The notes under the pieces: generated by a model | Told to the model about the DNA's origin: nothing | The model's input: only the letters and a program-made list of their open reading frames with translations | Databases searched by the model: none | NCBI GenBank assembly: GCA_963681505.1 | Contig: OY811977.1 | Span: 7,029,326-7,093,325, forward strand | DNA: 64,000 nt | Direction of reading: 5' to 3' | From: Eunapius fragilis | Taxonomy: Eukaryota > Porifera > Demospongiae > Spongillida > Spongillidae | In this document: positions 1 to 64,000 of the stretch, one piece after another | Layout: each line of letters opens with the position of its first letter | Position numbering within the stretch: the stretch's first letter is position 1 | Program-made: the position numbers and the translations under genes

Positions 1-22
1 CACACACACACACACACACACA
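1..22. repeat. (CA)n microsatellite
   Basis: Eleven CA dinucleotides open the window. The tract is cut by the window edge, so its true length is unknown. Confidence 0.9.
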
Positions 23-194
23 TACCTTATTCTTTGATCCTCAGTTCTTCTAAATCAATCAATTCATGTGTGGGGGCAATGTCCACATCAAAATGGAAAT
101 CTGTCATCAACAGTAGTCTCCTCATGTACATGCAAGGCTTCATAGTTTGATGCTGTGGCCTACGTTTTACAACAAAACCAGGCTTGTGGTATAC

Positions 195-1592
195 ATGTAT
201 AAAATAAAATGACTGTTACTAGCATCAATTTCAAACCCACATATCTTCCAAGCTAAACAACCCACGTCCTTCCTATTTTCAGGACTTATTGCCACATCAG
301 TTCTGTATTTAATTCGATTTTTAAACACTATGAGCCCTTTACACTCGTCCATACCAACGTTCAGTAACCTTCAGGGTTAAAAACACTAAAAACTGAATTA
401 AGTAGCGTCTCTTCAGCGCCAAAATTGCAACATACTCCAAGGACTCCTGTTGTTATCGGATTCAAGCAGATAGGCCAGCTAATAGCTAATGCCTCTGTAC
501 TCAGGAACTAGTGAGACACACTCCCCCTGAGATCAGAGCACCTGGTGCCATCTGAATTCTGTAGGATTCTGGATCACAGTGGCCTGGGCAGCACCACATG
601 CAATCCAGTACGCACATCACACCAGTCCAGTTCATGCAACACTGGACCAATCCAGTACATATAACACACCAGTGCAGTATGTACATGTATAACACATCAG
701 TCCAGTACATACATTTAGTCCATAACATATAACACATCAGTCCCATGCAGTACAACACACCAGTCAACAAAATACATCACACCAGTCCATACAACACACC
801 GGCCCTAGTCCACAATATACAACACACCAGTCCGGTACAAAACACCTGAACATTACACACCAGTCCAGTACATACAATACAATAGGACATACAACACACC
901 TACATTCTTATTAACACACCAGTCCATCACAAACACATGTACAACACACTTGTCCAGAACATTCAATACACCAGTCTAACACACCAGCTCAGTGCATGCA
1001 ACTTACTAAACCAGCACACACGTCACACCTCCTGTACATACATCACACACACGGGTGCATGCACGCCTATTGCGATGGTGTGATGGATTATCGCCAGCCT
1101 GCCCACACAGTGCAGCAAATTTGAGTAATAATTGGCATAGCAATACCGATATTCGCAAGCAAAATTATTCCGCAGCACCACGAGCTCTAAACAAACCCTA
1201 TACCATGGTCATTTTATGATCATTTCAGTGGACCTTATAAACTTTTCTAGAGTATGGGTTTATCTCTCCTACTTCAAAAAACACCCACCACATAGAACGG
1301 GCGTACTCATCTTTCAGATAGTACAGGGCGTGAAGTTCAGTACGAAATAGCCTATCTAGAGTCAAGGTTTTGCAGAAAAGGATTATCATATGGGGAACGC
1401 AGGTATTTTCATGCTTATTAATATTCATCGTGGCTCAGGTGAATGGAATCTCTTCTAAAATAAAGAATGGCATAGAACTAATGTGGAAATAAGTCCTGAA
1501 GATAGGAAGGACGTGGGTTGTTTAGCTTGGCTCGGAAGGTACGTGGGTTTGAAATTGATGCTAGCTCATAGTCGTTTTATTTTATATACCAA
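195..1592. repeat. Inverted repeat pair, arms about 115 bp
   Basis: Bases 195-312 reappear in reverse complement at about 1474-1592. Shared words include AGCTAAACAACCCACGTCC and TAGCATCAATTTCAAACCCA. Weaker similarity continues outward (about 120-190 against 1805-1870). The space between the arms is largely minisatellite. This looks like a fold-back repeat or two opposed copies of one element. No protein is recognisable inside it. Confidence 0.7.
608..1050. repeat. Degenerate minisatellite, ACACACCAGTCCAGTACATA-like unit
   Basis: A unit of roughly 25-35 bases built around ACACACCAGTCCAGTACAT recurs more than ten times with many substitutions and length changes. A short piece of the same unit reappears at about 27305-27355. 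Open frames here come from the repeat and are not genes. Confidence 0.75.
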
Positions 1593-1599
1593 AAGTTAT

Positions 1600-2388
1600 G
1601 GCGCTGATCATTATGCATGAAGATTGTGCTACAAATCACTTCGCCTTCATTAACACAATCATAGTCCTGTGAGTGCAGTAGTGAACTCGCAGAAGTCGTG
1701 CGTGTGAAATATTCATGTTTGGCCTGATCCCTGTATAGGCGGTGGAGTATTATTAGGTTCTCAGACACACTGCATACTCGTGTCCTTGTTTGAACGCTTT
1801 TCCTAAGGAACTATGTAAGGCTGAAGCCATACAATTGTACATGCAAACCTGGTTTTGTCATAAAACATCCCATACACTTCAAAGTTAGAAATGTGTTAGA
1901 AAAATAATTAATTATTCAGGAGTGTGTATTGTGAAATAGTATATTTCATAGAGGAGAACAACAGTTTGAAACTATTAAGGGGATACAAATGAACCTTGAT
2001 ATACACATACTTATAGTAACTATACTAATTTTTAACCACTAATGTTGAATACTCTGCCAGAGCACTACACCTCGTCCTTGATCATTACCATAAGCTGCTT
2101 TATTTGCTAGAACCAGACGGACCTTTTAATAGTAGCCGTGATGTGCGCATGAATTTACTTGTTAGATTTTATATGCACATATAAATTTTGGCATGGCCGC
2201 GATTTAATGTTTTCTAAAAAGCGCACAATCTTGTGACGCGGAAACAACGCAGAACTATTCTCCATTTTGATATCACTCAATTGTCGCTTAGAGCGAAGTG
2301 ACCCGACTCTTGGATGTTCCGTTCGACTCCGAGTGACGTTTTTAATGATTCCATTATACTGCAGGATTCCTCCAATTATATAATTTAT
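1600..2388. other. No recognisable feature
   Basis: AT-rich sequence. I see no convincing coding frame, RNA gene or repeat here beyond the weak outer extension of the preceding inverted repeat near 1805-1870. Confidence 0.5.
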
Positions 2389-2792
2389 ATATGGGGTCCT
2401 GGCAGCGAAAAGGGACCTAATAGATATTATAAAAATTGTCCAGGATGGAATGTAAAAGTTGACGCGTGAAATTAAAATGTACGCATAATTACAAATTCAG
2501 GCACTGTAACTCTATGATGGATAGACAAATTTCCAGTGCGTAAGAAAGAAGTTGTAGAGGACGTTGGTGTCTCTTGGAAAATGAAAATAATTTGAAAACT
2601 TGAAAAAATATACCACGATCGTATATAGAGAAGGGTTCCGTCTTACGCACTGGAAATAAATCTGTCCATCATAGAGTTACAGCGACCTGAATTTGTAATT
2701 ACGTGTACATTTTTTAATTGCACGCGTCAAATTTGATGATCCTTCCTGGAGTATTCGCTAGGTCTCATTTCGCTGCCACGACCCCATATATC
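2389..2792. mobile_element. Fold-back MITE, family 1
   Basis: The two ends are long inverted repeats. ATATGGGGTCCTGGCAGCGA on the left pairs with the complement of the right end at about 2770-2792, and pairing runs inward to GTGCGTAAG at about 2550 and CTTACGCAC at about 2641. The arms are roughly 160 bp with a loop of about 80 bp. No transposase is encoded, as expected for a non-autonomous DNA element. Diverged or partial copies lie at 20285-20515, 22125-22370 and 35570-35672. Confidence 0.75.
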
Positions 2793-4229
2793 TGTTACCA
2801 TGCATGCATGTGCACTTGCATTTCAAATGCCGTGCATGCATACATGTACAGTAGATGTGTTCACCAATGGAAATGGGGGGAGGTGGTGGTGGGGGTGGAG
2901 GTGGTGGGGGTGGGGGGAAAGGTATTGCAGGTGGGAGTTAATTGGCTGCTGTAATAGGAGTCAGAATTGTACAGTTATGGCTGTCGTGCATGTAATTGGG
3001 GTGGATCATGCAGCAGACATATCATATTGGCTGGAGACAAAGGCACGCTGTGTGAGTGAGAATTAATAATTGAAAACTGCTGCACGGAAATTGATGCGTT
3101 AATAAATTCAGTTCAAGGAATCGGCCCAGGTTAAGTATAGTCTCATGCACAACAACCTGACCATAAATACGGCTAAATCTACTATTATCAGTGTTATCTC
3201 TGGATAATTATATTTTAAAATGCCCCACTGATTTTCAAAGATGACCTAATATACGCCTCTGCATGTATTAAAAATTGAATTGCCTTGACAGTAATCATGC
3301 AAGTTGATACGCCGATGTATATCTCAGCTGAATGCATGGGTTGTTTCCCAGAATGAGGCGGGACCACTAGAGCATGCATGGCCTTATCGACAAACACAGT
3401 GGTAATCTAACTTGTTGTCACCGCATCCGCAAGTCCAGGGCAAGCTGAACGGAACATTGGCGTGTTCCAGAACACGCGTTTCGGCATGCTTGCTCTCTGA
3501 CGGTGCAACACGAAATGCCAGTGGAGTTTCATCAGCTGAGGCTAATTATCAAGTGCACATGACCAAATGACCTCACAACGCACAGGTGTGACACATGATT
3601 AGATAATGCCTGAATTACAACTAAACATTGCGCTAGTACCACTGAAGTTAGTTTGAACATTAAAACGCCATTGTCGTTCTTTGTTTTCTCCCAAATTCAG
3701 GTCCCGTAGATTAAAGGTGATAAATTCATAAGCACTTGTTTTGAGTGTGGAACGGCATGCAATTCACCGTAATGCATCTCAATAAACCCACAACAACCTA
3801 CGCAATTTTATAGCTAGTATTCGGTGGTATTTATAGGTTTATCACTAATTCTTTGGACGGCCATGCTAAGCGTTAAATTTTCATTTACGAGGTCTGGTCT
3901 TGGGTAGAAGGGGCGCAGGTGAAGGATAAATATAGAAAGACGGAACGTAAGTGAGGTGAGGAAGGGAGAGGTGCATGGTGTCAGATAAAAATGCGGTTAA
4001 GAAATCCCAATGTTTACACTGCAGCTAAGTAATTCGATGGTATTTTTCCTCAATGTTTGTGGGTAGTGGGGGGAAAGGCAGCATCCCACCCCCTGCACTT
4101 TTATTTCTACCCCCACGCATGCATGGCGCTCCCACACAGCTGTATATAAATTGCAGCATACCGTCTGACCACTCCCTTTTATTAGATGATGTCATTAAGT
4201 TGTGAATCCTTTCGAGGAACTTAAATCGC

Positions 4230-4412
4230 ATCTGTTCAGTGAATCGATTTTGCCTCAATAGGAGTGCGATAAACAAATATAACGCGTAGGTCGAACTCAC
4301 CGCCTTTAATAGCCTAATCGCAACGTTTCCGTCACCCCCAACGTACATATATAATGCACCGAACAAACCAGTGAGACATTCGAAAACCATATCGTCAAAC
4401 TTACATCCAAAG
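4230..4412 (+). promoter_or_regulatory. Promoter region of FGF-like gene 1
   Basis: This block is nearly identical to the reverse complement of 9067-9250, in front of gene 2, and is still recognisable behind the relic at 63760-63960. It carries TATATAAT at 4348-4355, about 58 bases before the ATG. Conservation in front of three copies supports a promoter role. The start site of transcription is not visible. Confidence 0.6.
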
Positions 4413-4949
4413 ATGCGAATGATCTCAGCAATATCGCTCTCCCTCCTTACCATCGGGATAATCCAGAGGTGTGTCCGCTCTGCTCCGGTTACCAACGAGG
4501 TCCGATTGCTCAGTTCTGTGTCGGGAAGGTTTGTCCGTGTCGACAACAACGGAACAATCACAGCTAACGGAAACCAGAAGTCTTCGGCCGTGTTCTTAAT
4601 GTACTTGAAGAACTCGCAGGTCCAATTTGAACTCAAAAGCAAGCCAGGGATGTTCCTGATGCTGAAGGGAAAAAATCACTCCATTGTTGATGACGTCAAC
4701 ACAACTGTCTCGTCTCCAAAGAATGCGACAGCTAACCCAATTAGCAATGAGTACACTCTTGTGGTGGACTATCCCTCTGAGCCTTTCCTAACGGAATGGG
4801 AGAAAAGCGGAACATGTGATGCACTGGTTCAGAAGGTAGATGAGAGTACGACTTGTTCTGTCGCCTTCGACCCCAGCGGTAATGTGGTGGTTCCATGTCA
4901 TCCACCAGCTGCATATATCAGGAGTTGCTTATCCGTGATACGCATGTAA
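4413..4949 (+). CDS. Secreted FGF-like beta-trefoil protein, type A, copy 1
   Basis: Encodes 178 residues in one exon. The start was placed at the ATG matching copy 2 (MRMISAIS); an upstream in-frame ATG would put polar residues before the signal peptide. Residues 1-23 form a signal peptide with a hydrophobic core (4-17) ending Val-Arg-Ser before Ala-Pro, so the product should be secreted. The core shows three hairpin-like motifs typical of a beta-trefoil: SGRFVRVDNNGTITANG, PGMFLMLKGKNHSI and CSVAFDPSGNVVVP. Their order and spacing resemble fibroblast growth factors, although identity is too low to prove it by eye. Four sequons (NGT, NHS, NTT, NAT) predict N-glycosylation. The tail, with an extra cysteine (SCLSVIRM), differs from types B and C. 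Receptor and function are unknown. The gene lies in the left arm of the inverted duplication, opposed to copy 2. Confidence 0.75.
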   Translation: MRMISAISLSLLTIGIIQRCVRSAPVTNEVRLLSSVSGRFVRVDNNGTITANGNQKSSAVFLMYLKNSQVQFELKSKPGMFLMLKGKNHSIVDDVNTTVSSPKNATANPISNEYTLVVDYPSEPFLTEWEKSGTCDALVQKVDESTTCSVAFDPSGNVVVPCHPPAAYIRSCLSVIRM

Positions 4950-5704
4950 ACCTGGCAGTTATCTGGACTTTCGTTCGAGATCAGGTAGAATCATGCCTCG
5001 AGAAGTCCGCAAGCAGTTCGACCTGTGATGTGACCAACAGGAAAACCATGCTGTATCGGCAAGAATTTTCAAATGTATATTATAAGTTGCGAGAAAGCAG
5101 TACGTGCGTAAAAGTGCATGCTTTCATTATATATCACTTGTACAGCATGCATCAATACCATAATCACATGTGCTCCTACATGTATTATAATAATCATGAA
5201 AGGTTTAATAACGTGCAACGTGGGCCTCTGTCATGGTATAGATTGTCCGTCCAACGTCGGGAGATTGAGTGACCTGTCACGCCGCATGCAGGTGGTCCGG
5301 TTCCATGCAGCGATGGCAGTCTTGAATTATGTTTGCTTCCCTTTATGTAATTCCTCCAACTCAATGAGCAATCCTACCTTTCCTTATAACAAGCTACAAA
5401 GTTCTTTTTTCTAGCCTGTGCATGTTGAATACGGGTTTCTTTTTCTGGTGATTATTTTTTCCCGAAAGTCTTTTATATCTTCATCCTGTTTAAGCCCAAC
5501 TCCTCATTTTTCCTCTTCATGAACTGTACCATTTTATCTTGTTCTTCCGTCAAAACGGCAGGCATATATGCCTCAAAGGACTTCATTGTTGCAACCAACC
5601 TGCTTAGAATTAAAAAAAAAAAAAGTGGCCTAAGGTCATGAATGTTTGATTTCAGTTCTCATGTCATGTTCTCATGTTTATACGGCTGGGACTGAGGAAA
5701 ACCA
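4950..5704. other. No gene; weak duplicated 3' flank
   Basis: The first 120 bases are a diverged inverted match to 8380-8530, behind gene 2, so they belong to the duplicated unit. The rest is AT-rich with a 14-base A run near 5611. Open frames here show no signal peptide or known motif. Confidence 0.5.
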
Positions 5705-5885
5705 GCTGCATGGCTTTGATGTAACGCTTACATCCGTTCTTTCCTCTGCCACCTTAAGCGAAACTAGTGTACCATGCAGTTGGGGCAGCAGCCCTTTCAG
5801 CTGAGGCTAGGAAGCATGCTGCTAATGATGACAAGTGCCAGGAACTGGGAGAGTCTTGTATCCCACTGGAAGTAGAAAAGTACGA
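5705..5885 (+). mobile_element. Non-LTR retrotransposon fragment (C-terminal domain)
   Basis: Translation in two frames gives FDVTLTSVLSSATLSE and then AEARKHAANDDKCQELG followed by SCIPLEVEKY. These match the conserved C-terminal domain seen more fully at 61015-61690, where the order is FDVSxTSPL, RKHxxND, CxxLGW and VPxVVETYGAWG. A frameshift near 5775 separates the two parts, so this is a dead fragment. Confidence 0.7.
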
Positions 5886-8009
5886 ACAAAGAGGCTCAGT
5901 CTATATTCTCCTGACTAGCCGATGTAGTAGATGATGCATTGTGACGAGTGAGGTCCATGCATACATCAGCATAGCAATTTACCGGTGTCATCGGATAATC
6001 GGCACCCCCCAATAATTTTCAGACAGTTTGGGTTGCGGAATTGGTCACGAGCGAGTGTGTTGGGTGTGGTCCATGTATCATGTCATTGATCAGCGCGCTA
6101 TTGTATGACAGTCATGTGACTTTTCATTGTAAATAAGAATTAAGAATTGTGAACATTCTCAGTGCATTCAGACCAGCACTGCGTGCATGGTAACACATCA
6201 ATATACGGCCATTACAGGATTAATGCCATAAATAGTACCACTGTAACGTTCCCATAACCTCATCCACTTTATTGCATCCCGGCTATAGAGGATGGGAACA
6301 TTAGGAATGCTTAGACTCCGAGCGATTGTCTTCCCTTGTTGCATGGGACACTCAGGATAGCTAAGACTGCCTCATTGGAACAATCAGGTTAACAGATTGT
6401 CACCATACATGTTCGTAATTGCATCATTATGATGTTATGTGGTTCAATTCGTTTCTGACTTCATTTAGCGCGAGGGTATTGCATTCATACATATTACTAC
6501 GTTACACTGATCTAGAGCATTACGTACACGAAATGCCAAAAAAAAAACGCACAATGAACTAATAAAAATAAATAAACACCGTACTTTAAATGGGAATATC
6601 GGAGATTCAAACCCGGGAATGAAAACGCAGCTCTCAGGTAATATTCTTCAGCTAAGCATACACCTCAAGGTCGCTCGTTATTCACTGAGACTGGATATTT
6701 CCATAAATGCATACGGTATCGAAGATATGTCGCATTTCGTTCAAGTCGTCGACCATTTTGACCATTGCATGTTAACGTTTGTAATTGTGACAACAGCGAG
6801 CAAAGAATTTCTAGCATCCGGTCGACCTAGTGTGTGAGAGCACAGAAGATAGTTTTTAGCCCATTACAGGGCCCGCGGAGGGTATTAAAATAAAGGGGGG
6901 GGGGGGGGGCGGATTTCAGTACTTCTCCATGTTAGCAATTAAGTTGTAACATAAGATGGTTGTCTAATATCCTTCGCAGTTATTCATGGTAACACGCGTA
7001 TAAATACACAGTATAAGCAAAATGCACAATAATATCTCAAATCGATCTATACATCTATACCAAAATGTCACTTTCGGTTATCATTTCTAGAAGCGAACTC
7101 AGAGGAACGTCGTCCAGGTCATAGTTCTGTCACGGTGAATCTTGAGAGTAGCTAAGTTATTGAATCTAATTTGTTCATGCTTGATTGAAGCAAGCGACGA
7201 GCGGTCAAAAAAGAACTTTCACTAACTAAATAAAAATTATCGGCCAAAAAAGTGAAGGGTCAGCTGCGGGCCCTGAATTAGCTAATGTATCGCAACATTC
7301 CCGCCTACAGCCGTATTTTTTTTACATAGCCGTTTTCCAAACCGTTTCCGTACGATAGGCGTGTTAAAGAGCGTACAACATAGCCATCAGAAGTAGCAGT
7401 ATTTAAAACTAATATTTGCGTCAGGATTGAAGCAATTGGATGGTCCTTGAGTGAAATATAACATTTTGGTACTATAGCCGCCATTTTGGATGGCGTAAAA
7501 TTATTTGGTGGCAGCCTTAGCTACCCTGAGCAGGCTGTTTAACATCTAATTTTATATACTTATGTGATCATTAAAGCAGACATGTACATGCATGGTTTAT
7601 GGAAGCCATTTCCTTTGTTGACATGATCATCGCCTACTATATGTATAAGCACAGGTTTGTTACACATGTTAACCCACTGTACATCAGTATCACATGCCCA
7701 TCTGAAATGAGGGAGTTACGTACAGATATCTAGATCCGTCGCGCTGACCTGCATCACACAAGATGCTGTGGAACATGCATGTAGCTCTTATGCACACGTA
7801 ATACGTCTCATTTCAAACAGCAAAACTGTGATATCAGGCGTGTGTGCGTGAGAATCTCTCATGCCAACATTTCTATGTTCACTTATATGGGTGGAGAATT
7901 GGGATTCGCAATGGAAGTATTGTCATACATACTTTTACTCCGAGGCCGTAAATAGGTTATTCATGAAGTGGCTCTATATGACAGGGATGTGTGCACAACT
8001 ATATAACCC
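5886..8009. other. No gene recognised; G homopolymer at 6895-6909
   Basis: About 2.1 kb without a supportable coding frame. It contains a run of 15 G at 6895-6909 and several short A or T runs. A 72-codon frame at 6619-6837 has no recognisable motif and no duplicate elsewhere in the window, so I do not call it. Confidence 0.5.
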
Positions 8010-8335
8010 CCAACGTATATACGTAAAAGTAAAAATTAACGACAGGAGACTAATCAATCATTACAGGATCCATCTACGTAGATCTACGCAGAGAACCAAA
8101 TTTGAAGTGCATTGCACTTCTTGCAGAAAGATAAATATATATACATGGCGGGTTTGAACCCCAAGGGGTGTCGGACGTTGCAACGCTGGCACAAAGCTAA
8201 TGCAAGACCCAAAAATCTATTTCACCATAGTGGAATGAGGTAGTAAGATGTGTTTAGAATAGTTCCGTCTATAACGTTTATCATTCGGAGTTATAGCCAT
8301 TTATAAATTAAACGAAAATCATTATTATAAGTTTT
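8010..8335 (+). repeat. Dispersed repeat family R, copy 1
   Basis: This block shares the core GGCGGGTTTGAACCCCAAGG, then TATCGGACGT, CACCATAG(A/T)G and a conserved AAGTTATAGCGATT-like end with copies at 19945-20270, 24490-24720 and 28003-28340. All four lie in the same orientation. The conserved GGTTTGAACCCC resembles a pol III B box, but I see no convincing A box, so I leave the class open (SINE or MITE). Confidence 0.65.
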
Positions 8336-8529
8336 ACATATACAATAAAAAAGGTAACGAAACTTTGTAGGGTACTGTCCCATACTTTTCATGCACGGCT
8401 CTGTGGCACTTTCGTGCTGTACTGGTAGGTCCATGTTGCATGGCTGCATCACACGCCGAACTGCAAGCCGTCGACCTTCGCAAGTGCTGATTCTGCACAC
8501 AAAGTCCATGCAGTCCACAAATGCCAGGT

Positions 8530-9066
8530 TTACACGCGCACCACGGATAAGCAACCACCAATATATGAAGTTGATAGATGACATGGACCTACCACATTAC
8601 CGCTGGGGTCGAAGGCGATAGAACAATTTGTACTCTCGTCCACTTTCTGAACCAGTGCACCACATGTTCCGCTTTTCTCCCATTCCGTTAGGAAAGGCTC
8701 AGAGGGATAGTCCACCACAAGAGTGTACTCATTGCTAATTGGGTTAGCTGTCGCATTCTTTGGAGACGAGACAGTTGTGTTGACGTCATCAACAATGGAA
8801 TGGTTTTGTTCCTTCAGCATCAGGAACATTCCTGGCTTGCTTTTGAGTTCAAATTGGACCTGTGAGTTCTTCAAGTACATTACGAACACGGCCGAAGACT
8901 TCTGGTTTCCGTTAGCTGTGATTGTTCCGTTGTTGTCTACACGGACAAACCTTCCCGACACAGAACTGAGCAATCGGACCTCGTTGGTAACCGGAGCAGA
9001 GCGGACACACCTCTGGATTATCCCGATGGTAAGGAGGGAGAGCGATATCGCTGAGATCATTCGCAT
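8530..9066 (-). CDS. Secreted FGF-like beta-trefoil protein, type A, copy 2
   Basis: Encodes 178 residues in one exon and is nearly identical to copy 1 over the signal peptide and core. The start is the ATG of MRMISAIS. The signal peptide (1-23) ends at Arg-Ser before Ala-Pro. The trefoil-like motifs are SGRFVRVDNNGTITANG, PGMFLMLKEQNHSI and CSIAFDPSGNVVGP. Five sequons (NGT, NHS, NTT, NAT, NCS) are present. It keeps the Gly-Pro-Cys that copy 1 has changed to Val-Pro-Cys, and its tail reads GGCLSVVRV. The gene is opposed to copy 1, and its promoter at 9067-9250 is the inverted copy of 4230-4412. Secretion is well supported; the FGF relation is inferred from motif order. Confidence 0.75.
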   Translation of the reverse strand: MRMISAISLSLLTIGIIQRCVRSAPVTNEVRLLSSVSGRFVRVDNNGTITANGNQKSSAVFVMYLKNSQVQFELKSKPGMFLMLKEQNHSIVDDVNTTVSSPKNATANPISNEYTLVVDYPSEPFLTEWEKSGTCGALVQKVDESTNCSIAFDPSGNVVGPCHLSTSYIGGCLSVVRV

Positions 9067-9250
9067 CTTTGGAAGTAAGTTTGGCGATATATAATTTTCG
9101 AATGTCTCACTGGTTGTTCGGGTGCATTATATATGTACGTTGGGGGTGACGGAAACGTTGCGATTAGGCTATTAAAGGCGGTGAGTTCGACCTACGCGTT
9201 GTATTTGTTTATCGCACTCCTATTGAGGTCAAATCGATTAACCAGAGCAG
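9067..9250 (-). promoter_or_regulatory. Promoter region of FGF-like gene 2
   Basis: Inverted copy of the block before gene 1. On the minus strand it carries TATATAAT at 9126-9133, about 60 bases before the ATG. The neighbouring ACGTTTCCGTCACCCCCAAC segment is shared with gene 1 and with the relic near 63840-63880, which marks it as the most conserved upstream part of type A. Confidence 0.55.
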
Positions 9251-9856
9251 GATGCGATTAAATACTTCATAGGGATTCTCTAATTCACCACTTGTTATTG
9301 AATGCACACTCTAGAGGGAGTGGTCAGACGGTATGCAGTTTTATAGGCTGTATGAGCGAGAGTGCCATAAATGGTGTCAGATATTAAGTGTTGATTTCCC
9401 AGGCGACTTGATGCGGCTTTTCCTTTAGGTCAGTCTGCGTCTAAATATGATGGGCTATATAGGTATAATATGTACATGCGAGGGACTCTATTTAGAGCGC
9501 TCTCCCAGGAGATAATAATATCAAAACTGCAAAAGATTCTATATCTGAGTATTCACAGTGAAGGAAGGCTTCGATCCGGCGTCTTCATTACTTCTTGAGC
9601 ACTACTGTTCGATACATTGGACTGAATATGGGTCAAAAATACCTACGCCCAAAAATATTGACATGCATGCATGCTGCGTGTGCTTAGCAACGAAATATTG
9701 CAATTGAAAAACTTTGGAATGTGGGCTACTCTTTTTGAACACGAAACATGGTAGCATACTTGACACTGTTTTATGGATGGACTTCTGCTCTATCCGCTGC
9801 CGCATGTACCATGATCGTAGCTCAAGCAGTTCCATGCCCAACCAAACCTAGCGGGC
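9251..9856. other. No recognisable feature
   Basis: I see no gene, repeat or RNA here. Open frames on the minus strand near 9602-9841 are short and featureless. Confidence 0.45.
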
Positions 9857-9972
9857 CCCACAACCAGCCCTGGGGCTACAACCTGCACTGGCCCCTTAAT
9901 CAGCCCTGGGCCCACAACCAACACTGGACCCACAACCAACACTGGCCCCATGGGCCCACAACCAACACTGGC
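9857..9972. repeat. 18-bp minisatellite, CCCACAACCAACACTGGC unit
   Basis: Six to seven tandem units of about 18 bases (for example CCCACAACCAACACTGGACC) with substitutions. The unit is a multiple of three, so it stays open in several frames and gives spurious proline-, histidine- and asparagine-rich peptides. No start, signal or flanking coding sequence supports a gene. Confidence 0.8.
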
Positions 9973-10929
9973 CGCAACCATGCAGGACATAGAGCTGCTA
10001 GAGTTTGGACATGAGTATAGGTATTTTTTGACCCAGTTTTTGATGCAGTTAGCATGAATCTCACATATGCTCCACTTTTCTACATGATTAGTGATATCTC
10101 CAACTTATACGGGCGCTAAAAAAACAGACTGTACATATAATTAAAAATGAATAAATGGCTCTGGAGGGTGCACCATCTTATTAAAATTCTACAACAATAA
10201 ACATAGATTACTCTGTTAACACTTCAAGTGGATTAGGTTTACAACTCTGTGCTTTGAAGAATAGGGTGTGTAATGAAATGGGCTACTTGTTATGCTTTTT
10301 ACGTATGAAATCAATCTACTAGGCTGAAGCATAAATGTAGTAATTTAAAATGAAATAATCTGTATTTCCAAGCAGGCCAAAAAAAAAACGCCTAGACCAT
10401 TACAGCGCCCTGTGGGCAGTATCCTAATCTCCTGAAACCTTATACTTCAACGTACAGTAAATAGAAATTACTATTCTGTGACTTTGCAAAAAGACACATT
10501 CGCAAAATTCTATTACAAATTGAACGCGCCTGATGTGGGTGGACCGTTAAGTAGCTTGAATGTAGGCAATCGTACTGCATTCAACAACCAATGATATTAC
10601 TCAATCGAGCGATGAAGTTGGGCAAGCCGCTCAAGTAACGGAGTATATAGTCTGGTAACAACTGCGCTGATTATTGCTTCCGTCTGGATTGCTATGATTA
10701 TAAAAGTGGTTGAACAGTTTATTCATATTACAGTTACCTGCATGTATTAATGTTTGTCTAGGTTTGAATTCTGCTACCGATGTTCGAGAAAATAATGCAG
10801 TCCGTCGCATGTGGGAGAGATCTTACAGAAATCAGTACAGAAAGACGGAGTTTGCCGATGGAAGCCTGTCGCAGATATAGTTAATGCTTCGCGCGTAAGA
10901 TGAGCTGTCACTTCTGTGTGGTAGTGTGC
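9973..10929. other. No recognisable feature
   Basis: AT-rich sequence unique within the window. No coding frame of note, RNA gene or repeat was seen. Confidence 0.45.
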
Positions 10930-11626
10930 ATCAACGACATGCTTTGTTCCACCAGAACACTAATTATGCGTGGGTTGTATTTAGATACTGATGAATTGCG
11001 CGCCGTTCAGCACCCAAGCAAGTGCTTATGAATTTAGCACATCCACACTTCTATGGGGATCGAATTAAAAACAAAAAGAGGCGTTTTTAATGTCCTTTAG
11101 AATGTCAGTGGTATTCATTGTAATTCAGCTATTTCCTAATAATGTGTCACACCTGTGCGTTGAGAGATCATTTGGCACCGTACACTCGCTAAGTATTGAT
11201 AATTAGCCTCAGCTGATTAAACTCCACTGACATTTCGTGTTTGCACACTTAGCATTCTCAGAGGGCAAGCATGCCGAAAAGTGTGTTCTGGATCACGCCA
11301 ACGTTCTGAAATGAGGCTTGTCTGGTGAGGATGCGGTGACAATACCAGCAGCTTACTACTATATATGTCGATATAGTCATGCTGTTGTGGCCCCTCCTCA
11401 TTATGTGAAACAATCCATGCATTCAGCTGAGATGTGACGTATTGCATCGCCATCTCGAATTGCATGGTTACTGTCAGCCCCAGTGGAGATTTTGATAAGA
11501 TCACGGTCTGTCGGCATGAAAAACGATCAAACGTCGCTGGATCAGCATTCTTCTCTTCGGAATTCATGTATAGAGACAAGACTAGTTTAATATATTAATC
11601 AGACTGAGATTAGCTAATCTATATAT

Positions 11627-11877
11627 GGGACAGTGTCCAGCAAAATCACCCTTCTGGATAGTTTTTCAAGTTTTCAATTTTTTTCATTTTCCGTAAACTC
11701 CAAAGAGCTTCTATCAAATGGCCCTTACGCATCCTAAATTGGACTATCCATCATAAAGTTATTAGGCTTTGAATTTATAATTAGCCATACATTTATGCGA
11801 GCGTTACTTTTCTTTTGCTTGTCCTGGAAAATTTGACAAAGTATCATAAGGGTGATTTTGCTGGACACAGTTCCATA
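11627..11877. mobile_element. Fold-back MITE, family 3
   Basis: The left end reads GACAGTGTCCAGCAAAATCA, followed by CCCTT, and the right end is its inverted copy (AAGGGTGATTTTGCTGGACA, then CAGTT). About 27 of 30 terminal bases pair. No coding sequence lies inside. It interrupts the right arm of the inverted duplication. Confidence 0.7.
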
Positions 11878-12360
11878 TTATCTCTGATATAATTATCCAC
11901 TTATAACACTGATATTAATAGCACTAGCCGTTTGTATGGTGTTGTTCTAGTCAGGCTATATTTGAAGCGATTCTTTGAAATATATCATCAATGTGAGTAA
12001 AATTAGTTTGTTGTGCATTTTAATGCATGTAACGAGGTTTAGCTAGTACCTTGGTATATATTATGTCATTCTCACACACACAGCTTGCCTTTATCTCCCG
12101 CCAATATGTCTGCTGCATGACCCACCCCAATGCACGACAGCCATAACTTTACAGTAGTGACCCCATGCGTGCGGTTACTGCATGCATGACCGAAAGCCAA
12201 GTATATATTTGGTATAATAATGTGGTTTGGGGACCAGACCCGCAGCCAATTAACTCTCCGTGCACCTCCCCACCCTTCTAGGCCTCCTCCCACCTCTATT
12301 GGTGCATGCAAACTGTACATGCACATGTGTGCATGGCATTGAAATGCGTGTGCACATGAT

Positions 12361-13297
12361 GGCAATAAATTTATATATGAATTTTCACCTGCCAAATTCA
12401 GTGTATATGTGCATGCATAAAAATTAAATACATTTCACTGATGGTATTCATTCGACCAGCACAAGCGCTTCAATCCTGGCCGAAAATGCATTCGTACGTT
12501 TCATTGAATAGGGGCGCAGGTAAAATGTCTCAATTCTACATACAAAACTGATTTCACTGTGATACGCTCGAAGGATCAGCAGGCGCGTGTCGTTTGTTCC
12601 TCTCATGCCAACTTTTCCAACTTAAATCATAGCTGTGTAGACAGGGTGGGCGGATATGATATGAACGAGCATGTGCTCCGTGTTTACAGTGAATGCATTT
12701 CCCACGAAATAGCTAATTGTTTTCGAACCTGGGCAACTCCCTGACCTGTATGTGTTCGGTGTAATGGCTCATGTATGGTTTCAGTGTAGCATCTATGTGT
12801 GTGTGGGTGTGTGGGTGTAATGTTTCATACAGTACCGCGGCTCTGAACAACGGAAAAGCCACAGCCCGCAGCAACGGAAAATAAGGCATATTCATCGTCA
12901 AGTCGGGAAAGCTGATGGTGTACATAGCACATCCTTCCGCTTTCATGGACATGAATGCTCAAGTTTAGTAATGTGCACTGAATTCAAATGTTTCCTGAAC
13001 ACTGCATGCATTCTCTATCAGCACAACAGACCCGCAAGGATGCGAAGAAAGGCAAAAAGGGATTTTGGTGCCGAAAGTGCTCGCTCTCTGCTATATATAC
13101 AAACTCAATTGTATGACTTGGTTTGTTTTGTTAATGAAAGATCAAATGTTGCACCATCATATATTCCCATGGTGAACTTAGTAGAGGCAAGGACGAAGCC
13201 ATTAGTGGGGAATTAGGACATCAAAAACTGCTTAACTCTCTTAAAAAATTGGCCTTAACTTCCACTACAGAATGGCGCGACCTTCATAAAGAAAGAA
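12361..13297. other. No gene recognised
   Basis: Low-information sequence with a short TG-rich stretch near 12790-12820. Several frames of 60-80 codons lack motifs, signal peptides or duplicates. Confidence 0.45.
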
Positions 13298-13463
13298 TCA
13301 CTTAATTATGCATACGTGTATAATGTGGAGATCTTTTCTCACTTTTGCGAACGGTTACTTCGTTCTAAAAATGTTACAACTGTGGTCCACAGTTTTAAAA
13401 TATGGTAGCAATTATCGTTCGCAAAATTGAGAAAAAGGTCTCAATACGCATAATTAGGTGATG
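13298..13463. mobile_element. Fold-back MITE-like hairpin
   Basis: TCACTTAATTATGCATACGT at the left pairs with ACGCATAATTAGGTGA at the right. Further inward, TTTTGCGAACG pairs with CGTTCGCAAAA. Arms are about 50 bp with a loop of about 60 bp, and the loop holds a smaller palindrome (AACTGTGGTCCACAGTT). This is the shape of a tiny non-autonomous DNA transposon. Confidence 0.6.
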
Positions 13464-13696
13464 CCCAACGCTCGCTGATGATTTTATATGTTTTCGTATA
13501 ATCGGATGTTCACTGTATCACATGCATGTGTAGTGATTATGTCATGAGTCTGTAATGTGTTTGGACGGGAAATTGTGAGAAAAGCTTTATTTTATTTAGA
13601 ATTGAGATTTGTCTATTTTTATCGTCGCGTGGTTTGTCGGGTACGTGAAGTCACACGTGAAGTCACACACATATCATACTGAAACCATATAGGAAC

Positions 13697-14038
13697 CATT
13701 ACACCCACACACACATGCAAGTCAGAGAGAAGCTAAGGTTCTAAATGTTAATTTAGCTATTGAAAGCGCGCTACTTGCATTCACTACAAAAATGGAGCGC
13801 CCGCGCATTCATATCAATATCTGCCCACACACACACTGTTCCACGCAATGCAAATTAATAGATGAAGAGAGAAATGTTGGCATGAGAGATTCTTATGCCA
13901 ATAATTCTCACTTACATTACACCCACACATGCAAGTCAGGGAGAGGCCTAATTTCAAAAGTTAAATTAGCTGTTTGAAAACATGTCACTTCCATTCACCG
14001 CACATTCAGATCATATCAATATCTGTCCACGGTGTTCA
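13697..14038 (+). repeat. Direct repeat, two copies of about 130 bp
   Basis: The block at 13697-13832 (ATTACACCCACACACACATG, AAGTCAGAGAGA, ATATCAATATCTG) recurs at 13915-14038 with substitutions. It looks like a simple local duplication. No coding content was seen. Confidence 0.65.
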
Positions 14039-15448
14039 CATAAAATTATAATTTAAGTGACTAGACTTGTGCTTCTCTAATTCCTAGGGGAATTCATTAA
14101 TACCGAGTATTCGTACATACTACTATAGCAGTAATGAATACGTGCGCGCACAACGTCATGTGTAAAATCGCGTACTGGTTAAACTCTTTGGGTGCCATTC
14201 CTTTCGTGTCCTTTCGTGTCCGTTTATCGCCGCGCAAATCTATAACAGTTCATAAAGATAAAGTCCGTGAGGGAGGCGTGGTGTGTGAAAGTCACAACTG
14301 GGCTGAAAAGTAAAAGTCCCTTCTTTTTGTGTTGGGATTTAAGCTCTTGCACGCGCAGATGTACTAACCACCCACATGCAACGTTTTTCATTCATCGGCA
14401 TATCACACACCCATTTTAGCTCGGCTACATGTAAAAACACACTAGAAACTGTTCTTAAAATTCAATTGCATAGCTTAGTTTGTTTGCTACACCAGATCAA
14501 GTTGGCATCGGGAAGTAGTTAAGGGTAAATATGAATGTCATTAGTAGTATAGATGGCTTAGAATAAAGTACACAGCCAGATTTCCTAGCTTCCAATGAAT
14601 ATGCCTTATTTAATTGTCCGTATAATCGAGCTGATACTTTTCCGTATAAACTAGCGGGCACTGTACAATGCATTGACCGAACATCGTGAGTTATAGACTA
14701 TAAGATAAATGAACTAAACATAAAAGTGTATAAGATATCCACGATTTCCACGATATTGTTATGTTTTAATAATGCACTCCCACGAAATAGAATTCCATCA
14801 TAACCGAGATGAGAATATCTGTGGTTGGCACAAACACTTAGAGGGAGGATGTTGATTTGAAGGTTGGCCAACTAATTAATGCAAATAGAAACTATTACGT
14901 CATGCATACAAACAGTGCATGCACATGCTACTAGATGAAGGGCAGGGAATGCAAATAGTAGAGATATGAACAATATTCATGGAGGCATGCAAACAGGATT
15001 AGGGGAGTGGAGGGTGGTGGGATAATACGGAGGAGCCATAAGGACCAGTGGCAATTTGCATGCAGCCTAGCTCGACAAACTCGGGGAGATTATTAAGACT
15101 GATCTTGACGCACTGCCAACCAGGGTGCAGCATTCTTCATTATATCTGATACTAATGTTCTAGAATATGGAGAGGAGAGTTAATAATTCGGTTAAAACAC
15201 TCTACCATTTCATCAAATTGTGGGGTGGTTGTAGTTCATGTCTGAGTCACAATTAAAGCACATGCGTGGAAATCAGGGACAAATCTTTCAGTACCAAGTA
15301 GGATAAACATTGACATGTGTACGATCACAATACAGGTATATCTTAATACTACCCACGTGCATGTGCCGCAACTGCATTACGTGCTCGTCATCGCTCAGGT
15401 TGAACGATTTTTGACCACACAATGTTTCGTACGGATGCCCTGCAATTG
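14039..15448. other. No recognisable feature
   Basis: About 1.4 kb with no supportable gene or repeat. CCTTTCGTGT is tandemly doubled near 14201-14220. Confidence 0.45.
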
Positions 15449-15508
15449 ACCGGGTATGTAACCGGACAACCAGATACACAACCGGAAGACCGGTTATGTA
15501 ACCGGATG
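15449..15508. repeat. Cluster of ACCGG motifs
   Basis: GACCGG, TAACCGG, CAACCGG, GACCGGTTATG and TAACCGG occur within 60 bases, spaced about 8-18 bases apart. A comparable cluster lies at 39745-39855. In unmethylated AT-rich surroundings such repetition is unusual. It could be a degenerate tandem repeat or a protein-binding array. Confidence 0.5.
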
Positions 15509-17330
15509 GTGACTTGCACATGCTCTAACAAGGTGTCACATTCACGTATCCACGTGTTACACGATGGATGAATTCGCTTGTTGCTGCATTTCCGAAAGAC
15601 GCTAAGTATTGACCAACAGTTTGGAGAACGGATCATCAGCTTATTAAAGAATGTTCCATGTATTGACGATAGACACTTTCGCCATCTTGTCCAAAGAATT
15701 GTTTCAACTGATTGACTTGCCTGAAGCTGAAATAAAGGATGCATTGGTTGTGAAAGTCAAGGGGGAAAATGAGGTAATTTGTTTTGTGTTCGTATTCATT
15801 TTGCTGTATTTGATTACAGTTTTTTGGAATACAGAACTCAAATGAAATCATGAAAGGCTATGGAAGGGTCGCTATAGTGGAGGAATTCTCAGTACCACAT
15901 GCATTTGAAACAAATCCATGATAAAGATTGCCTGCATGCTGTTTCAAGAAAAACCTATGCAAGGGTAAGTAGTATTTTTTGTGCGATTGAAGTACAATAC
16001 ATGTAGGCATATAGTACAAGACTAAATGGAGTTATGTGTGTCACACCTTATACACTGCAGGCCCCATCATTGTATATTACCAAACGTTGTGGTTGAAAGG
16101 TATGTAAGCTTGTTTCAACATGCAGCTTAAGATAACCACAGCAAACCAAAGCCCCTTTAAGACCAATCATAACGATGGACTTATCCAGGTAAGTTTATAC
16201 ATGCTTACAACGTGTAAGAAATATCTATGATGATGTTTTGAAGCCCTGTGACAGAGAAGGCACGAAGAAAGACAAAGAAGAGGATGACAAAGAGGAAAAG
16301 GAAAATGAAGATGATAAGGGGAAAATTGTGAGGAGGAGGATGAGGAAAATGAAGAGGATGAAAAAGACAAGGATGGTGACAAAAAGAAAAGGATTATGAC
16401 GAAATAAGAAAGGATAGTGTGGTATGAACAAGTATGATGATGAGGAAGAAAGTGAGAACCATGTAGTTGAAAAGGAAATGGAAAGAACCTATGTGGGCAC
16501 TATTGAAGATGAGTAAGGTGGCGAGTAACAAAACTACTGCTGCAAGTGATCTTCCTGTCTAACAGTACTCAGCTTACTCTGAAGCATGCGATGGTCACGA
16601 CAGTGATCTCGGTGATGAGGATGGTAGGAACAGTACTCAAGTAAGTGCCTAATTATAACTTAATGAATGCTTCCATTTCCTTTGGATGTAGATGACTTTA
16701 TTGAAGTCCAATTTGAGGTTCTTGGCTACAAATATCTGTTCGCCAGAGGGCAGACAAAGAAGATTTGAAAAATGCTAATAGGAAGACTGAAGCTTATAAG
16801 TGCCCTTATTCAAACACAAGAAAAAATATTTGTTGTTGAGTTTGTAGATGTTCAAGATTGCATGTCTGTTGATTATTTGCCGTGGCGTTTATCACTTCCA
16901 TTTGTAACCAGCAATTCTATTGAATAAACAGAATGCAATGAGGAAATATATCATGTAGAGGATTAATGACAGAGTGATGTGACAGCCATCTGCTGTAAGA
17001 AGGCATTGTAAGCCATCTGTCAGGAAGATTATTCCAGTGCACTGCATTTTCCGACATATCAATGATGGCTCGAAAATGATACATTGTAATATTTATTTGT
17101 AGTGGTTCATCCAACGCGGTAATTGTATGTAGTCTGCTGTATACCAGTGCATTCTCTCATGTCACCAAATCGACAAGACTTGGCTTCTTATTCCTCCTCG
17201 CGGCCTTTATATATTTAATAAATCATTAATTCACAGAATAAATTATTGATTTTACTAAGATGCTAGTCAGTTAGTTTAAGGTTCGATGGCTCGGGGTTGA
17301 TACTTTGGTTCCTGCTGCCCCCTACCCCTA
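15509..17330 (+). other. Possible decayed exons; purine-rich low-complexity tract
   Basis: A frame at 15651-15772 reads FAILSKELFQLIDLPEAE and more before a GT, and could be an isolated exon, but neither flank extends it. Bases 16255-16460 are strongly purine-rich (GAGGATGACAAAGAGGAAAA-type) and would encode Lys/Glu/Asp runs broken by stops. I recognise no family. This may be a dead element. Confidence 0.3.
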
Positions 17331-17356
17331 CCCCCCCCCCCCCCCCCCCCCCCCCC
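17331..17356. repeat. Poly-C homopolymer, 26 bases
   Basis: Twenty-six consecutive C follow CCCCTACCCCTA. It is one of eight G or C runs of at least 15 bases in the window. Confidence 0.9.
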
Positions 17357-18406
17357 ACAGTGTCCAGCAGACCAATTATGATCACTATATAAATTGTATG
17401 TTACATAACTTTGACCTGTACAACGCTTTGCTTTCAAATCTCCTATTCAAGTCACCTATCGCATTAATTTCATGACCACACATATTTCTATGTATTCAAT
17501 TATGTCTAAAAATGCACTTTATCAATTGTGTTAAAGAAGAAAGTGGTTGTGGTCATGAAATTAATAAAGCCCATAGCTAGGATGGACACCTTGATTATAT
17601 ATTAACTTCAAACTCATACGTATCATGGTTAAAGTTTTATTTACAATCTAAGCAAAAATCTTGACACCTTGGCTATATCTTGGGCAAAAATTTTCCGCTG
17701 AGCAGGACAGCCTTCGTTCCCTCCAGTTTTTAACTATACCTCACTAGCAGGAATGGCCACATCATGCCAGGTAGACTGTCTTGTCCTGCATTGGGTTAAA
17801 ATTATTGTATAAGGTTTATGACTTGAGCTCATAACCAATCTTCTCTTCCAATAGGTCAACAACCTTTGAACCAGATCAGGAATATAAACCAGTGGGAGCT
17901 CCTCTAAGCTCTACACCACCAGAAGTGTGAGAAAATGAAAACAGAGCCATCTCTCCTTTCAGGTTGTTGCTCACAATTAGTCTGCAGATGTGGCACATCC
18001 TCTTCTCCCCAGCTAGAGAAACCCCTGATGCTTTGAGCCACCTGGACAAGTAATATTTGGAGCCACCTGGACAAGTAATATTTTTAATAGTTTTATGTAA
18101 TGCCTTATCTCATTCTGTTCCTGGGAATAGCCAGGCTGGCTTTTATAGCCAATATTTGAGCTGAGTCAATTGCAATGCTCATGATGCCTGCCCTTGCAAT
18201 AAAAACTTCATCACTCAGTGTGAGCACCTCCTTTTCCATGAGGGCAGATGGTTCCCCTCCATTGACAATGCTCCTTGCTGTCTGAATCTCTGAACACCTT
18301 GTCTTCACTGTCCTAGAACAAGCAGCTGAGGTCAGATGCTGGGCATTTGTTTCATGCATGAATGTCATTGGCTACAAGGTATGTAGTTTAGTCATAAGTA
18401 TGTCAT
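17357..18406. other. No clear gene
   Basis: An 87-codon minus-strand frame at 18105-18368 sits next to the cysteine-rich frame at 18524-18910 and might be another part of the same unknown protein. It has no motif I recognise. A 24-base block (GAGCCACCTGGACAAGTAAT and the next four bases) is tandemly doubled at 18035-18080. Confidence 0.35.
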
Positions 18407-18457
18407 GGGGGGGGGGGGGGGGGGGGGTTTGGGCGCTCTATATATATATATATATAA
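18407..18457. repeat. Poly-G run of 21 bases followed by (TA)n
   Basis: G occupies 18407-18427, and ten TA units follow at about 18438-18457. Simple repeats only. Confidence 0.85.
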
Positions 18458-18523
18458 AGTACTGGGAATTTATATTGGACAAATCTGCTGGGTTCCCTCA
18501 ATCCTGTATGTTCCTATGCTCCG

Positions 18524-18910
18524 TTAGTATGACATGTGACACTGAATACACTTAACTGTTCCTCCTGTAAGCAGTTGTATTATGCCTTGCTCAGGGGCCC
18601 TCTTCAGAAGTGTTGGCTTCTCTTTCCCCCCTCCAGTAAGAGGTGGTGTGCACTCATACCCTTTAGAGCAACCAGCTTTCACATCTCTGTGGCACCCCAC
18701 ACATTGTGGTACCACTACAGCTATCAGCAAGATTACTATAGCATTTGGTGCTGGTCTTATTTCTGTGGTTATCAAAGAGCTGTCCTCTGAGCAGCAAGAA
18801 CACACTGGGGATAATGCTACTACCCACTCCACACCACATCTGGTACAGGCCAGCTTATGACATGGCAGATCTAGGGATGTGTCCACCACACACTTAAACT
18901 TGCTGACACT
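18524..18910 (-). CDS. Unrecognised cysteine-rich frame, possible exon
   Basis: About 125 codons stay open on the minus strand and contain repeated CxxC pairs: CTRCGVEW, CSCC, CVGCHRD and KCIQCHMSY. Pairs of this spacing suggest zinc binding. There is no in-frame ATG near the beginning, so if real it is an internal exon or part of a transposon protein. I do not recognise the family. The opposite strand is also open over part of the region, which weakens the case. Flanking sequence shows no terminal repeats. Confidence 0.35.
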   Translation of the reverse strand, partial: SVSKFKCVVDTSLDLPCHKLACTRCGVEWVVALSPVCSCCSEDSSLITTEIRPAPNAIVILLIAVVVPQCVGCHRDVKAGCSKGYECTPPLTGGGKEKPTLLKRAPEQGIIQLLTGGTVKCIQCHMSY

Positions 18911-19514
18911 GTTTTGGCTTGCCAGTGGTGTTATGACTCACATGAGAAGATTGGAGGAGGTTCATCTCCAAAAGGTGTGCAATGAACATGTTGCGTGAGG
19001 CCTGGTTGATGACCTCTGCCAATTGTATGCTTCCTGACATGACCTCTTGCACTGCTCACACACCTGTGATATGATTTTGTATATTGATGGTGTTGTATAA
19101 AAGCATATACTATGTACCCTACACCCTTGTACTTCCTAACTCTGCACTGAGTGATGACAGCAATGGCAGAAATGTTCAGGTTGCACTTGAGCATTATCAG
19201 TAAGGGCGTTGATGGAAATAGCAATTTTCAGATCAGCTGTAAATGCTCTCCTTTTTCCTGTTTATCACGCTCATTCTTGTAACCTATTCGATTATTTATA
19301 AAATACACCTGGGTTTTTCACGAAGACAGAAAATTTGGCGACAAAAGTGATGGATGAGGTTTGAAACATAAGGTGTCTGTAATGAGGTGTTTCTTCACAA
19401 TTATTTAGACAGGTACCGTAATATTCTAATTATAAACCTAATTTCCAGCCGCAAACAACCCAATAATATCTACGTAAGGAGCACACTATTACGAAGTACT
19501 TCAACCTAACTAAT
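18911..19514. other. No recognisable feature
   Basis: No supportable coding sequence. The segment near 19310-19370 (ACACCTGGGTTTTTCACGAA, then GACAGAAAATT) resembles 37700-37740, so it belongs to a dispersed repeat. Confidence 0.4.
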
Positions 19515-19815
19515 TAAGGTTCCATAATATAATCTAGCCAAAAGGTTTGAGCAGACTTCTTGCCAGTAAGGACACTACTTTTCGGCAGAGGACCAGAGCA
19601 CAGATTGCTAGCCAAGTGGTTACTGAAACGAGTAAAAGTGGTATGTGCATCTCTGCCCCAGTTTCCATCGGTCTCGACAGCCAGGGGAATGCACATTCAA
19701 CATCGTTCCTGACTCTTTCATTGGATCATTGGCGGTGTGCTTTCGCTGCTCGGTAGCAGCAGCTGCAGTCATTCCTGCAGAGCAGGGGTCTCCGAGTGGT
19801 GAGGTAACAGACACA
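19515..19815 (-). mobile_element. Non-LTR retrotransposon fragment (C-terminal domain)
   Basis: Minus-strand frames read SVTSPLGDPCSAGMTAAAAT, then EQRKHTANDP, and in another frame IPLAVETDGNWGRDAHTTF with LPKSSVL. These are the TSPL, RKHxxND and VETYGxWG stations of the domain at 61015-61690. Frameshifts show it is dead. Confidence 0.7.
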
Positions 19816-19840
19816 TCACACGCAGCTGGCTTTCCTCTTT

Positions 19841-20270
19841 ATCCGTTATGGAGATATAGTTGTGCAAAGTGCGTGCACGGTTTCCCGCTCGATTAGCCGA
19901 TGAATTAAGCCCCGCCGCCATACATTGAATTGCCTATAAATCATTGGCGCGATCGAGCGGGAAACCGCGTGCACGCACTTTGAATATCTACGTAACGGAT
20001 AAAGTAAAATTTAACGATATAGAACAATTCAATAGGTACAGTACCTCTCTACCAATAAACCGAATCCAAAGCAATTTGATTACTCCAGCCGAAAGTTATG
20101 GTGGGTTCAAACCCTGTGAAGTATCGGAAGTTGCAATACTGGCACGGAGCAAATGCAAGACTCCAAAATGTATTTTACCATAGAGAATAGTGCAGTATGA
20201 CGTCTTGAAAACATGACGTTGATAGCGTTTACCGTTAGGACATTATAACAATTCAAACGCAAAGGATTTT
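19841..20270 (+). repeat. Repeat family R, copy 2, with an inverted-repeat head
   Basis: Bases 19841-20000 fold back: ATCCGTTA pairs with TAACGGAT, and CAAAGTGCGTGCACGGTTTC pairs with the segment around 19960-19982, giving arms of about 50 bp. The remainder (to 20270) matches the other R copies, including GGGTTCAAACCC and a TTATAACAATTCAAACG end. The hairpin head suggests family R is a fold-back element, at least in part. Confidence 0.6.
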
Positions 20271-20284
20271 TATAGCATTGAAAA

Positions 20285-20515
20285 GCGTATAACTTTTCCA
20301 GGATGTAGCATATTAGCATCAAAGTTTACGCGTACATTTAAAATGTATGCGTAATTTACAAATTCAGACGGCCACTGTAACTCCATGTAGGACGGATCAA
20401 TTTCCGTGCAGTGCGTAAGAAAGAGTTTGCAGAGGTCTGTTAGAATATGAAATAAGATACAAATATGCGCTAGGTCCCTTTTCGCTGCCTCGATCCCATG
20501 TGTTTTTTACATTAA
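20285..20515. mobile_element. MITE family 1, diverged copy
   Basis: Shares CACTGTAACTCCATG, GTGCGTAAGAAAGAG, TCTGTTAGAATATGAAATAA and GGTCCCTTTTCGCTGCCTCG with the element at 2389-2792. Ends are ragged and the loop differs. Confidence 0.65.
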
Positions 20516-21329
20516 TATTTATGAAAAGGGAAAAGGGAGGGGGCGGCGCCTTAACTTTATATACATCTGCACCCTCTGTGGCGGGTGCGCTCCAAAGCCA
20601 CTAACATACCTCATTCGTTCTAGATGTGGTAAATATATGCTTTTTATGTGCTTTGGTGATGTTCTTATTTGCTGACCCTCGATCGAAGTGCAGGTACTAT
20701 ACTCGGTTACATCACATGCGTGCATGGACTTAAAAAATAAAAGACGCGCGCTACAAGGAGTTATTTAATTGAACTTGTTTTGTGGGTCGTGAGCGCATCG
20801 GCACTACCTACTCTTATCACCCGCAAAGTGTCGTTGTTGGCACACACCTCGGACACTTATATCATCAATTCAACGGAGGATGCTTGCAGTGTCATTGGCC
20901 TAGACACGTTCTCTAACACTGTCCTTAATATATAGAGATCACCAAAACTATATCGCGCGTTAGCTTATCGTTAGTTATTGGAGCGCATGTAATATAAAAA
21001 GTGATGGCAAACGGTATAACGGAGTCATCATGCAGTTTGCATGACTATAGCTGGCTAGCATGGCGTGCATCATATCTCGTACATTAATTCAATGATGCCA
21101 GAACGTTATAATTACGTGTTCCATGGCTAAGAAAGAACAGAGAAGCGCAAATGCAGCAAAACGCATTCATGGCGACTGTGTATTTTAACTTATATCCCGA
21201 CATATGGAGACAATTATTACTTGTAGCAGAGCCGCAAGCTGCGAGAGTATCTAGCTACTTCCTGCAGTTGCCAAACTCACCAAACAAAGTAATCAATCTA
21301 TGATAATCATTGATTTCTGTAATATTCCT
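20516..21329 (+). repeat. Upstream part of the type B gene unit
   Basis: Segments here match sequence in front of the other type B genes. About 20838-20945 corresponds to the block at 30150-30300 and its copies, 21003-21110 to 37868-37980, and 21230-21330 to 40810-40920. The duplicated unit therefore reaches about 1 kb upstream of the gene. No separate coding sequence was seen. Confidence 0.55.
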
Positions 21330-21469
21330 CACTACAGACTGTTTTGTTGTATTATACGGTAACCACCTAAATACACTTCGCGATCTCAGGGGCATTTTTA
21401 ACACCTCTTACAGCTGTTAAGTCAGTCATCTCGAAGACAAGTTCATACGGATAACCGGTGGAAAGGCTC
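21330..21469 (+). promoter_or_regulatory. Promoter region of FGF-like gene 3
   Basis: Carries the type B motifs: TTCGCGATCTC at 21377-21387, then ACACCTCTTACAGCTG near 21410, then the TCTCGAAGACAAG leader before the ATG. Unlike its relatives it has TTTTTAACA instead of a good TATATAAA, so this copy may be weaker. Confidence 0.55.
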
Positions 21470-21988
21470 ATGGCGCAAAACTTAATATTCCTCCTCGCTA
21501 TCGCTATGACTGCCCGCTCCGCTCCTACCACAAATGAGTATAGATTGTGCAGCTATCTGGCGGGACATTGTGTTAACGTCGACAACAGCGGAACCATCAC
21601 AGCCAATGGAAGCCCAAAGTCGTCTACTGTATTCGTCAAGTACTCCAACTATGATAGAGTACAATTCGAACTTAAAAGCAAGCCAGGAATGTTTCTAATG
21701 TTGAAAGAACTAAACCATTCTATTGTTGATGTCGACAACAATGTTACCTCGCTACCAATGAACTTAACAGCTAACCAAACTGTCGTTCGTGAATACGTTC
21801 TTATGGTGGACTATCCCTCAGAGCCGCACCTAACGGAATGGGAGAAAAGCACAACCTCCGGTGCACTGGTTCAGAAAATTGACGAGAACACGACGTGTGC
21901 CATTTCTTTTGACAGTAGCGGGAAAGTGGCCGGCCCATGCAATTTATCAGCAGTGGATTCCATTACGTTGAAGCCTGTACGAGATTAG
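21470..21988 (+). CDS. Secreted FGF-like beta-trefoil protein, type B, copy 3
   Basis: Encodes 172 residues in one exon. I start at the ATG of MAQNLIFLLAIAMTARS because the ATGGC context is shared by all type B and C copies. Residues 1-17 are the signal peptide, three residues shorter than in the sister genes. Core motifs are AGHCVNVDNSGTITANG, PGMFLMLKELNHSI and CAISFDSSGKVAGPCNL, ending DSITLKPVRD. Seven sequons (NGS, NHS, NVT, NLT, NQT, NTT, NLS) predict heavy glycosylation. Four mature cysteines (RLCSYLAGHC, TTCAIS, GPCN) could form two disulfides. The C-terminal ITLxPV resembles the final strand of fibroblast growth factors. MITE family 1 lies just downstream at 22125. Confidence 0.75.
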   Translation: MAQNLIFLLAIAMTARSAPTTNEYRLCSYLAGHCVNVDNSGTITANGSPKSSTVFVKYSNYDRVQFELKSKPGMFLMLKELNHSIVDVDNNVTSLPMNLTANQTVVREYVLMVDYPSEPHLTEWEKSTTSGALVQKIDENTTCAISFDSSGKVAGPCNLSAVDSITLKPVRD

Positions 21989-22124
21989 TATAAAGGCGCC
22001 ACATTCCGAAGCATCAATTAGAGTAATAACGCAGCTTCTGCATGAGGACGGAAAATTACGAACGCTGTCATGTGCTCTCTCTGATGCCGTTACATGTGGA
22101 TATAATTGTATTTTAAATCTATAC

Positions 22125-22370
22125 ATGCATGGGGCGTGGCAGCGTAAAGGGTCCTAGCGCATATTATAATCATTTTCCAGGAAGAAGCATCAAAGTTGAC
22201 GCGTGCAATTAGTGTAATTAAAAATTCAGGCCACTGTAACTGCATTATGGACTAATTTCCAAGGCTAATTTCCAAGGCGCATGCAAGAAGTTGTAGATGT
22301 CATAAGTGTCTGTTAGAATATGAAATAAACTTGTCCCTTTTCGCTGCCACGATCCCCTTGTTTTAGCTGT
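22125..22370. mobile_element. MITE family 1, copy near gene 3
   Basis: GGGGCGTGGCAGCGTAAAGG at the left and CCCTTTTCGCTGCCACGATC at the right are the inverted ends. Internal blocks GTTGACGCGTGCAATTA and CCACTGTAACTGCATTATGG match the element at 2389-2792. A small internal duplication (CTAATTTCCAAGG) is present. Confidence 0.7.
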
Positions 22371-22379
22371 AAATCAATA

Positions 22380-22625
22380 TCATACTCCTCGGAACGCCAA
22401 CAACTCATCATCTTAGCTTTCTAGCACGTATACAGATGTGGTGTAACCGCAGAGCTGCAATTTGCATGTTCAGGCAGTCTGGATACCAGTTCACCTACAT
22501 GTATTGTTACTATGAGGGACACATCAGTACCTCAGACCATAAAGTATATAGATCACGTGAATAACCTTTAACTTATTTCCAGAATATTTACTGTATTTTC
22601 TCGATCCTTGTATATAATTATACAA
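22380..22625 (+). repeat. Dispersed segment F, copy 1
   Basis: Contains CACATCAGTACCTCAGACCA and ATATAGATCACGTGAATAAC. The segment recurs at 35690-35960 in the same orientation and at 32580-32870 inverted. In the other two places it joins segment Q directly. Confidence 0.65.
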
Positions 22626-22639
22626 AAGTGCAATAACTA

Positions 22640-23084
22640 GGCAGCTGGAATTGAGGTTCCCATTTTCCTCGTCATATATGCCACCGCATAGTAAGAAAAG
22701 GTCCACTTCAGACTTTGAATGCATGAGGTCAAATGATAAGGTCACATGCTGGGATGAACCGAAGCATCTGTTGCCACAACAAGATGCACGAGCCATGCAT
22801 TGGTCGCCATGCTCAATTATTGCTCCACGTTGTATATCCAAGCTAAAAAGTTTCATGATGATGAAAGCTCAAGTAGCACAATATGTTGGTAATATTTAGA
22901 AGCTATGTGTGAATGATGGTGTCATACTGGTTTCTTCAGCTGCCTGAGCTTGTTGAGCGACTTGAAAGGTTTCATGTTTCATATCGTTTGCTGCTCTCAA
23001 GACTACAGAAAGGCTACTGAAGAGAGTTGAAGAAGATACAATGGAATATGCTGTGGTACTGGATTATGTACATGTATCAGAGAC
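22640..23084. other. No supportable gene
   Basis: A frame at 22651-22899 (MRFPFSSSYMPPHSKKRSTS and on) has no recognised motif or signal peptide, and the frame after it is closed. It could be an exon of a decayed element. Confidence 0.3.
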
Positions 23085-23218
23085 CTACAAAATGTACCAG
23101 TGACATGGAGGCCTTTGGACGTGACCATTTAGAGGAGACCATGGGATATGAGCATGCAGTGGAGGGCATGAGTCTGAAAAGACATACTAACATTTTTGTG
23201 CTGATACAATTATGACCA

Positions 23219-23220
<2 letters not shown>
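23085..23220 (+). repeat. Dispersed repeat D, copy 1 of 3
   Basis: The word series GACATGGAGGCCTTTGGA, GAGGAGACCATGGGATATGA, GGGCATGAGTCTGA and AAGACATACTA recurs at 24362-24500 and 27355-27512, same orientation, near simple repeats in two of three cases. No protein is conserved across the copies in frame. Confidence 0.75.
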
Positions 23221-23222
<2 letters not shown>

Positions 23223-23261
<39 letters not shown>

Positions 23262-23312
23262 TTTGTGTGTGTGTGAATGTTTGTGTGCGTGTATGTGTGT
23301 GTAGCATTCTTT
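23223..23312. repeat. (TG)n microsatellite
   Basis: About 18 uninterrupted TG units, then interrupted TG/AATGTT units. Simple repeat. Confidence 0.9.
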
Positions 23313-23398
23313 CTTGGAGGATGTGCAATTTATTTTTGTGATATGTTGACAAGCTACTTCCAGATCTGCTCATCTAGAGATGGCAGCCTTGCATTCCA

Positions 23399-23655
23399 GT
23401 AATAAGACATTCTCTATGAGAAAGTTGGTGGCATATAGGATTGGAAGGCAAAAAGGAAGGAAACAAGGGTCTAATAATAAGGGGAAATCTATGCACCCAG
23501 TTGAACAACATAATGTCCTACAAATGTGCTAAATACAGGACTAATACATTTCCAATATTATTATACCCTTGTTTCTTTCCTTTTTACAGCACTATTGCCT
23601 TCCAATCCTATAAACAAAATTTCTGACATGCACAAAGAATGTTTCTTATTACTTG
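23399..23655. mobile_element. Fold-back MITE, family 2, copy 1
   Basis: Ends are AGTAATAAGACATTCTCTAT on the left and the inverted AAAGAATGTTTCTTATTACT on the right. Inner arms pair too (GGAAGGCAAAAAGGAAGG with CCTTTTTACAGC...GCCTTCC). A second copy at 41090-41367 has arms of about 120 bp. No coding sequence. Confidence 0.75.
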
Positions 23656-23924
23656 TTTCATCAGTTTTTTTCGTCGTGAGATAGAACATAACTAATTAAG
23701 AGTATTTTGAAATAAGACCATCAGTGGTGTGTCGTTACACAGTTCAGGAGGGGTATATTGTGTGGAGGAGGCCCACATGGAAGAGGTTTCTACTGGTGGA
23801 GATGGAAGTCCTGATGTGGAGGAGCAAGTATCATGCATCCATTGGTGGCCTTGTAGTGGTGTGAGGGGTCCACTGGTGGAGGTCCTGACACAGCTTGCTA
23901 AGCTTTTTCAAGACCACCATTGTG
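23656..23924. other. No recognisable feature
   Basis: A plus-strand frame runs through here into the neighbouring microsatellite (23729-24142), but most of its length is the repeat. I do not support it as a gene. Confidence 0.4.
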
Positions 23925-23933
23925 TGTATGTGC

Positions 23934-23981
<48 letters not shown>

Positions 23982-24020
23982 ATGTGTGTGTGTGCACGTG
24001 TGTTTGTGTTTGTGTGTGTA
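23925..24020. repeat. (TG)n microsatellite
   Basis: Interrupted TG repeat of about 95 bases. The flank AGCATTGGTACCTTTCTTTC and the GGAGGATGCAAATT that follows parallel the 3' flank of the microsatellite at 23223, so the two loci are duplicates. Confidence 0.85.
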
Positions 24021-24269
24021 GCATTGGTACCTTTCTTTCTTGGAGGATGCAAATTATGTGTAGGCAAGCTACTTGTAGACAGATCGAATCCTTGCATATA
24101 GTGGCAGTGAATATTATTGCTATCCTATCCAAAAGATTGTGAAAGACTGTAGAGTTTATACAGAGAGCATTCACCAGCATTTAATAATTATATGCACACT
24201 GTAGTATAACTTAGTAAGCACTGCCAATAAGAAAGTGTACCATTGACGGGGACATAAGATTTGACCATT

Positions 24270-24289
24270 CCCCCCCCCCCCCCCCCCCC
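24270..24289. repeat. Poly-C homopolymer, 20 bases
   Basis: Twenty consecutive C, followed after four bases by a second run of seven. Confidence 0.9.
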
Positions 24290-24361
24290 TCAACCCCCCC
24301 ATCATTCCGACCCTTTAATGACCACTATCAGCTGAAATAGAGGAGTCCTAAAATCATTTTA

Positions 24362-24500
24362 AAAAGCCTTTGGACATGACCATGTAGAGGAGACCATGGG
24401 ATATGAACATACAGTGGAGGGCATGAGTCTGAAAAGACATACTACCATTTTTGTGCTGATACAATTATGAGCACTAAAGAAATAGAAGGTAATGAAATCC
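24362..24500 (+). repeat. Dispersed repeat D, copy 2 of 3
   Basis: Shares GAGGAGACCATGGGATATGA and TTTTTGTGCTGATACAATTA with copy 1, and GAAATAGAAGGTAATGAAAT with copy 3. It abuts repeat R copy 3. Confidence 0.75.
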
Positions 24501-24720
24501 CTCTACGTAAAAACCAAAATCGAAGTAAATTGAATTTTCCTGCAGAAAGATATGGCGGGTTTGAACCCCAAGGGGTATCGGACGTATAAATCATGCAAAG
24601 AAGATAATCTAAGACTCCAAAATGTATCTTACTAATAGAGAAACTGTGTAGTATGAAGTGTTGAAAATAGGAAGTAAATAGCGCTTACCGTTCGGAAGTT
24701 ATAGCGACTCAAATGTGAAT
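24501..24720 (+). repeat. Dispersed repeat family R, copy 3
   Basis: Matches copy 4 (28003-28340) from CCCTCTACGTAAAAACCAAA through GGCGGGTTTGAACCCCAAGG to GCGCTTACCGTTCGGAAGTT. It is truncated at the 5' side by repeat D. Confidence 0.75.
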
Positions 24721-24789
24721 GATGTTATTTACTTTTAGTTATTATTGTTATTACTAGAAGTAATACATGAACACACACAAAATACATAA

Positions 24790-25005
24790 CTATGACTGGA
24801 CAGCTGTGGCCATATGGACATTTGGAGCAATTAATCTAACAGCCAGACGAGAGGCAAGGCGCAAAGGATGAAGGCGAGCTTCAGCTCCCCTGCAGCTGTA
24901 GGTCTCAGCGGCCAATGGTATGCATGACCAACTTAGCTCCGAGCATTTAGCATCATTGAAGGCATGTTTCCTTTGTTCGGAAACGCGGGCAAATTATCCC
25001 GCTCA
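24790..25005 (-). mobile_element. Non-LTR retrotransposon fragment (C-terminal domain)
   Basis: The minus strand reads SEQRKHAFNDAKCSELSW, then SCIPLAAETYSCRGAEA, then LASRLAVRLIAPNVH. These are the RKHxxND, CxxLxW, VPLxxETY and RLA stations of the domain at 61015-61690. It directly follows a tRNA-like segment (25045-25118) on the same strand, so the two may form one SINE or composite element. Confidence 0.7.
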
Positions 25006-25044
25006 GACGTGCCTTGCATTTGCTGGGACCTTGTTCGAAAATGT

Positions 25045-25118
25045 TGGTACCTCGGTGTGATTTGAACCACTGACCTTGCACTGTGGTTACACCGGTGTAA
25101 CCACTATGCCAATCTGAC
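25045..25118 (-). mobile_element. tRNA-like SINE head with pol III A and B boxes
   Basis: On the minus strand TGGCATAGTGG (25101-25111) fits the pol III A box and GGTTCAAATCA (25058-25068) fits the B box, 32 bases apart as in tRNA genes. The stretch GGTTACACCGGTGTAACC makes a stem where a D or anticodon arm would be. The acceptor ends do not pair convincingly, so I read this as a tRNA-derived SINE promoter and not a working tRNA. Confidence 0.6.
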
Positions 25119-26699
25119 CTTCCCCTACCCCCTCCCATTTAGGGGAAGGGCCATGCTTTATGGGACATCACATGGCATAAAAAGGAAGTGGTGCAAAATT
25201 GGAAGTAATCAAATTAAAGGACAGTCACAAATTTTAAAATGAAAATAGATGGGACAGTATAATAATACAATAGAAGCTAAACAGTTATTAATGTTGCCGG
25301 CAATGTGCAAGTTTAAGCACAGATGATTTGTAATGAGGTAACTGATGCAGTGTACTTACCAAGCCATCCTTACACAGTGGCTTCACAGGGATTGTGACAA
25401 GGTTTCTTACCTGCAGTGCTTTCCTTCGAAGAGAAGAAGTTATTACTATTCACATGTGGTCCAATGTGCGCCTGCACGCATTGTGATGAGATGTGTGTGA
25501 TGCAATGATTACATCACATGCACATCACAGTACATTAAACACACCCACCTCACTAGGGCCCAGAACAAGGTCATATGCCCTTCTATGGAATCACTACTAT
25601 GGCTGAGGGATTACCAGTGCCAATGAACTGGTCCATCTTATCCTGAAATGGCTGCTGGTGATTAGTAGGTGAGTGTGTCGCTACGTACAGGACCTTGTCT
25701 GAACACTCTGGTAATAGAGTATGGAGGCGTGTGATGGAGGGGGAGGGAGTGGAGTTTGAGAGAAGGGATGATGAAGTTTGATAAACAGCTCTAGATTAAC
25801 ACAACATCTCCTGGCTATTTCACCCCACTGCTGGGGTACGACAACTTGCTAACTAAAGTGTAATATAAACGTTTATGTCGTTTGAACGTAGTGAATTAGA
25901 CAGAAACTATGCTCTCTCCAATTGCAATTGGATTACATATTGCGTAAGTGTGAGGCATGTGGGCATGGCCACGTGGAGGAGGGTATATTAGCCTTGGGAG
26001 CGGGAAGAATGGTCAGTCTAAGGTCATAAGTGCACGTGACACCTGGAAAACTTCAAAATAAGTGTATTTTGCCATGTTTTTTGTCATATCGGAATCAGGT
26101 TGCTCCTTAACATCATGACCACAGATGAAAGCACAAGATCTGAAGTCTGGTTCAGAGCAGTGTGTGTTGGGTTTTTTCCTCACTGAGGTTTTTTTCCCTG
26201 AGCTGGTGTGGGCCCACCACTCTAAATAAAGTAGGCTAAAACCAAAAATTTAGTTATAGGTAGTTGGCCCCTGCTCTGTGTGTGCTTCTATGTGTGCTGT
26301 GTTTTGTTGATTTTGTGGTGAAGTTTGTAAGGTGTCAATCTATGTTAGGTGTCGTGCACAGCCAACGCTACACCAATGTGTTGTCATGGGAGTGGGTAGG
26401 GTGCAAGGGTTATGTGGGAGGCAATAGGAGAGAGTGCAAACAGACATCTCATATACGGACATGTCATATAACACTCCATGTGTACATCCCAAAAAACGCT
26501 TTTCAGTAGCTTTTATAAATGAAATATGAGCTTGATTAGTGAGGTTTTATTTTCTCCATCTTGAATTGAAAATTAATTTTAATCTTTTGGATAATCCATA
26601 GATGATGTGCTTAATTTAATTTAAGTATAATTAATAAGTGCTACCAACAATAAGGTTGAGTAAAACTGAAAGCCAAAACACCAATCCCATGGTAAACTG
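25119..26699. other. No gene recognised
   Basis: About 1.6 kb without a supportable gene. An AATAAA occurs at 26225 after a T-rich stretch, but no upstream coding frame fits it. An 81-codon frame at 26264-26509 starts with a hydrophobic stretch but lacks a family match or conserved copy. Confidence 0.4.
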
Positions 26700-26862
26700 A
26701 ATGTGCAGTCCCCAGACCAAACGTCACCTGATGCTCAGCCCCACATCACCTGATATGCAGTCCCCAGACCATACATCACCTGATGCGCAGCTCCACATCA
26801 CCTGATATGCAGTCCCCAGACCATACATCATCTCCTGATGTGCAGTCCCCCCAGACCAAGCA
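26700..26862. repeat. Tandem repeat, about 50-bp unit, three copies
   Basis: The unit CAGTCCCCAGACCATACATC, then ACCTGATGCGCAGC and CACATCACCTGATATG, repeats about three times with small changes. Pyrimidine-rich sequence (CCTCCCACCTCTCCC) follows to about 27200. Confidence 0.75.
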
Positions 26863-27354
26863 TATTTGAAGGTCATGATGCTACCACATTATGCCCCTCA
26901 TCGAACCACACCCACCCCACCTCTCCCTTCCTTCCACCTCCCACCTCTCCCCCTTCACACATACCCTTCACTTCCCCTTCCAACTGGGTGAGGTCAGCCA
27001 TGACCTGGTCAAACTGGACATGAGAGGCCGCCTGCAGATTAGCAGCATCAGGTAGGGGACACACTTCTGTGGACATGCCTGCAAACTACACCAGAGAAAG
27101 ATACAGTTGTAAATAATATATCTTCACCATTAGCCAATTCTCCTCCCCCCATTCCATCTTCTTTCCCTTCTCTCCTCCCTTCTCCTCTCTTCACTCTCTC
27201 CCTTACCTTATCTGCATGTCCAATATATAGTGTAGCCTAACGGGGACCCTCTGACAAAAGTATTGTGGCATTTGCCCCCACGGCCCTCGTGCTTCCTACC
27301 CCACTGACACCAGTCCAATACATGCAACACACAGTCCAGTTACATGCGTGAAAA

Positions 27355-27512
27355 ACACATCAGTGACATGGACCAGAGTCCTTTTGACATGACCATGTAG
27401 AGGAGACCATGGGATATGAGCAAACAGTGGCGGGCATGAGTCTGACAAGACATACTACCATTTTTGGGCTGATACAATCATAAGAAATAGAAGGTAATGA
27501 AATATGTGGTTT
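27355..27512 (+). repeat. Dispersed repeat D, copy 3 of 3
   Basis: Shares AGTGACATGGA, GAGGAGACCATGGGATATGA and AAATAGAAGGTAATGAAAT with the other two copies. Confidence 0.75.
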
Positions 27513-27751
27513 ATTTGCACATGTAGGACCAAACATAAAGAGAATGAATCTGAATATGAACATAACAAAAGTAGTTGAGAAAGAAGTTGTATAGTAGGCC
27601 AGTGAAAGCAATGTAACCAAAAGACATAGAAAAATGGACAAAGCTTATGAGTGAATCTATGTAGCACACAACATAACAATTTACAGGGTGTACAGGAAGG
27701 GGAAAAGGATATTGTCATGGTGGAAAGAGTGTGTATAGGTGTAACATGAGA

Positions 27752-27815
27752 TGTGTGTATGTGTGTGTGCGTATGTGTGTGTGTGTGTGTGTGTTGGTTC
27801 ATGGGTGTGGTTCAT
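27752..27815. repeat. (TG)n microsatellite
   Basis: Interrupted TG repeat followed by a doubled GGTTCATGGGTGTG. Confidence 0.85.
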
Positions 27816-28002
27816 GGGTGTGTGTGTGCCAGCGATGCAGATGAAATAAAAACGGTGGGCGTTTAAACAAACATGTGCCTGCGGAACGCAAATCCCAACA
27901 ATAGGGAAGTGTTACATGTGTTCCAGCCTAGCTGCACTGCATGTGGTTTTAACTCGACCACGCCTCTTCCCTAGCCTAGCTGATACACTGTGCATTTTAT
28001 CT

Positions 28003-28340
28003 GGCGCGACATGAACGAGAAATGTGCAATTACTTTGCACAGCTGTATCTCCGTAACAGATCGAGTAAAAAATTAACGAACAGTACTGATCAATAGGTAC
28101 GTACAGGATCCCTCTACGTATAAACCAAAATCGAAGTTAATTAAATTTTCCTGCAGAAATATACGGCGGTTTTGAACCCCAAGGGGTATCGGACATATAA
28201 ACGCTGCAACGAAACTAATTAAGACTCCAAATGTATTATACTATAGAGAAATGGTGTAGTATGAAGAGCTGAAAATTGGAAGCAAATAGCGCTTACCGTT
28301 CGAAAGTTATAGCGATTCAAACGTGAATCATTTTTATGAC
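28003..28340 (+). repeat. Dispersed repeat family R, copy 4
   Basis: The longest copy of the family without a hairpin head. It runs from ATCTGGCGCGACATGAACGA through CCCTCTACGTATAAACCAAA and TTTTGAACCCCAAGGGGTAT to CGAAAGTTATAGCGATTCAA. Confidence 0.75.
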
Positions 28341-28377
28341 TGACTTAAATATATATATATGGCGATGGGTCATTTTC

Positions 28378-30106
28378 GCGTGAACTGTCCCATATATATA
28401 CAGTATAAGTTTTATTATTTTTGCGCTCAGTGCATGGTAGCGAGTTTGTAACAAAATGAGTTTGGACAATTTTGTGGGCTCTATAGTTGGACGATCTGCG
28501 CGACGCAATCCAAGAAGTAATAACACTGTTATCGAGATGGAAGCGATGCATCAATTGGTTTGAAAACGCACAATATATGTTTGATGTAACACTTTACTCA
28601 GGATTCGACATAACAGACCGTGGAATATTTTGATTGATGACGTGCACATTTAAAAAAATGGCCCAACAATTCAATGGACCAGTTGCGCGTAAGCGATGGA
28701 ATGTTGATTAAACATATAATTGAACGTGACGTCACGTCCGGACTGCTAGCTCTATGTCTAAAAGTTGTCAACCCAAGAAACGGTAACGTTTAGTCATGAT
28801 ATTTAGCCTTAGCTTCACCAAACCCATAAGCAGATGATTTTCTGGAACTAGTTTTCGTTTTTCAATTCCGTACATGAGCGCCCTCCTTTGACTCTCAGTA
28901 CTGCAGATCACTAACAACTGGACCAAGGAAGTTGTAGAAGGCCAAAAAAATATGAACCCAGTATAGACTCTAACTAGGCAATCATCGTATTCGATCCTGA
29001 AGTTAATCTTTGTAGGTGCATATTCGTTTCTGGAAGTATTTTGAGTTTCTAGATATTCTTCTATACGTGGAGTTACTCTGGGAGCATTAATTAATGATTC
29101 AGTCTGAAAGGAGCTAGATTGAACCCATCGACGGGTAATGTGCCAGACTGTGAGGCATCATCAACATTGTTGGGCAACTCATGCAATTGATAGTCGCTCA
29201 CTAGTTAATCACCTACAGAAAGTGGAGGTTGTTTAAAGGTGGATGTTGTCACAGAATTGCTGCATGCTTATGTTACTGACGTTGACGATAGCGAATCTAT
29301 AGTCGAATTAGCTGCTTATTGGCCTCTCGGTTTTTAGCCCGCTTGCTAGAGGGGTGGGGGGAGGGGGGGCGGTGCGGGGGCAGCGAGAATCACCTTTCCC
29401 CGAGGGTAGTTTCGGGGTTGTTATTCGCTTCGCTATTTGGAAAATGTCTGATGGAGCAAACGCGATGGTGAGGCTTTATATCCTTTGGCTGTACAGTAAG
29501 TTAAACACGGTAAGCTAGCCAGATAGCCGCTTTTCTAGGTTAGTAGGGAATCATGAAAGGAGGCTTGGATCGCCGGACTTGCTGTTGTCACACACTCGGC
29601 ATCATGTGTCAGGCATAGCAGCTGTTTATTCCGTAAGGTTTCCCAAGGATGGCGGCATTACACGTTGAGCTCCGTTCAAAGAGTAGCAGTCCGGCTGTAA
29701 TTAACGATGATTAAATTCTTTGTACCTTACGCGCAACTCGTCCATTGGCTCGAATGTCAAAAATATGGCGACTTACTTTAAAAATTCAAATTAAAAAGAT
29801 GCCAATGTGCGCGCTAAACTAACAACCTCTTGGGAGCCTGGCTGAAAAAAAATCTTGCCTTCTTTGTAATACTTGAATTGTCTATGGGGATGGATTTGAA
29901 CAGCGATTTAAATATACACTTCGCAAATGTGGGCCGGAGTGTTATTCGCTCTTTTGTTTTACAGTGCAATTTTAATTGTCATCGATATTGTTGTGGTAAT
30001 TAATTACAGAAATTATAAATGTCATCTATAGACGTTTATGTTCATTCTGTCAATGGTATTGCCCCGCTATGCCTACGTAATTTTTATTTTATTTTATTTT
30101 ATTTTT
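28378..30106 (+). repeat. Segment Q, direct copy, split by an insertion
   Basis: The halves 28378-28680 and 29739-30106 together match 32870-33360 and 36480-36980 (direct) and 30380-31179 (inverted). Shared words include ACACTTTACTCAGGATT, GACCGTGGAATATTTTGATT and TTGAATTGTCTATGGGGATG. In the other copies the halves are continuous, so the 1,058 bases between them were inserted here. Confidence 0.8.
28681..29738. mobile_element. 1,058-bp insertion with terminal inverted repeats
   Basis: AGTTGCGCGTAAG (28681-28693) is perfectly inverted at 29726-29738 (CTTACGCGCAACT). Pairing extends outward to 22 bp with one mismatch (CAATGGAC and GTCCATTG), though part of that may be target sequence. Comparison with uninterrupted segment Q (for example near 36590-36610) suggests a target duplication of the TGGACC type. 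No open frame resembles a transposase, so it is probably non-autonomous; the family is unknown to me. Confidence 0.65.
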
Positions 30107-31187
30107 TATGACGGCTACAGTATGGTTAGTATGTCATGTGAGAGGGCATGCATCCGCATTAATCACACGTTTGGCATACACCACGGACACTTGTAGGTCA
30201 TCAATTGTAGCAAGAGGCGGGTGTTTGCAGGCTCACTTGGCCAGGTTCTCTAACAATCTCCAAGCTTGTACACTAAAAAAAAAAGAGAGATCGCTAAATT
30301 ACAATATCACTGACTTGATTGTGCATGGCGTTGAATGCTAAACCCACCTTTTTTCTGCGTTAGTTATCGTTACTGATTGTAATGTATTTATCGTACATTA
30401 AATAATAAAATATAATTATGTAGGTATAGCGGGGCAATACCATTGACAGAATGAACATAAACTGTAAATGACATTTATAAGGTCTATAATTAATTACCAC
30501 AACAACATCGATGACAAATAAAATTACACTGTAAAACAAAAGAGCGAATATCACTCCAGCCACATATGCGAAGTCAATAATTAAATCGCGGTTTGAGAGA
30601 TCGCGGTTTTTCCCCCGTAAAATCCATCCCCATAGACAATTCAAGTATTACACAACCACGCACGATTTTTTTAGCCAGGTTCCCAAGAGGTTATTAGTAT
30701 AGTGCGCACACTGGCAATTTTTTAATAAAAATTTTTAAAGTAAGTGGCCATATTTTCGCCATTTAAATTTTCGGTCCAGTTGAATTGTTGGGCCATTTTT
30801 CTAAATGTGCGCGACATCAATCAAAATATTCCACGGTCTGTTATGTCAAATCCTGAGTAAAGTGTTACATCAAACTTATACTGTGCATTTTCAAACCAAC
30901 TGATAAATCGCTTCCATCTTGATAATAGTATTACTAGTTGGATTGCGTAGCGAAGATCTTCATATTATCGTGCCAACGAAATTGTCCAAACTCATCTTGT
31001 TCCAATCTCGATATCCTTGCACTGAGCGTATAACTAAGGTTTAGAGTGGCCTGATATAAATTACAGCGAGCAAAATAGGCATTGGATAACATAATACGTA
31101 ATGTCACCACCATGATATGCTCAGAGGAATAGCTTATCAAAAACAAAACGTAGTTTATAATTATTATCATTAATTAGTACTTACAAG
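30107..31187 (-). repeat. Segments C and Q, inverted copies
   Basis: Bases 30107-30340 are the reverse complement of 33385-33615 and 36990-37230 (segment C), and 30380-31187 is the reverse complement of about 36170-36980 (segment Q). Next to the direct copy at 28378-30106 it forms an imperfect palindrome of nearly 3 kb. Frames inside change between copies, so I see no gene. Confidence 0.75.
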
Positions 31188-32338
31188 CAGTGTTGCCGCA
31201 AAATACTTTTTCTATTTAATCGTCTATTTCGCGATATATCGCGAAATGAGGATTTAATCGCGATATTTATATCGCGATATATTATTAATATTTATTATCA
31301 ATTATAACTAGTTATCATTGTTGTGGTGACTAATTATGGCTACCAAAGTGAACGCAAAACCCGCACTTGTTGCTACAAAAGATGAATTCGTTTGTGTCGA
31401 TCGCAAAGTGTATAAAAGCAGTGTCTGGCAATACTTTGGATGGCACAAGAAAGCAATCGGTTCTTGCTGGGGTCATTTGCTATGGATTGGTGTCAAGACA
31501 TGGGAACAATACCTCGAACATGTGGTACCACATCACATCCGTGCATGGAATAAAGGCACTCCAGCAAGGGTGAGTGTATATGGTAAAATAGACTTGCAGT
31601 TGTACTGTGGATACGTTTTTATGTGTACAGCTGCAGGAAGGAGGAAATAGGCAGCAGCTGCAGCACAAACACTGCCAGACTTGCCAGAGTAACGGCTGAG
31701 GAAGATGAATCAGAAGAGGCAGAGCCACCAGCAAAGAAGCCAGCGTGTTCAGAAGAGGAAGACTTCAATTTACTCTTTGGCCAAAAGGAAGATGAAGGTT
31801 TAGAGCCAGTAGAAGCTGATGATCTCCTGAAAGTAATTCAAGACGAATTGGAAATATATCTGAAGACAGCAGAAACGAATTTTAGAAGTGATGATCCATT
31901 GCTATGGTGGAGGAATCACGAGTCATGCTTCCCCACCATAGCCAAACTGGCGAGGAAATACTTGTCCATTCCTGCTTCTACTGCACCAGCAGAAAGAGTA
32001 TTTTCTACCGCGAAAAATATTGTTCAATAGAACCGGTGGCGCATCCTACCGGAAAGGCTATGTAAATGCATCTTTATAAGGCAAAATAAAAACCTATTTT
32101 AAGGGATTATACTCTTCATTACCGTTCATGGCGTTCATTTTACCATATCACCGGCATCCTTGATTTAACCCTTGATTTCATTCAATTTACCCGTATTTGA
32201 AGTCGTTTTAACTCTCGTAAACATGTATGGTAAAAATCGCCGCGAAATGAATACATATTATTCGCGATATATCGCGTTTCGCGATATAAAGATTTAATCG
32301 CGATATATCGCATTTCGCGATATATCGCGGCAACACTG
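31188..32338 (+). mobile_element. hAT-type DNA transposon, internally deleted
   Basis: CAGTGTTGCCGC at the left end is inverted exactly at the right end (GCGGCAACACTG). The flanks are CTTACAAG (31180-31187) and CTTACAAA (32339-32346), an 8-bp target duplication with one difference, as expected for hAT elements. The empty site survives in the inverted paralogue at 36171-36178, where TTTACAAA stands alone between matching flanks. Subterminal TTTCGCGATATATCGCG palindromes recur near both ends and could be transposase-binding sites. Confidence 0.85.
31336..32100 (+). pseudogene. hAT transposase relic: broken BED finger and C-terminal dimerisation domain
   Basis: The N-terminal part reads SSVWQYFG, which opens BED zinc fingers. 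After a frameshift the second frame gives GVICYGLVSRHGNNTSNMWY and HITSVHG, the rest of a BED finger. A plausible intron (GTGAGT at about 31570, TTTTATGTGTACAG at about 31630) follows. The 3' part is an acidic linker and then DPLLWWRNHES, FPTIAKLARKYLSIPASTA and ERVFSTAKNIV, the hAT C-terminal dimerisation domain, ended early by TAG where NRWRILPERL would continue. The RNase H-like catalytic core of some 300 residues is missing. The relic cannot encode a working transposase. Confidence 0.8.
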
Positions 32339-32346
32339 CTTACAAA

Positions 32347-32869
32347 ACAACCGGATCATATTCTTGTGAATAATAATCCGTATAAGTACGCTTCACGGAA
32401 TGCCACACCAAAAATTGAATTACCCTTGCTGTTCGTTACAGAAATAAAAGAACGGCATGAGCAGAATAGAACATACCTCCCTGCAGTAGCCATACTGATG
32501 CTCTCCTACTATGCGGTGGCATATATGATGAGGAAAATGGGAACCACAATTCTATCTACCTAGTTAGTGCATCTATACAAGGATCGAGAAAATACAGATT
32601 TTTACTAACAGTGAATATTCTGGTATTCACGTGATCTATATGCTTAATGGTCTGAGGTACAAATGTGTCACGCATAGTTACAAAAGGTGAACGGGTATCC
32701 TGCCTGCCTGAACATGCGCATAAAAGCTTTGCGGTTACATCACATCTATATGTATACGTATTCTGTTGAAGGCTAGAAAGCTAATTGGTCAACAAGACGA
32801 GTTGTTGGCATTGCGTGGCGCATGATATTGATTACAGCTTATCGAGATGGATTCGATTTATCAATTGGT
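32347..32869 (-). repeat. Segment F, inverted copy
   Basis: Reverse complement of 35690-36170. Shared words include ATCATATTCTTGTGAATAAT, GGCATGAGCA and ATATGTATACGTA. With 30380-31187 it completes the inverted image of 35690-36980, interrupted only by the hAT element. Confidence 0.75.
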
Positions 32870-34389
32870 TTGAAAACGCACAATATAAGTTTAATGTAGC
32901 ACTTTACTCGGGATTTGACATAATAGACCGTGGAATATTTTGATTGATGACGCGCACATTTAGAAAAATGGTCCAACAATTCAATAGGATCGAAAATTTA
33001 AATGGCAAAAATACGGCGACTTAATTTAATTTTTAAAATGCCAGTGTGCGTGCTATACTAACAGCCACTTGGCAGCCTGGCTGAAAAAAAAATTGTGCGT
33101 GCTTTGTAATACTTGAATTGTCTATGGGGATAGATTTGAACGGAAAAACCGCGATTTCTCAAATCGCGATTTAATTATTGACTTCTCATATGTGGCCGGA
33201 GTGTTATTCGCTTTTTTGTTTTATCGTGTAATTTTAAATGTCATTGATGTTGTTGTGGTAATTAATTATTGGGCATTTACACGTTTATGTTGTTCATTCT
33301 ATCAATGGTATTGTCCAGCTATGCCTACATAATTTAATTTTATTATTTGTAAATGTATTACAATCAGTAACGATAACTAACGCGGAAAAAAAGGTGGTTT
33401 TAGCATTCAACGCCATGCACAATCAAGTCAGTGATAATCTCTCTTTTTTTAGTGTACAAGCTAGGACATTGTTAGAGAACATGGTCAAGTGACCCTGCAA
33501 ACACCCGCCTCTTGCTACAATTTATGACCTACAAGTGTCCGTGGTGTATGCCAAACGTGTGATTAAAGCGGATGCGTGCCCTCTCACATGACATTCTAAC
33601 CATACTGTAGCCGCCACATGGTCTTCAGCTGAGAAGAAGATATTGGGTAATGGCTGAAAATGTCGGACAACTGAAGTTTACTGGTGAAATCTAATGGTCG
33701 GGAATCCATCCTTCTGCTATTATTGTGGGAAACTTTCATGGAGAAACCAATGTTTGGTTGTCAATTACGGCTGTCTACTCTCATTGAACGCGGGCCTCAG
33801 CCCAAAATTTTAAAAATGGATTTGCTACCCCATAGCAACGAACCGGACAACCGATACTTTGGAATGCGCTATACAAAAGGCACACAGTGTTCACATGCAA
33901 TAGCCTTACTGAAAACGCTTCAAGTGCACCTCTGAACATTTGTAGCCATTGCTGCAGGTCATCATATAATGCAGAGAGTTATCAACTGACCATAGATGTA
34001 TGACAGGACGTTATAATTAGGTGGTCATGGCAACGAATGAACAGAGACGTGCAACATCCACCCTGCAATGCAACTGTGTATCTGTAACCATTTTAACATC
34101 TATCGCTGCGGCGGCCGTTTGCAACATTACTGACTTCACGATGATGTCACCATTGTCAAGCACGCGAAACCTTTCTGGAAAAGAGTCGCAATTAATGACA
34201 AGTGTACCTATACCTCCGACCAAATGTGGTAGTTTGCTCCCCATGTCATTATTAGGGCCGATCCCTGCCCTTCCGCCGCCACTGTGAGACAATTACATCT
34301 ACTGAGCTGCAAACAATAATTATATAACTTAACTTCCTGCATGCAGTATAACTGTTACAGGAATAACTATACATGGAATTTGATAATAT

Positions 34390-34545
34390 TACTTAATAGG
34401 TATGTTTTGTCTATTATACGGTAACAACCTAATTATACATTTTGCGATCTCTGCTGCATATTATTATATAAATGCCTCTTACAGCTGATTGTTCATTTCA
34501 TCTCGAAGACAAGCACACATATACAGATAACAAGTGGAAATGCTC
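34390..34545 (+). promoter_or_regulatory. Promoter region of FGF-like gene 4
   Basis: TTTGCGATCTC at 34441-34451 lies 13 bases before TATATAAA at 34465-34472. GCCTCTTACAGCTGA follows immediately, then TCTCGAAGACAAG and the ATG about 75 bases after the TATA box. The same order is kept in front of genes 3 and 5 and the stub at 41 kb. Confidence 0.65.
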
Positions 34546-35076
34546 ATGGCACTAATTTTAATATTCCTCGTCGCTAGCGCTGTGATGGCTAACGTTGCCC
34601 GCTCCCTTCCTACTCCAAATGAGTACAGATTGTGCAGCTATCTGGCGGGAAAGTGTGTTAATGTCGATTACAACGGAACCATCACAGCCAATGGAAGCCC
34701 AAAGTCGTCTGCAGTATTCGTCAAGTACTCAAACAATAATAGAGTACAATTCGAACTTAAAAGCATGCCAGGAATGTTTCTAATGCTGAAAGAACTAAAC
34801 CATTCTATTGCTGATGACGACAACAATGCTACCTCGCTACCAATGAACGTAACAGCAAACCAAACTGTCGTTCATGAATACGTTCTTGTGGTTGACTTTC
34901 CCTCCGAGCCGTACCTAACGGAATGGGAGCATAACACAACCTCCGGTTCACTGGTTCAGAAAGTAGATGAGAACACGACGTGTGCCATTTCCTTTGACAG
35001 TAGCGGGAAAGTGGCGGGTCCATGTAATTTATCAGCAATGGATACAATTACGTTGAAGCTTGTACGAGATCCTTAA
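34546..35076 (+). CDS. Secreted FGF-like beta-trefoil protein, type B, copy 4
   Basis: Encodes 176 residues in one exon. The start follows the shared ATGGC site; another in-frame ATG two codons upstream (34540) is private to this copy. Residues 1-20 (MALILIFLVASAVMANVARS) form the signal peptide, followed by Leu-Pro-Thr instead of the Ala-Pro of other groups. Core motifs are AGKCVNVDYNGTITANG, PGMFLMLKELNHSI and CAISFDSSGKVAGPCNL. Nine sequons make this the most glycosylation-rich copy. It differs from copy 5 at about 11 of 176 positions; Met replaces Lys in the KSKPG loop, and His-Asn-Thr replaces the Gln-Ser-Ile after LTEWE. Acidic residues outnumber basic ones, unlike heparin-binding growth factors. 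Confidence 0.75.
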   Translation: MALILIFLVASAVMANVARSLPTPNEYRLCSYLAGKCVNVDYNGTITANGSPKSSAVFVKYSNNNRVQFELKSMPGMFLMLKELNHSIADDDNNATSLPMNVTANQTVVHEYVLVVDFPSEPYLTEWEHNTTSGSLVQKVDENTTCAISFDSSGKVAGPCNLSAMDTITLKLVRDP

Positions 35077-35689
35077 TATAAAGGCGCCACATTCCGAAGC
35101 ATCAATTGACTGTCATTATTCAACTAGAATTAGATTCTGAGTACTGATGGAATTGTGAAAGCTGTACATGCATGTGCTCTCTCTTATGGTATACTTACTG
35201 ATATATTGTACTGTGTAGTTATATTAAATCTATATATACCTTTTTTTCCGTTGTAATCACGTATGCGCAACAGAATGCAAAGCTGGCAGCAACTCACCTA
35301 GTGGACCGATTAATTATCACTCTGGTCTTCATCCTCATAAGGAATGCATCGACGGGCATAGATGCGATTATTGGATATCAACGTAAAGCTGCACTTCGCT
35401 CAGGCAGGCAAGATACCTGTTCCCCTATAATTGCAATATTTCCATTACTGCTCGCAAACAAGACACCACAATATGAGCAGCACTTTAACAACTTCCCAAA
35501 CTTCATCACGTGTGATATAAATTACAACCAGACATCGATATCCCCATGTGATTGTTTCCCCTTAAGAAAGAAGTTGCGTAAGAAAGTAGTTGTAGATGTC
35601 ATAAGTGTCTCTTAGAGTATGAAATAAAGTTGATAAATTATGTCCCTTTTTGCTGCCATGATCAAATATCATGACTTTTTTTTAGCTTT

Positions 35690-36178
35690 AATCAATATCA
35701 CACGCCACGGAATGCCAACAACTCATCTTGTTGACCAATTAGCTTTCTAGCCTTCAACGGAATATGTATACGTATAGATGTGATGTAACCGCAAGGCTGC
35801 AATTTGCATGCTCAGGCAGGCAAGATACCCGTCATCTATGAGGGACACATCAGTACCTCAGACCATCAAGCATATAGATCACGTGAATAACCTTTAACTT
35901 TGCTGCAGAATATTCGCTATTAGTAAAAGGCTGCATTTCTAACTAGGTAGCTGGAATTGTGGTTCCCATTTTCCTCATCATAAATGCCACCGCATAGTAG
36001 GAGAGCATCAGTATGGCTACTGCAGGGAGGCATGCTCGAATTCCCTTAAGTGTTGCTCATGCCGTTCTTTTATTTCTGTAACGAACAGCAGGGGTAATTA
36101 AATTGTTGGTGTGGCATTCCGTGAAGTGTACTTATACGGATTATTATTCACAAGAATATGATCCTGGTGTTTTGTAAA
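35690..36178 (+). repeat. Segment F, direct copy with the hAT empty site
   Basis: Direct relative of 22380-22625 and inverted relative of 32347-32869. It ends GGTGTTTTGTAAATACTAAT. TTTGTAAA at 36171-36178 is the unduplicated hAT target. An 18-base T run follows at about 36210. Confidence 0.75.
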
Positions 36179-36479
36179 TACTAATTAATAATAATTGTTA
36201 TAACCTAATTTTTTTTTTTTTTTTTGATAAGCTATTCCTCTGAGCATATCATGATGGTGTTATCCAATGCCTGTTTTGCTCGCTGTAATTTATATAAGGC
36301 CACTCCAAACTTTAGTTCCCGTCCATCCGACTATATATATTATTCTGGTATAGTTAAACGCTCAGTGCAAGGTAGCGAGATTTTGACAAGACGAGTTTGG
36401 ACAATTTTGTTGGCACGATAGTATGAAGCTCTTCGCGACGCAATCCAACATATAATACTCTTAGCGATTTATCAATGGG
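36179..36479 (+). repeat. Segment Q, 5' part of copy B side
   Basis: Matches the reverse complement of 30930-31170 (GATAAGCTATTCCTCTGAGC, TTTTGCTCGCTGTAATTTAT, GAGTTTGGACAATTTTGT). It links segment F to the duplicated unit that follows. Confidence 0.7.
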
Positions 36480-38160
36480 TTTGAAAACTCACAATATAAT
36501 TTTGATGTAACACTTTACTCAGGATTAGACATAATAGACTGTGGAATATTTTGATTGATGTCGCGCACATTTAGGAGAATTGCCCAACGTGCAATTCAAC
36601 TGGACCGAACATTTAAATGGCAAAAATACGGCGACTAACTTTTTTTGGAATGCCAGTGTGCGTGCTATACTAACAACCACTTGGAAGCCTGGCTGAAAAA
36701 AAATCGTGCGTGCTTTGTAATACTTGAATTGTCTATGGGGATGGATTTGTACGGAAAAACCGCGATTTCTCAAATCCCGATTTAACCGAAGTGCTATTCG
36801 CTGTTTTGTTTTACAGTGTAATTTTAATTGTCATCGATGTTGTTGTGGTAATTAATTATTGTCCTTATAAATGGCATTTACATGTTTATGTTGTTCATTC
36901 TGTCAATGGTATTGCCCCGCTATACCTACATAATTCTATTTTATTATTAAATCTACGATAAATGCATTAGAAATCAGTAACGATAACTACCGCGGAAAAA
37001 AGGTGGGTTTAGCATTCAACGCCATGGACAATCAAGTCAGTGATATGTTTATTGATCTCTCTTTTTTTAGTGTACAAGCAACGGCATTGTTAGAGAACCT
37101 GGTCAAGTGACCCTCCAAACACCCGCCCCTCTCTAAAATTGATGACCTACAAGTGTCCGTGGTGTATGCCAAACGTGTGATTAAAGCGGATGCATGCCCT
37201 CTCACATGACATTCTAACCATACTGTAGCCGCCACATGGTCTTCAGCTGAGAAGAAGATATTGGGTAATGGCTGATAATGTCGGACAACTGAAGTTTACT
37301 GGTGAAATCTAATGGTCGGGAATCCATCCTTCTGCTATTATTGTGGGAAACTTTCATGGAGAAATCAATGTTTGGTTGTCAATTACGGCTGTTTACTCTC
37401 ATTGAACGCGGGCCTCAGCCCAAATTTTTAAAAATGGATTTGCTGTCCCATAGCATCGAACCGGACAACCGATACTTTGGAATGCGCTATACAAAAGGCA
37501 CACTGAGTTCAATAAAATACAATAGCCTTACTGAAAACGCTTCAAGTGCACCCCTGAGCATTTCTAGCCATTGCTGCATATCATCATATCATGCAGAGAG
37601 TTATCAGCCCCAGGACTGAAGGAGTGCACCATAGTTGTGTACTAATACCATTTGTATGGGAGATACATACAAATGAAGGGGGTATTGTACATAGCATACA
37701 CCTGGATTTTCTAAGGCAGAAAAATAGGCGACAGAAGTGGGTGATCAGTTTTATTTTTGGCATTGCCGCTTTTGATCATGATTTATGAAATACTATAAAA
37801 AGCGATATAACCAAAGCGAGACTGCCCATGAACTCGGAGTTGGATGAATAAGCCGCTAGGATGTGTGATGGCAAACGTTAATTGAAGTCATCCCGCAGAT
37901 TTTACGACCATAGTTTGAATGACAAACATCATTTTTAGTACATAAAATAACGACAGAATGTAATAATTAGGTGGTCATGGCAACGAATGAACAGAGACGT
38001 GCAACATCCACCCTGCAATGCAATTGTGTCTCTGTAACCATTTTAACATCTATCGCAGCGGCGGTGGAGGGTATAGATAAGATTTGAGGGGTGGGCTCTA
38101 AAAGCGAGGATGTTTTTATTCAATTCACAAGGGTGCTTAGTCCTTTTAGTTCTATCCGCC

Positions 38161-38479
38161 GGGGGGGGGGGGGGGGGGGGGGGGGGGGCTTCCCAATCCC
38201 AGAAAGCCGAGGGTATATTATTGCATTAATATTTATAATTAGCATTTGGAAGCTAACAATCGGGACAGTTAGCCGTTTGCAACATTACTGACTTCACACC
38301 ATTGTCAAGCACTCTGGAAAGGAGTCGCAATTGACAAGTGTACCTCCACCTCCTACCAAATGCGGTACTTTGCCCCCCATGTCATTACTGGGGCGGCTCC
38401 CCACCCTTCAGCCGCCACAGTTCAGAAATGGAGACAATTACATCTACTAAGCTGCAAACCGAGGGGGGGGGGGGGGGGG
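38161..38479. repeat. Two poly-G runs, 28 and 17 bases
   Basis: G occupies 38161-38188 and 38463-38479. The aligned copy A sequence around 34115 and 34310 lacks both, so they arose or were inserted after the duplication or were deleted from A. Confidence 0.85.
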
Positions 38480-38559
38480 ATACCTATGATAGCTTGCTAC
38501 TTCCTGCTGTTACACGAATAACTATACATGGAATTTGATAATATTACTTAATGGGCATG

Positions 38560-38700
38560 TTTTGTCCTATTATACCGTAATTACCTAATTATACATTTTG
38601 CGATCTCTGCTGCATATTATTATATAAACGCCTCTTACAGCTGATTTGTCATTCATCTCGAAGACAAACACACATATACAGATAACAAGTGGAAACGCTC
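38560..38700 (+). promoter_or_regulatory. Promoter region of FGF-like gene 5
   Basis: TTTGCGATCTC at 38597-38607, TATATAAA at 38621-38628 and CGCCTCTTACAGCTGA directly after it, in the same spacing as gene 4. Confidence 0.65.
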
Positions 38701-39231
38701 ATGGCATTAATTTTAGTATTCCTCGTCGCTAGCGCTGTGATGGCTAACTTTGCCCGCTCCCTTCCTACTCCAAATGAGTACAGATTGTGCAGCTATCTGG
38801 CGGGAAAGTGTGTTAATGTCGATTACAACGGAACCATCACAGCCAATGGAAGCCCAAAGTCGTCTGCTGTATTCGTCAAGTACTCAAACAATAATGGAGT
38901 ACAATTCGAACTTAAAAGCAAGCCAGGAATGTTTCTAATGTTGAAAGAACTAAACCATTCTATTGCTGATGACGACAACAATGCTACCTCGCTACCAATG
39001 AACGTTACAGCTAACCAAACTGTCGTTCACGAATACGTTCTTGTAGTGGACTATCCCTCCGAGCCGTACCTAACGGAATGGGAGCAAAGCATAACCTCCG
39101 GTACACTGGTTCAGAAAGTGGATGAGAACACGACGTGTGCTATTTCCTTTGACAGTAGCGGGAAAGTGGCGGGTCCATGTAATTTATCAGCAATGGATAC
39201 AATTACGTTGAAGCCTGTACGAGATTCTTAA
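38701..39231 (+). CDS. Secreted FGF-like beta-trefoil protein, type B, copy 5
   Basis: Encodes 176 residues in one exon. The only ATG in the leader is the shared ATGGC site. Residues 1-20 (MALILVFLVASAVMANFARS) are the signal peptide. Core motifs are as in copy 4, with KSKPGMFLMLKELNHSI restored to the family consensus and Gly instead of Arg before VQFELKS. Eight sequons are present. The end DTITLKPVRDS matches copy 3. It has no intron, whereas animal fibroblast growth factor genes are normally split. An ATTAAA at about 39385 could serve as a poly(A) signal. Confidence 0.75.
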   Translation: MALILVFLVASAVMANFARSLPTPNEYRLCSYLAGKCVNVDYNGTITANGSPKSSAVFVKYSNNNGVQFELKSKPGMFLMLKELNHSIADDDNNATSLPMNVTANQTVVHEYVLVVDYPSEPYLTEWEQSITSGTLVQKVDENTTCAISFDSSGKVAGPCNLSAMDTITLKPVRDS

Positions 39232-39744
39232 TGTATATTGCGAAGCATCAATTGACTTTATTTATTCAACTAGAATTAGATTCTGAGTACTGACGGAATT
39301 GTGAAAGCTGTACATGTATGTGCTCTCTCTTATGGTATACTTTGTACTGAATCGGATATCATTTACCTGTGTACGTAATTATATTAAATCTATGTATACC
39401 TTTTATCCACGTATACGCAACGGAATGCCACACTAACAACTCACCTAGTGGACCGATTAATTATCACTCTGTCTAGTCTTCAACCTCATAAAGGAATGCG
39501 TCGAGCGCATAGATGTGACGTGATTATTGGATATCACCGTAGAGCTGCACTTCGTTCACGCAGGCAAGATATACCCGTCCACCTATTATTACAATATTTC
39601 CATTATGATAGACACACATCACTTCAGTACCGCCGACCACAATGAATCACGTGATTAACCTTTTACCTTAGTTGCACTGTTAAATATTACAGGGCCGTAT
39701 TTCCTCCTTGTATATAATATTCCATCATTTCAATATACGGGTGG

Positions 39745-39855
39745 TTAGTGAATCCAATTGACCAACCGGTTACCCCGGATTAACCGGCTGACCGGATGCA
39801 TTATGGCGATTAATAATCAGACGGTTGAATAACCGGTTGTCCGGTAGTTTAATGG
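39745..39855. repeat. Second cluster of ACCGG motifs
   Basis: CAACCGGTTACCCCGG, TTAACCGGCTGACCGGATG, ATAACCGGTTGTCCGGT: seven CCGG sites within about 110 bases. Similar to the cluster at 15449-15508. Confidence 0.5.
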
Positions 39856-40464
39856 GACAGACAAAATTGTCCTGTTGATCAGCTGCTCGCAAACAAGACA
39901 GCATGCACAATATAATATTCAGTAAAATGAGCTGCACCCTATGGTACACACTTCCCAAACTTCATCACGTGAGATATATATTACAACCAGACATCGATAT
40001 CCCCGTGTAATGTCTCGCCTTGTCGGGGTAGAAGCATAAATGCCACCGCGCTTATGTGGATGGCATTTACGCTTCTCTTGTTGCGATTGACCACTTTATA
40101 ACGTTCTGCATGACATCAATGAAATGATGTGCGTTATGCTAGCTAGACAGCCGTGCAGACTGACGGGATGACTCATAAACTCTTCATTGATTTTACATGC
40201 ATGTGCATACAGCTGATCCTCATTTCATTTGTTCAAATTGCATGTGATCCTCCCCTATTTTATAAGGCCGGGCTAATGATTTCATGTGGTTTTCTTATAG
40301 AAGATGTATTTTTAAAAGCACTGCAAACGCTGTACATATAACAATTGTGTTTTCAGAGACTATATGAAGCACTAAGGAGTCAATTCAGTGTACTTTACAA
40401 TTTGTCAAACACAAAATAAAAATGAAACCGGCGTCGGAGGACCCCCGGATACAGCTTGTAACCG
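39856..40464. other. No recognisable gene
   Basis: A short inverted pair (AAGCATAAATGCCACCGCG with CATTTACGCTTC) lies near 40030-40075. Nothing else is supportable. Confidence 0.4.
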
Positions 40465-40496
40465 CCGGTCTCTGTATCCTAGGATACAGTGACCGG
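40465..40496. other. 32-bp near-perfect palindrome
   Basis: The sequence from CCGGTCTCTGTATCCT to AGGATACAGTGACCGG reads the same on both strands except at one base pair, with the centre between 40480 and 40481. The inner 18 bp (CTGTATCCTAGGATACAG) are perfect. The GGATACAG word occurs once more just upstream at 40448. Confidence 0.85.
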
Positions 40497-40904
40497 GGGT
40501 GGGATAGGGTGACCCCTCCCGGTGTTAATCATCATATACTATATATATACCCCATGCGCACTAATTTTATAAGCCACGAGTTTGATTGTCAAAATAATTT
40601 TCCAGGAAGCCTTTGATGACATATATGGATTTTTGACTGAGAAGACCTATTCTAGTGAAATGCAACTTCCGATGAAAGGTTTGTCCGCGTATCCGCGTTG
40701 GCAACGAAATGCGGCACTGCATGTGATTTTTCGGCACGAGGTATATCAGTATGTGCCGCCTCTCAGACTTCCGCTAGTAATAAACGAAGCCCGACCAATA
40801 CTAAGCTGCAAGCTGCGGGGGATTCCTATTATAGCTTGCTACTTCCGTGCAGTTGCCGAATCCCCCAAACAAAATAACTATGGAATCGATAATACTCCTT
40901 ACTA

Positions 40905-41096
40905 GGCCTGTTTGTCCTTTATAATAATACGTACGGTAACATGTCACCTAATTACACTTTGCGATCTCAGCGGCATACATAAACAAACCCCTCTTACAGC
41001 TCATCTCAAAGACGAACACATACGGATGTCGGATAACCTGTGGAAAAGCTTATGGCACTAAAATTAATATTCCTCCTCAATAGAGTATACAAGTAA
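40905..41096 (+). pseudogene. Promoter and first nine codons of a type B FGF-like gene, truncated
   Basis: TTTGCGATCTC (40958-40968), ACCCCTCTTACAGC and TCTCAAAGACGAACACATAC are the type B promoter and leader. ATG at 41052 starts MALKLIFLL, and homology then stops at 41078. About ten bases later a fold-back element begins (41090-41367). The rest of the gene is not found on the far side. The stub would give a 14-residue peptide ending NRVYK. Confidence 0.75.
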
Positions 41097-41367
41097 CTAA
41101 AATATTCTTTACGAGAAAGTTGGTGGTATATAAGGTTTGAAGGCAATTGGTGGTGTAAAAAGCAAGGAAACAAGGTCTTATCAGAAGGGAAATGTAATAG
41201 TCCTATGTTTAGCACACAAACAACACATGCCCTAGAAATGTGCTAAATACAAGACTGTTACATTTTCCCTTCTGATAAGACCTTGTTTCTTTGCTTTCTA
41301 CACCACCAATTGCATTCAAATCCTATATACCATCAACTTTCTCGTAGAGAATGTTTTTATTACTTGT
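41090..41367. mobile_element. Fold-back MITE, family 2, copy 2
   Basis: Arms of about 120 bp: TACGAGAAAGTTGGTGGTAT at the left is inverted at 41325-41350, and GAAACAAGGTCTTATCAGAA at 41165 is inverted at 41270-41290. The ends read ACAAGTAA and TTACTTGT. Same family as 23399-23655. It sits at the break of the type B stub. Confidence 0.8.
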
Positions 41368-42640
41368 TTCCTTGATTTTTGTTCATACCCAAATCACTGA
41401 AATCACTGTGAATATTATATATCGCTGTAAGGAATGCTTGTGTCGTTTCTAAAAACATCGTCTCGAACTTGAAGGTATTTCGCACGTCGTTTCTTTCGTT
41501 TCTTTTCCTGACGTGAAGGCATTTTGAGAAAAACCGCTTCACTAACAAAAGAGGTTACGATTGAAGCATCAAAGCGTTTACTTACAAACATTTATTTTTA
41601 ATTACGTCTTGCAAGTTATCTAGTCTAGTTATGCGTCTTACATAGACCGTATAGTCGATTGTTTACCAAAATATAGCATCTGCTATTTTATATGAACGCG
41701 GCTCTTCCAGCCTATTCTGAAGCTACTGGTGAAACTTTCATTGTTTAAAAGTGTTCCTATCCCGAGTTATGCGTTGCCAAGAAAAAGAAGAAGAAAAAGG
41801 AGGAGACCATATTCCGGGACTGGGTACGAGGACGGGAGTATTCTCTACAACCGCACGGTTCTGTAACATAGAAACGAAGACGAAACTGCTCATTTTTGAC
41901 TTCTGGTTTGATTGCTACAACAAGCTAAACGATCCGATCGTCGAAAGTCTTGTTAGAGACGGGTCGCGTATTTTTAATGAGTTCATAGCCGGGGTCAAAT
42001 CCTATATGGAAGTTTCTAACGAAACTTCCGATATAGAGAATGCTATGTAAATATCGGAACATTCCATGCATGGCATATATGTATAACACAGCCATTTATT
42101 TCAGTAAATATTTTCGAACTGAGTTAAACGTTCTTCACGTGATCATCCATAGGCTAACCCACTTGGACTGATGTGTCTTTCACAAAGGCGGGTGCGCTTG
42201 ATTTGAACAAAGTGCAGCTTTACGGTGGCCCGATATTTTATCCAATCATTAATACATAGATGAACTTGTGCATGTGCATGTGCATAGCACATGCAATATT
42301 ATTATACCTCCATGCAAGCTTGTGTTTATAGGCAACGAGAGTATCATATATGCATTCTTGGTATATATGTTATGCGCGAAGCATGACCTTGGATCCGTGG
42401 TTTGTTTGCGCAATCTCGAGATTGCACTGAAGTATAAATATTTAATTTATTAACGCAATCATTTGCATTTCGAATTAAAGAACTGAAGCGATTACGAAGT
42501 CACAACTTGTATCGACTACACCAGAACCGTTCAAAGTACACATAGATAACCGTTCTGTCTTGGTCTCCAAACTGTTTGGGCTTTCCAAGACAGTAAGTTG
42601 TGTGCAGCTGCTTGATCAACCAACTGATATTTGGGACTAA
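41368..42640. other. No recognised gene
   Basis: A 99-codon frame at 41751-42050 begins with a Lys/Glu-rich stretch and ends ETSDIENAM. It lacks a motif I know. Minus-strand sequence near 41460-41545 (RKRNERNDVRNTFKF) is basic. These could be remains of the integrase-type element downstream, but I cannot show it. Confidence 0.35.
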
Positions 42641-43119
42641 GCATTGCTAGGCCTTATTTAGAGCGGATCGTTTTATGCGATGGATGATCAAAAAGACGAC
42701 ACTATATCCAGAAGTTTTTGGTGGATGCATTTTTGTCAGGAAAGAACTCAGGGATACAGTGATAGCAAGAGCAAAGGGCACCAAGATCGTTGCGCTTTTA
42801 AAAGGGACTTGTAGAATCACGCATATTGTCACTAATGTCCTATCCTGCGCTTGGTCTATCGGATGTGCTCTGTTCAGTTGCCTGCAAAGAAAAAGGTGAG
42901 CACTAGAAAAATTTGATAAGTATTTATTACTTGTTTTTTTTCTTTTATCACCGTACAGGATTCTAGTGACACCACTGTGCTTAGCCAAGTTAGGGGAGTA
43001 GCTTATGTGGAAGACTTCACAGGGTGCATTAGGTTACAAAAAAAACTCTTGCAGAGGTACTGATAGAAATTGTTTCATAAACATCATAGTAATAGTGTAT
43101 GGTTTTTATAATTATAGAT
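42641..43119 (+). other. Possible 5' part of the integrase-type element
   Basis: A frame at 42675-42899 (MRWMIKKTTLYPEVFGGCIF and on) is open before a GT at about 42895. Its position directly before integrase sequence suggests it belonged to the same transposon, but no domain is recognisable. Confidence 0.3.
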
Positions 43120-43722
43120 TTCAGCATACAATGAATGTCTTCCAGGGTCCGATGTGCAGAAGTTTGTGAGCCTGTGACCCCTTTGCAAGTTCTCAAAAAA
43201 AAAAAATGCAGCGCAATCAAGTGCCTCTTAAACCCATCATTGCATCAGGATTTATGAGTAGAGGTCAGGTGAGTTATAATTTTTGCATTGCAAAATAAAG
43301 TTGGCAGTGCTGTTTTCATTTTATCTACGAGGTCAACCCTATAGACATGTGCCATTAACCTGATTGACCATATAATTGGATAGGACACTACATGGACCAT
43401 TGGTCGAAATTCCATGTACTATTTGCTTTTCAGAGGAAGAGTAGCAAGGAGGTGGCCTGGAACCTTACAACAAACTTTTTGTGCATCTTGGTTTACCCAA
43501 AATATTGCAATCTGACAATGGGCAAGAATATTTCAATTGCTTCATGAGTAAAGAACTGGCCTGGTGACATGACCATTGTCAATGGCAGACCATGCCATCT
43601 CACAGCCAAGACTCATGGAAAGGGCAATGCAAGGGCGGAGGAAATGATAGCTTGTCATTTTCATGAAACCAAGGAAAATCAGTCCTGGACAGATTGGCTA
43701 CATGAAATTCAATGTAAGTAAT
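43120..43722 (+). pseudogene. Retroviral-type (rve) integrase relic of a transposon
   Basis: The frames give in order a CxxC-like fragment, KPIIASGFMSRGQ, NPIDMCH, WIGHYMDHWSKFHVLFAFQR, KSSKEVAWNLTT, HLGLPKILQSDNGQEYF, MTIVNGRPCHL and QSWTDWLHEIQ. This is the rve integrase order, with the first catalytic Asp (NPIDM), the second (SDNG) and a weak acidic end (NARAEE). The type is that of animal Ginger-like elements and of the domesticated genes KRBA2 and SCAND3. In-frame stops and at least two frameshifts are present. A GTGAGT at about 43269 suggests one intron. It cannot encode an active enzyme. Confidence 0.75.
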
Positions 43723-45504
43723 TATCTTTTACATCAGTAATGAGAATTATAATGGCAGATGAATTGAACACTTGCCTTCATCCAACAAAAAAGACAACTC
43801 CTTACCAGCCTGTTTGGTCAGCCTCCTCATTCATCACCATTTTCTGGTACAACCACTGGCTCTGTTAGGAAGGAAGCAGTGTCTGATATCTTAGGTACAG
43901 TACATGTAATATGTATTTATATCAACAAATATTACTTTACAAGGTGCATTAAGATCATGCATAAATTTTGTTGGCTATTATTATTAGTACAACTGCAGAT
44001 TCTTTGTGAGACTGAGATAGATTCTTGTGCCTATGATGTTGAGGAAGAAGTGGGTGATATAACAGGTGAATTGTATATCATATTTGGTAGCATTATTCAG
44101 TCTCTCTTTAAAAAATTGCATTGATTCAGATTATTTTCATTACAGCTAGTGGTATTTTTGAGAGAGAAGGAAGTGATAATGCAGGTCAGTAAATTATATG
44201 CAGTTTGTATGTTTATATTATAACATCGCTCTAGATTCAGATGCAAAGCAAAGTGAAACAGATGTAGCACATTACATGAGTGAGAAGGAAAACCACATCT
44301 CTGAAGGTACGTATGAACTATATGGCATTTTAAAATTAGGTGATACGTATAGTTAAGATTAAAAAGGTTTGAATACAAAGGCATTATGGGTAACATCTTT
44401 TACATATTTTAGTTTCTGATGCACAAGATCAAGATGCCTTCTATGCAAGGTAAAGTATTGATATGTACTGCAGTGTTGCATTATGCAAACATTTCTGCAT
44501 GCAAATTCCTAACAATCCTGATGATATATGCACTTGTTCAACTATATGAAAGCAGAAATGGATTGATTGAAGGTACATACCATGTGCAGTGATTCATTTT
44601 ATCCATAACAATGCTGCTAGAACTCATTGCTAATGAAGGGGGAATCAAATTCTAATTTGCACAAGATATACTGGCATAGTAGCAAGAGTGAGAAAAGTAT
44701 TATTTGCCTCCATGACAAATTTGGACCATGGTTAGTCATCAATAAAATAGTAATCATATACACTTACATGGTTATATACTTGCACCCTATAGCAAGGACA
44801 ATTATGTACCGCACTTATCTGGGTACAATTACAAACACATGATGTGTGGATATGGCATATCCTTTGTTTATGAGGTTTTGCTTCCTGACGTGGGTTCCAC
44901 CTGTTCAATTTGGTATTTGCTTTGAACTACAGTTCTATACTCGGATGGAAAACCATGAATTTGTGAGCTCTACTGGTTCAGAAAGTACAGAATTAGCAAA
45001 GGCTGGTGATGATGATGGTTTAGATGATGCTGTTAATGCTGATAGTGATGATAATTATGATAATGAAGGTATTGCTATGCAATAATGATGAGAGGTTAAT
45101 TAATGTGTTAATATTATGTATTAATCACTACTTGTAATATGTAATATGCATACATGTAATAGCCCTCTGTAGCTATGAATTATTTTGCCTTTGAATTGCA
45201 TCAGTTTTAGAAGCTTGTTTTTAGCTATGTTATATTTAAAGCTTATTTTGGCAGAGTAGTTTTTTTAATTGTGGAATTTGGTTCTGGTACAGGGAAATAT
45301 TATGGCAGATCTGGAAACTCCTTTAAGCACCTCAAAGCACGTATTGACGCAGACAAGCACTACCACTTGAGTGCTGAAAGAATGAAAAATCGATATCTGG
45401 TCTTCAAAAATCAACATTGGAGATCTAGTTTCTGTTAGAATCCCTAGAATGCTAAATCATGCTGAAGGATGGAAGAATGAGAAACTCATTACCTTGCATG
45501 CATG
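43723..45504 (+). other. Middle of the integrase-type element, decayed
   Basis: Short open stretches alternate with AT-rich segments. An acidic frame occurs at 44940-45085 (SSTGSESTELAKAGDDDGLD and on), and IGDLVSVRIPRM with HAEGWKN at about 45426-45480 resembles the VGDxVxIxIP segment that follows integrase cores in this element type. No intact protein can be read. Confidence 0.4.
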
Positions 45505-45912
45505 TAAAAAAAATTCTATGGAGACAATTCCTCATGCCAGAAAGGCTGCTCATCAAGACAATGTGGTTGTGTCATTCTAGGAAAACCATGCACTACCCAT
45601 TGCCATGGAGGAAGGCCATGCAAAAGTGAAGCAGAGCATATTACTCCTGGACGCTCCCCAAGCAACAGCACATATGGAGAAGGGAGGCCATGTAAAGGTG
45701 AAGCAGACCATATTACTTCTGGAGACAGCACAAATGGAGAATATTGTTCGTGCAAAAAGGGCTGCTCACCAAGGCATTGTGGGTGTGTGATGAAAGGAAA
45801 AACATGCAGCAGTCTTTGTCTTGGAGGGAAGGCATGCAAAAATGAAGCAGAACCAATTACTCCTACTTGGGTGTCTGAACTAAGTTTAAATTTAGATGAG
45901 GTGATTGGTTGA
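45505..45912 (+). pseudogene. CXC-type cysteine-rich repeats of the integrase element
   Basis: An ATG-less frame of about 130 codons holds two copies of an identical cysteine spacing: CQKGCSSRQCGCVILGKPC with THCHGGRPCK, and CKKGCSPRHCGCVMKGKTC with SLCLGGKACKN. The spacing C-x3-C-x4-C-x-C-x6-C-x3-C-x5-C is that of tesmin/TSO1-like CXC segments, which occur at the C-terminus of some transposon integrases. A shortened third unit (GEGRPCKGEADH) lies between them. The reading is uninterrupted, with a TGA at 45910-45912, so this exon may be better preserved than the core. The opposite strand is also open but has no such pattern. Confidence 0.6.
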
Positions 45913-46009
45913 CAGACAAACACATCTCTGCTGCTAATCAACAACTGATAAAGGGATTCTCACAGTGTAAGGGATTAGACAATCCTATTTTTGGGGAAAA
46001 CTTTTCACT

Positions 46010-46390
46010 TCCAATCCTCAGATGAGATGGTATTCAAATATTACATGTAGATGAATCCCGTTGGATCTGTGTGTCAACAATTGGATGCATGTACTTTTGG
46101 GGAATTAAATGTATATGACAGCCGATTTACCACTGTCTCTCCAGCAACACTTAAGGTTATTTGTTCACTTCTTCACTGCTGTAAAACTGAACTGACTGTC
46201 AATATCATGCAATTGCAACAGTGTAATGGAAGTGACTGTGGGGTGTATGCAATAGCATGTGCAGCGTCTTTGTGCAATGGAGACGAGCCGTCAGACCAGT
46301 GCTGGGATGAGAAAAAGCTGCGCCTTCATTTCCCCCTTCGGTGCTCTGAAAGTAGCTCTTTGTCAGTCTTTCCAGCTTCTATACCGCAAT
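46010..46390 (+). pseudogene. Ulp1-type cysteine protease relic
   Basis: ILHVDESRWICVSTIGC in one frame and, after a shift, ELNVYDSRFTTVSPATLKV with LQQCNGSDCGVYAIACAASL and the CNGDEPSDQ that follows. The parts around the catalytic Asp (YDS) and Cys (SDCGV) fit the C48 (Ulp1/SENP) family. The catalytic His expected before Trp is replaced by Arg (SRW). Ulp1 proteases cleave SUMO; in this context the domain belonged to the transposon polyprotein with the PHD finger that follows. Frameshift and lost His make it inactive. Confidence 0.7.
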
Positions 46391-46399
46391 AAAATCCTA

Positions 46400-46648
46400 A
46401 ACACCCTAAAGGTACCAGTCTACTGTATTTGTCGGCTTCAATGGCACAAGGAAGATATGATATTGTGTGGGACGTGCATGGAATGGTATCACCCAAGCTG
46501 CTTGTCTTTGCCTTACCACATTTTCAAGAGTTCTGAACCATGGCGCTGTTCACTGTGCTCGGTGTCTGGTATAGAGAGTGATTTGTGCACCATAGGCCTT
46601 ATCATTATAATACGAGTACATGATGTAATCAACTCATTCTCATTCTGA
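46400..46648 (+). pseudogene. PHD finger, C-terminal part of the same element
   Basis: All eight zinc ligands of a PHD finger are present between 46424 and 46558: C-x-C, C-x2-C, H-x2-C and C-x2-C in YCICRLQ, MILCGTCMEWYHPSC and PWRCSLC. PHD fingers read histone tails. The reading is joined to the Ulp1 part only by a frameshift near 46345. The order Ulp1 then PHD is typical of such invertebrate transposon proteins. Confidence 0.75.
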
Positions 46649-46654
46649 GACGGT

Positions 46655-46895
46655 TCTGCTGGAATGGTTTTGCTCTTTCAGCTTCAGAAACATTCATGGC
46701 TTGCCTTTCGACTTGTGAGTTCTTCAAATACATTACGAACACGGTTGACGGCTTTTGGTTTCCGTTAGGTGTGATATAATTGTTCCGTTGTTGTCGCACC
46801 TCGCTGGTAAGCTGAGAGCACAGCGGGCACGCCTCCGGATTACCCATGTGGGTATGAGAGTTAGCGATATATTGCAGACATCATTCTTATCTTTA
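46655..46895 (-). pseudogene. FGF-like type A gene fragment
   Basis: The minus strand keeps LTSEVRQQRNN, TPNGNQKPSTVFVMYLKNSQV and a partial KGKPxMxVSEAE. The part for LLSSVSGRFVRVD is deleted, and the VQFELKS loop is lost. No signal peptide can be read in frame. It shares GGGTAATCC and CAGCGAGGTGCGA with the relic at 52095-52235, so the two descend from the same dead copy. Confidence 0.75.
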
Positions 46896-47168
46896 GAGTG
46901 AGCATGCATCGAATATATGCTCTTCCAATATAAGCACACTAGCCTGTTTCCTGCATGCTTACTTAATTAAATACTGAGTCGCTATGCATAGCATATGCAG
47001 GGAGGGGGGAAGGGTTTGGGGGGAGAGGGAATCTAAAGGGGGCAGACAGGACATTGAAATTAGGCCGCATGTGGAGTGACGAATACATAGTGTTGCCGCG
47101 CATGCACCGGTGGAAATACTCTATACAAGTCCTTAATGCACCTTTGATCACCCCCTCCCCCCCCCCCT

Positions 47169-47185
47169 CCCCCCCCCCCCCCCCC
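47169..47185. repeat. Poly-C homopolymer, 17 bases
   Basis: C occupies 47169-47185, preceded by an 11-base run and a single T. Confidence 0.85.
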
Positions 47186-47189
47186 ACTC

Positions 47190-48619
47190 TATCCGTCCCC
47201 TATTTTATCCAACAGTTGAAATGATAAAATGCTCATGATATTGGCTTTGCAAATAATAGAACAGATTAAGAGAATGCGATAAAGCCTACGCTCTCTTTGT
47301 ATTACTGTATGTACACCGCAATATTCCGCCAAGCAAGTAATTTCATCGGCGCCCCAAATATAGTCTGCAAGTAAGTCTCTAGCCACAAGGACGTGTTTAT
47401 GCGTTCGTTGGTATGCATAAACAATAGTTCTTTCACCTAGCTGTCTGAATAAACTGAGTATCGTTGCGACCTTAGAAATGCTTTGCATATGGAGTCATAT
47501 TCTACATAAATAAGTACTATAGATAGCCTTGCTATATATAGCCTACTACTATACATCATATACAATCGATGTGGAGAGGAGGGGGGAGGGGGTGTGGTGG
47601 AGGAGGAATTTAAACTTCCCTATTAATGTGTTTGGTACATCATGGGATAATTTAATTGGCACCGCCCTAGTTACGTGAGAGCGTGGCATGCATGAACGCG
47701 TGTACTGGGGAACAGCCGCATATATGACCGTAGTAGGAAACTAGGCATTGCCGCTACCCATGACTACATATTTTGGTCACCCCGTTTTAGTTAGTAACAC
47801 TGAAAATACAAATCCTGTGTTTCAATCAGCACAAAAACATGCCAATTGGCTCTACTGGATTACGTATAGCTTGCATGGCAATACTTCCGGCTATAGTAAG
47901 CTAACTTTGCATGTGAGTTGAGAGCGGATGCACGTAACATTACATATTTAGCTATATCATGCTAAGCCAATTATCGCGTGCAGAACATGTGATCGTGACA
48001 ACAACAAAAAAAGACAATGGTTAGGAGCTAGCATACACAGTGATAGAAAAGTACAAATCATATTATGGTTTGGCAGCTGGACTTTCCAGGAGTTTATAAA
48101 AGGTTGTTGCAATTTGTCTCATTCCAAGAGATAAGGCACGCTCAATTTCCCTGATGCGTTGCTCATATACGAACGACCCGAATCTTTGTTGCTTCGTCTT
48201 ATGGGGGCTTTATATCATCCATTCCCATAATAATTTGTTGCCAACTTATTTGAAGCTTCAGCTGCAATTCGAAAGAACGTTGCTGCTTTGAACCAAAGCT
48301 CATGCACGACTCATGCCATAGCCATAGTCTGAATCTGTTACGATGTTCCATGGTAATAATTTTTCCCGGGTAATCTACAGCATTCGTCCCTCTTAATTGT
48401 TATCATTTTAAGGCGCCTTTCATCAGACCCTAAAAATAAGTTACCATGAAGCATTTCGCCTAATGAGATCTACATGTATGTTCTATTGCATTGTCATGCA
48501 GTCTAACTCACGAGATGGGATACACTGCAAGGCTTGCATTTAGTTTGCGAGGGATGGGGTAAGGCACTGGGGTGAGGGAAGGGTTGTGGCATTCGTGAAG
48601 TACATTCTAATTATGAGCC
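47190..48619. other. No recognisable feature
   Basis: About 1.4 kb without supportable genes. A G/A-rich stretch lies at 47575-47600. Confidence 0.4.
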
Positions 48620-49450
48620 ATTACAAATTATGAGCCATTAAAAACACCTGCATCAAAATATGATGCAGGTGTTTTTGTAAATAGTAATTAATATTGTAAC
48701 TATAAGTTTGTTCTTTTGATGGGCTATTCCTCCGAGCACGGTGTGACTTTCGATCGCGTATTTCTTTTCACTCTCGTACCCACAAAATTGCCAGAACTCG
48801 TCTAGTTACAATCCCGCTACCATGTACTGAAGGTAACTATAACAAAATACAACTTAAAGTAGTCATGGACAAGAAACTAAAGTTTGGAATGACATTATAT
48901 TTTAAAATTACAGTGAGCAAAATAGGCAATGGATAAGCTAGTAGTACCTTTGTGAAGATGGAAGCGATTATTCAAATTGGAAAGCATAAATTTAAAAGTT
49001 GTTTGATGTATCAGCTCAATATTTCACTCGGGAGCTAGCAACAGATATATAATAGACCGTGGAATATTATTGACTTCGCGTACATTTGGAAAAATGGTCC
49101 AAATATTCATTTGAACCGAAATTGTAAAGGGTAAAAGTATAGTGACTTACTTTAAAAATAAAATATGTCAAGCGTGCTGTACGTATTTCTCAAACTGGAT
49201 TTTAAAAAACTGGTGTGTTTTGTATACGACAGCCCCCTATTTGTCTATCGGGAAGATTTGGACGTCGCGAGATACAGCTAATAGCAAATTAATTATTGAC
49301 TTCTCATATGAGGAATGCAATTCACTTTTTGTTTTTAAAGTGTAATTGTAATTATAATCAAATATTGTTGTGGTAGTTAGTAAGTGTCTTGGTCTGATAA
49401 ATGGTATTTATGTTGCTCATTCTGGCAATGATATACCTACATAATTAGCG
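48620..49450 (+). repeat. Segments F/Q, diverged copy, with a perfect hairpin
   Basis: GTTTTTGTAAATAGTAATTA, GGGCTATTCCTCCGAGCA, TTTCACTCGGGAG and ATAGACCGTGGAATATT follow the order of segment Q at 36165-36980. At the F/Q joint there is a 16-bp perfect stem (48640-48655 with 48661-48676) and a loop AAATA. The hAT element inserted at the equivalent joint of the 31-kb copy. Confidence 0.65.
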
Positions 49451-51109
49451 ACAGACATCATTGTAATGTAAGAGTTGCTTTATATTGGTCGATATAATCA
49501 ATAACGTTAGATCCTGACATATAGCACCACTGGATGCATCGGCCGCGGGTGCAATGATGTTCAAAAACTGGTGCATTATTATAATTCAAGACAAACGGCC
49601 GACGCTTTGTATAAAAGAAAGGTCAGGCCACGATGAAGCAAAACGAAGCTACCAGACCGTGCGTCCAGAACAGTGTCAAAAATGAACTGAAAATTCAGGG
49701 ACAGGGCATCTACGGTACTGTACAACAGTTTCGCAACCATACAACGCTTTCCTTTCAAATCTAGACAGCTTTTTTTTTGGATTGGTGATATTTGTACTCA
49801 CAGCGCGGCGAATATGCCAGCAGCACCAACATCGGTTACAATGGCGTGGAAGGAAGTATCCGTTGCAGATTTGAAGGAAAGCTCAAAAGATTAGTGAAGA
49901 TCAGATTTATGGGACATGCAATTCGTATGATAAAAGTACAACCCCTGACGGGAGATTTTGCTAGACACCTTATGATTGCATTTAAAAATCAATACAGGAG
50001 CTAGTCGCACATTTAACATCTCGGGATAAGTTGCCGAATGCCGTCACCATGCTTCGCCTTTGCTTCTCCTTTGGGAGTAAGGGACCTCCGATGTGGTATT
50101 GGTCCAGACAAAAACAGGTCGCGCCCCATTGACATTCCGATACCTATAACTGGTCACTGTCACGACATCAAAGTTATACACCCCATCAAATATTTGTTTG
50201 TTTTTATTCAGAGGTATAGGTTGCAGTAGTTGGAAAGCAACTCAAGGGATGAGTTAGATTTGGGTCCCACGTGTTATGGACGTCGGGAGATCAAGTGCAT
50301 GAAAGATTTTCTCGAATTGTAATCGCTATGCACCTGGCCACCCACTCCAATCAGCATGATCTTGTCACGCGGCACAATTCCTGAGCCTCCTGGTTTTGAT
50401 CGGCCTCCTCTCCTTCATAGTATGTGTGTATATTTGTGAGTTTGCCTATCTAAGGATTATTGTCCACGCATTCACTGGTTGTTGAGTTATAACACATTTT
50501 CTATACATTCCACTGTACGTCACAACAAGGGGTTTAAGGCAGCATATGATTCCTAATCGTTGCATCCTTTAGACACAGGGAGTGATGACAGTGTACAGTG
50601 CTGCTTTTTAATACAAGATTAATTACTTCGTTCTCATCCACAATATATCTCAATCGTGCCACCTTGATGTTTTTAGTCACAACATCATGCACGTTCCGAG
50701 CAAACTTAGCTTGGCATGCAGCTCGTCCTGATTAGCTACACCCCGTACTACAAGTAACTGTATGGCCAGCACTAAAACGCCTACGGGACAATAATAATGT
50801 CATTATGCGTATAAGACACTGTGCTTGCTGTCATCTTTGACAGTTCTGTCACGCAAAAAAAGGATTATATAAATGAATTGTGGACAGCAAACTCTGCTTT
50901 GGTTTGCACGATAGTATCTTTATTCATAGTCCCGTGCTCAATGCTGTGATGTAAGGTATGTCTTGGTGGGCTGCGCGCAACTGAAGGATGGCTATTAGGA
51001 ATCCACGTGAAACACGTAATTACCTTCCCTTGTTAGGACATGCAGTTGATTTCCTTGTCTAGCCAAAACACAATAACAAACTTATCGAATGAATATCATT
51101 CCTTAATTG
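49451..51109. other. No gene recognised
   Basis: Frames at 49792-50004 and 50038-50229 have no motif, signal or duplicate. A TATATAAA-like word at 50866 has no coding frame behind it. Confidence 0.4.
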
Positions 51110-51231
51110 TACTGTTATGCGATAGCTCTCCTAATGATCCATCACGTCACTTGTGATTGGTGGCGTATATATAAACGCCTCTTACGGCCGATGGGAGTCA
51201 TCATCCATACTGATAAGTAGTGAAAACGCTA
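51110..51231 (+). promoter_or_regulatory. Promoter region of FGF-like gene 6
   Basis: TATATAAA at 51168-51175 runs into CGCCTCTTACGGCCGA, 57 bases before the ATG. A TTATGCGATAGCTCTC near 51115 may be a variant of TTTGCGATCTC. The leader is shorter than in the other type B copies. Confidence 0.6.
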
Positions 51232-51762
51232 ATGGCACTAAATCTAATATTCCTCCTCGCTATCGCTGTGATGGCTAACGTTGCCCGCTCCGCTCCTACC
51301 ACAAATGAGTACAGATTGTGCAGCTATCTGGCGGGAAAGTGTGTTAATGTGGACAACAGCGGAACCATCACAGCCAATGGAAGCCCAAAGTCGTCTGCAG
51401 TATTCGTCAAGTACTCAAACAATAATAGAGTACAATTCGAACTTAAAAGCAAGCCAGGAATGTTCCTGATGTTGAAAGAACTAAACCACTCTATTGCTGA
51501 TGACGACAACAATGCTACCTCGCTACCAATGAACGTAACAGCTAACCAAACTGTCGTTCATGAATACGTTCTTGTGGTGGACTATCCCTCTGAGCCGTAC
51601 CTAACGGAATGGGAGAAGAGCACAGCCTCCGGTGCATTGGTTCAGAAAGTGGATGAGAACTCGACGTGTGCCATTTCCTTTGACAGTAGCGGGAAAGTGG
51701 CGGGTCCATGTAATTTATCAACAGTGGATACAATCACGTTGATTCCTGTACCTACTTCTTAA
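51232..51762 (+). CDS. Secreted FGF-like beta-trefoil protein, type B, copy 6
   Basis: Encodes 176 residues in one exon. The start is the shared ATGGC site. Residues 1-20 (MALNLIFLLAIAVMANVARS) are the signal peptide, followed by APTTNEYRL as in copy 3. Core motifs are AGKCVNVDNSGTITANG, PGMFLMLKELNHSI and CAISFDSSGKVAGPCNL. Seven sequons are present. The final strand DTITLIPVPTS, with its LxPxP ending, is the most FGF-like tail of the set. Four mature cysteines are conserved. It combines the mature N-terminus of copy 3 with the DDDNNAT loop of copies 4 and 5, which could reflect gene conversion. Confidence 0.75.
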   Translation: MALNLIFLLAIAVMANVARSAPTTNEYRLCSYLAGKCVNVDNSGTITANGSPKSSAVFVKYSNNNRVQFELKSKPGMFLMLKELNHSIADDDNNATSLPMNVTANQTVVHEYVLVVDYPSEPYLTEWEKSTASGALVQKVDENSTCAISFDSSGKVAGPCNLSTVDTITLIPVPTS

Positions 51763-52094
51763 GGAATCGTATTAAAGCAATCAATTGTATTGAAGCAGTA
51801 ACGCGGGTCGTACCAGCTTCTGGCGAATCCACACCTGTTAGCGTGCATGTGGGTTGTATGTGTTTACATTTGTGTATTTATGCATGCTATTTATAAACTG
51901 ATTGAATTTTTGTTTTTACTGCATTATGACAGAAGGTTACCCACCGAATCCCACACCACGCTCATCAGCTCTTTAAAATTCGCACAGAGGGATCTTGCGC
52001 TTCCCTTCTAGCTCGGGCGGGAAGCTGTAATGTTGTTTATACATCTATATCAGTAGCTCATGCAGTGATTTCCAATCCCTTATCAATATAACTG

Positions 52095-52235
52095 TAAATA
52101 ATATCGGTAACACTCCTTACCACGTGGGTAATCCAGAGGTCTGTCCGCTGTGCTCACAGCGTACCAGCGAGGTGCGATTACTCGGCCTAAGGTTTGTCCG
52201 TGTCGACAACAAGGGAACAATCTGAGCTGGTAGAT
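52095..52235 (+). pseudogene. FGF-like type A gene fragment (5' part)
   Basis: CACTCCTTACCACGTGGGTA, ATCCAGAGGT, GTCCGCTGTGCTC, CAGCGAGGTGCGATTACTC and TTTGTCCGTGTCGACAACAA follow the type A gene from the signal peptide to the first trefoil motif. About 14 bases are missing at the SSVSG part, which shifts the frame, and there is no start codon. Nothing matches after 52235. Confidence 0.75.
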
Positions 52236-53255
52236 TAATTAATAATCATTTTGCAATCAGTGTCTGTGGATAGCTATAGCTCCATTAGATTACAGCTGCA
52301 TTACACGATTTCAAACTAAATTATACCGTCAGCATGCATGCACGAAAGGGGTAATTGCTGTATGTAAACAACTTACAGCATTTATACGTTTAAAATTCCA
52401 TGCCCAATTAGGTGTTAATCGACAGCTTGCACAGCATGTGATCGCCGACGGAGCAGGGTCAAACCGGTTTTAAAACTCAATACAGTCCTGGTGGTTCAGC
52501 GTCGGTACTATACGCAACGGTCTTTTGCATTTGCCTTTGCCGTGCAAATTTCGCAGCAATGTCTTATTAGAGGCTATTGGAGGTTAATGTAAAAGCCAGG
52601 CCTTCTGCAGCCCTGTGTGCAGTTTACATCATAATGGAGAAAAAATTTCTCATCATTCCTCTGTTTATAGACCTGATAGATCAAACAACTATTGTACGCT
52701 TTCAACATAACCTATACACCTTCCACTTCGATATATCGCGTCAAGCTTCAAGTAGGCTTAGTTCTTTCCATTTTCGTAGAAATTGTACGAACTCACCTAT
52801 CGTATGTTGTGCTAATTAATGCGTACATTGGATCAGGCTGGGGAGCTTTTCAGTGGTAAGATTTGATCGAAAAAGGAGTTTCAGCTGCCCAAGGCTAGAT
52901 AATAACAATTGCGCCAATACCTCTTTTAAAAATAAATTATTTGCTTTATCATCCCTGGCAAACTAGGAACTTTTTAGTTTACATGCAGAAAAATTATAGA
53001 AAAAATGAAATACTGGACCACGTGGGAGAGAGAGATATGCATTCCTTTATGTAACGTTCTTCATGAGATAAATAGAAATATTTTATAAAACATAATATAC
53101 ATGTTTATCATTGCACGAGAAACATATATTCAATGAAAGTTTCCACGCGCGCCATAATGACGAGTATTCCCCCAACAAGTAACTTTACACTTTGCTGCTT
53201 CTTTGTTGGTAAATGGTGCGTAATGTCGTCTATAGCGTACGTAGAGGAGCATGTA
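52236..53255. other. No gene recognised
   Basis: An 80-codon frame at 52577-52819 lacks a motif. Long AT-rich stretches follow. I see no repeats shared with the rest of the window. Confidence 0.4.
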
Positions 53256-53792
53256 TTAGGTAGGGTATACCCGCGTCAATGTAATGCGATCCACTGCTGA
53301 TAAATTGCACGGACCGGATACTCTCCCGCTACTGTCAAAGGAAATGGCACACGCCGTGTTCTCGTCCACTTTCTGAACCAGTGCACCGGAGATTGTGCAT
53401 TTCTCCCATTCCATTAGGTACGGCTCGGAGGGATAGTCCACCACAAGAACGTATTCATGAACGACAGTTTGGTTAGCTGTTACGTTCATTGGTAGCGAGG
53501 TAGCATTGTTGTCGACATGAACAATGGAATGGTTTAGTTCTTTCAACATCAGGAACATTCCTGGCTTGCTTTTAAGTTCGAATTGTACTCGGTCGTTCTT
53601 GGAGTAAGTGATAAATACTGAAGATGACTTTTGGTTTCCATGAGCTGTTATAGTTCCGTTGTCGCTGACATTAACATACCTACCTGCCAGATAACTGAGC
53701 AATCTGTACTCAATGGTGGCCGGAGCAGAGCGGACAACGTTCGCCACAGCAGCGATAGCCAGGAGAAGGTGTAGTAAAACATTCATAGCCAT
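53256..53792 (-). CDS. Secreted FGF-like beta-trefoil protein, type C, copy 7
   Basis: Encodes 178 residues in one exon. The start is the ATGGC site (MAMNVLLHLL). The signal peptide spans residues 1-22, ending Val-Val-Arg-Ser before Ala-Pro. Core motifs are AGRYVNVSDNGTITAHG, PGMFLMLKELNHSI and CAISFDSSGRVSGPCNL. Seven sequons include NVS inside the first motif. Ser-Lys-Asn-Asp-Arg precedes VQFELKS, as in copy 8, where type B has Asn-Asn-Asn. The tail DRITLTRVYPT is unique. The first Cys pair of type B (LCSYLAGKC) is absent: Leu and Tyr stand there, so one disulfide is probably lost. Confidence 0.75.
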   Translation of the reverse strand: MAMNVLLHLLLAIAAVANVVRSAPATIEYRLLSYLAGRYVNVSDNGTITAHGNQKSSSVFITYSKNDRVQFELKSKPGMFLMLKELNHSIVHVDNNATSLPMNVTANQTVVHEYVLVVDYPSEPYLMEWEKCTISGALVQKVDENTACAISFDSSGRVSGPCNLSAVDRITLTRVYPT

Positions 53793-53925
53793 AAGCTTTC
53801 AAAGCGGGTATATACGTGCTCTTTGAGATACTAACCTATGAGTCTACCCTTTAAGAATATATACACACTAGGAAACAAGGGGAATCCTAAATGTCCAAAT
53901 CTCTAGCCACGCGACTTGTAATGCG
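53793..53925 (-). promoter_or_regulatory. Promoter region of FGF-like gene 7
   Basis: On the minus strand two candidate TATA words occur: TGTATATATTC near 53860 and CGTATATACCC near 53810. The type B CCTCTTAC block is not recognisable. The assignment rests on position. Confidence 0.35.
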
Positions 53926-54544
53926 ATGGGTGGGTCAGATGACGGAAGTCGTCTAAGGTTCCCAAATATGGCTTTTGTAAGGGATTTTGCATGGTAAGCA
54001 TAGCGATGGTATTATAGATTTTTATTTCTCCATGTTGATAATTCTTCTGATTTTGAGAACAAATACGTAGTCATCATTAATATTACGGTAATTAACCACT
54101 ATGTCTCAGCCACAAACCGCTACGACGACCAGCAAATATGAATATATTCCTTGCTGATGAGTACACCATCGGCGAACCATTTATGCCATGTAGTTTTCTG
54201 CGTGCTAATCTGTTGATCCCATTTCCATCCTGAATTATAGGAGGGTTTCCACTCTCCGTATACCCCACCTAACTCCCTCCAAAAAACACATTTTACACAC
54301 ATGCAGCTAGGTTGATGCTCTACTATTGTCCTGAATAGCATTGCGGCCCAGGGCATAATTATAAACCCCTGGCATACAAAGATGGTACTTCATATAGCCA
54401 CATTTTTACGATGCTGTATTGTACCCTCGGGTTGACATCCAGCATATAATAGTTGGGGCTTAGTTTCACGAGTAACCGGCGTGGTTGAAGGTTTCCACAA
54501 ATGAACTGCTTCTCAACCTGGAAACTTTGTAATAATAATAATAC
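53926..54544. other. No recognisable feature
   Basis: No supportable gene. (AAT)n begins at about 54531 and marks the edge of the next retrotransposon fragment. Confidence 0.4.
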
Positions 54545-55120
54545 TCAAGTCAGATTTGCTCTCGATGTAATGCTGCCTTGGATGCTTATGGCCATCATGC
54601 ACTGTGTTGCAAGTTAGGGGGTGATGTTGTTTCTCGTCACAACAGGTTACGAGACATCTTTAATGGTTTTTGTCATCGTGCATGTCTTGCTCCACAACTA
54701 GAGATGGGTGGGTGGTCTACGGAACATACCTGTCCAGCTGATGTTCTTGTTCCAAACTGGGTCCTAGTTAAGCCAGCAGCATGACCTGTCTGTCACATCA
54801 ACACCATATGCACAAATTTTTCAAGAAGCGTGTGTGACAGCAGGTTCAGCTGCCTTGGCTGCTGCCAGCTCCGCAAGCATAGGGTAAATGATGAAAGGTG
54901 CAGGGAACTAAGCTGGGTCTGTATTCCTTTTGTGATGGAGACATACATGTACGGATGTTGGGGTACTGAGGCTATTCAAGCATTGTCAAGACTTGCCACC
55001 CGTTTGTCCACAAGGCAGGGACGTCCCAAGTCACTCGTGTGTAGTAAAATATTTGAAAGACTCAGTTTGGCCCTTGTGAGAGCAAATTCTCGAGCCATCC
55101 TATCCTGCTCCCTGTAAACT
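54545..55120 (+). mobile_element. Non-LTR retrotransposon C-terminal domain, frameshifted copy
   Basis: Two frames read CNAALDAYGHHALCCKLGGD, VVSRHNRLRDIF and PADVLVPNWVLVKPAA, then KHRVNDERCRELSW, VCIPFVMETYMYGCWGTEA and LSLALVRANSRAILS. The Cys/His part (CxxC-type, GHHxxxC, RHN) and the PADVLVPN...D pattern resemble the zinc finger and the restriction-like endonuclease of R2/R4-type elements. (AAT)n tracts stand on both sides (54531-54545 and 55193-55226). TGA replaces a codon after KPAA and a shift follows. Confidence 0.7.
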
Positions 55121-55699
55121 GTGCATGTTAGGTAAAGTGTGCGTTATACATGTGCGTACTGTAGGTGTTAGTTATACTGAGGATGATCTATGTCGATTTG
55201 AATAAAAATAAATAAATAATAATAATCCTGTAGGTGCATTTATTTCTATTCATGTATTCTCTTGTATCTTGTACTTTATAATAATCCTTAATAATAATGG
55301 CTGTCTCAACCTCTCACTAGTCAGGTCTGTGGCAAAGTCCATCTTGGGAAGAGAGGGAGTTAATTAGAGCTTTTGTAGTGTTTAGTTTTTGGTGTATTGG
55401 TGCATGTTTGAGTTTAATAATATACAGTAATACCGATGATGTTTTGTCTAGTAACTTTAAGGTGTTTGATTTATTGTGATATATATACTCTTGCTCAAAA
55501 TTATAGGAATGCTACTGTACTTTTTGTACAGTCTTTACTCCTTGTATGGAATAGCATATGCAGCATCGATATATGCATTTGTGTATCTCATTCGGATCAG
55601 CATATATGGCGTAACTCGAGATCAGAAGTATTGCCGCAACTTTGATCTACTGAGACACTTCCTGCCGTTAGCAGATTCACTAAACATCACGTCATGCCC
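55121..55699. other. No gene; microsatellite and retrotransposon-derived 3' flank
   Basis: AATAAATAAATAATAATAAT lies at 55200-55226. CTCACTAGTCAGGTCTGTGG, followed by CAAAGTCCATC, at about 55313-55345 is the reverse complement of 56845-56890. Confidence 0.45.
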
Positions 55700-55792
55700 T
55701 AGGCCTTATGCGATTTCAGGTGTGTATATAAACATCGATGGGTCAAACAGACATCATGCACAAAGGCTGAGTGAATATGTTGGGAAAAGGCC
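55700..55792 (+). promoter_or_regulatory. Promoter region of FGF-like gene 8
   Basis: TATGCGATTTC at about 55707-55717 precedes TATATAAA at 55725-55732, 61 bases before the ATG. The pair reproduces the order seen in type B, although the CCTCTTAC block is not kept. Confidence 0.5.
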
Positions 55793-56335
55793 ATGGCAAT
55801 GAAACTACTTCTGATCGTTGCTTTCTCTCTCATGATGGCGTGGGTTGTCGCCCGCTCGGCTCCGGCCGCTATCATAGTGGAGTACAGATTGTGCAGTTAC
55901 GTGGCAGGAAAGTATGTTCATGTCGACGACAACGGAACCATCACAGCCAATGGAAGCCCAAGGTCGTCTTCAGTATTCATCACTTACTCCAAGAACGACC
56001 GAGTACAATTCGAACTTAAAAGCAAGCCAGGAATGTTCCTGATGTTGAAAGAACTAAACCATTCTATTGCTGATGTCGACAACAATACTACCTCGCTACC
56101 AATGAACGTAACAACTGTCGTTCATGAATACGCTCTTGTGCTGGACTACCCCTCCGAGCCGTACCTAACGGAATGGGAGAAAAGCACAACCTCCGGTGCA
56201 CTGGTTCAGAAAGTGGACGATAACACGACTTGTTCCATTTCCTTTGACAGTAGCGGGAATGTGGCGGGTCCATGCAATTTAGAAACAGGGGATATCGATA
56301 GTATTACTTTAAGTTCAAGCATCATTGGAGCGTAA
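55793..56335 (+). CDS. Secreted FGF-like beta-trefoil protein, type C, copy 8
   Basis: Encodes 180 residues in one exon from the ATGGC site (MAMKLLLIVAFSLMMAWVVA). The signal peptide ends Arg-Ser before Ala-Pro-Ala. Core motifs are AGKYVHVDDNGTITANG, PGMFLMLKELNHSI and CSISFDSSGNVAGPCNL. Six sequons are present. Three residues (Ala-Asn-Gln) of the MNVTANQTVVHEY loop are deleted, and Leu replaces Val in VLDYPSEPYL. The tail ETGDIDSITLSSSIIGA is longer and different from the others. It shares the KNDRVQFELKS loop with copy 7, to which it is closest. The shared stretch from VQFELKS to NHSI is nearly invariant in all copies. Confidence 0.75.
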   Translation: MAMKLLLIVAFSLMMAWVVARSAPAAIIVEYRLCSYVAGKYVHVDDNGTITANGSPRSSSVFITYSKNDRVQFELKSKPGMFLMLKELNHSIADVDNNTTSLPMNVTTVVHEYALVLDYPSEPYLTEWEKSTTSGALVQKVDDNTTCSISFDSSGNVAGPCNLETGDIDSITLSSSIIGA

Positions 56336-56685
56336 TGCCCGCACATATAACAAGAAACAGTAACAGTTAAGGTCATCATCTGGCTGAGGATATTAATTTT
56401 AATTTGTTCAGTATTACGTGGTGTAGTTTATGATCACTTCAATGTGCATGCCGTCGTTTGCAAGTGTAGGGTGCTCTTATTATATTATTGATTATATGTT
56501 TCAATGAGGCTGATATGATTTTCAAATGCGAGATATTACGTCGGCCTTTAATAAAGCACAGATCTTGCTTTGGACCGGCGATAATGGCACCAAAATTTCT
56601 ACACCAATGGTTAGTTCATATATATATACGCCCAGTCTGTCCCATATTTCATGGTGATTTTTATGCGAAAATCATTGTTACCCCT

Positions 56686-56686
<1 letters not shown>
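56336..56686. other. No recognisable feature
   Basis: 3' flank of gene 8, with no gene or repeat recognised. Confidence 0.45.
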
Positions 56687-56724
<38 letters not shown>

Positions 56725-56730
56725 GGGGGG
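56687..56730. repeat. Poly-G homopolymer, 37 bases plus 6
   Basis: G occupies 56687-56723, then one A and six more G. It is the longest homopolymer in the window. Confidence 0.9.
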
Positions 56731-56764
56731 CTTTTTAAATTTATTTATTTATTCATTATTAAAC

Positions 56765-56880
56765 TCAAACATTACTCGTCCAGCTGATGCTCTTGTTCCA
56801 AACTGGGTCCTGGGTAAGCCAGCAGCATTTAACTCCGTCTCTTCCCATGATGGACTTTGCCGCAGACCTGACTAGAGAGA
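56765..56880 (+). mobile_element. Non-LTR retrotransposon fragment (endonuclease-like motif)
   Basis: Reads SSS then PADALVPNWVLGKPAAFN, the motif also seen at 54725-54780. An ATTTATTTATTTATTCATTA tract lies immediately before it and TTATTAATAATAATA after it. Confidence 0.65.
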
Positions 56881-56984
56881 GGTTGAGACAACCATTATTA
56901 ATAATAATATTATAGTGCATATATGATATTGATGTATAGTTATTATGTAATTCATTAAAACGTATTGTTTAGCAATAATGTCTG

Positions 56985-57215
56985 TATACCCATATGAAGG
57001 CACCATAGCCATGTGAAGGAGTGTACCCATGTGAAGGCACCATAGCCAGTACACACCCATGTGAAGGACTGTACCCATATGAAGGCACTATAGCCAGTGT
57101 ACCCATATGAAGGCACTATAGCCAGTGTACCCATATAAAGGCACCATAGCCAGTGTACCCATGTGAAGGCACCATAGCCAGTGTACCCATGTAAAGGAGT
57201 GTACCCAGCAAAGTT
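56985..57215. repeat. 28-bp minisatellite, CCCATGTGAAGGCACCATAG unit
   Basis: Seven to eight units of about 28 bases (CCCATRTGAAGGCACYATAG then CCAGTGTA) with a few partial units. Long frames on the minus strand (YGAFTWVHWLW-like) are products of the repeat. Confidence 0.85.
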
Positions 57216-57382
57216 ACTAGAATTCCAGCACAACGGAATTAGGGTTGCTTTCGAGACATCAACGATACATCTGGTTATAAGAATTTAGTATATGTTCGGG
57301 TCAAAATTCAAAGAGGAAAGCCCTCAAAAGGCATAATTATGGTATCGTGGGAAGGAAGACAACACTCTAAGTAACAATAAGT

Positions 57383-58650
57383 AATAATAATAATTTTTTT
57401 CCAGCAATTATATAATACGTCGTATGCCGACGCAGCAACAATATTTTATTTTACAACGAATACATATATTACAAATATGTAAGAATACATGAACATGAAC
57501 ATACACACTAAGGTTACTATAAGTCCAAAATGATGTCATCAAAGGCAGATGGTGGCAGGGATCTCATCAGGATAGCTCCAGCATTGGCCCATACCAAAAT
57601 CAAGCTCAGATGGCCATATAAGGTGGCCAGAGCCCTTGACTTCGATAAGTTTGTCCTCATAGCCAGGCATGATGCCACAATAGAAAAAACCTGAATGGCT
57701 TCAGCTCCCCACGCATCATATGTCTCCACCACTAAGGGAATGCACCACCAACCTAATTCTTTGCACTTTCCATCATTTTCAGAATGCTTCTTTTATCTGC
57801 CATTGATTACATACATAATTTTGGATTTATAGTAACATTAGTGTGTACATTCATGTCCATGTATACTTACATATTTGTAATATATGTATTTGTTGTAAAA
57901 TAAAATATTGTTTCTGCGTCAGCATACAACGTATTATATAATTGCTGGAATTTAAAAAAATTATTATTGAATACATGTACACCAGGTGACATACAGCCAC
58001 ACCAGAGGACACGCCCACTTCCACAACTGAATATGAATTTAGTGGGGATATGTCACACAGATATCAAAAGCTGCAGAGGCATAGCCATCTCAGTTGGAGA
58101 GTAGGATGTCTGCTGGTCTAGTTTCAGATTTGTCCAGCCTCCAGCCACATCCAACCACAAGGTGAGCTTATAAAGATGCATGACGGAAGGTGTTGAACAA
58201 TGCATTTTGAAGCAAGTTGTGCCTGTTTGTCACATCACCTCCACACTAGCAAGTTGTGCAGGGATGACCTACATGTAATTTGTCCAATCCTTTGTCAGGA
58301 CAAAGAGGACAAACTAAGGAATTAGATGCTGTGTGGCTAATGCCTAACCACCATCTGATAGCAGTTTGAAACACAATGGGTTGTAGGTGAAGGCCTAGAC
58401 TATCTGATGGTACAAAAGTTAACCAGGCAGATGCATGTGGTGATGATGTGGACAGTAACCGTGCTTTATCAGAACAGGAGGCAACATCAAAGAGATTGTT
58501 AAACTGAACATCCTCTAGCCTATCTGAAAGTTGTCTCTGAGAAACAGTATGATCCACAAAATCATTAGCAGAGAGAGCATCAGAAGGCAGCACAAAAGTG
58601 TTGTATTGTGCAATGGCAGAGGCTAAATGGCAGTAAGTAGATGTTGCACA
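57383..58650 (-). mobile_element. Non-LTR retrotransposon C-terminal domain split by an inverted copy of its own 3' flank
   Basis: On the minus strand 58650-57990 reads ASAWLTFVPSDSLGLHLQP, VFQTAIRWWLGISH, a CPLCP-type finger, TNRHNLLQNAL, RPADILLSN and AAFDICVTYP with stops. The continuation KHSENDGKCKELGWWCIPLV, then VETYDAWGAEAIQVF, is at 57800-57517. Between them 57813-57970 is the reverse complement of 57383-57533, the sequence downstream of the stop. The domain is therefore interrupted by an inverted duplicate of its 3' flank. (TAA)n lies at both outer edges (57381-57396 and 58660-58682). Confidence 0.65.
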
Positions 58651-58799
58651 ATTTGAATTTATTACTATTATTATTAAATATGCATTATTCATAATAACAC
58701 ATACATGAATGTGTACATTATTACAGATCTAAGCTACACAGTTACTATTATCATTATCACACACTAAATACACAATGACTATGATTGGACAGCGTAATG

Positions 58800-58930
58800 T
58801 CAGCCTATAGTAGTTAAGCCGTGATGTCAGAGCTGATGCCATATGCTCGGGATAGCAGTGCCCTTGCATTTGCTCTGACAAGAACCAGGTTGAGCCTACC
58901 ATAAAGTGTTGATGTGGCAAGAGATTTGGA
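58800..58930 (-). mobile_element. Non-LTR retrotransposon 3' end fragment
   Basis: The minus strand reads TSTLYGRLNLVLVRANARAL and LSRAYGISSDITA before a stop, the last 35 residues of the domain (compare IYGRLNLHLVRANATAILSR at 61030-61090). Confidence 0.6.
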
Positions 58931-59024
58931 GCAATTTAGCCTATACTACTATTATAGAAATATGCACATTACGTAAAACTAAATACTGAGCTACACAAAA
59001 CAATTATCTACTTCACTTGTATCT

Positions 59025-59105
59025 CTTCTTCCAAGCAAAGCCCTTGCATTCTGAGGCATCAACGTAATGCCTAGGCGGCAGTACATTGAGGCTAAAGTCT
59101 CAGGC
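59025..59105 (-). mobile_element. Non-LTR retrotransposon 3' end fragment
   Basis: TLASMYCRLGITLMPQNARA and LLGRR match ALSQMYCLLGVTLMRQNARA of the larger copy at 59518-60250, so this is a duplicate of that copy's end. Confidence 0.55.
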
Positions 59106-59142
59106 CAGAAACAACTAATAATTTTGAACTTACAATTTTTTA

Positions 59143-59144
<2 letters not shown>

Positions 59145-59201
<57 letters not shown>

Positions 59202-59226
59202 AAGTACTTTAATAATAATAATAAAA
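59145..59226. repeat. (AAAT)n then (AAT)n microsatellite
   Basis: About 13 AAAT units, then AGTACTTT and AATAATAATAATAA, directly before a plus-strand retrotransposon fragment. Confidence 0.9.
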
Positions 59227-59330
59227 GTCCCAGGCCACTTCGGCTCTCTATGGCAGGTTAAACCTGGTCCTAGTTAGAGCGAATACCAGAGCTCTGCTGT
59301 CCCGTTCAATGGCAACTGGATGTTAGTCTC
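59227..59330 (+). mobile_element. Non-LTR retrotransposon 3' end fragment
   Basis: The plus-strand frames read SALYGRLNLVLVRANTRALL then SRSMATGC and a stop, with one base shift. The 3' side reaches AATAATAATAATAATAAT at 59478. Confidence 0.6.
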
Positions 59331-59517
59331 CTCACCTTCTCCGTTCCAGTTTATTGTTTTTTGTTTAGTAACATTGCGTAGCTTAAAACTGTAAATGTTG
59401 TATATGGAGTATCAACTTAGTGAAATAACTTATAATTGTGTTTGTGTGTTGTACATCATCGTCATGTTTCGTTTAAAATAATAATAATAATAATTCCATT
59501 ACATAACACAATTAAGT

Positions 59518-60250
59518 TTAATACTCAAGAAGGGGAGCACGGGCACATCTGAGGAGAATGGCTCTTGCATTCTGCCTCATCAGTGTGACACCCAGCAGGC
59601 AGTACATTTGGCTCAGTGCCTCAGTTTCACATATTCCCACTTGCATGGCTAGCCTCTTACTCAATCTGGAGTAGCATTCTTGGGCTTCACATCCCCAACC
59701 ACCATAGACCTCCACCACTAATGGAATACATGACCAGCCCAATCTTGCACACATCTGATCGTTCTTGGCATGCTTTCCAATTTCACCAACCTCTGCAGAG
59801 TTACCTGAAGCCAAGCTCGCTTCCAGAATCAAGTCCATATTAAGCGGATGAATGACTTTCAGGTCAAAGGCTGCAGGGTTGGAGAGGGACCAGTTTGGTA
59901 CCAGCACATCAGCTGGCCTAGAAAAGTCTAAGCCTGGACCTTTCTCCAGTTGAGGAGATAAGCATGCTTTGGAGCACAGATTGGCAAAACAGTCTCGCAG
60001 TTTATTGTGCCGTGCAATGACGTCCCCTCCAGAATGACATGTAAGGGCATGGTGGCAATCTAGATCAAGGGCACTTTAGCAGAAGGGACGTTTACTGTCA
60101 GCTGAGAAGACAGGTAGACCTAGCCACCATTTTAATAGGACTTGCATCTCTTGAGGCTCCAAAGCTAAGTCATTGTGTATGCAAGGAATAGCTCTCAACC
60201 AGGCATTAGCATTACTGGCTGATACTGCTCTGAGTCTTGCTCTGGTACAG
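59518..60250 (-). mobile_element. Non-LTR retrotransposon C-terminal domain, nearly complete copy
   Basis: The minus strand reads ARLRAVSASNANAWLRAIPC, LLKWWLGLPVF, a Cys/His part with CHHALTCHSGGDVIARHNKL, SRPADVLVPNWSLSNPAAFD, LKVIHPLN, GKHAKNDQMCARLGW, SCIPLVVEVYGGWGCEA and VTLMRQNARAILLRC. One in-frame TAG interrupts the finger. Loss of the first CxxC pair by TAG and the FC end suggests a recent inactivation. (AAT)n follows at 59478-59497. Confidence 0.7.
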
Positions 60251-60360
60251 ACTGTATTCAATATCATAATACATACATGATAATAACACACTAAATAATA
60301 ACTACTTATTAAACAGACTACTGCAAAATACCTAAGCCTAACTAATGTTTCAGACATAGT

Positions 60361-60600
60361 CTACTCAAATGATTGGGGCAGACTTCTCGTCAAAATAGCT
60401 CTTGCTATGCTACGAGTTAACACCAGACTAAGTCTGCCAAAAAGATCAGCAGTGACCTTACTTTTTGGCAGAGAGACACAGATGGCAAGCCGAGTAGCCA
60501 GACGGATAAAAGTGGTGTGTGCTTCTCTGCCCCAGTTCCATACGTCTCGACAGCCAGAGGAACACACACCCAACCTAGTTCCTGGCACTTGATACTATTA
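60361..60600 (-). mobile_element. Non-LTR retrotransposon fragment
   Basis: KCQELGWVCVPLAVETYGTG then, after a shift, GREAHTTFIRLATRLAICVS and RLSLVLTRSIARAILTRSLP. It begins at (ATT)n (60590-60655). Confidence 0.65.
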
Positions 60601-60734
60601 TTATTTATTTTTTTATTTTTATATTTTATAAATATATTATTATTATTATTGTTTAAACATAACATTACAACATTAAACAGTAGCACGTATCAATAACATG
60701 AACAAAATGAAATCACGAGGGGTCTTAAACTAAA

Positions 60735-60905
60735 GTTTTCAACCCTCTGGGGTTTGGGTGCCGACACGGGAAAGTAAGGCCCTGGCTACGCAGCGAACCA
60801 AAGTGAGGTTCAGCCATTGGTAAATGCTGACCAAGGCTTTGGACTTGCTGCAATGTAGCTGTAAGGCCAGCCGAGCTGCTACACGAGAGAAGGAGTCCCT
60901 GGCTT
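60735..60905 (-). mobile_element. Non-LTR retrotransposon fragment
   Basis: The minus strand reads EARDSFSRVAARLALQLHCS, KSKALVSIYQWLNLTLVRCV and ARALLSRVGTQTPEG. (ATT)n flanks it on both sides (60640-60655 and 60908-60945). Confidence 0.65.
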
Positions 60906-60907
60906 CT

Positions 60908-60939
<32 letters not shown>

Positions 60940-60945
60940 GTTAAA
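60906..60945. repeat. (ATT)n microsatellite
   Basis: Eleven ATT units at the junction between two retrotransposon fragments of the same orientation. Confidence 0.9.
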
Positions 60946-61014
60946 TTATATTTTTTGCAGTGTCACTTGACCTGAATATACAGAAACAACACTGATTAAA
61001 CACAAAGTACAGCT

Positions 61015-61690
61015 CTACAGTACACGAGCTATCCTAGAGAGGATAGCTGTAGCATTAGCCCTGACCAGGTGGAGATTCAGTCGGCCATAGATCTCATTAA
61101 GTACGATGGACTTTGGCCAACACATGGAAGTGGCAAGTCTAGAGGCTACAGAGGAGATAATGGCAGTGGCTTCTTTTCCCCAAGCTCCATATGTTTCAAC
61201 TACCATAGGGACACATACCCATCCTAGATCTGAGCATTTGGGGTCATTGGCTTGGTGTTTCCTAGACTCAGTGGCCTGGGCAGCAGCTGTGGCCGACACT
61301 CCCGCTTCCAACAAATTAACAGGGTTTAGCGGTGAGGTGATGGACACATCTAATGCTGCTGTTCTGCCCAAAAACCAGTTAGGAAGAAGTATGTCAGCTG
61401 GACGGGTCTTACTGTGGTCTCTACTTAGGTTTTTGCCGACTTCCACCTTAACCCCTATGTGAGCCCGACGACATGTCTCCACCAAGATGTCCCTAATCAT
61501 GTTATGCCGAGTTACCACATCACCACCATACTTGCAGGTAACTGCATGGTGGCCAAGGTAGTCAAGTGTACTACCTGGGCATAGTGCACATTGTGAGCCC
61601 TCTGAAACATCAAGGCCAAGCCACCATTTGATGGCTACCTGGAAAACAGGAGGATCCATGTGAAGCCCTAAGCTCTCGGAGGGCACAACT
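61015..61690 (-). mobile_element. Non-LTR retrotransposon C-terminal domain, longest uninterrupted copy
   Basis: An open frame of 223 codons reads, in order, SESLGLHMDPPVFQVAIKWW, a zinc-finger-like part (CALCPGSTLDYLGHHAVTCK, GGDVVTRHN), TRPADILLPNWFLGRTAALD with VSITSPLN, RKHQANDPKCSDLGWVCVPM, VVETYGAWGKEA and IYGRLNLHLVRANATAILSR. The finger and RHN, then PADxLxPN...D, then K and the conserved Val-Glu-Thr fit the order zinc finger and PD-(D/E)XK endonuclease at the end of R2/R4/Dong-type elements; this is my inference, and no reverse transcriptase is present. It begins and ends at (TAA)n tracts (61691-61710 and 60908-60945). There is no genuine start codon context, so it is not an independent gene. 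Confidence 0.7.
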
Positions 61691-61794
61691 ATTATTATTA
61701 TTATTTATAATTATCATTATTATTATATGTATAATTTAACATTAAAATACATACGCATGGGTACAATCTTAAACATAGCCTATAGTTAATTTTA

Positions 61795-62515
61795 ATTCAA
61801 AATACATCTGATGAGGATGGCAGTGGCATTGGCCCTCACTAGATGGAGGTTGAGTCTGCCATAGATGTCTCTAAGTACAGCTGACTTGGGCCTGCATGTG
61901 AGAGTGGCAAGCCGAGAATCCAGCTGTGAGAAGGATTCAACAGCTTCATTTCCCCATGCACCATAAGTCTCTGCTACCAGGGGAACACACAACCAGCCGA
62001 GTTCTTTGCATTTTGCATCATTGGCACTGTGCTTTCTGCCTGGGCAGCTGATCCTGCAGACACTCCAGCTTCCATAAGGGTATGTGTGTTAAGCGGAGAG
62101 GTTACAGAGATATCAAAGGCAGCTGTCTTGCCTGCTGTCCAGTTAGTCAAAAGAAGGTCAGCAGGATGGGTGTGATTATGATTGGCTGTGAGGTCATTGC
62201 CAGCTTCCACTTGGATGCCAAGATGGGCCCGGTGGCATGTATCAGCCAGAACATCACGAAGGGTGTTGTGTCGAACCACCACATCACCACCACACTTACA
62301 AGTGGTGGCATGATGTCCCAGAGGGTTAAGAGCATTGCCAGAGCAAATTGCACACTGGGATCCCTGGGATGTGTGCATACCAAGCCACCATTTTATGGCA
62401 ACTTGATGGACCGGTGCATCAAGATGTAGACCCAGCCGCTGTGATGGTAGAACAGACAGCCAGGATGATGCATGTGGTGCGGAAACTGAAACAATGGAAA
62501 CCTCCTCCAAGCTTA
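61795..62515 (-). mobile_element. Non-LTR retrotransposon C-terminal domain, frameshifted copy
   Basis: The upstream frame reads VSAPHASSWLSVLPSQRLGL, VAIKWWLGMHTSQGSQCAIC, GHHATTCKCGGDVVVRHNTL, HPADLLLTNWTAGKTAAFD and SVTSPLN. After a shift near 62030 the downstream frame reads VCVPLVAETYGAWGNEAVES and IYGRLNLHLVRANATAILIR. About 75% of residues match the copy at 61015-61690. Confidence 0.7.
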
Positions 62516-62674
62516 GTCAGCATTGGAGGAGGTTTCCAATAGCAGATTGAACATACAAGTGTCCAATGTGCTGGATAGTTCTTTTGTGAGACCAGAGACG
62601 TTGAGAGATATGCAGTGCCTTATCAGGTGGAACAACCTATAAACACCGGTACTTATCATTCCTACATACACACT

Positions 62675-62728
62675 TAGGAAGGTTTGTCTATGTTGACAAC
62701 AACGGAACAATCAAGTCGTCAGGCGAGG
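62675..62728 (+). pseudogene. FGF-like type A fragment, 54 bp
   Basis: Reads GRFVYVDNNGTIKSSG, with the same deletion of Thr-Ala-Asn-Gly-Asn-Gln and the same Tyr as the relic at 63240-63760, but on the opposite strand. It is therefore a copy of that relic and not of a live gene. It ends exactly where a retrotransposon hairpin begins. Confidence 0.75.
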
Positions 62729-62942
62729 TTGTTCAAGGAACATTCTCCAGGATTGCTTCTCACCTTGCCATCAGCCAGTCCAGGCCAAAGGCATTAGTAT
62801 ACGGCAGGCTTAACCTGGCAATGGACTTGACCAAATGAAGGTTGAGCCTGCCGTATATGCCCACCATTGCTAATGCCTTTGGCCTGGACTGGCTGATGGC
62901 AAGGTGAGAAGCAAGCCTGGAGAATGTTCCTTGAACAACCTC
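62725..62942. repeat. Inverted repeat of retrotransposon sequence, arms about 100 bp
   Basis: GAGGTTGTTCAAGGAACATT at 62725 is inverted at 62923-62942. CCATCAGCCAGTCCAGGCCA with AAGGCATTAG pairs with the region 62870-62900. The loop is under 20 bases. The right arm is in place within the fragment that continues to 63110, so the left arm is an inverted duplicate of its end. Confidence 0.8.
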
Positions 62943-63110
62943 ACCCCAGTTGCCATATGTTTCTACTGCCAAGGATGTACTAGCCCACTCTAGCTCTTGA
63001 CATTTAAGGGTATTCGTATGTCCCTTTTGATTCTCTGCAGCATGTATCTTTCGATTCTCTGCGGCAAGTGCTGCCACACTAACCACTTGGCATGACTCCC
63101 CCAAGATAAG
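62760..63110 (-). mobile_element. Non-LTR retrotransposon fragment
   Basis: The minus strand reads ESCQVVSVAALAAENRK, GHTNTLKCQELEWASTSLAV, ETYGNWGEVVQGTFSRLASH and VGIYGRLNLHLVKSIARLSL. It has an unusual tandem duplication (HAAENQK after ENRKI). Confidence 0.65.
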
Positions 63111-63239
63111 TTACAAGTGATAATTATGAATAACCCACTGTACTTCTGTTTCATATACATGTACGGCTTTAGCGCAATTTCAAATTTTGTAAATTCTTGC
63201 TACTTATTTTTACATGTAAGCTCAGTTCATAACTGTTAT

Positions 63240-63760
63240 AGCCGTGTTTACACGCGTATCACGGCTAAGCAATCGCCAATATATGTAGCTAATAGGCGAC
63301 ATGGACCCAACACATTCCCACTGCCGTCGAAGGCGGTAGAACAATCGTACACTCGTACAATCGTACCATCTGAACCAGTGCACCACATATTCCTCTTTTC
63401 TCCCATCCCGTTAGGAATGGCTCAGAGGGATAGTCCACCACAAGAGAGTACACATTGTTAATTGGGTTAGCTGTCGAATTCTTTGGAGTGGAAACAGTTG
63501 TATTGACGTCTTCAACAATATTAATGGAGTGTTTCTTTCCCTTTAGCATGAGGAACATTCCTGGTTTGCCTTTGAGTTCGAATTGGACTTGGAAGTTCTC
63601 CAAGTACATTTAGAATACCCCTGACGACTTGATTGTTCCGTTGTTGTCAACATAGACAAACCTTCCCGACACCAGACCGAGCAATCGGACCTCGTTAGTT
63701 GCTAACCGGAGAGCGAACACATCCAGGATAACCCCGATGGTAAGGAGAGAGAACGATTTG
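63240..63760 (-). pseudogene. FGF-like type A pseudogene
   Basis: Most of the gene is recognisable on the minus strand: signal peptide region, GRFVYVDNNGTI, MYLENFQVQFELKGKPGMFL, EDVNTTVSTPKNSTANP, SLVVDYPSEPFLTGWEK and CGALVQMV. A four-base insertion after the signal peptide, deletion of six codons (TANGNQ), a TAA before MYLEN and a changed C-terminus with small insertions disable it. The promoter block with GGGGGTAATGGAGACGTTGC follows to about 63960, so it was a whole type A unit. It carries the only known sequence context for the 54-bp copy at 62675. Confidence 0.8.
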
Positions 63761-64000
63761 CAGACATAATTCACATTATTAATTCCTGATGACTATGTGC
63801 TTCCGAATGTCTCACTACTTGCATGTTTGCTCGGTTCATTACATCTGAATGTTGGGGGTAATGGAGACGTTGCGGTTAGGCTATTAAAGGCAAAGAGTTA
63901 GGCCTATAAGCGCCATATTTGTTTATCGCGTTCCTATTGAGGCCAAATCGATTCACCCGATCAGGATGCAATTACGTACTTCAAAGGGAATCTCTAGTTC

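Follow-up and report, generated by a model that had tools for sequence, protein, structure and literature searches.

A window of 64 kb from the freshwater sponge Eunapius fragilis, the whole stretch of DNA analysed here, carries eight intact genes of one family and forms part of an array of about 0.6 Mb. The encoded proteins are predicted to fold as β-trefoils whose closest known counterparts in shape are the fibroblast growth factors (FGFs). We give roughly even credence to the view that they are lineage-expanded, secreted, cytokine-like trefoil ligands of remote FGF ancestry that dispense with the classical heparan-sulfate/FGFR surface. Our literature search found no report of such an array of FGF-shaped genes; a freshwater-sponge protein with an FGF-type match by structure has already been published, as described in the available part of PMC10176882.

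According to this view, each gene would be a compact unit with a single exon and, in nearly all cases, a TATA box of its own, and its product would consist of a signal peptide followed by one FGF-shaped β-trefoil, a fold known from prediction. The protein, which bears sequons in a loop, would be secreted and probably glycosylated. Tandem and dispersed duplication, accompanied by the loss of some copies, would have led to the present set of at least 45 intact frames. Outside the cell the proteins would probably act as diffusible cytokine-like ligands that have their shape and a remote ancestry in common with FGFs, while the classical surface for heparan sulfate and FGFR would not be used.

A large array of single-exon genes

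All eight genes are read in a single frame, start with an in-frame ATG followed by a hydrophobic N-terminus, and show 57–88% identity to the copy at 51232. Chance resemblance is excluded for every one of them because the best tblastn E-value is at most 1.5e-95, the best query being the gene's own protein for 8530, 51232 and 53256 and an identical database protein for 55793. Six lie on the forward strand: gene 1 (4413..4949, 178 residues), gene 3 (21470..21988, 172 residues), gene 4 (34546..35076), gene 5 (38701..39231) and gene 6 (51232..51762), the last three with 176 residues each, and gene 8 (55793..56335, 180 residues). Genes 2 (8530..9066) and 7 (53256..53792), both of 178 residues, are encoded on the reverse strand. 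The mechanical list of open reading frames opens five of them early at a GTG, by 42 bases in gene 1 and by 12 bases in genes 3 to 6; their ATG starts are at 4413, 21470, 34546, 38701 and 51232. The preliminary description had taken secretion as directly seen. The hydrophobic N-terminus is indeed there in all eight, and since its recognition, here as at the other loci, comes from a simple hydrophobicity test, we speak of presumably secreted proteins.

The tandem array is real and larger than first described: a full frame is kept in 45 of the 48 loci examined, and 34 of these intact copies belong to the array. The paralogues are under constraint, with median dN/dS values of 0.26–0.47. Five broken copies had been claimed for the window, where we find four remnants. 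Two were detected by tblastn at E ≤ 1e-3 on the reverse strand, one broken across several frames (46643..46870) and one nearly full-length with an internal stop and a frame change (63251..63813). The other two, both on the forward strand and from a loose scan, are short and weak: 52092..52264 covers the 5' part and has an E-value of 0.004 at the protein and 4e-23 at the DNA level, and 62608..62823 covers the β1–β3 part with a protein E-value of 0.002 and no listed DNA match. Many chance-level rows surround these two in the loose scan.

A TATA box stands 51–91 bp upstream of the ATG in 39 of 42 testable loci, and the copies therefore look like compact single-exon units. In the window these boxes are found on the forward strand at 4348..4354 (gene 1), 34465..34471 (gene 4), 38621..38627 (gene 5), 51166..51172 (gene 6) and 55725..55731 (gene 8), and on the reverse strand at 9127..9133 (gene 2) and, as a TATA-like box, at 53857..53863 (gene 7); for gene 3 none was found within 130 bp. 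That the genes lack introns holds for the coding sequence, and a long spliced leader is unlikely because the TATA boxes stand so close upstream. In some paralogue pairs the match is limited to a stretch that opens about 25 bp upstream of the ATG and ends close to the stop, which raised the idea of retroposed copies. It was set aside because most copies own a TATA box and the closest pairs have long flanks in common.

A predicted trefoil

The model of the mature gene 6 protein (51289–51759) is a β-trefoil of the 12-strand type. Foldseek lists FGFs as its best PDB matches, and the structural alignment of this predicted model, as opposed to a solved structure, runs over the full length. A fold other than a trefoil, or a clearly better match elsewhere, had been named as evidence against the proposal; the model is a trefoil and FGFs match it best. 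The three hairpin motifs noted earlier fall on the β2–β3, β6–β7 and β10–β11 regions, although β7 is not formed in the model. Residues 68–86 have a pLDDT below 50, and a long disordered loop with sequons lies between strands 6 and 8. The family further conserves a C-x(12-14)-C pair, and 68 of 68 members share an invariant Trp and an invariant Tyr. Less informative were a single-sequence PDB search, which returned only chance-level matches to actinidin, and a search of NCBIfam, which returned nothing useful. The top matches in a library of viral folds are FGFs of baculoviruses and iridoviruses along with fascin-like proteins of pandoraviruses, which adds no information.

How close are the proteins to FGFs?

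The sequence profile of the family scores 38.0 against the FGF profile, compared with a maximum of 23.3 in 200 shuffles, 19.5 against interleukin-1 and 21.9 against fascin domains, the latter being a weaker test because that profile holds only four domains of one protein. The confident part of the FGF profile alignment spans 26 columns in the β1–β3 region. When the profile is set against single sequences, the score ranges overlap (FGFs 11.5–34.2, IL-1 proteins 12.9–22.8, fascin domains 11.4–20.9), and some of the FGF alignments, namely those with FGF1 and FGF4, are one trefoil unit off. The Pfam FGF cut-off of 24 bits is missed, with best scores of 12.9 in the eight window genes and 15.3 in ten relatives; in two further member sets the best E-values are 3e-4 (16 members) and 2.6e-4 (47 members). 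A Cys/Glu/Tyr pattern that we take to be the FGF signature is present in 15 of 16 FGFs and in 0 of 68 family members. Whole-protein isoelectric points also differ: most members are acidic (median 5.3, range 4.2–9.7, n = 68), whereas the FGF set ranges from 5.8 to 11.0 and reaches at least 7.9 in 15 of 16 proteins. Searching the whole genome with Pfam FGF gave nothing, and since 14 control genomes were equally silent this is uninformative, as is a genome search with a typed FGF8.

The FGF relation drawn in the preliminary description thus keeps part of its support. Predicted fold, full-length structural alignment and the β1–β3 profile are shared with the FGFs (PF00167), which remain the best PDB and profile match. 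The differences are the missing signature, the mostly acidic proteins, the Pfam cut-off, the single-exon array with 34 intact copies, and the long disordered, sequon-bearing loop. Together with the short confident alignment and a divergent member, P0062, that lies equally near to fascin and lectin trefoils, the missing signature and the low median isoelectric point also go against our preferred reading. So do the overlapping single-sequence scores, the frequency of Pfam Fascin matches and the two papers that put the origin of FGFR in eumetazoans, both given below or above.

Alternative readings

A possible, though in our view rather unlikely, alternative is that the proteins are glycan-binding trefoils of a secreted matrix or surface coat, similar to the cuticle PPODs of Hydra and not descended from FGFs. 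Pfam Fascin is listed about as often as Pfam FGF (17/47 versus 13/47 members, and 7/16 for both in another set). P0062 passes the Pfam fascin cut-off with 23.6 versus 23.1 bits, which every other bit-scored member misses, and for its predicted structure HA17 lectins and fascin are roughly as good a match as FGFs. Fascin (PF06268) differs in that it is intracellular with four trefoils, while the family has one. Hydra PPODs, by the available account in PMC3531485, are taxon-specific trefoil proteins of the fascin-like kind, secreted by a freshwater animal and expanded by duplication. Compared by that description, they are set apart by two trefoils with repeated Trp sites. The invariant Trp and Tyr of the present family also count in favour of this reading. 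Three QxW motifs, the threefold sugar-site pattern of ricin-type and PPOD trefoils, occur in 0 of 68 members, and in 63 of 68 only one Trp follows residue 25. These features and the profile scores speak against a matrix or lectin role.

It appears improbable that the proteins serve a sponge FGFR as canonical FGF ligands. FGFs are the best structural and profile matches, and the available part of PMC10176882, the MorF study, reports an FGF morpholog and FGF receptors in pinacocytes of Spongilla lacustris. It was structure, as opposed to sequence, that revealed this morpholog; its trefoil covers residues 61–230, with 11.8% identity to chicken FGF4. Judged by its description, it resembles the present family in coming from a freshwater sponge and in its structure-based discovery, and differs in that one gene is reported there. 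Against canonical ligands stand the lost signature pattern and the acidic character of most members, as well as a dispute over the receptor, whose origin is placed in eumetazoans by the accessible portions of PMC8662651 and PMC7260276.

Membership of the interleukin-1 family, suggested by a VxFExKxxPGxF stretch, is very improbable and was rejected because the alignment is one trefoil unit off (family 61–100 versus chain 101–141 of IL-33) and the profile score lies within shuffles (maximum 23.1). The likeness consists of a β-trefoil cytokine fold with local resemblance at β5–β6, IL33_bt matches for 5 of 47 members (0.0034 at best), a place for IL-33 among the top PDB sequence matches to a narrow profile (E 0.77) and IL-1β in the Foldseek list from 5.6e-3. 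The pattern taken as the IL-1 signature is found in 0 of 68 members, a pattern that three of the six IL-1 proteins used lack too.

Implications and relatives

Type I interferon clusters share the architecture, a tandem array of intronless genes for secreted ligands, and differ in their unrelated fold. It is conceivable, if quite speculative, that an ancient trefoil of FGF type became, in freshwater sponges, an interferon-like system, a large array of repeatedly duplicated, intronless, TATA-driven and probably inducible secreted ligands with a receptor surface of their own, predating or paralleling eumetazoan FGF signalling.

Sequence comparison had missed the one FGF ligand so far reported from a sponge, and the root of FGFR is placed at the eumetazoans, according to the respective passages cited above. 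A constrained and expanded FGF-shaped family offers an easily expressed set to test the origin of FGF- and IL-1-type ligands, to ask whether the fold predates the classical receptor, and to consider what lies behind large arrays of ligands in an animal that has no nervous system. The family is also a warning: fold-based annotation can assign the label FGF where FGF sequence marks are missing.

Protein searches with the family gave 57 matches (7 in a second search), five of them named, all from Ephydatia muelleri; as these searches need shared five-residue words and few matches are named, a restriction to freshwater sponges cannot be read from them. In a tree with the closest database proteins, rooted at the midpoint so that P0062 is not called basal, a clade of 27 genes also holds the database proteins P0008 and P0028 and is thus not confined to this genome. 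Eighteen of 63 database matches are at least 97% identical to fetched loci and therefore probably stem from the species analysed here or a very closely related one.

Gene content of the window

The preliminary description counted eight intact genes and five broken ones. The intact genes stand, as the frame list and the sequence give eight intact family frames with start codons at 4413 (+), 9066 (-), 21470 (+), 34546 (+), 38701 (+), 51232 (+), 53792 (-) and 55793 (+). The broken copies come to four: at E <= 1e-3, a tblastn comparison of 47 family members with the window returned two remnants besides the eight genes; two further short ones came from relaxing the limit to E <= 5, where many rows are at chance level, and neither scan gave a fifth.

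A TATA box is present upstream of seven of the eight genes. Across the family, 39 of the 42 loci scored have a TATAWAW box 51-91 bp 5' of the ATG taken as the start, five of the 47 having been removed where the script found no Met and core. Resampled controls gave a mean of 6.9 and a maximum of 13, and windows farther upstream 15 of 227. For one of the three misses (L057), too little upstream sequence was fetched to judge. Together with frames that stay open from the signal peptide to the last strand, these boxes argue that the genes are complete, lie in one exon each and carry promoters of their own; for the untranslated part we infer this.

Paralogue pairs of the 34546/51232 type share 91-92% identity from about 25 bp before the ATG to near the stop, with homology edges sharper than neutral flanks would predict; gene conversion of the coding parts is possible.

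Genomic extent and relatives

A search of the genome (219 Mb, 24 contigs), in which the window spans G000:C7:7029326-7093325, gave 60 matches to one family member and 58 to another. We examined 48 loci, 30 from the first search and 18 fetched, leaving out shorter fragments. An uninterrupted frame with the core and the Cys-pair end was found in 45, all with a hydrophobic N-terminal stretch; the other three lacked a frame, the core pattern and the end pattern, respectively, and the last, a 203-aa open frame, may be intact. Contig C7 carries 34 of the intact loci at 6.92-7.53 Mb and one at 5.89 Mb; seven lie on C18 and three on C2. Three array loci (L021-L023; G000:C7:7266762, 7284957 and 7383093) lie on the same chromosome and share 99.97-100% identity across 3.5 kb, which may reflect recent duplication or an assembly duplication.

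Five of the 57 protein matches are named, all Ephydatia muelleri gene models (Em0017g755a, Em0017g746a, Em0019g422a, Em0017g742a, EMCRGX_G022896), which points to a freshwater-sponge host. A quick, midpoint-rooted tree with several long branches was built from 84 rows, namely 45 loci and 39 database proteins, excluding 18 proteins nearly identical to a locus, database protein P0049 and proteins below 120 aa. It places 27 array genes and two unnamed database proteins in one clade (support 100), outside which lie all four of the named E. muelleri rows in the tree. In the other lineages, rows of this genome are intermixed with other rows. Tandem duplication is described as widespread in the E. 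muelleri genome paper, the main text of which contains neither "FGF" nor "fibroblast" (PMC7385117).

Relation to known trefoil families

Pfam rows for the eight window genes all remained below cut-off (best values: Fascin 0.0013, PH_2 0.0032, IL33_bt 0.013, FGF 0.11), and two genes had no match. At E <= 0.1, the 47 members gave Fascin for 17 (best 0.0021), FGF for 13 (2.6e-4), Peptidase_G2 for 10 (4.9e-4) and IL33_bt for five; the divergent protein P0062 exceeded the Fascin cut-off. Among the best 60 of 85 PDB matches to a broad family profile were designed trefoils (7e-6), an FGF1 mutant (0.005; family 23-87 to chain 52-116, one unit off), FGF8b (0.016; 30-54 to 31-55, in register), natural FGF1 chains (mostly 0.1 to about 2) and glycosylasparaginase (0.6).

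In hhalign, the family scored 38.0 against an FGF profile of 16 sequences (11 typed, five from the database; P 6.3e-5; maximum over 200 shuffles 23.3), with b1-b3 in register and 26 confident columns. The 68 family rows include near-duplicates and omit P0049 and proteins below 120 aa outside earlier alignments. Six typed IL-1 proteins gave 19.5 (shuffles up to 23.1) and the four domains of a single typed fascin 21.9, a figure without shuffle control, in a comparison biased toward FGF by its larger and more diverse set. Single-sequence ranges overlap (FGF 11.5-34.2, IL-1 12.9-22.8, fascin 11.4-20.9).

Constraint and proposed role

Across rising dS bins, median pairwise dN/dS (NG86) was 0.41, 0.47, 0.40, 0.27 and 0.26 for 482 of 903 pairs among 43 distinct cores; pairs with dS below 0.02, at or above 3 or undefined fell outside the bins or were unscorable, and L041 had failed the core pattern. 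Within the array, 29 of the 30 copies were used for pN/pS, which was lowest in strands b9-b11 (0.27) and b4-b6 (0.31), followed by b7-b8 (0.40), b1-b3 (0.55), loop 67-90 (0.61), the C-terminus (0.72) and the signal peptide (0.86).

By analogy, the compact, intronless, TATA-driven tandem layout would fit secreted effectors that are inducible. Taken together with the constrained strands and the FGF-shaped fold, it makes a cytokine-like ligand the likeliest role, at about even chance. A glycan-binding coat or matrix protein ranks second as a tentative alternative. The closest precedent found for the family is the Hydra PPODs, likewise secreted, taxon-specific trefoil proteins of a freshwater animal (PMC3531485).

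A canonical FGFR ligand appears improbable. The FGF signature occurs in none of 68 members versus 15 of 16 FGFs, and the median pI is 5.3 (4.2-9.7), in contrast to 7.9-11.0 in 15 of 16 FGFs. The proteins also carry two to eight N-glycosylation sequons (median four, mature start guessed by pattern) and, in 62 of 68, a C-x(12-14)-C pair. These features suggest a lack of conservation at the classical surfaces for receptor and heparin; FGFR binding through another surface would be possible. An IL-1-type protein is very unlikely, and the IL-1 profile scored within its shuffles.

One Spongilla FGF morpholog was found via structure with MorF (residues 61-230, 11.8% identity to chicken FGF4), and the same paper reports an enrichment of pathway players in pinacocytes and cites the presence of FGF receptors there (PMC10176882). 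Other papers place the origin of FGFR in eumetazoans (PMC8662651, PMC7260276), include sponges in an FGFR/VEGFR phylogeny (Halichondria; PMC9798719) and list FGF-signalling terms (Oscarella; PMC8380372). Among the top-ranked papers of the literature searches, none reports a sponge tandem array of FGF-like genes, supplements and most subscription papers being outside their scope.

Other elements in the window

A hAT transposase C-terminal dimerisation region lies at 31587-32027 (+; Pfam 2.7e-16), and an open frame at 46256-46645 (+) bears a PHD finger (Pfam 9.9e-8). The adjoining frame at 46051-46389, with only a weak Rhodanese_C row in Pfam (0.013), resembles a piece of a SUMO/Ulp1-type protease. 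Pfam gave no match for the four frames tested from 54542-62516, where several related open frames, mostly on the minus strand, share the motifs CPLC or CALC, GHHAxTC and DxLLPNW; they are probably pieces of non-LTR retrotransposons.
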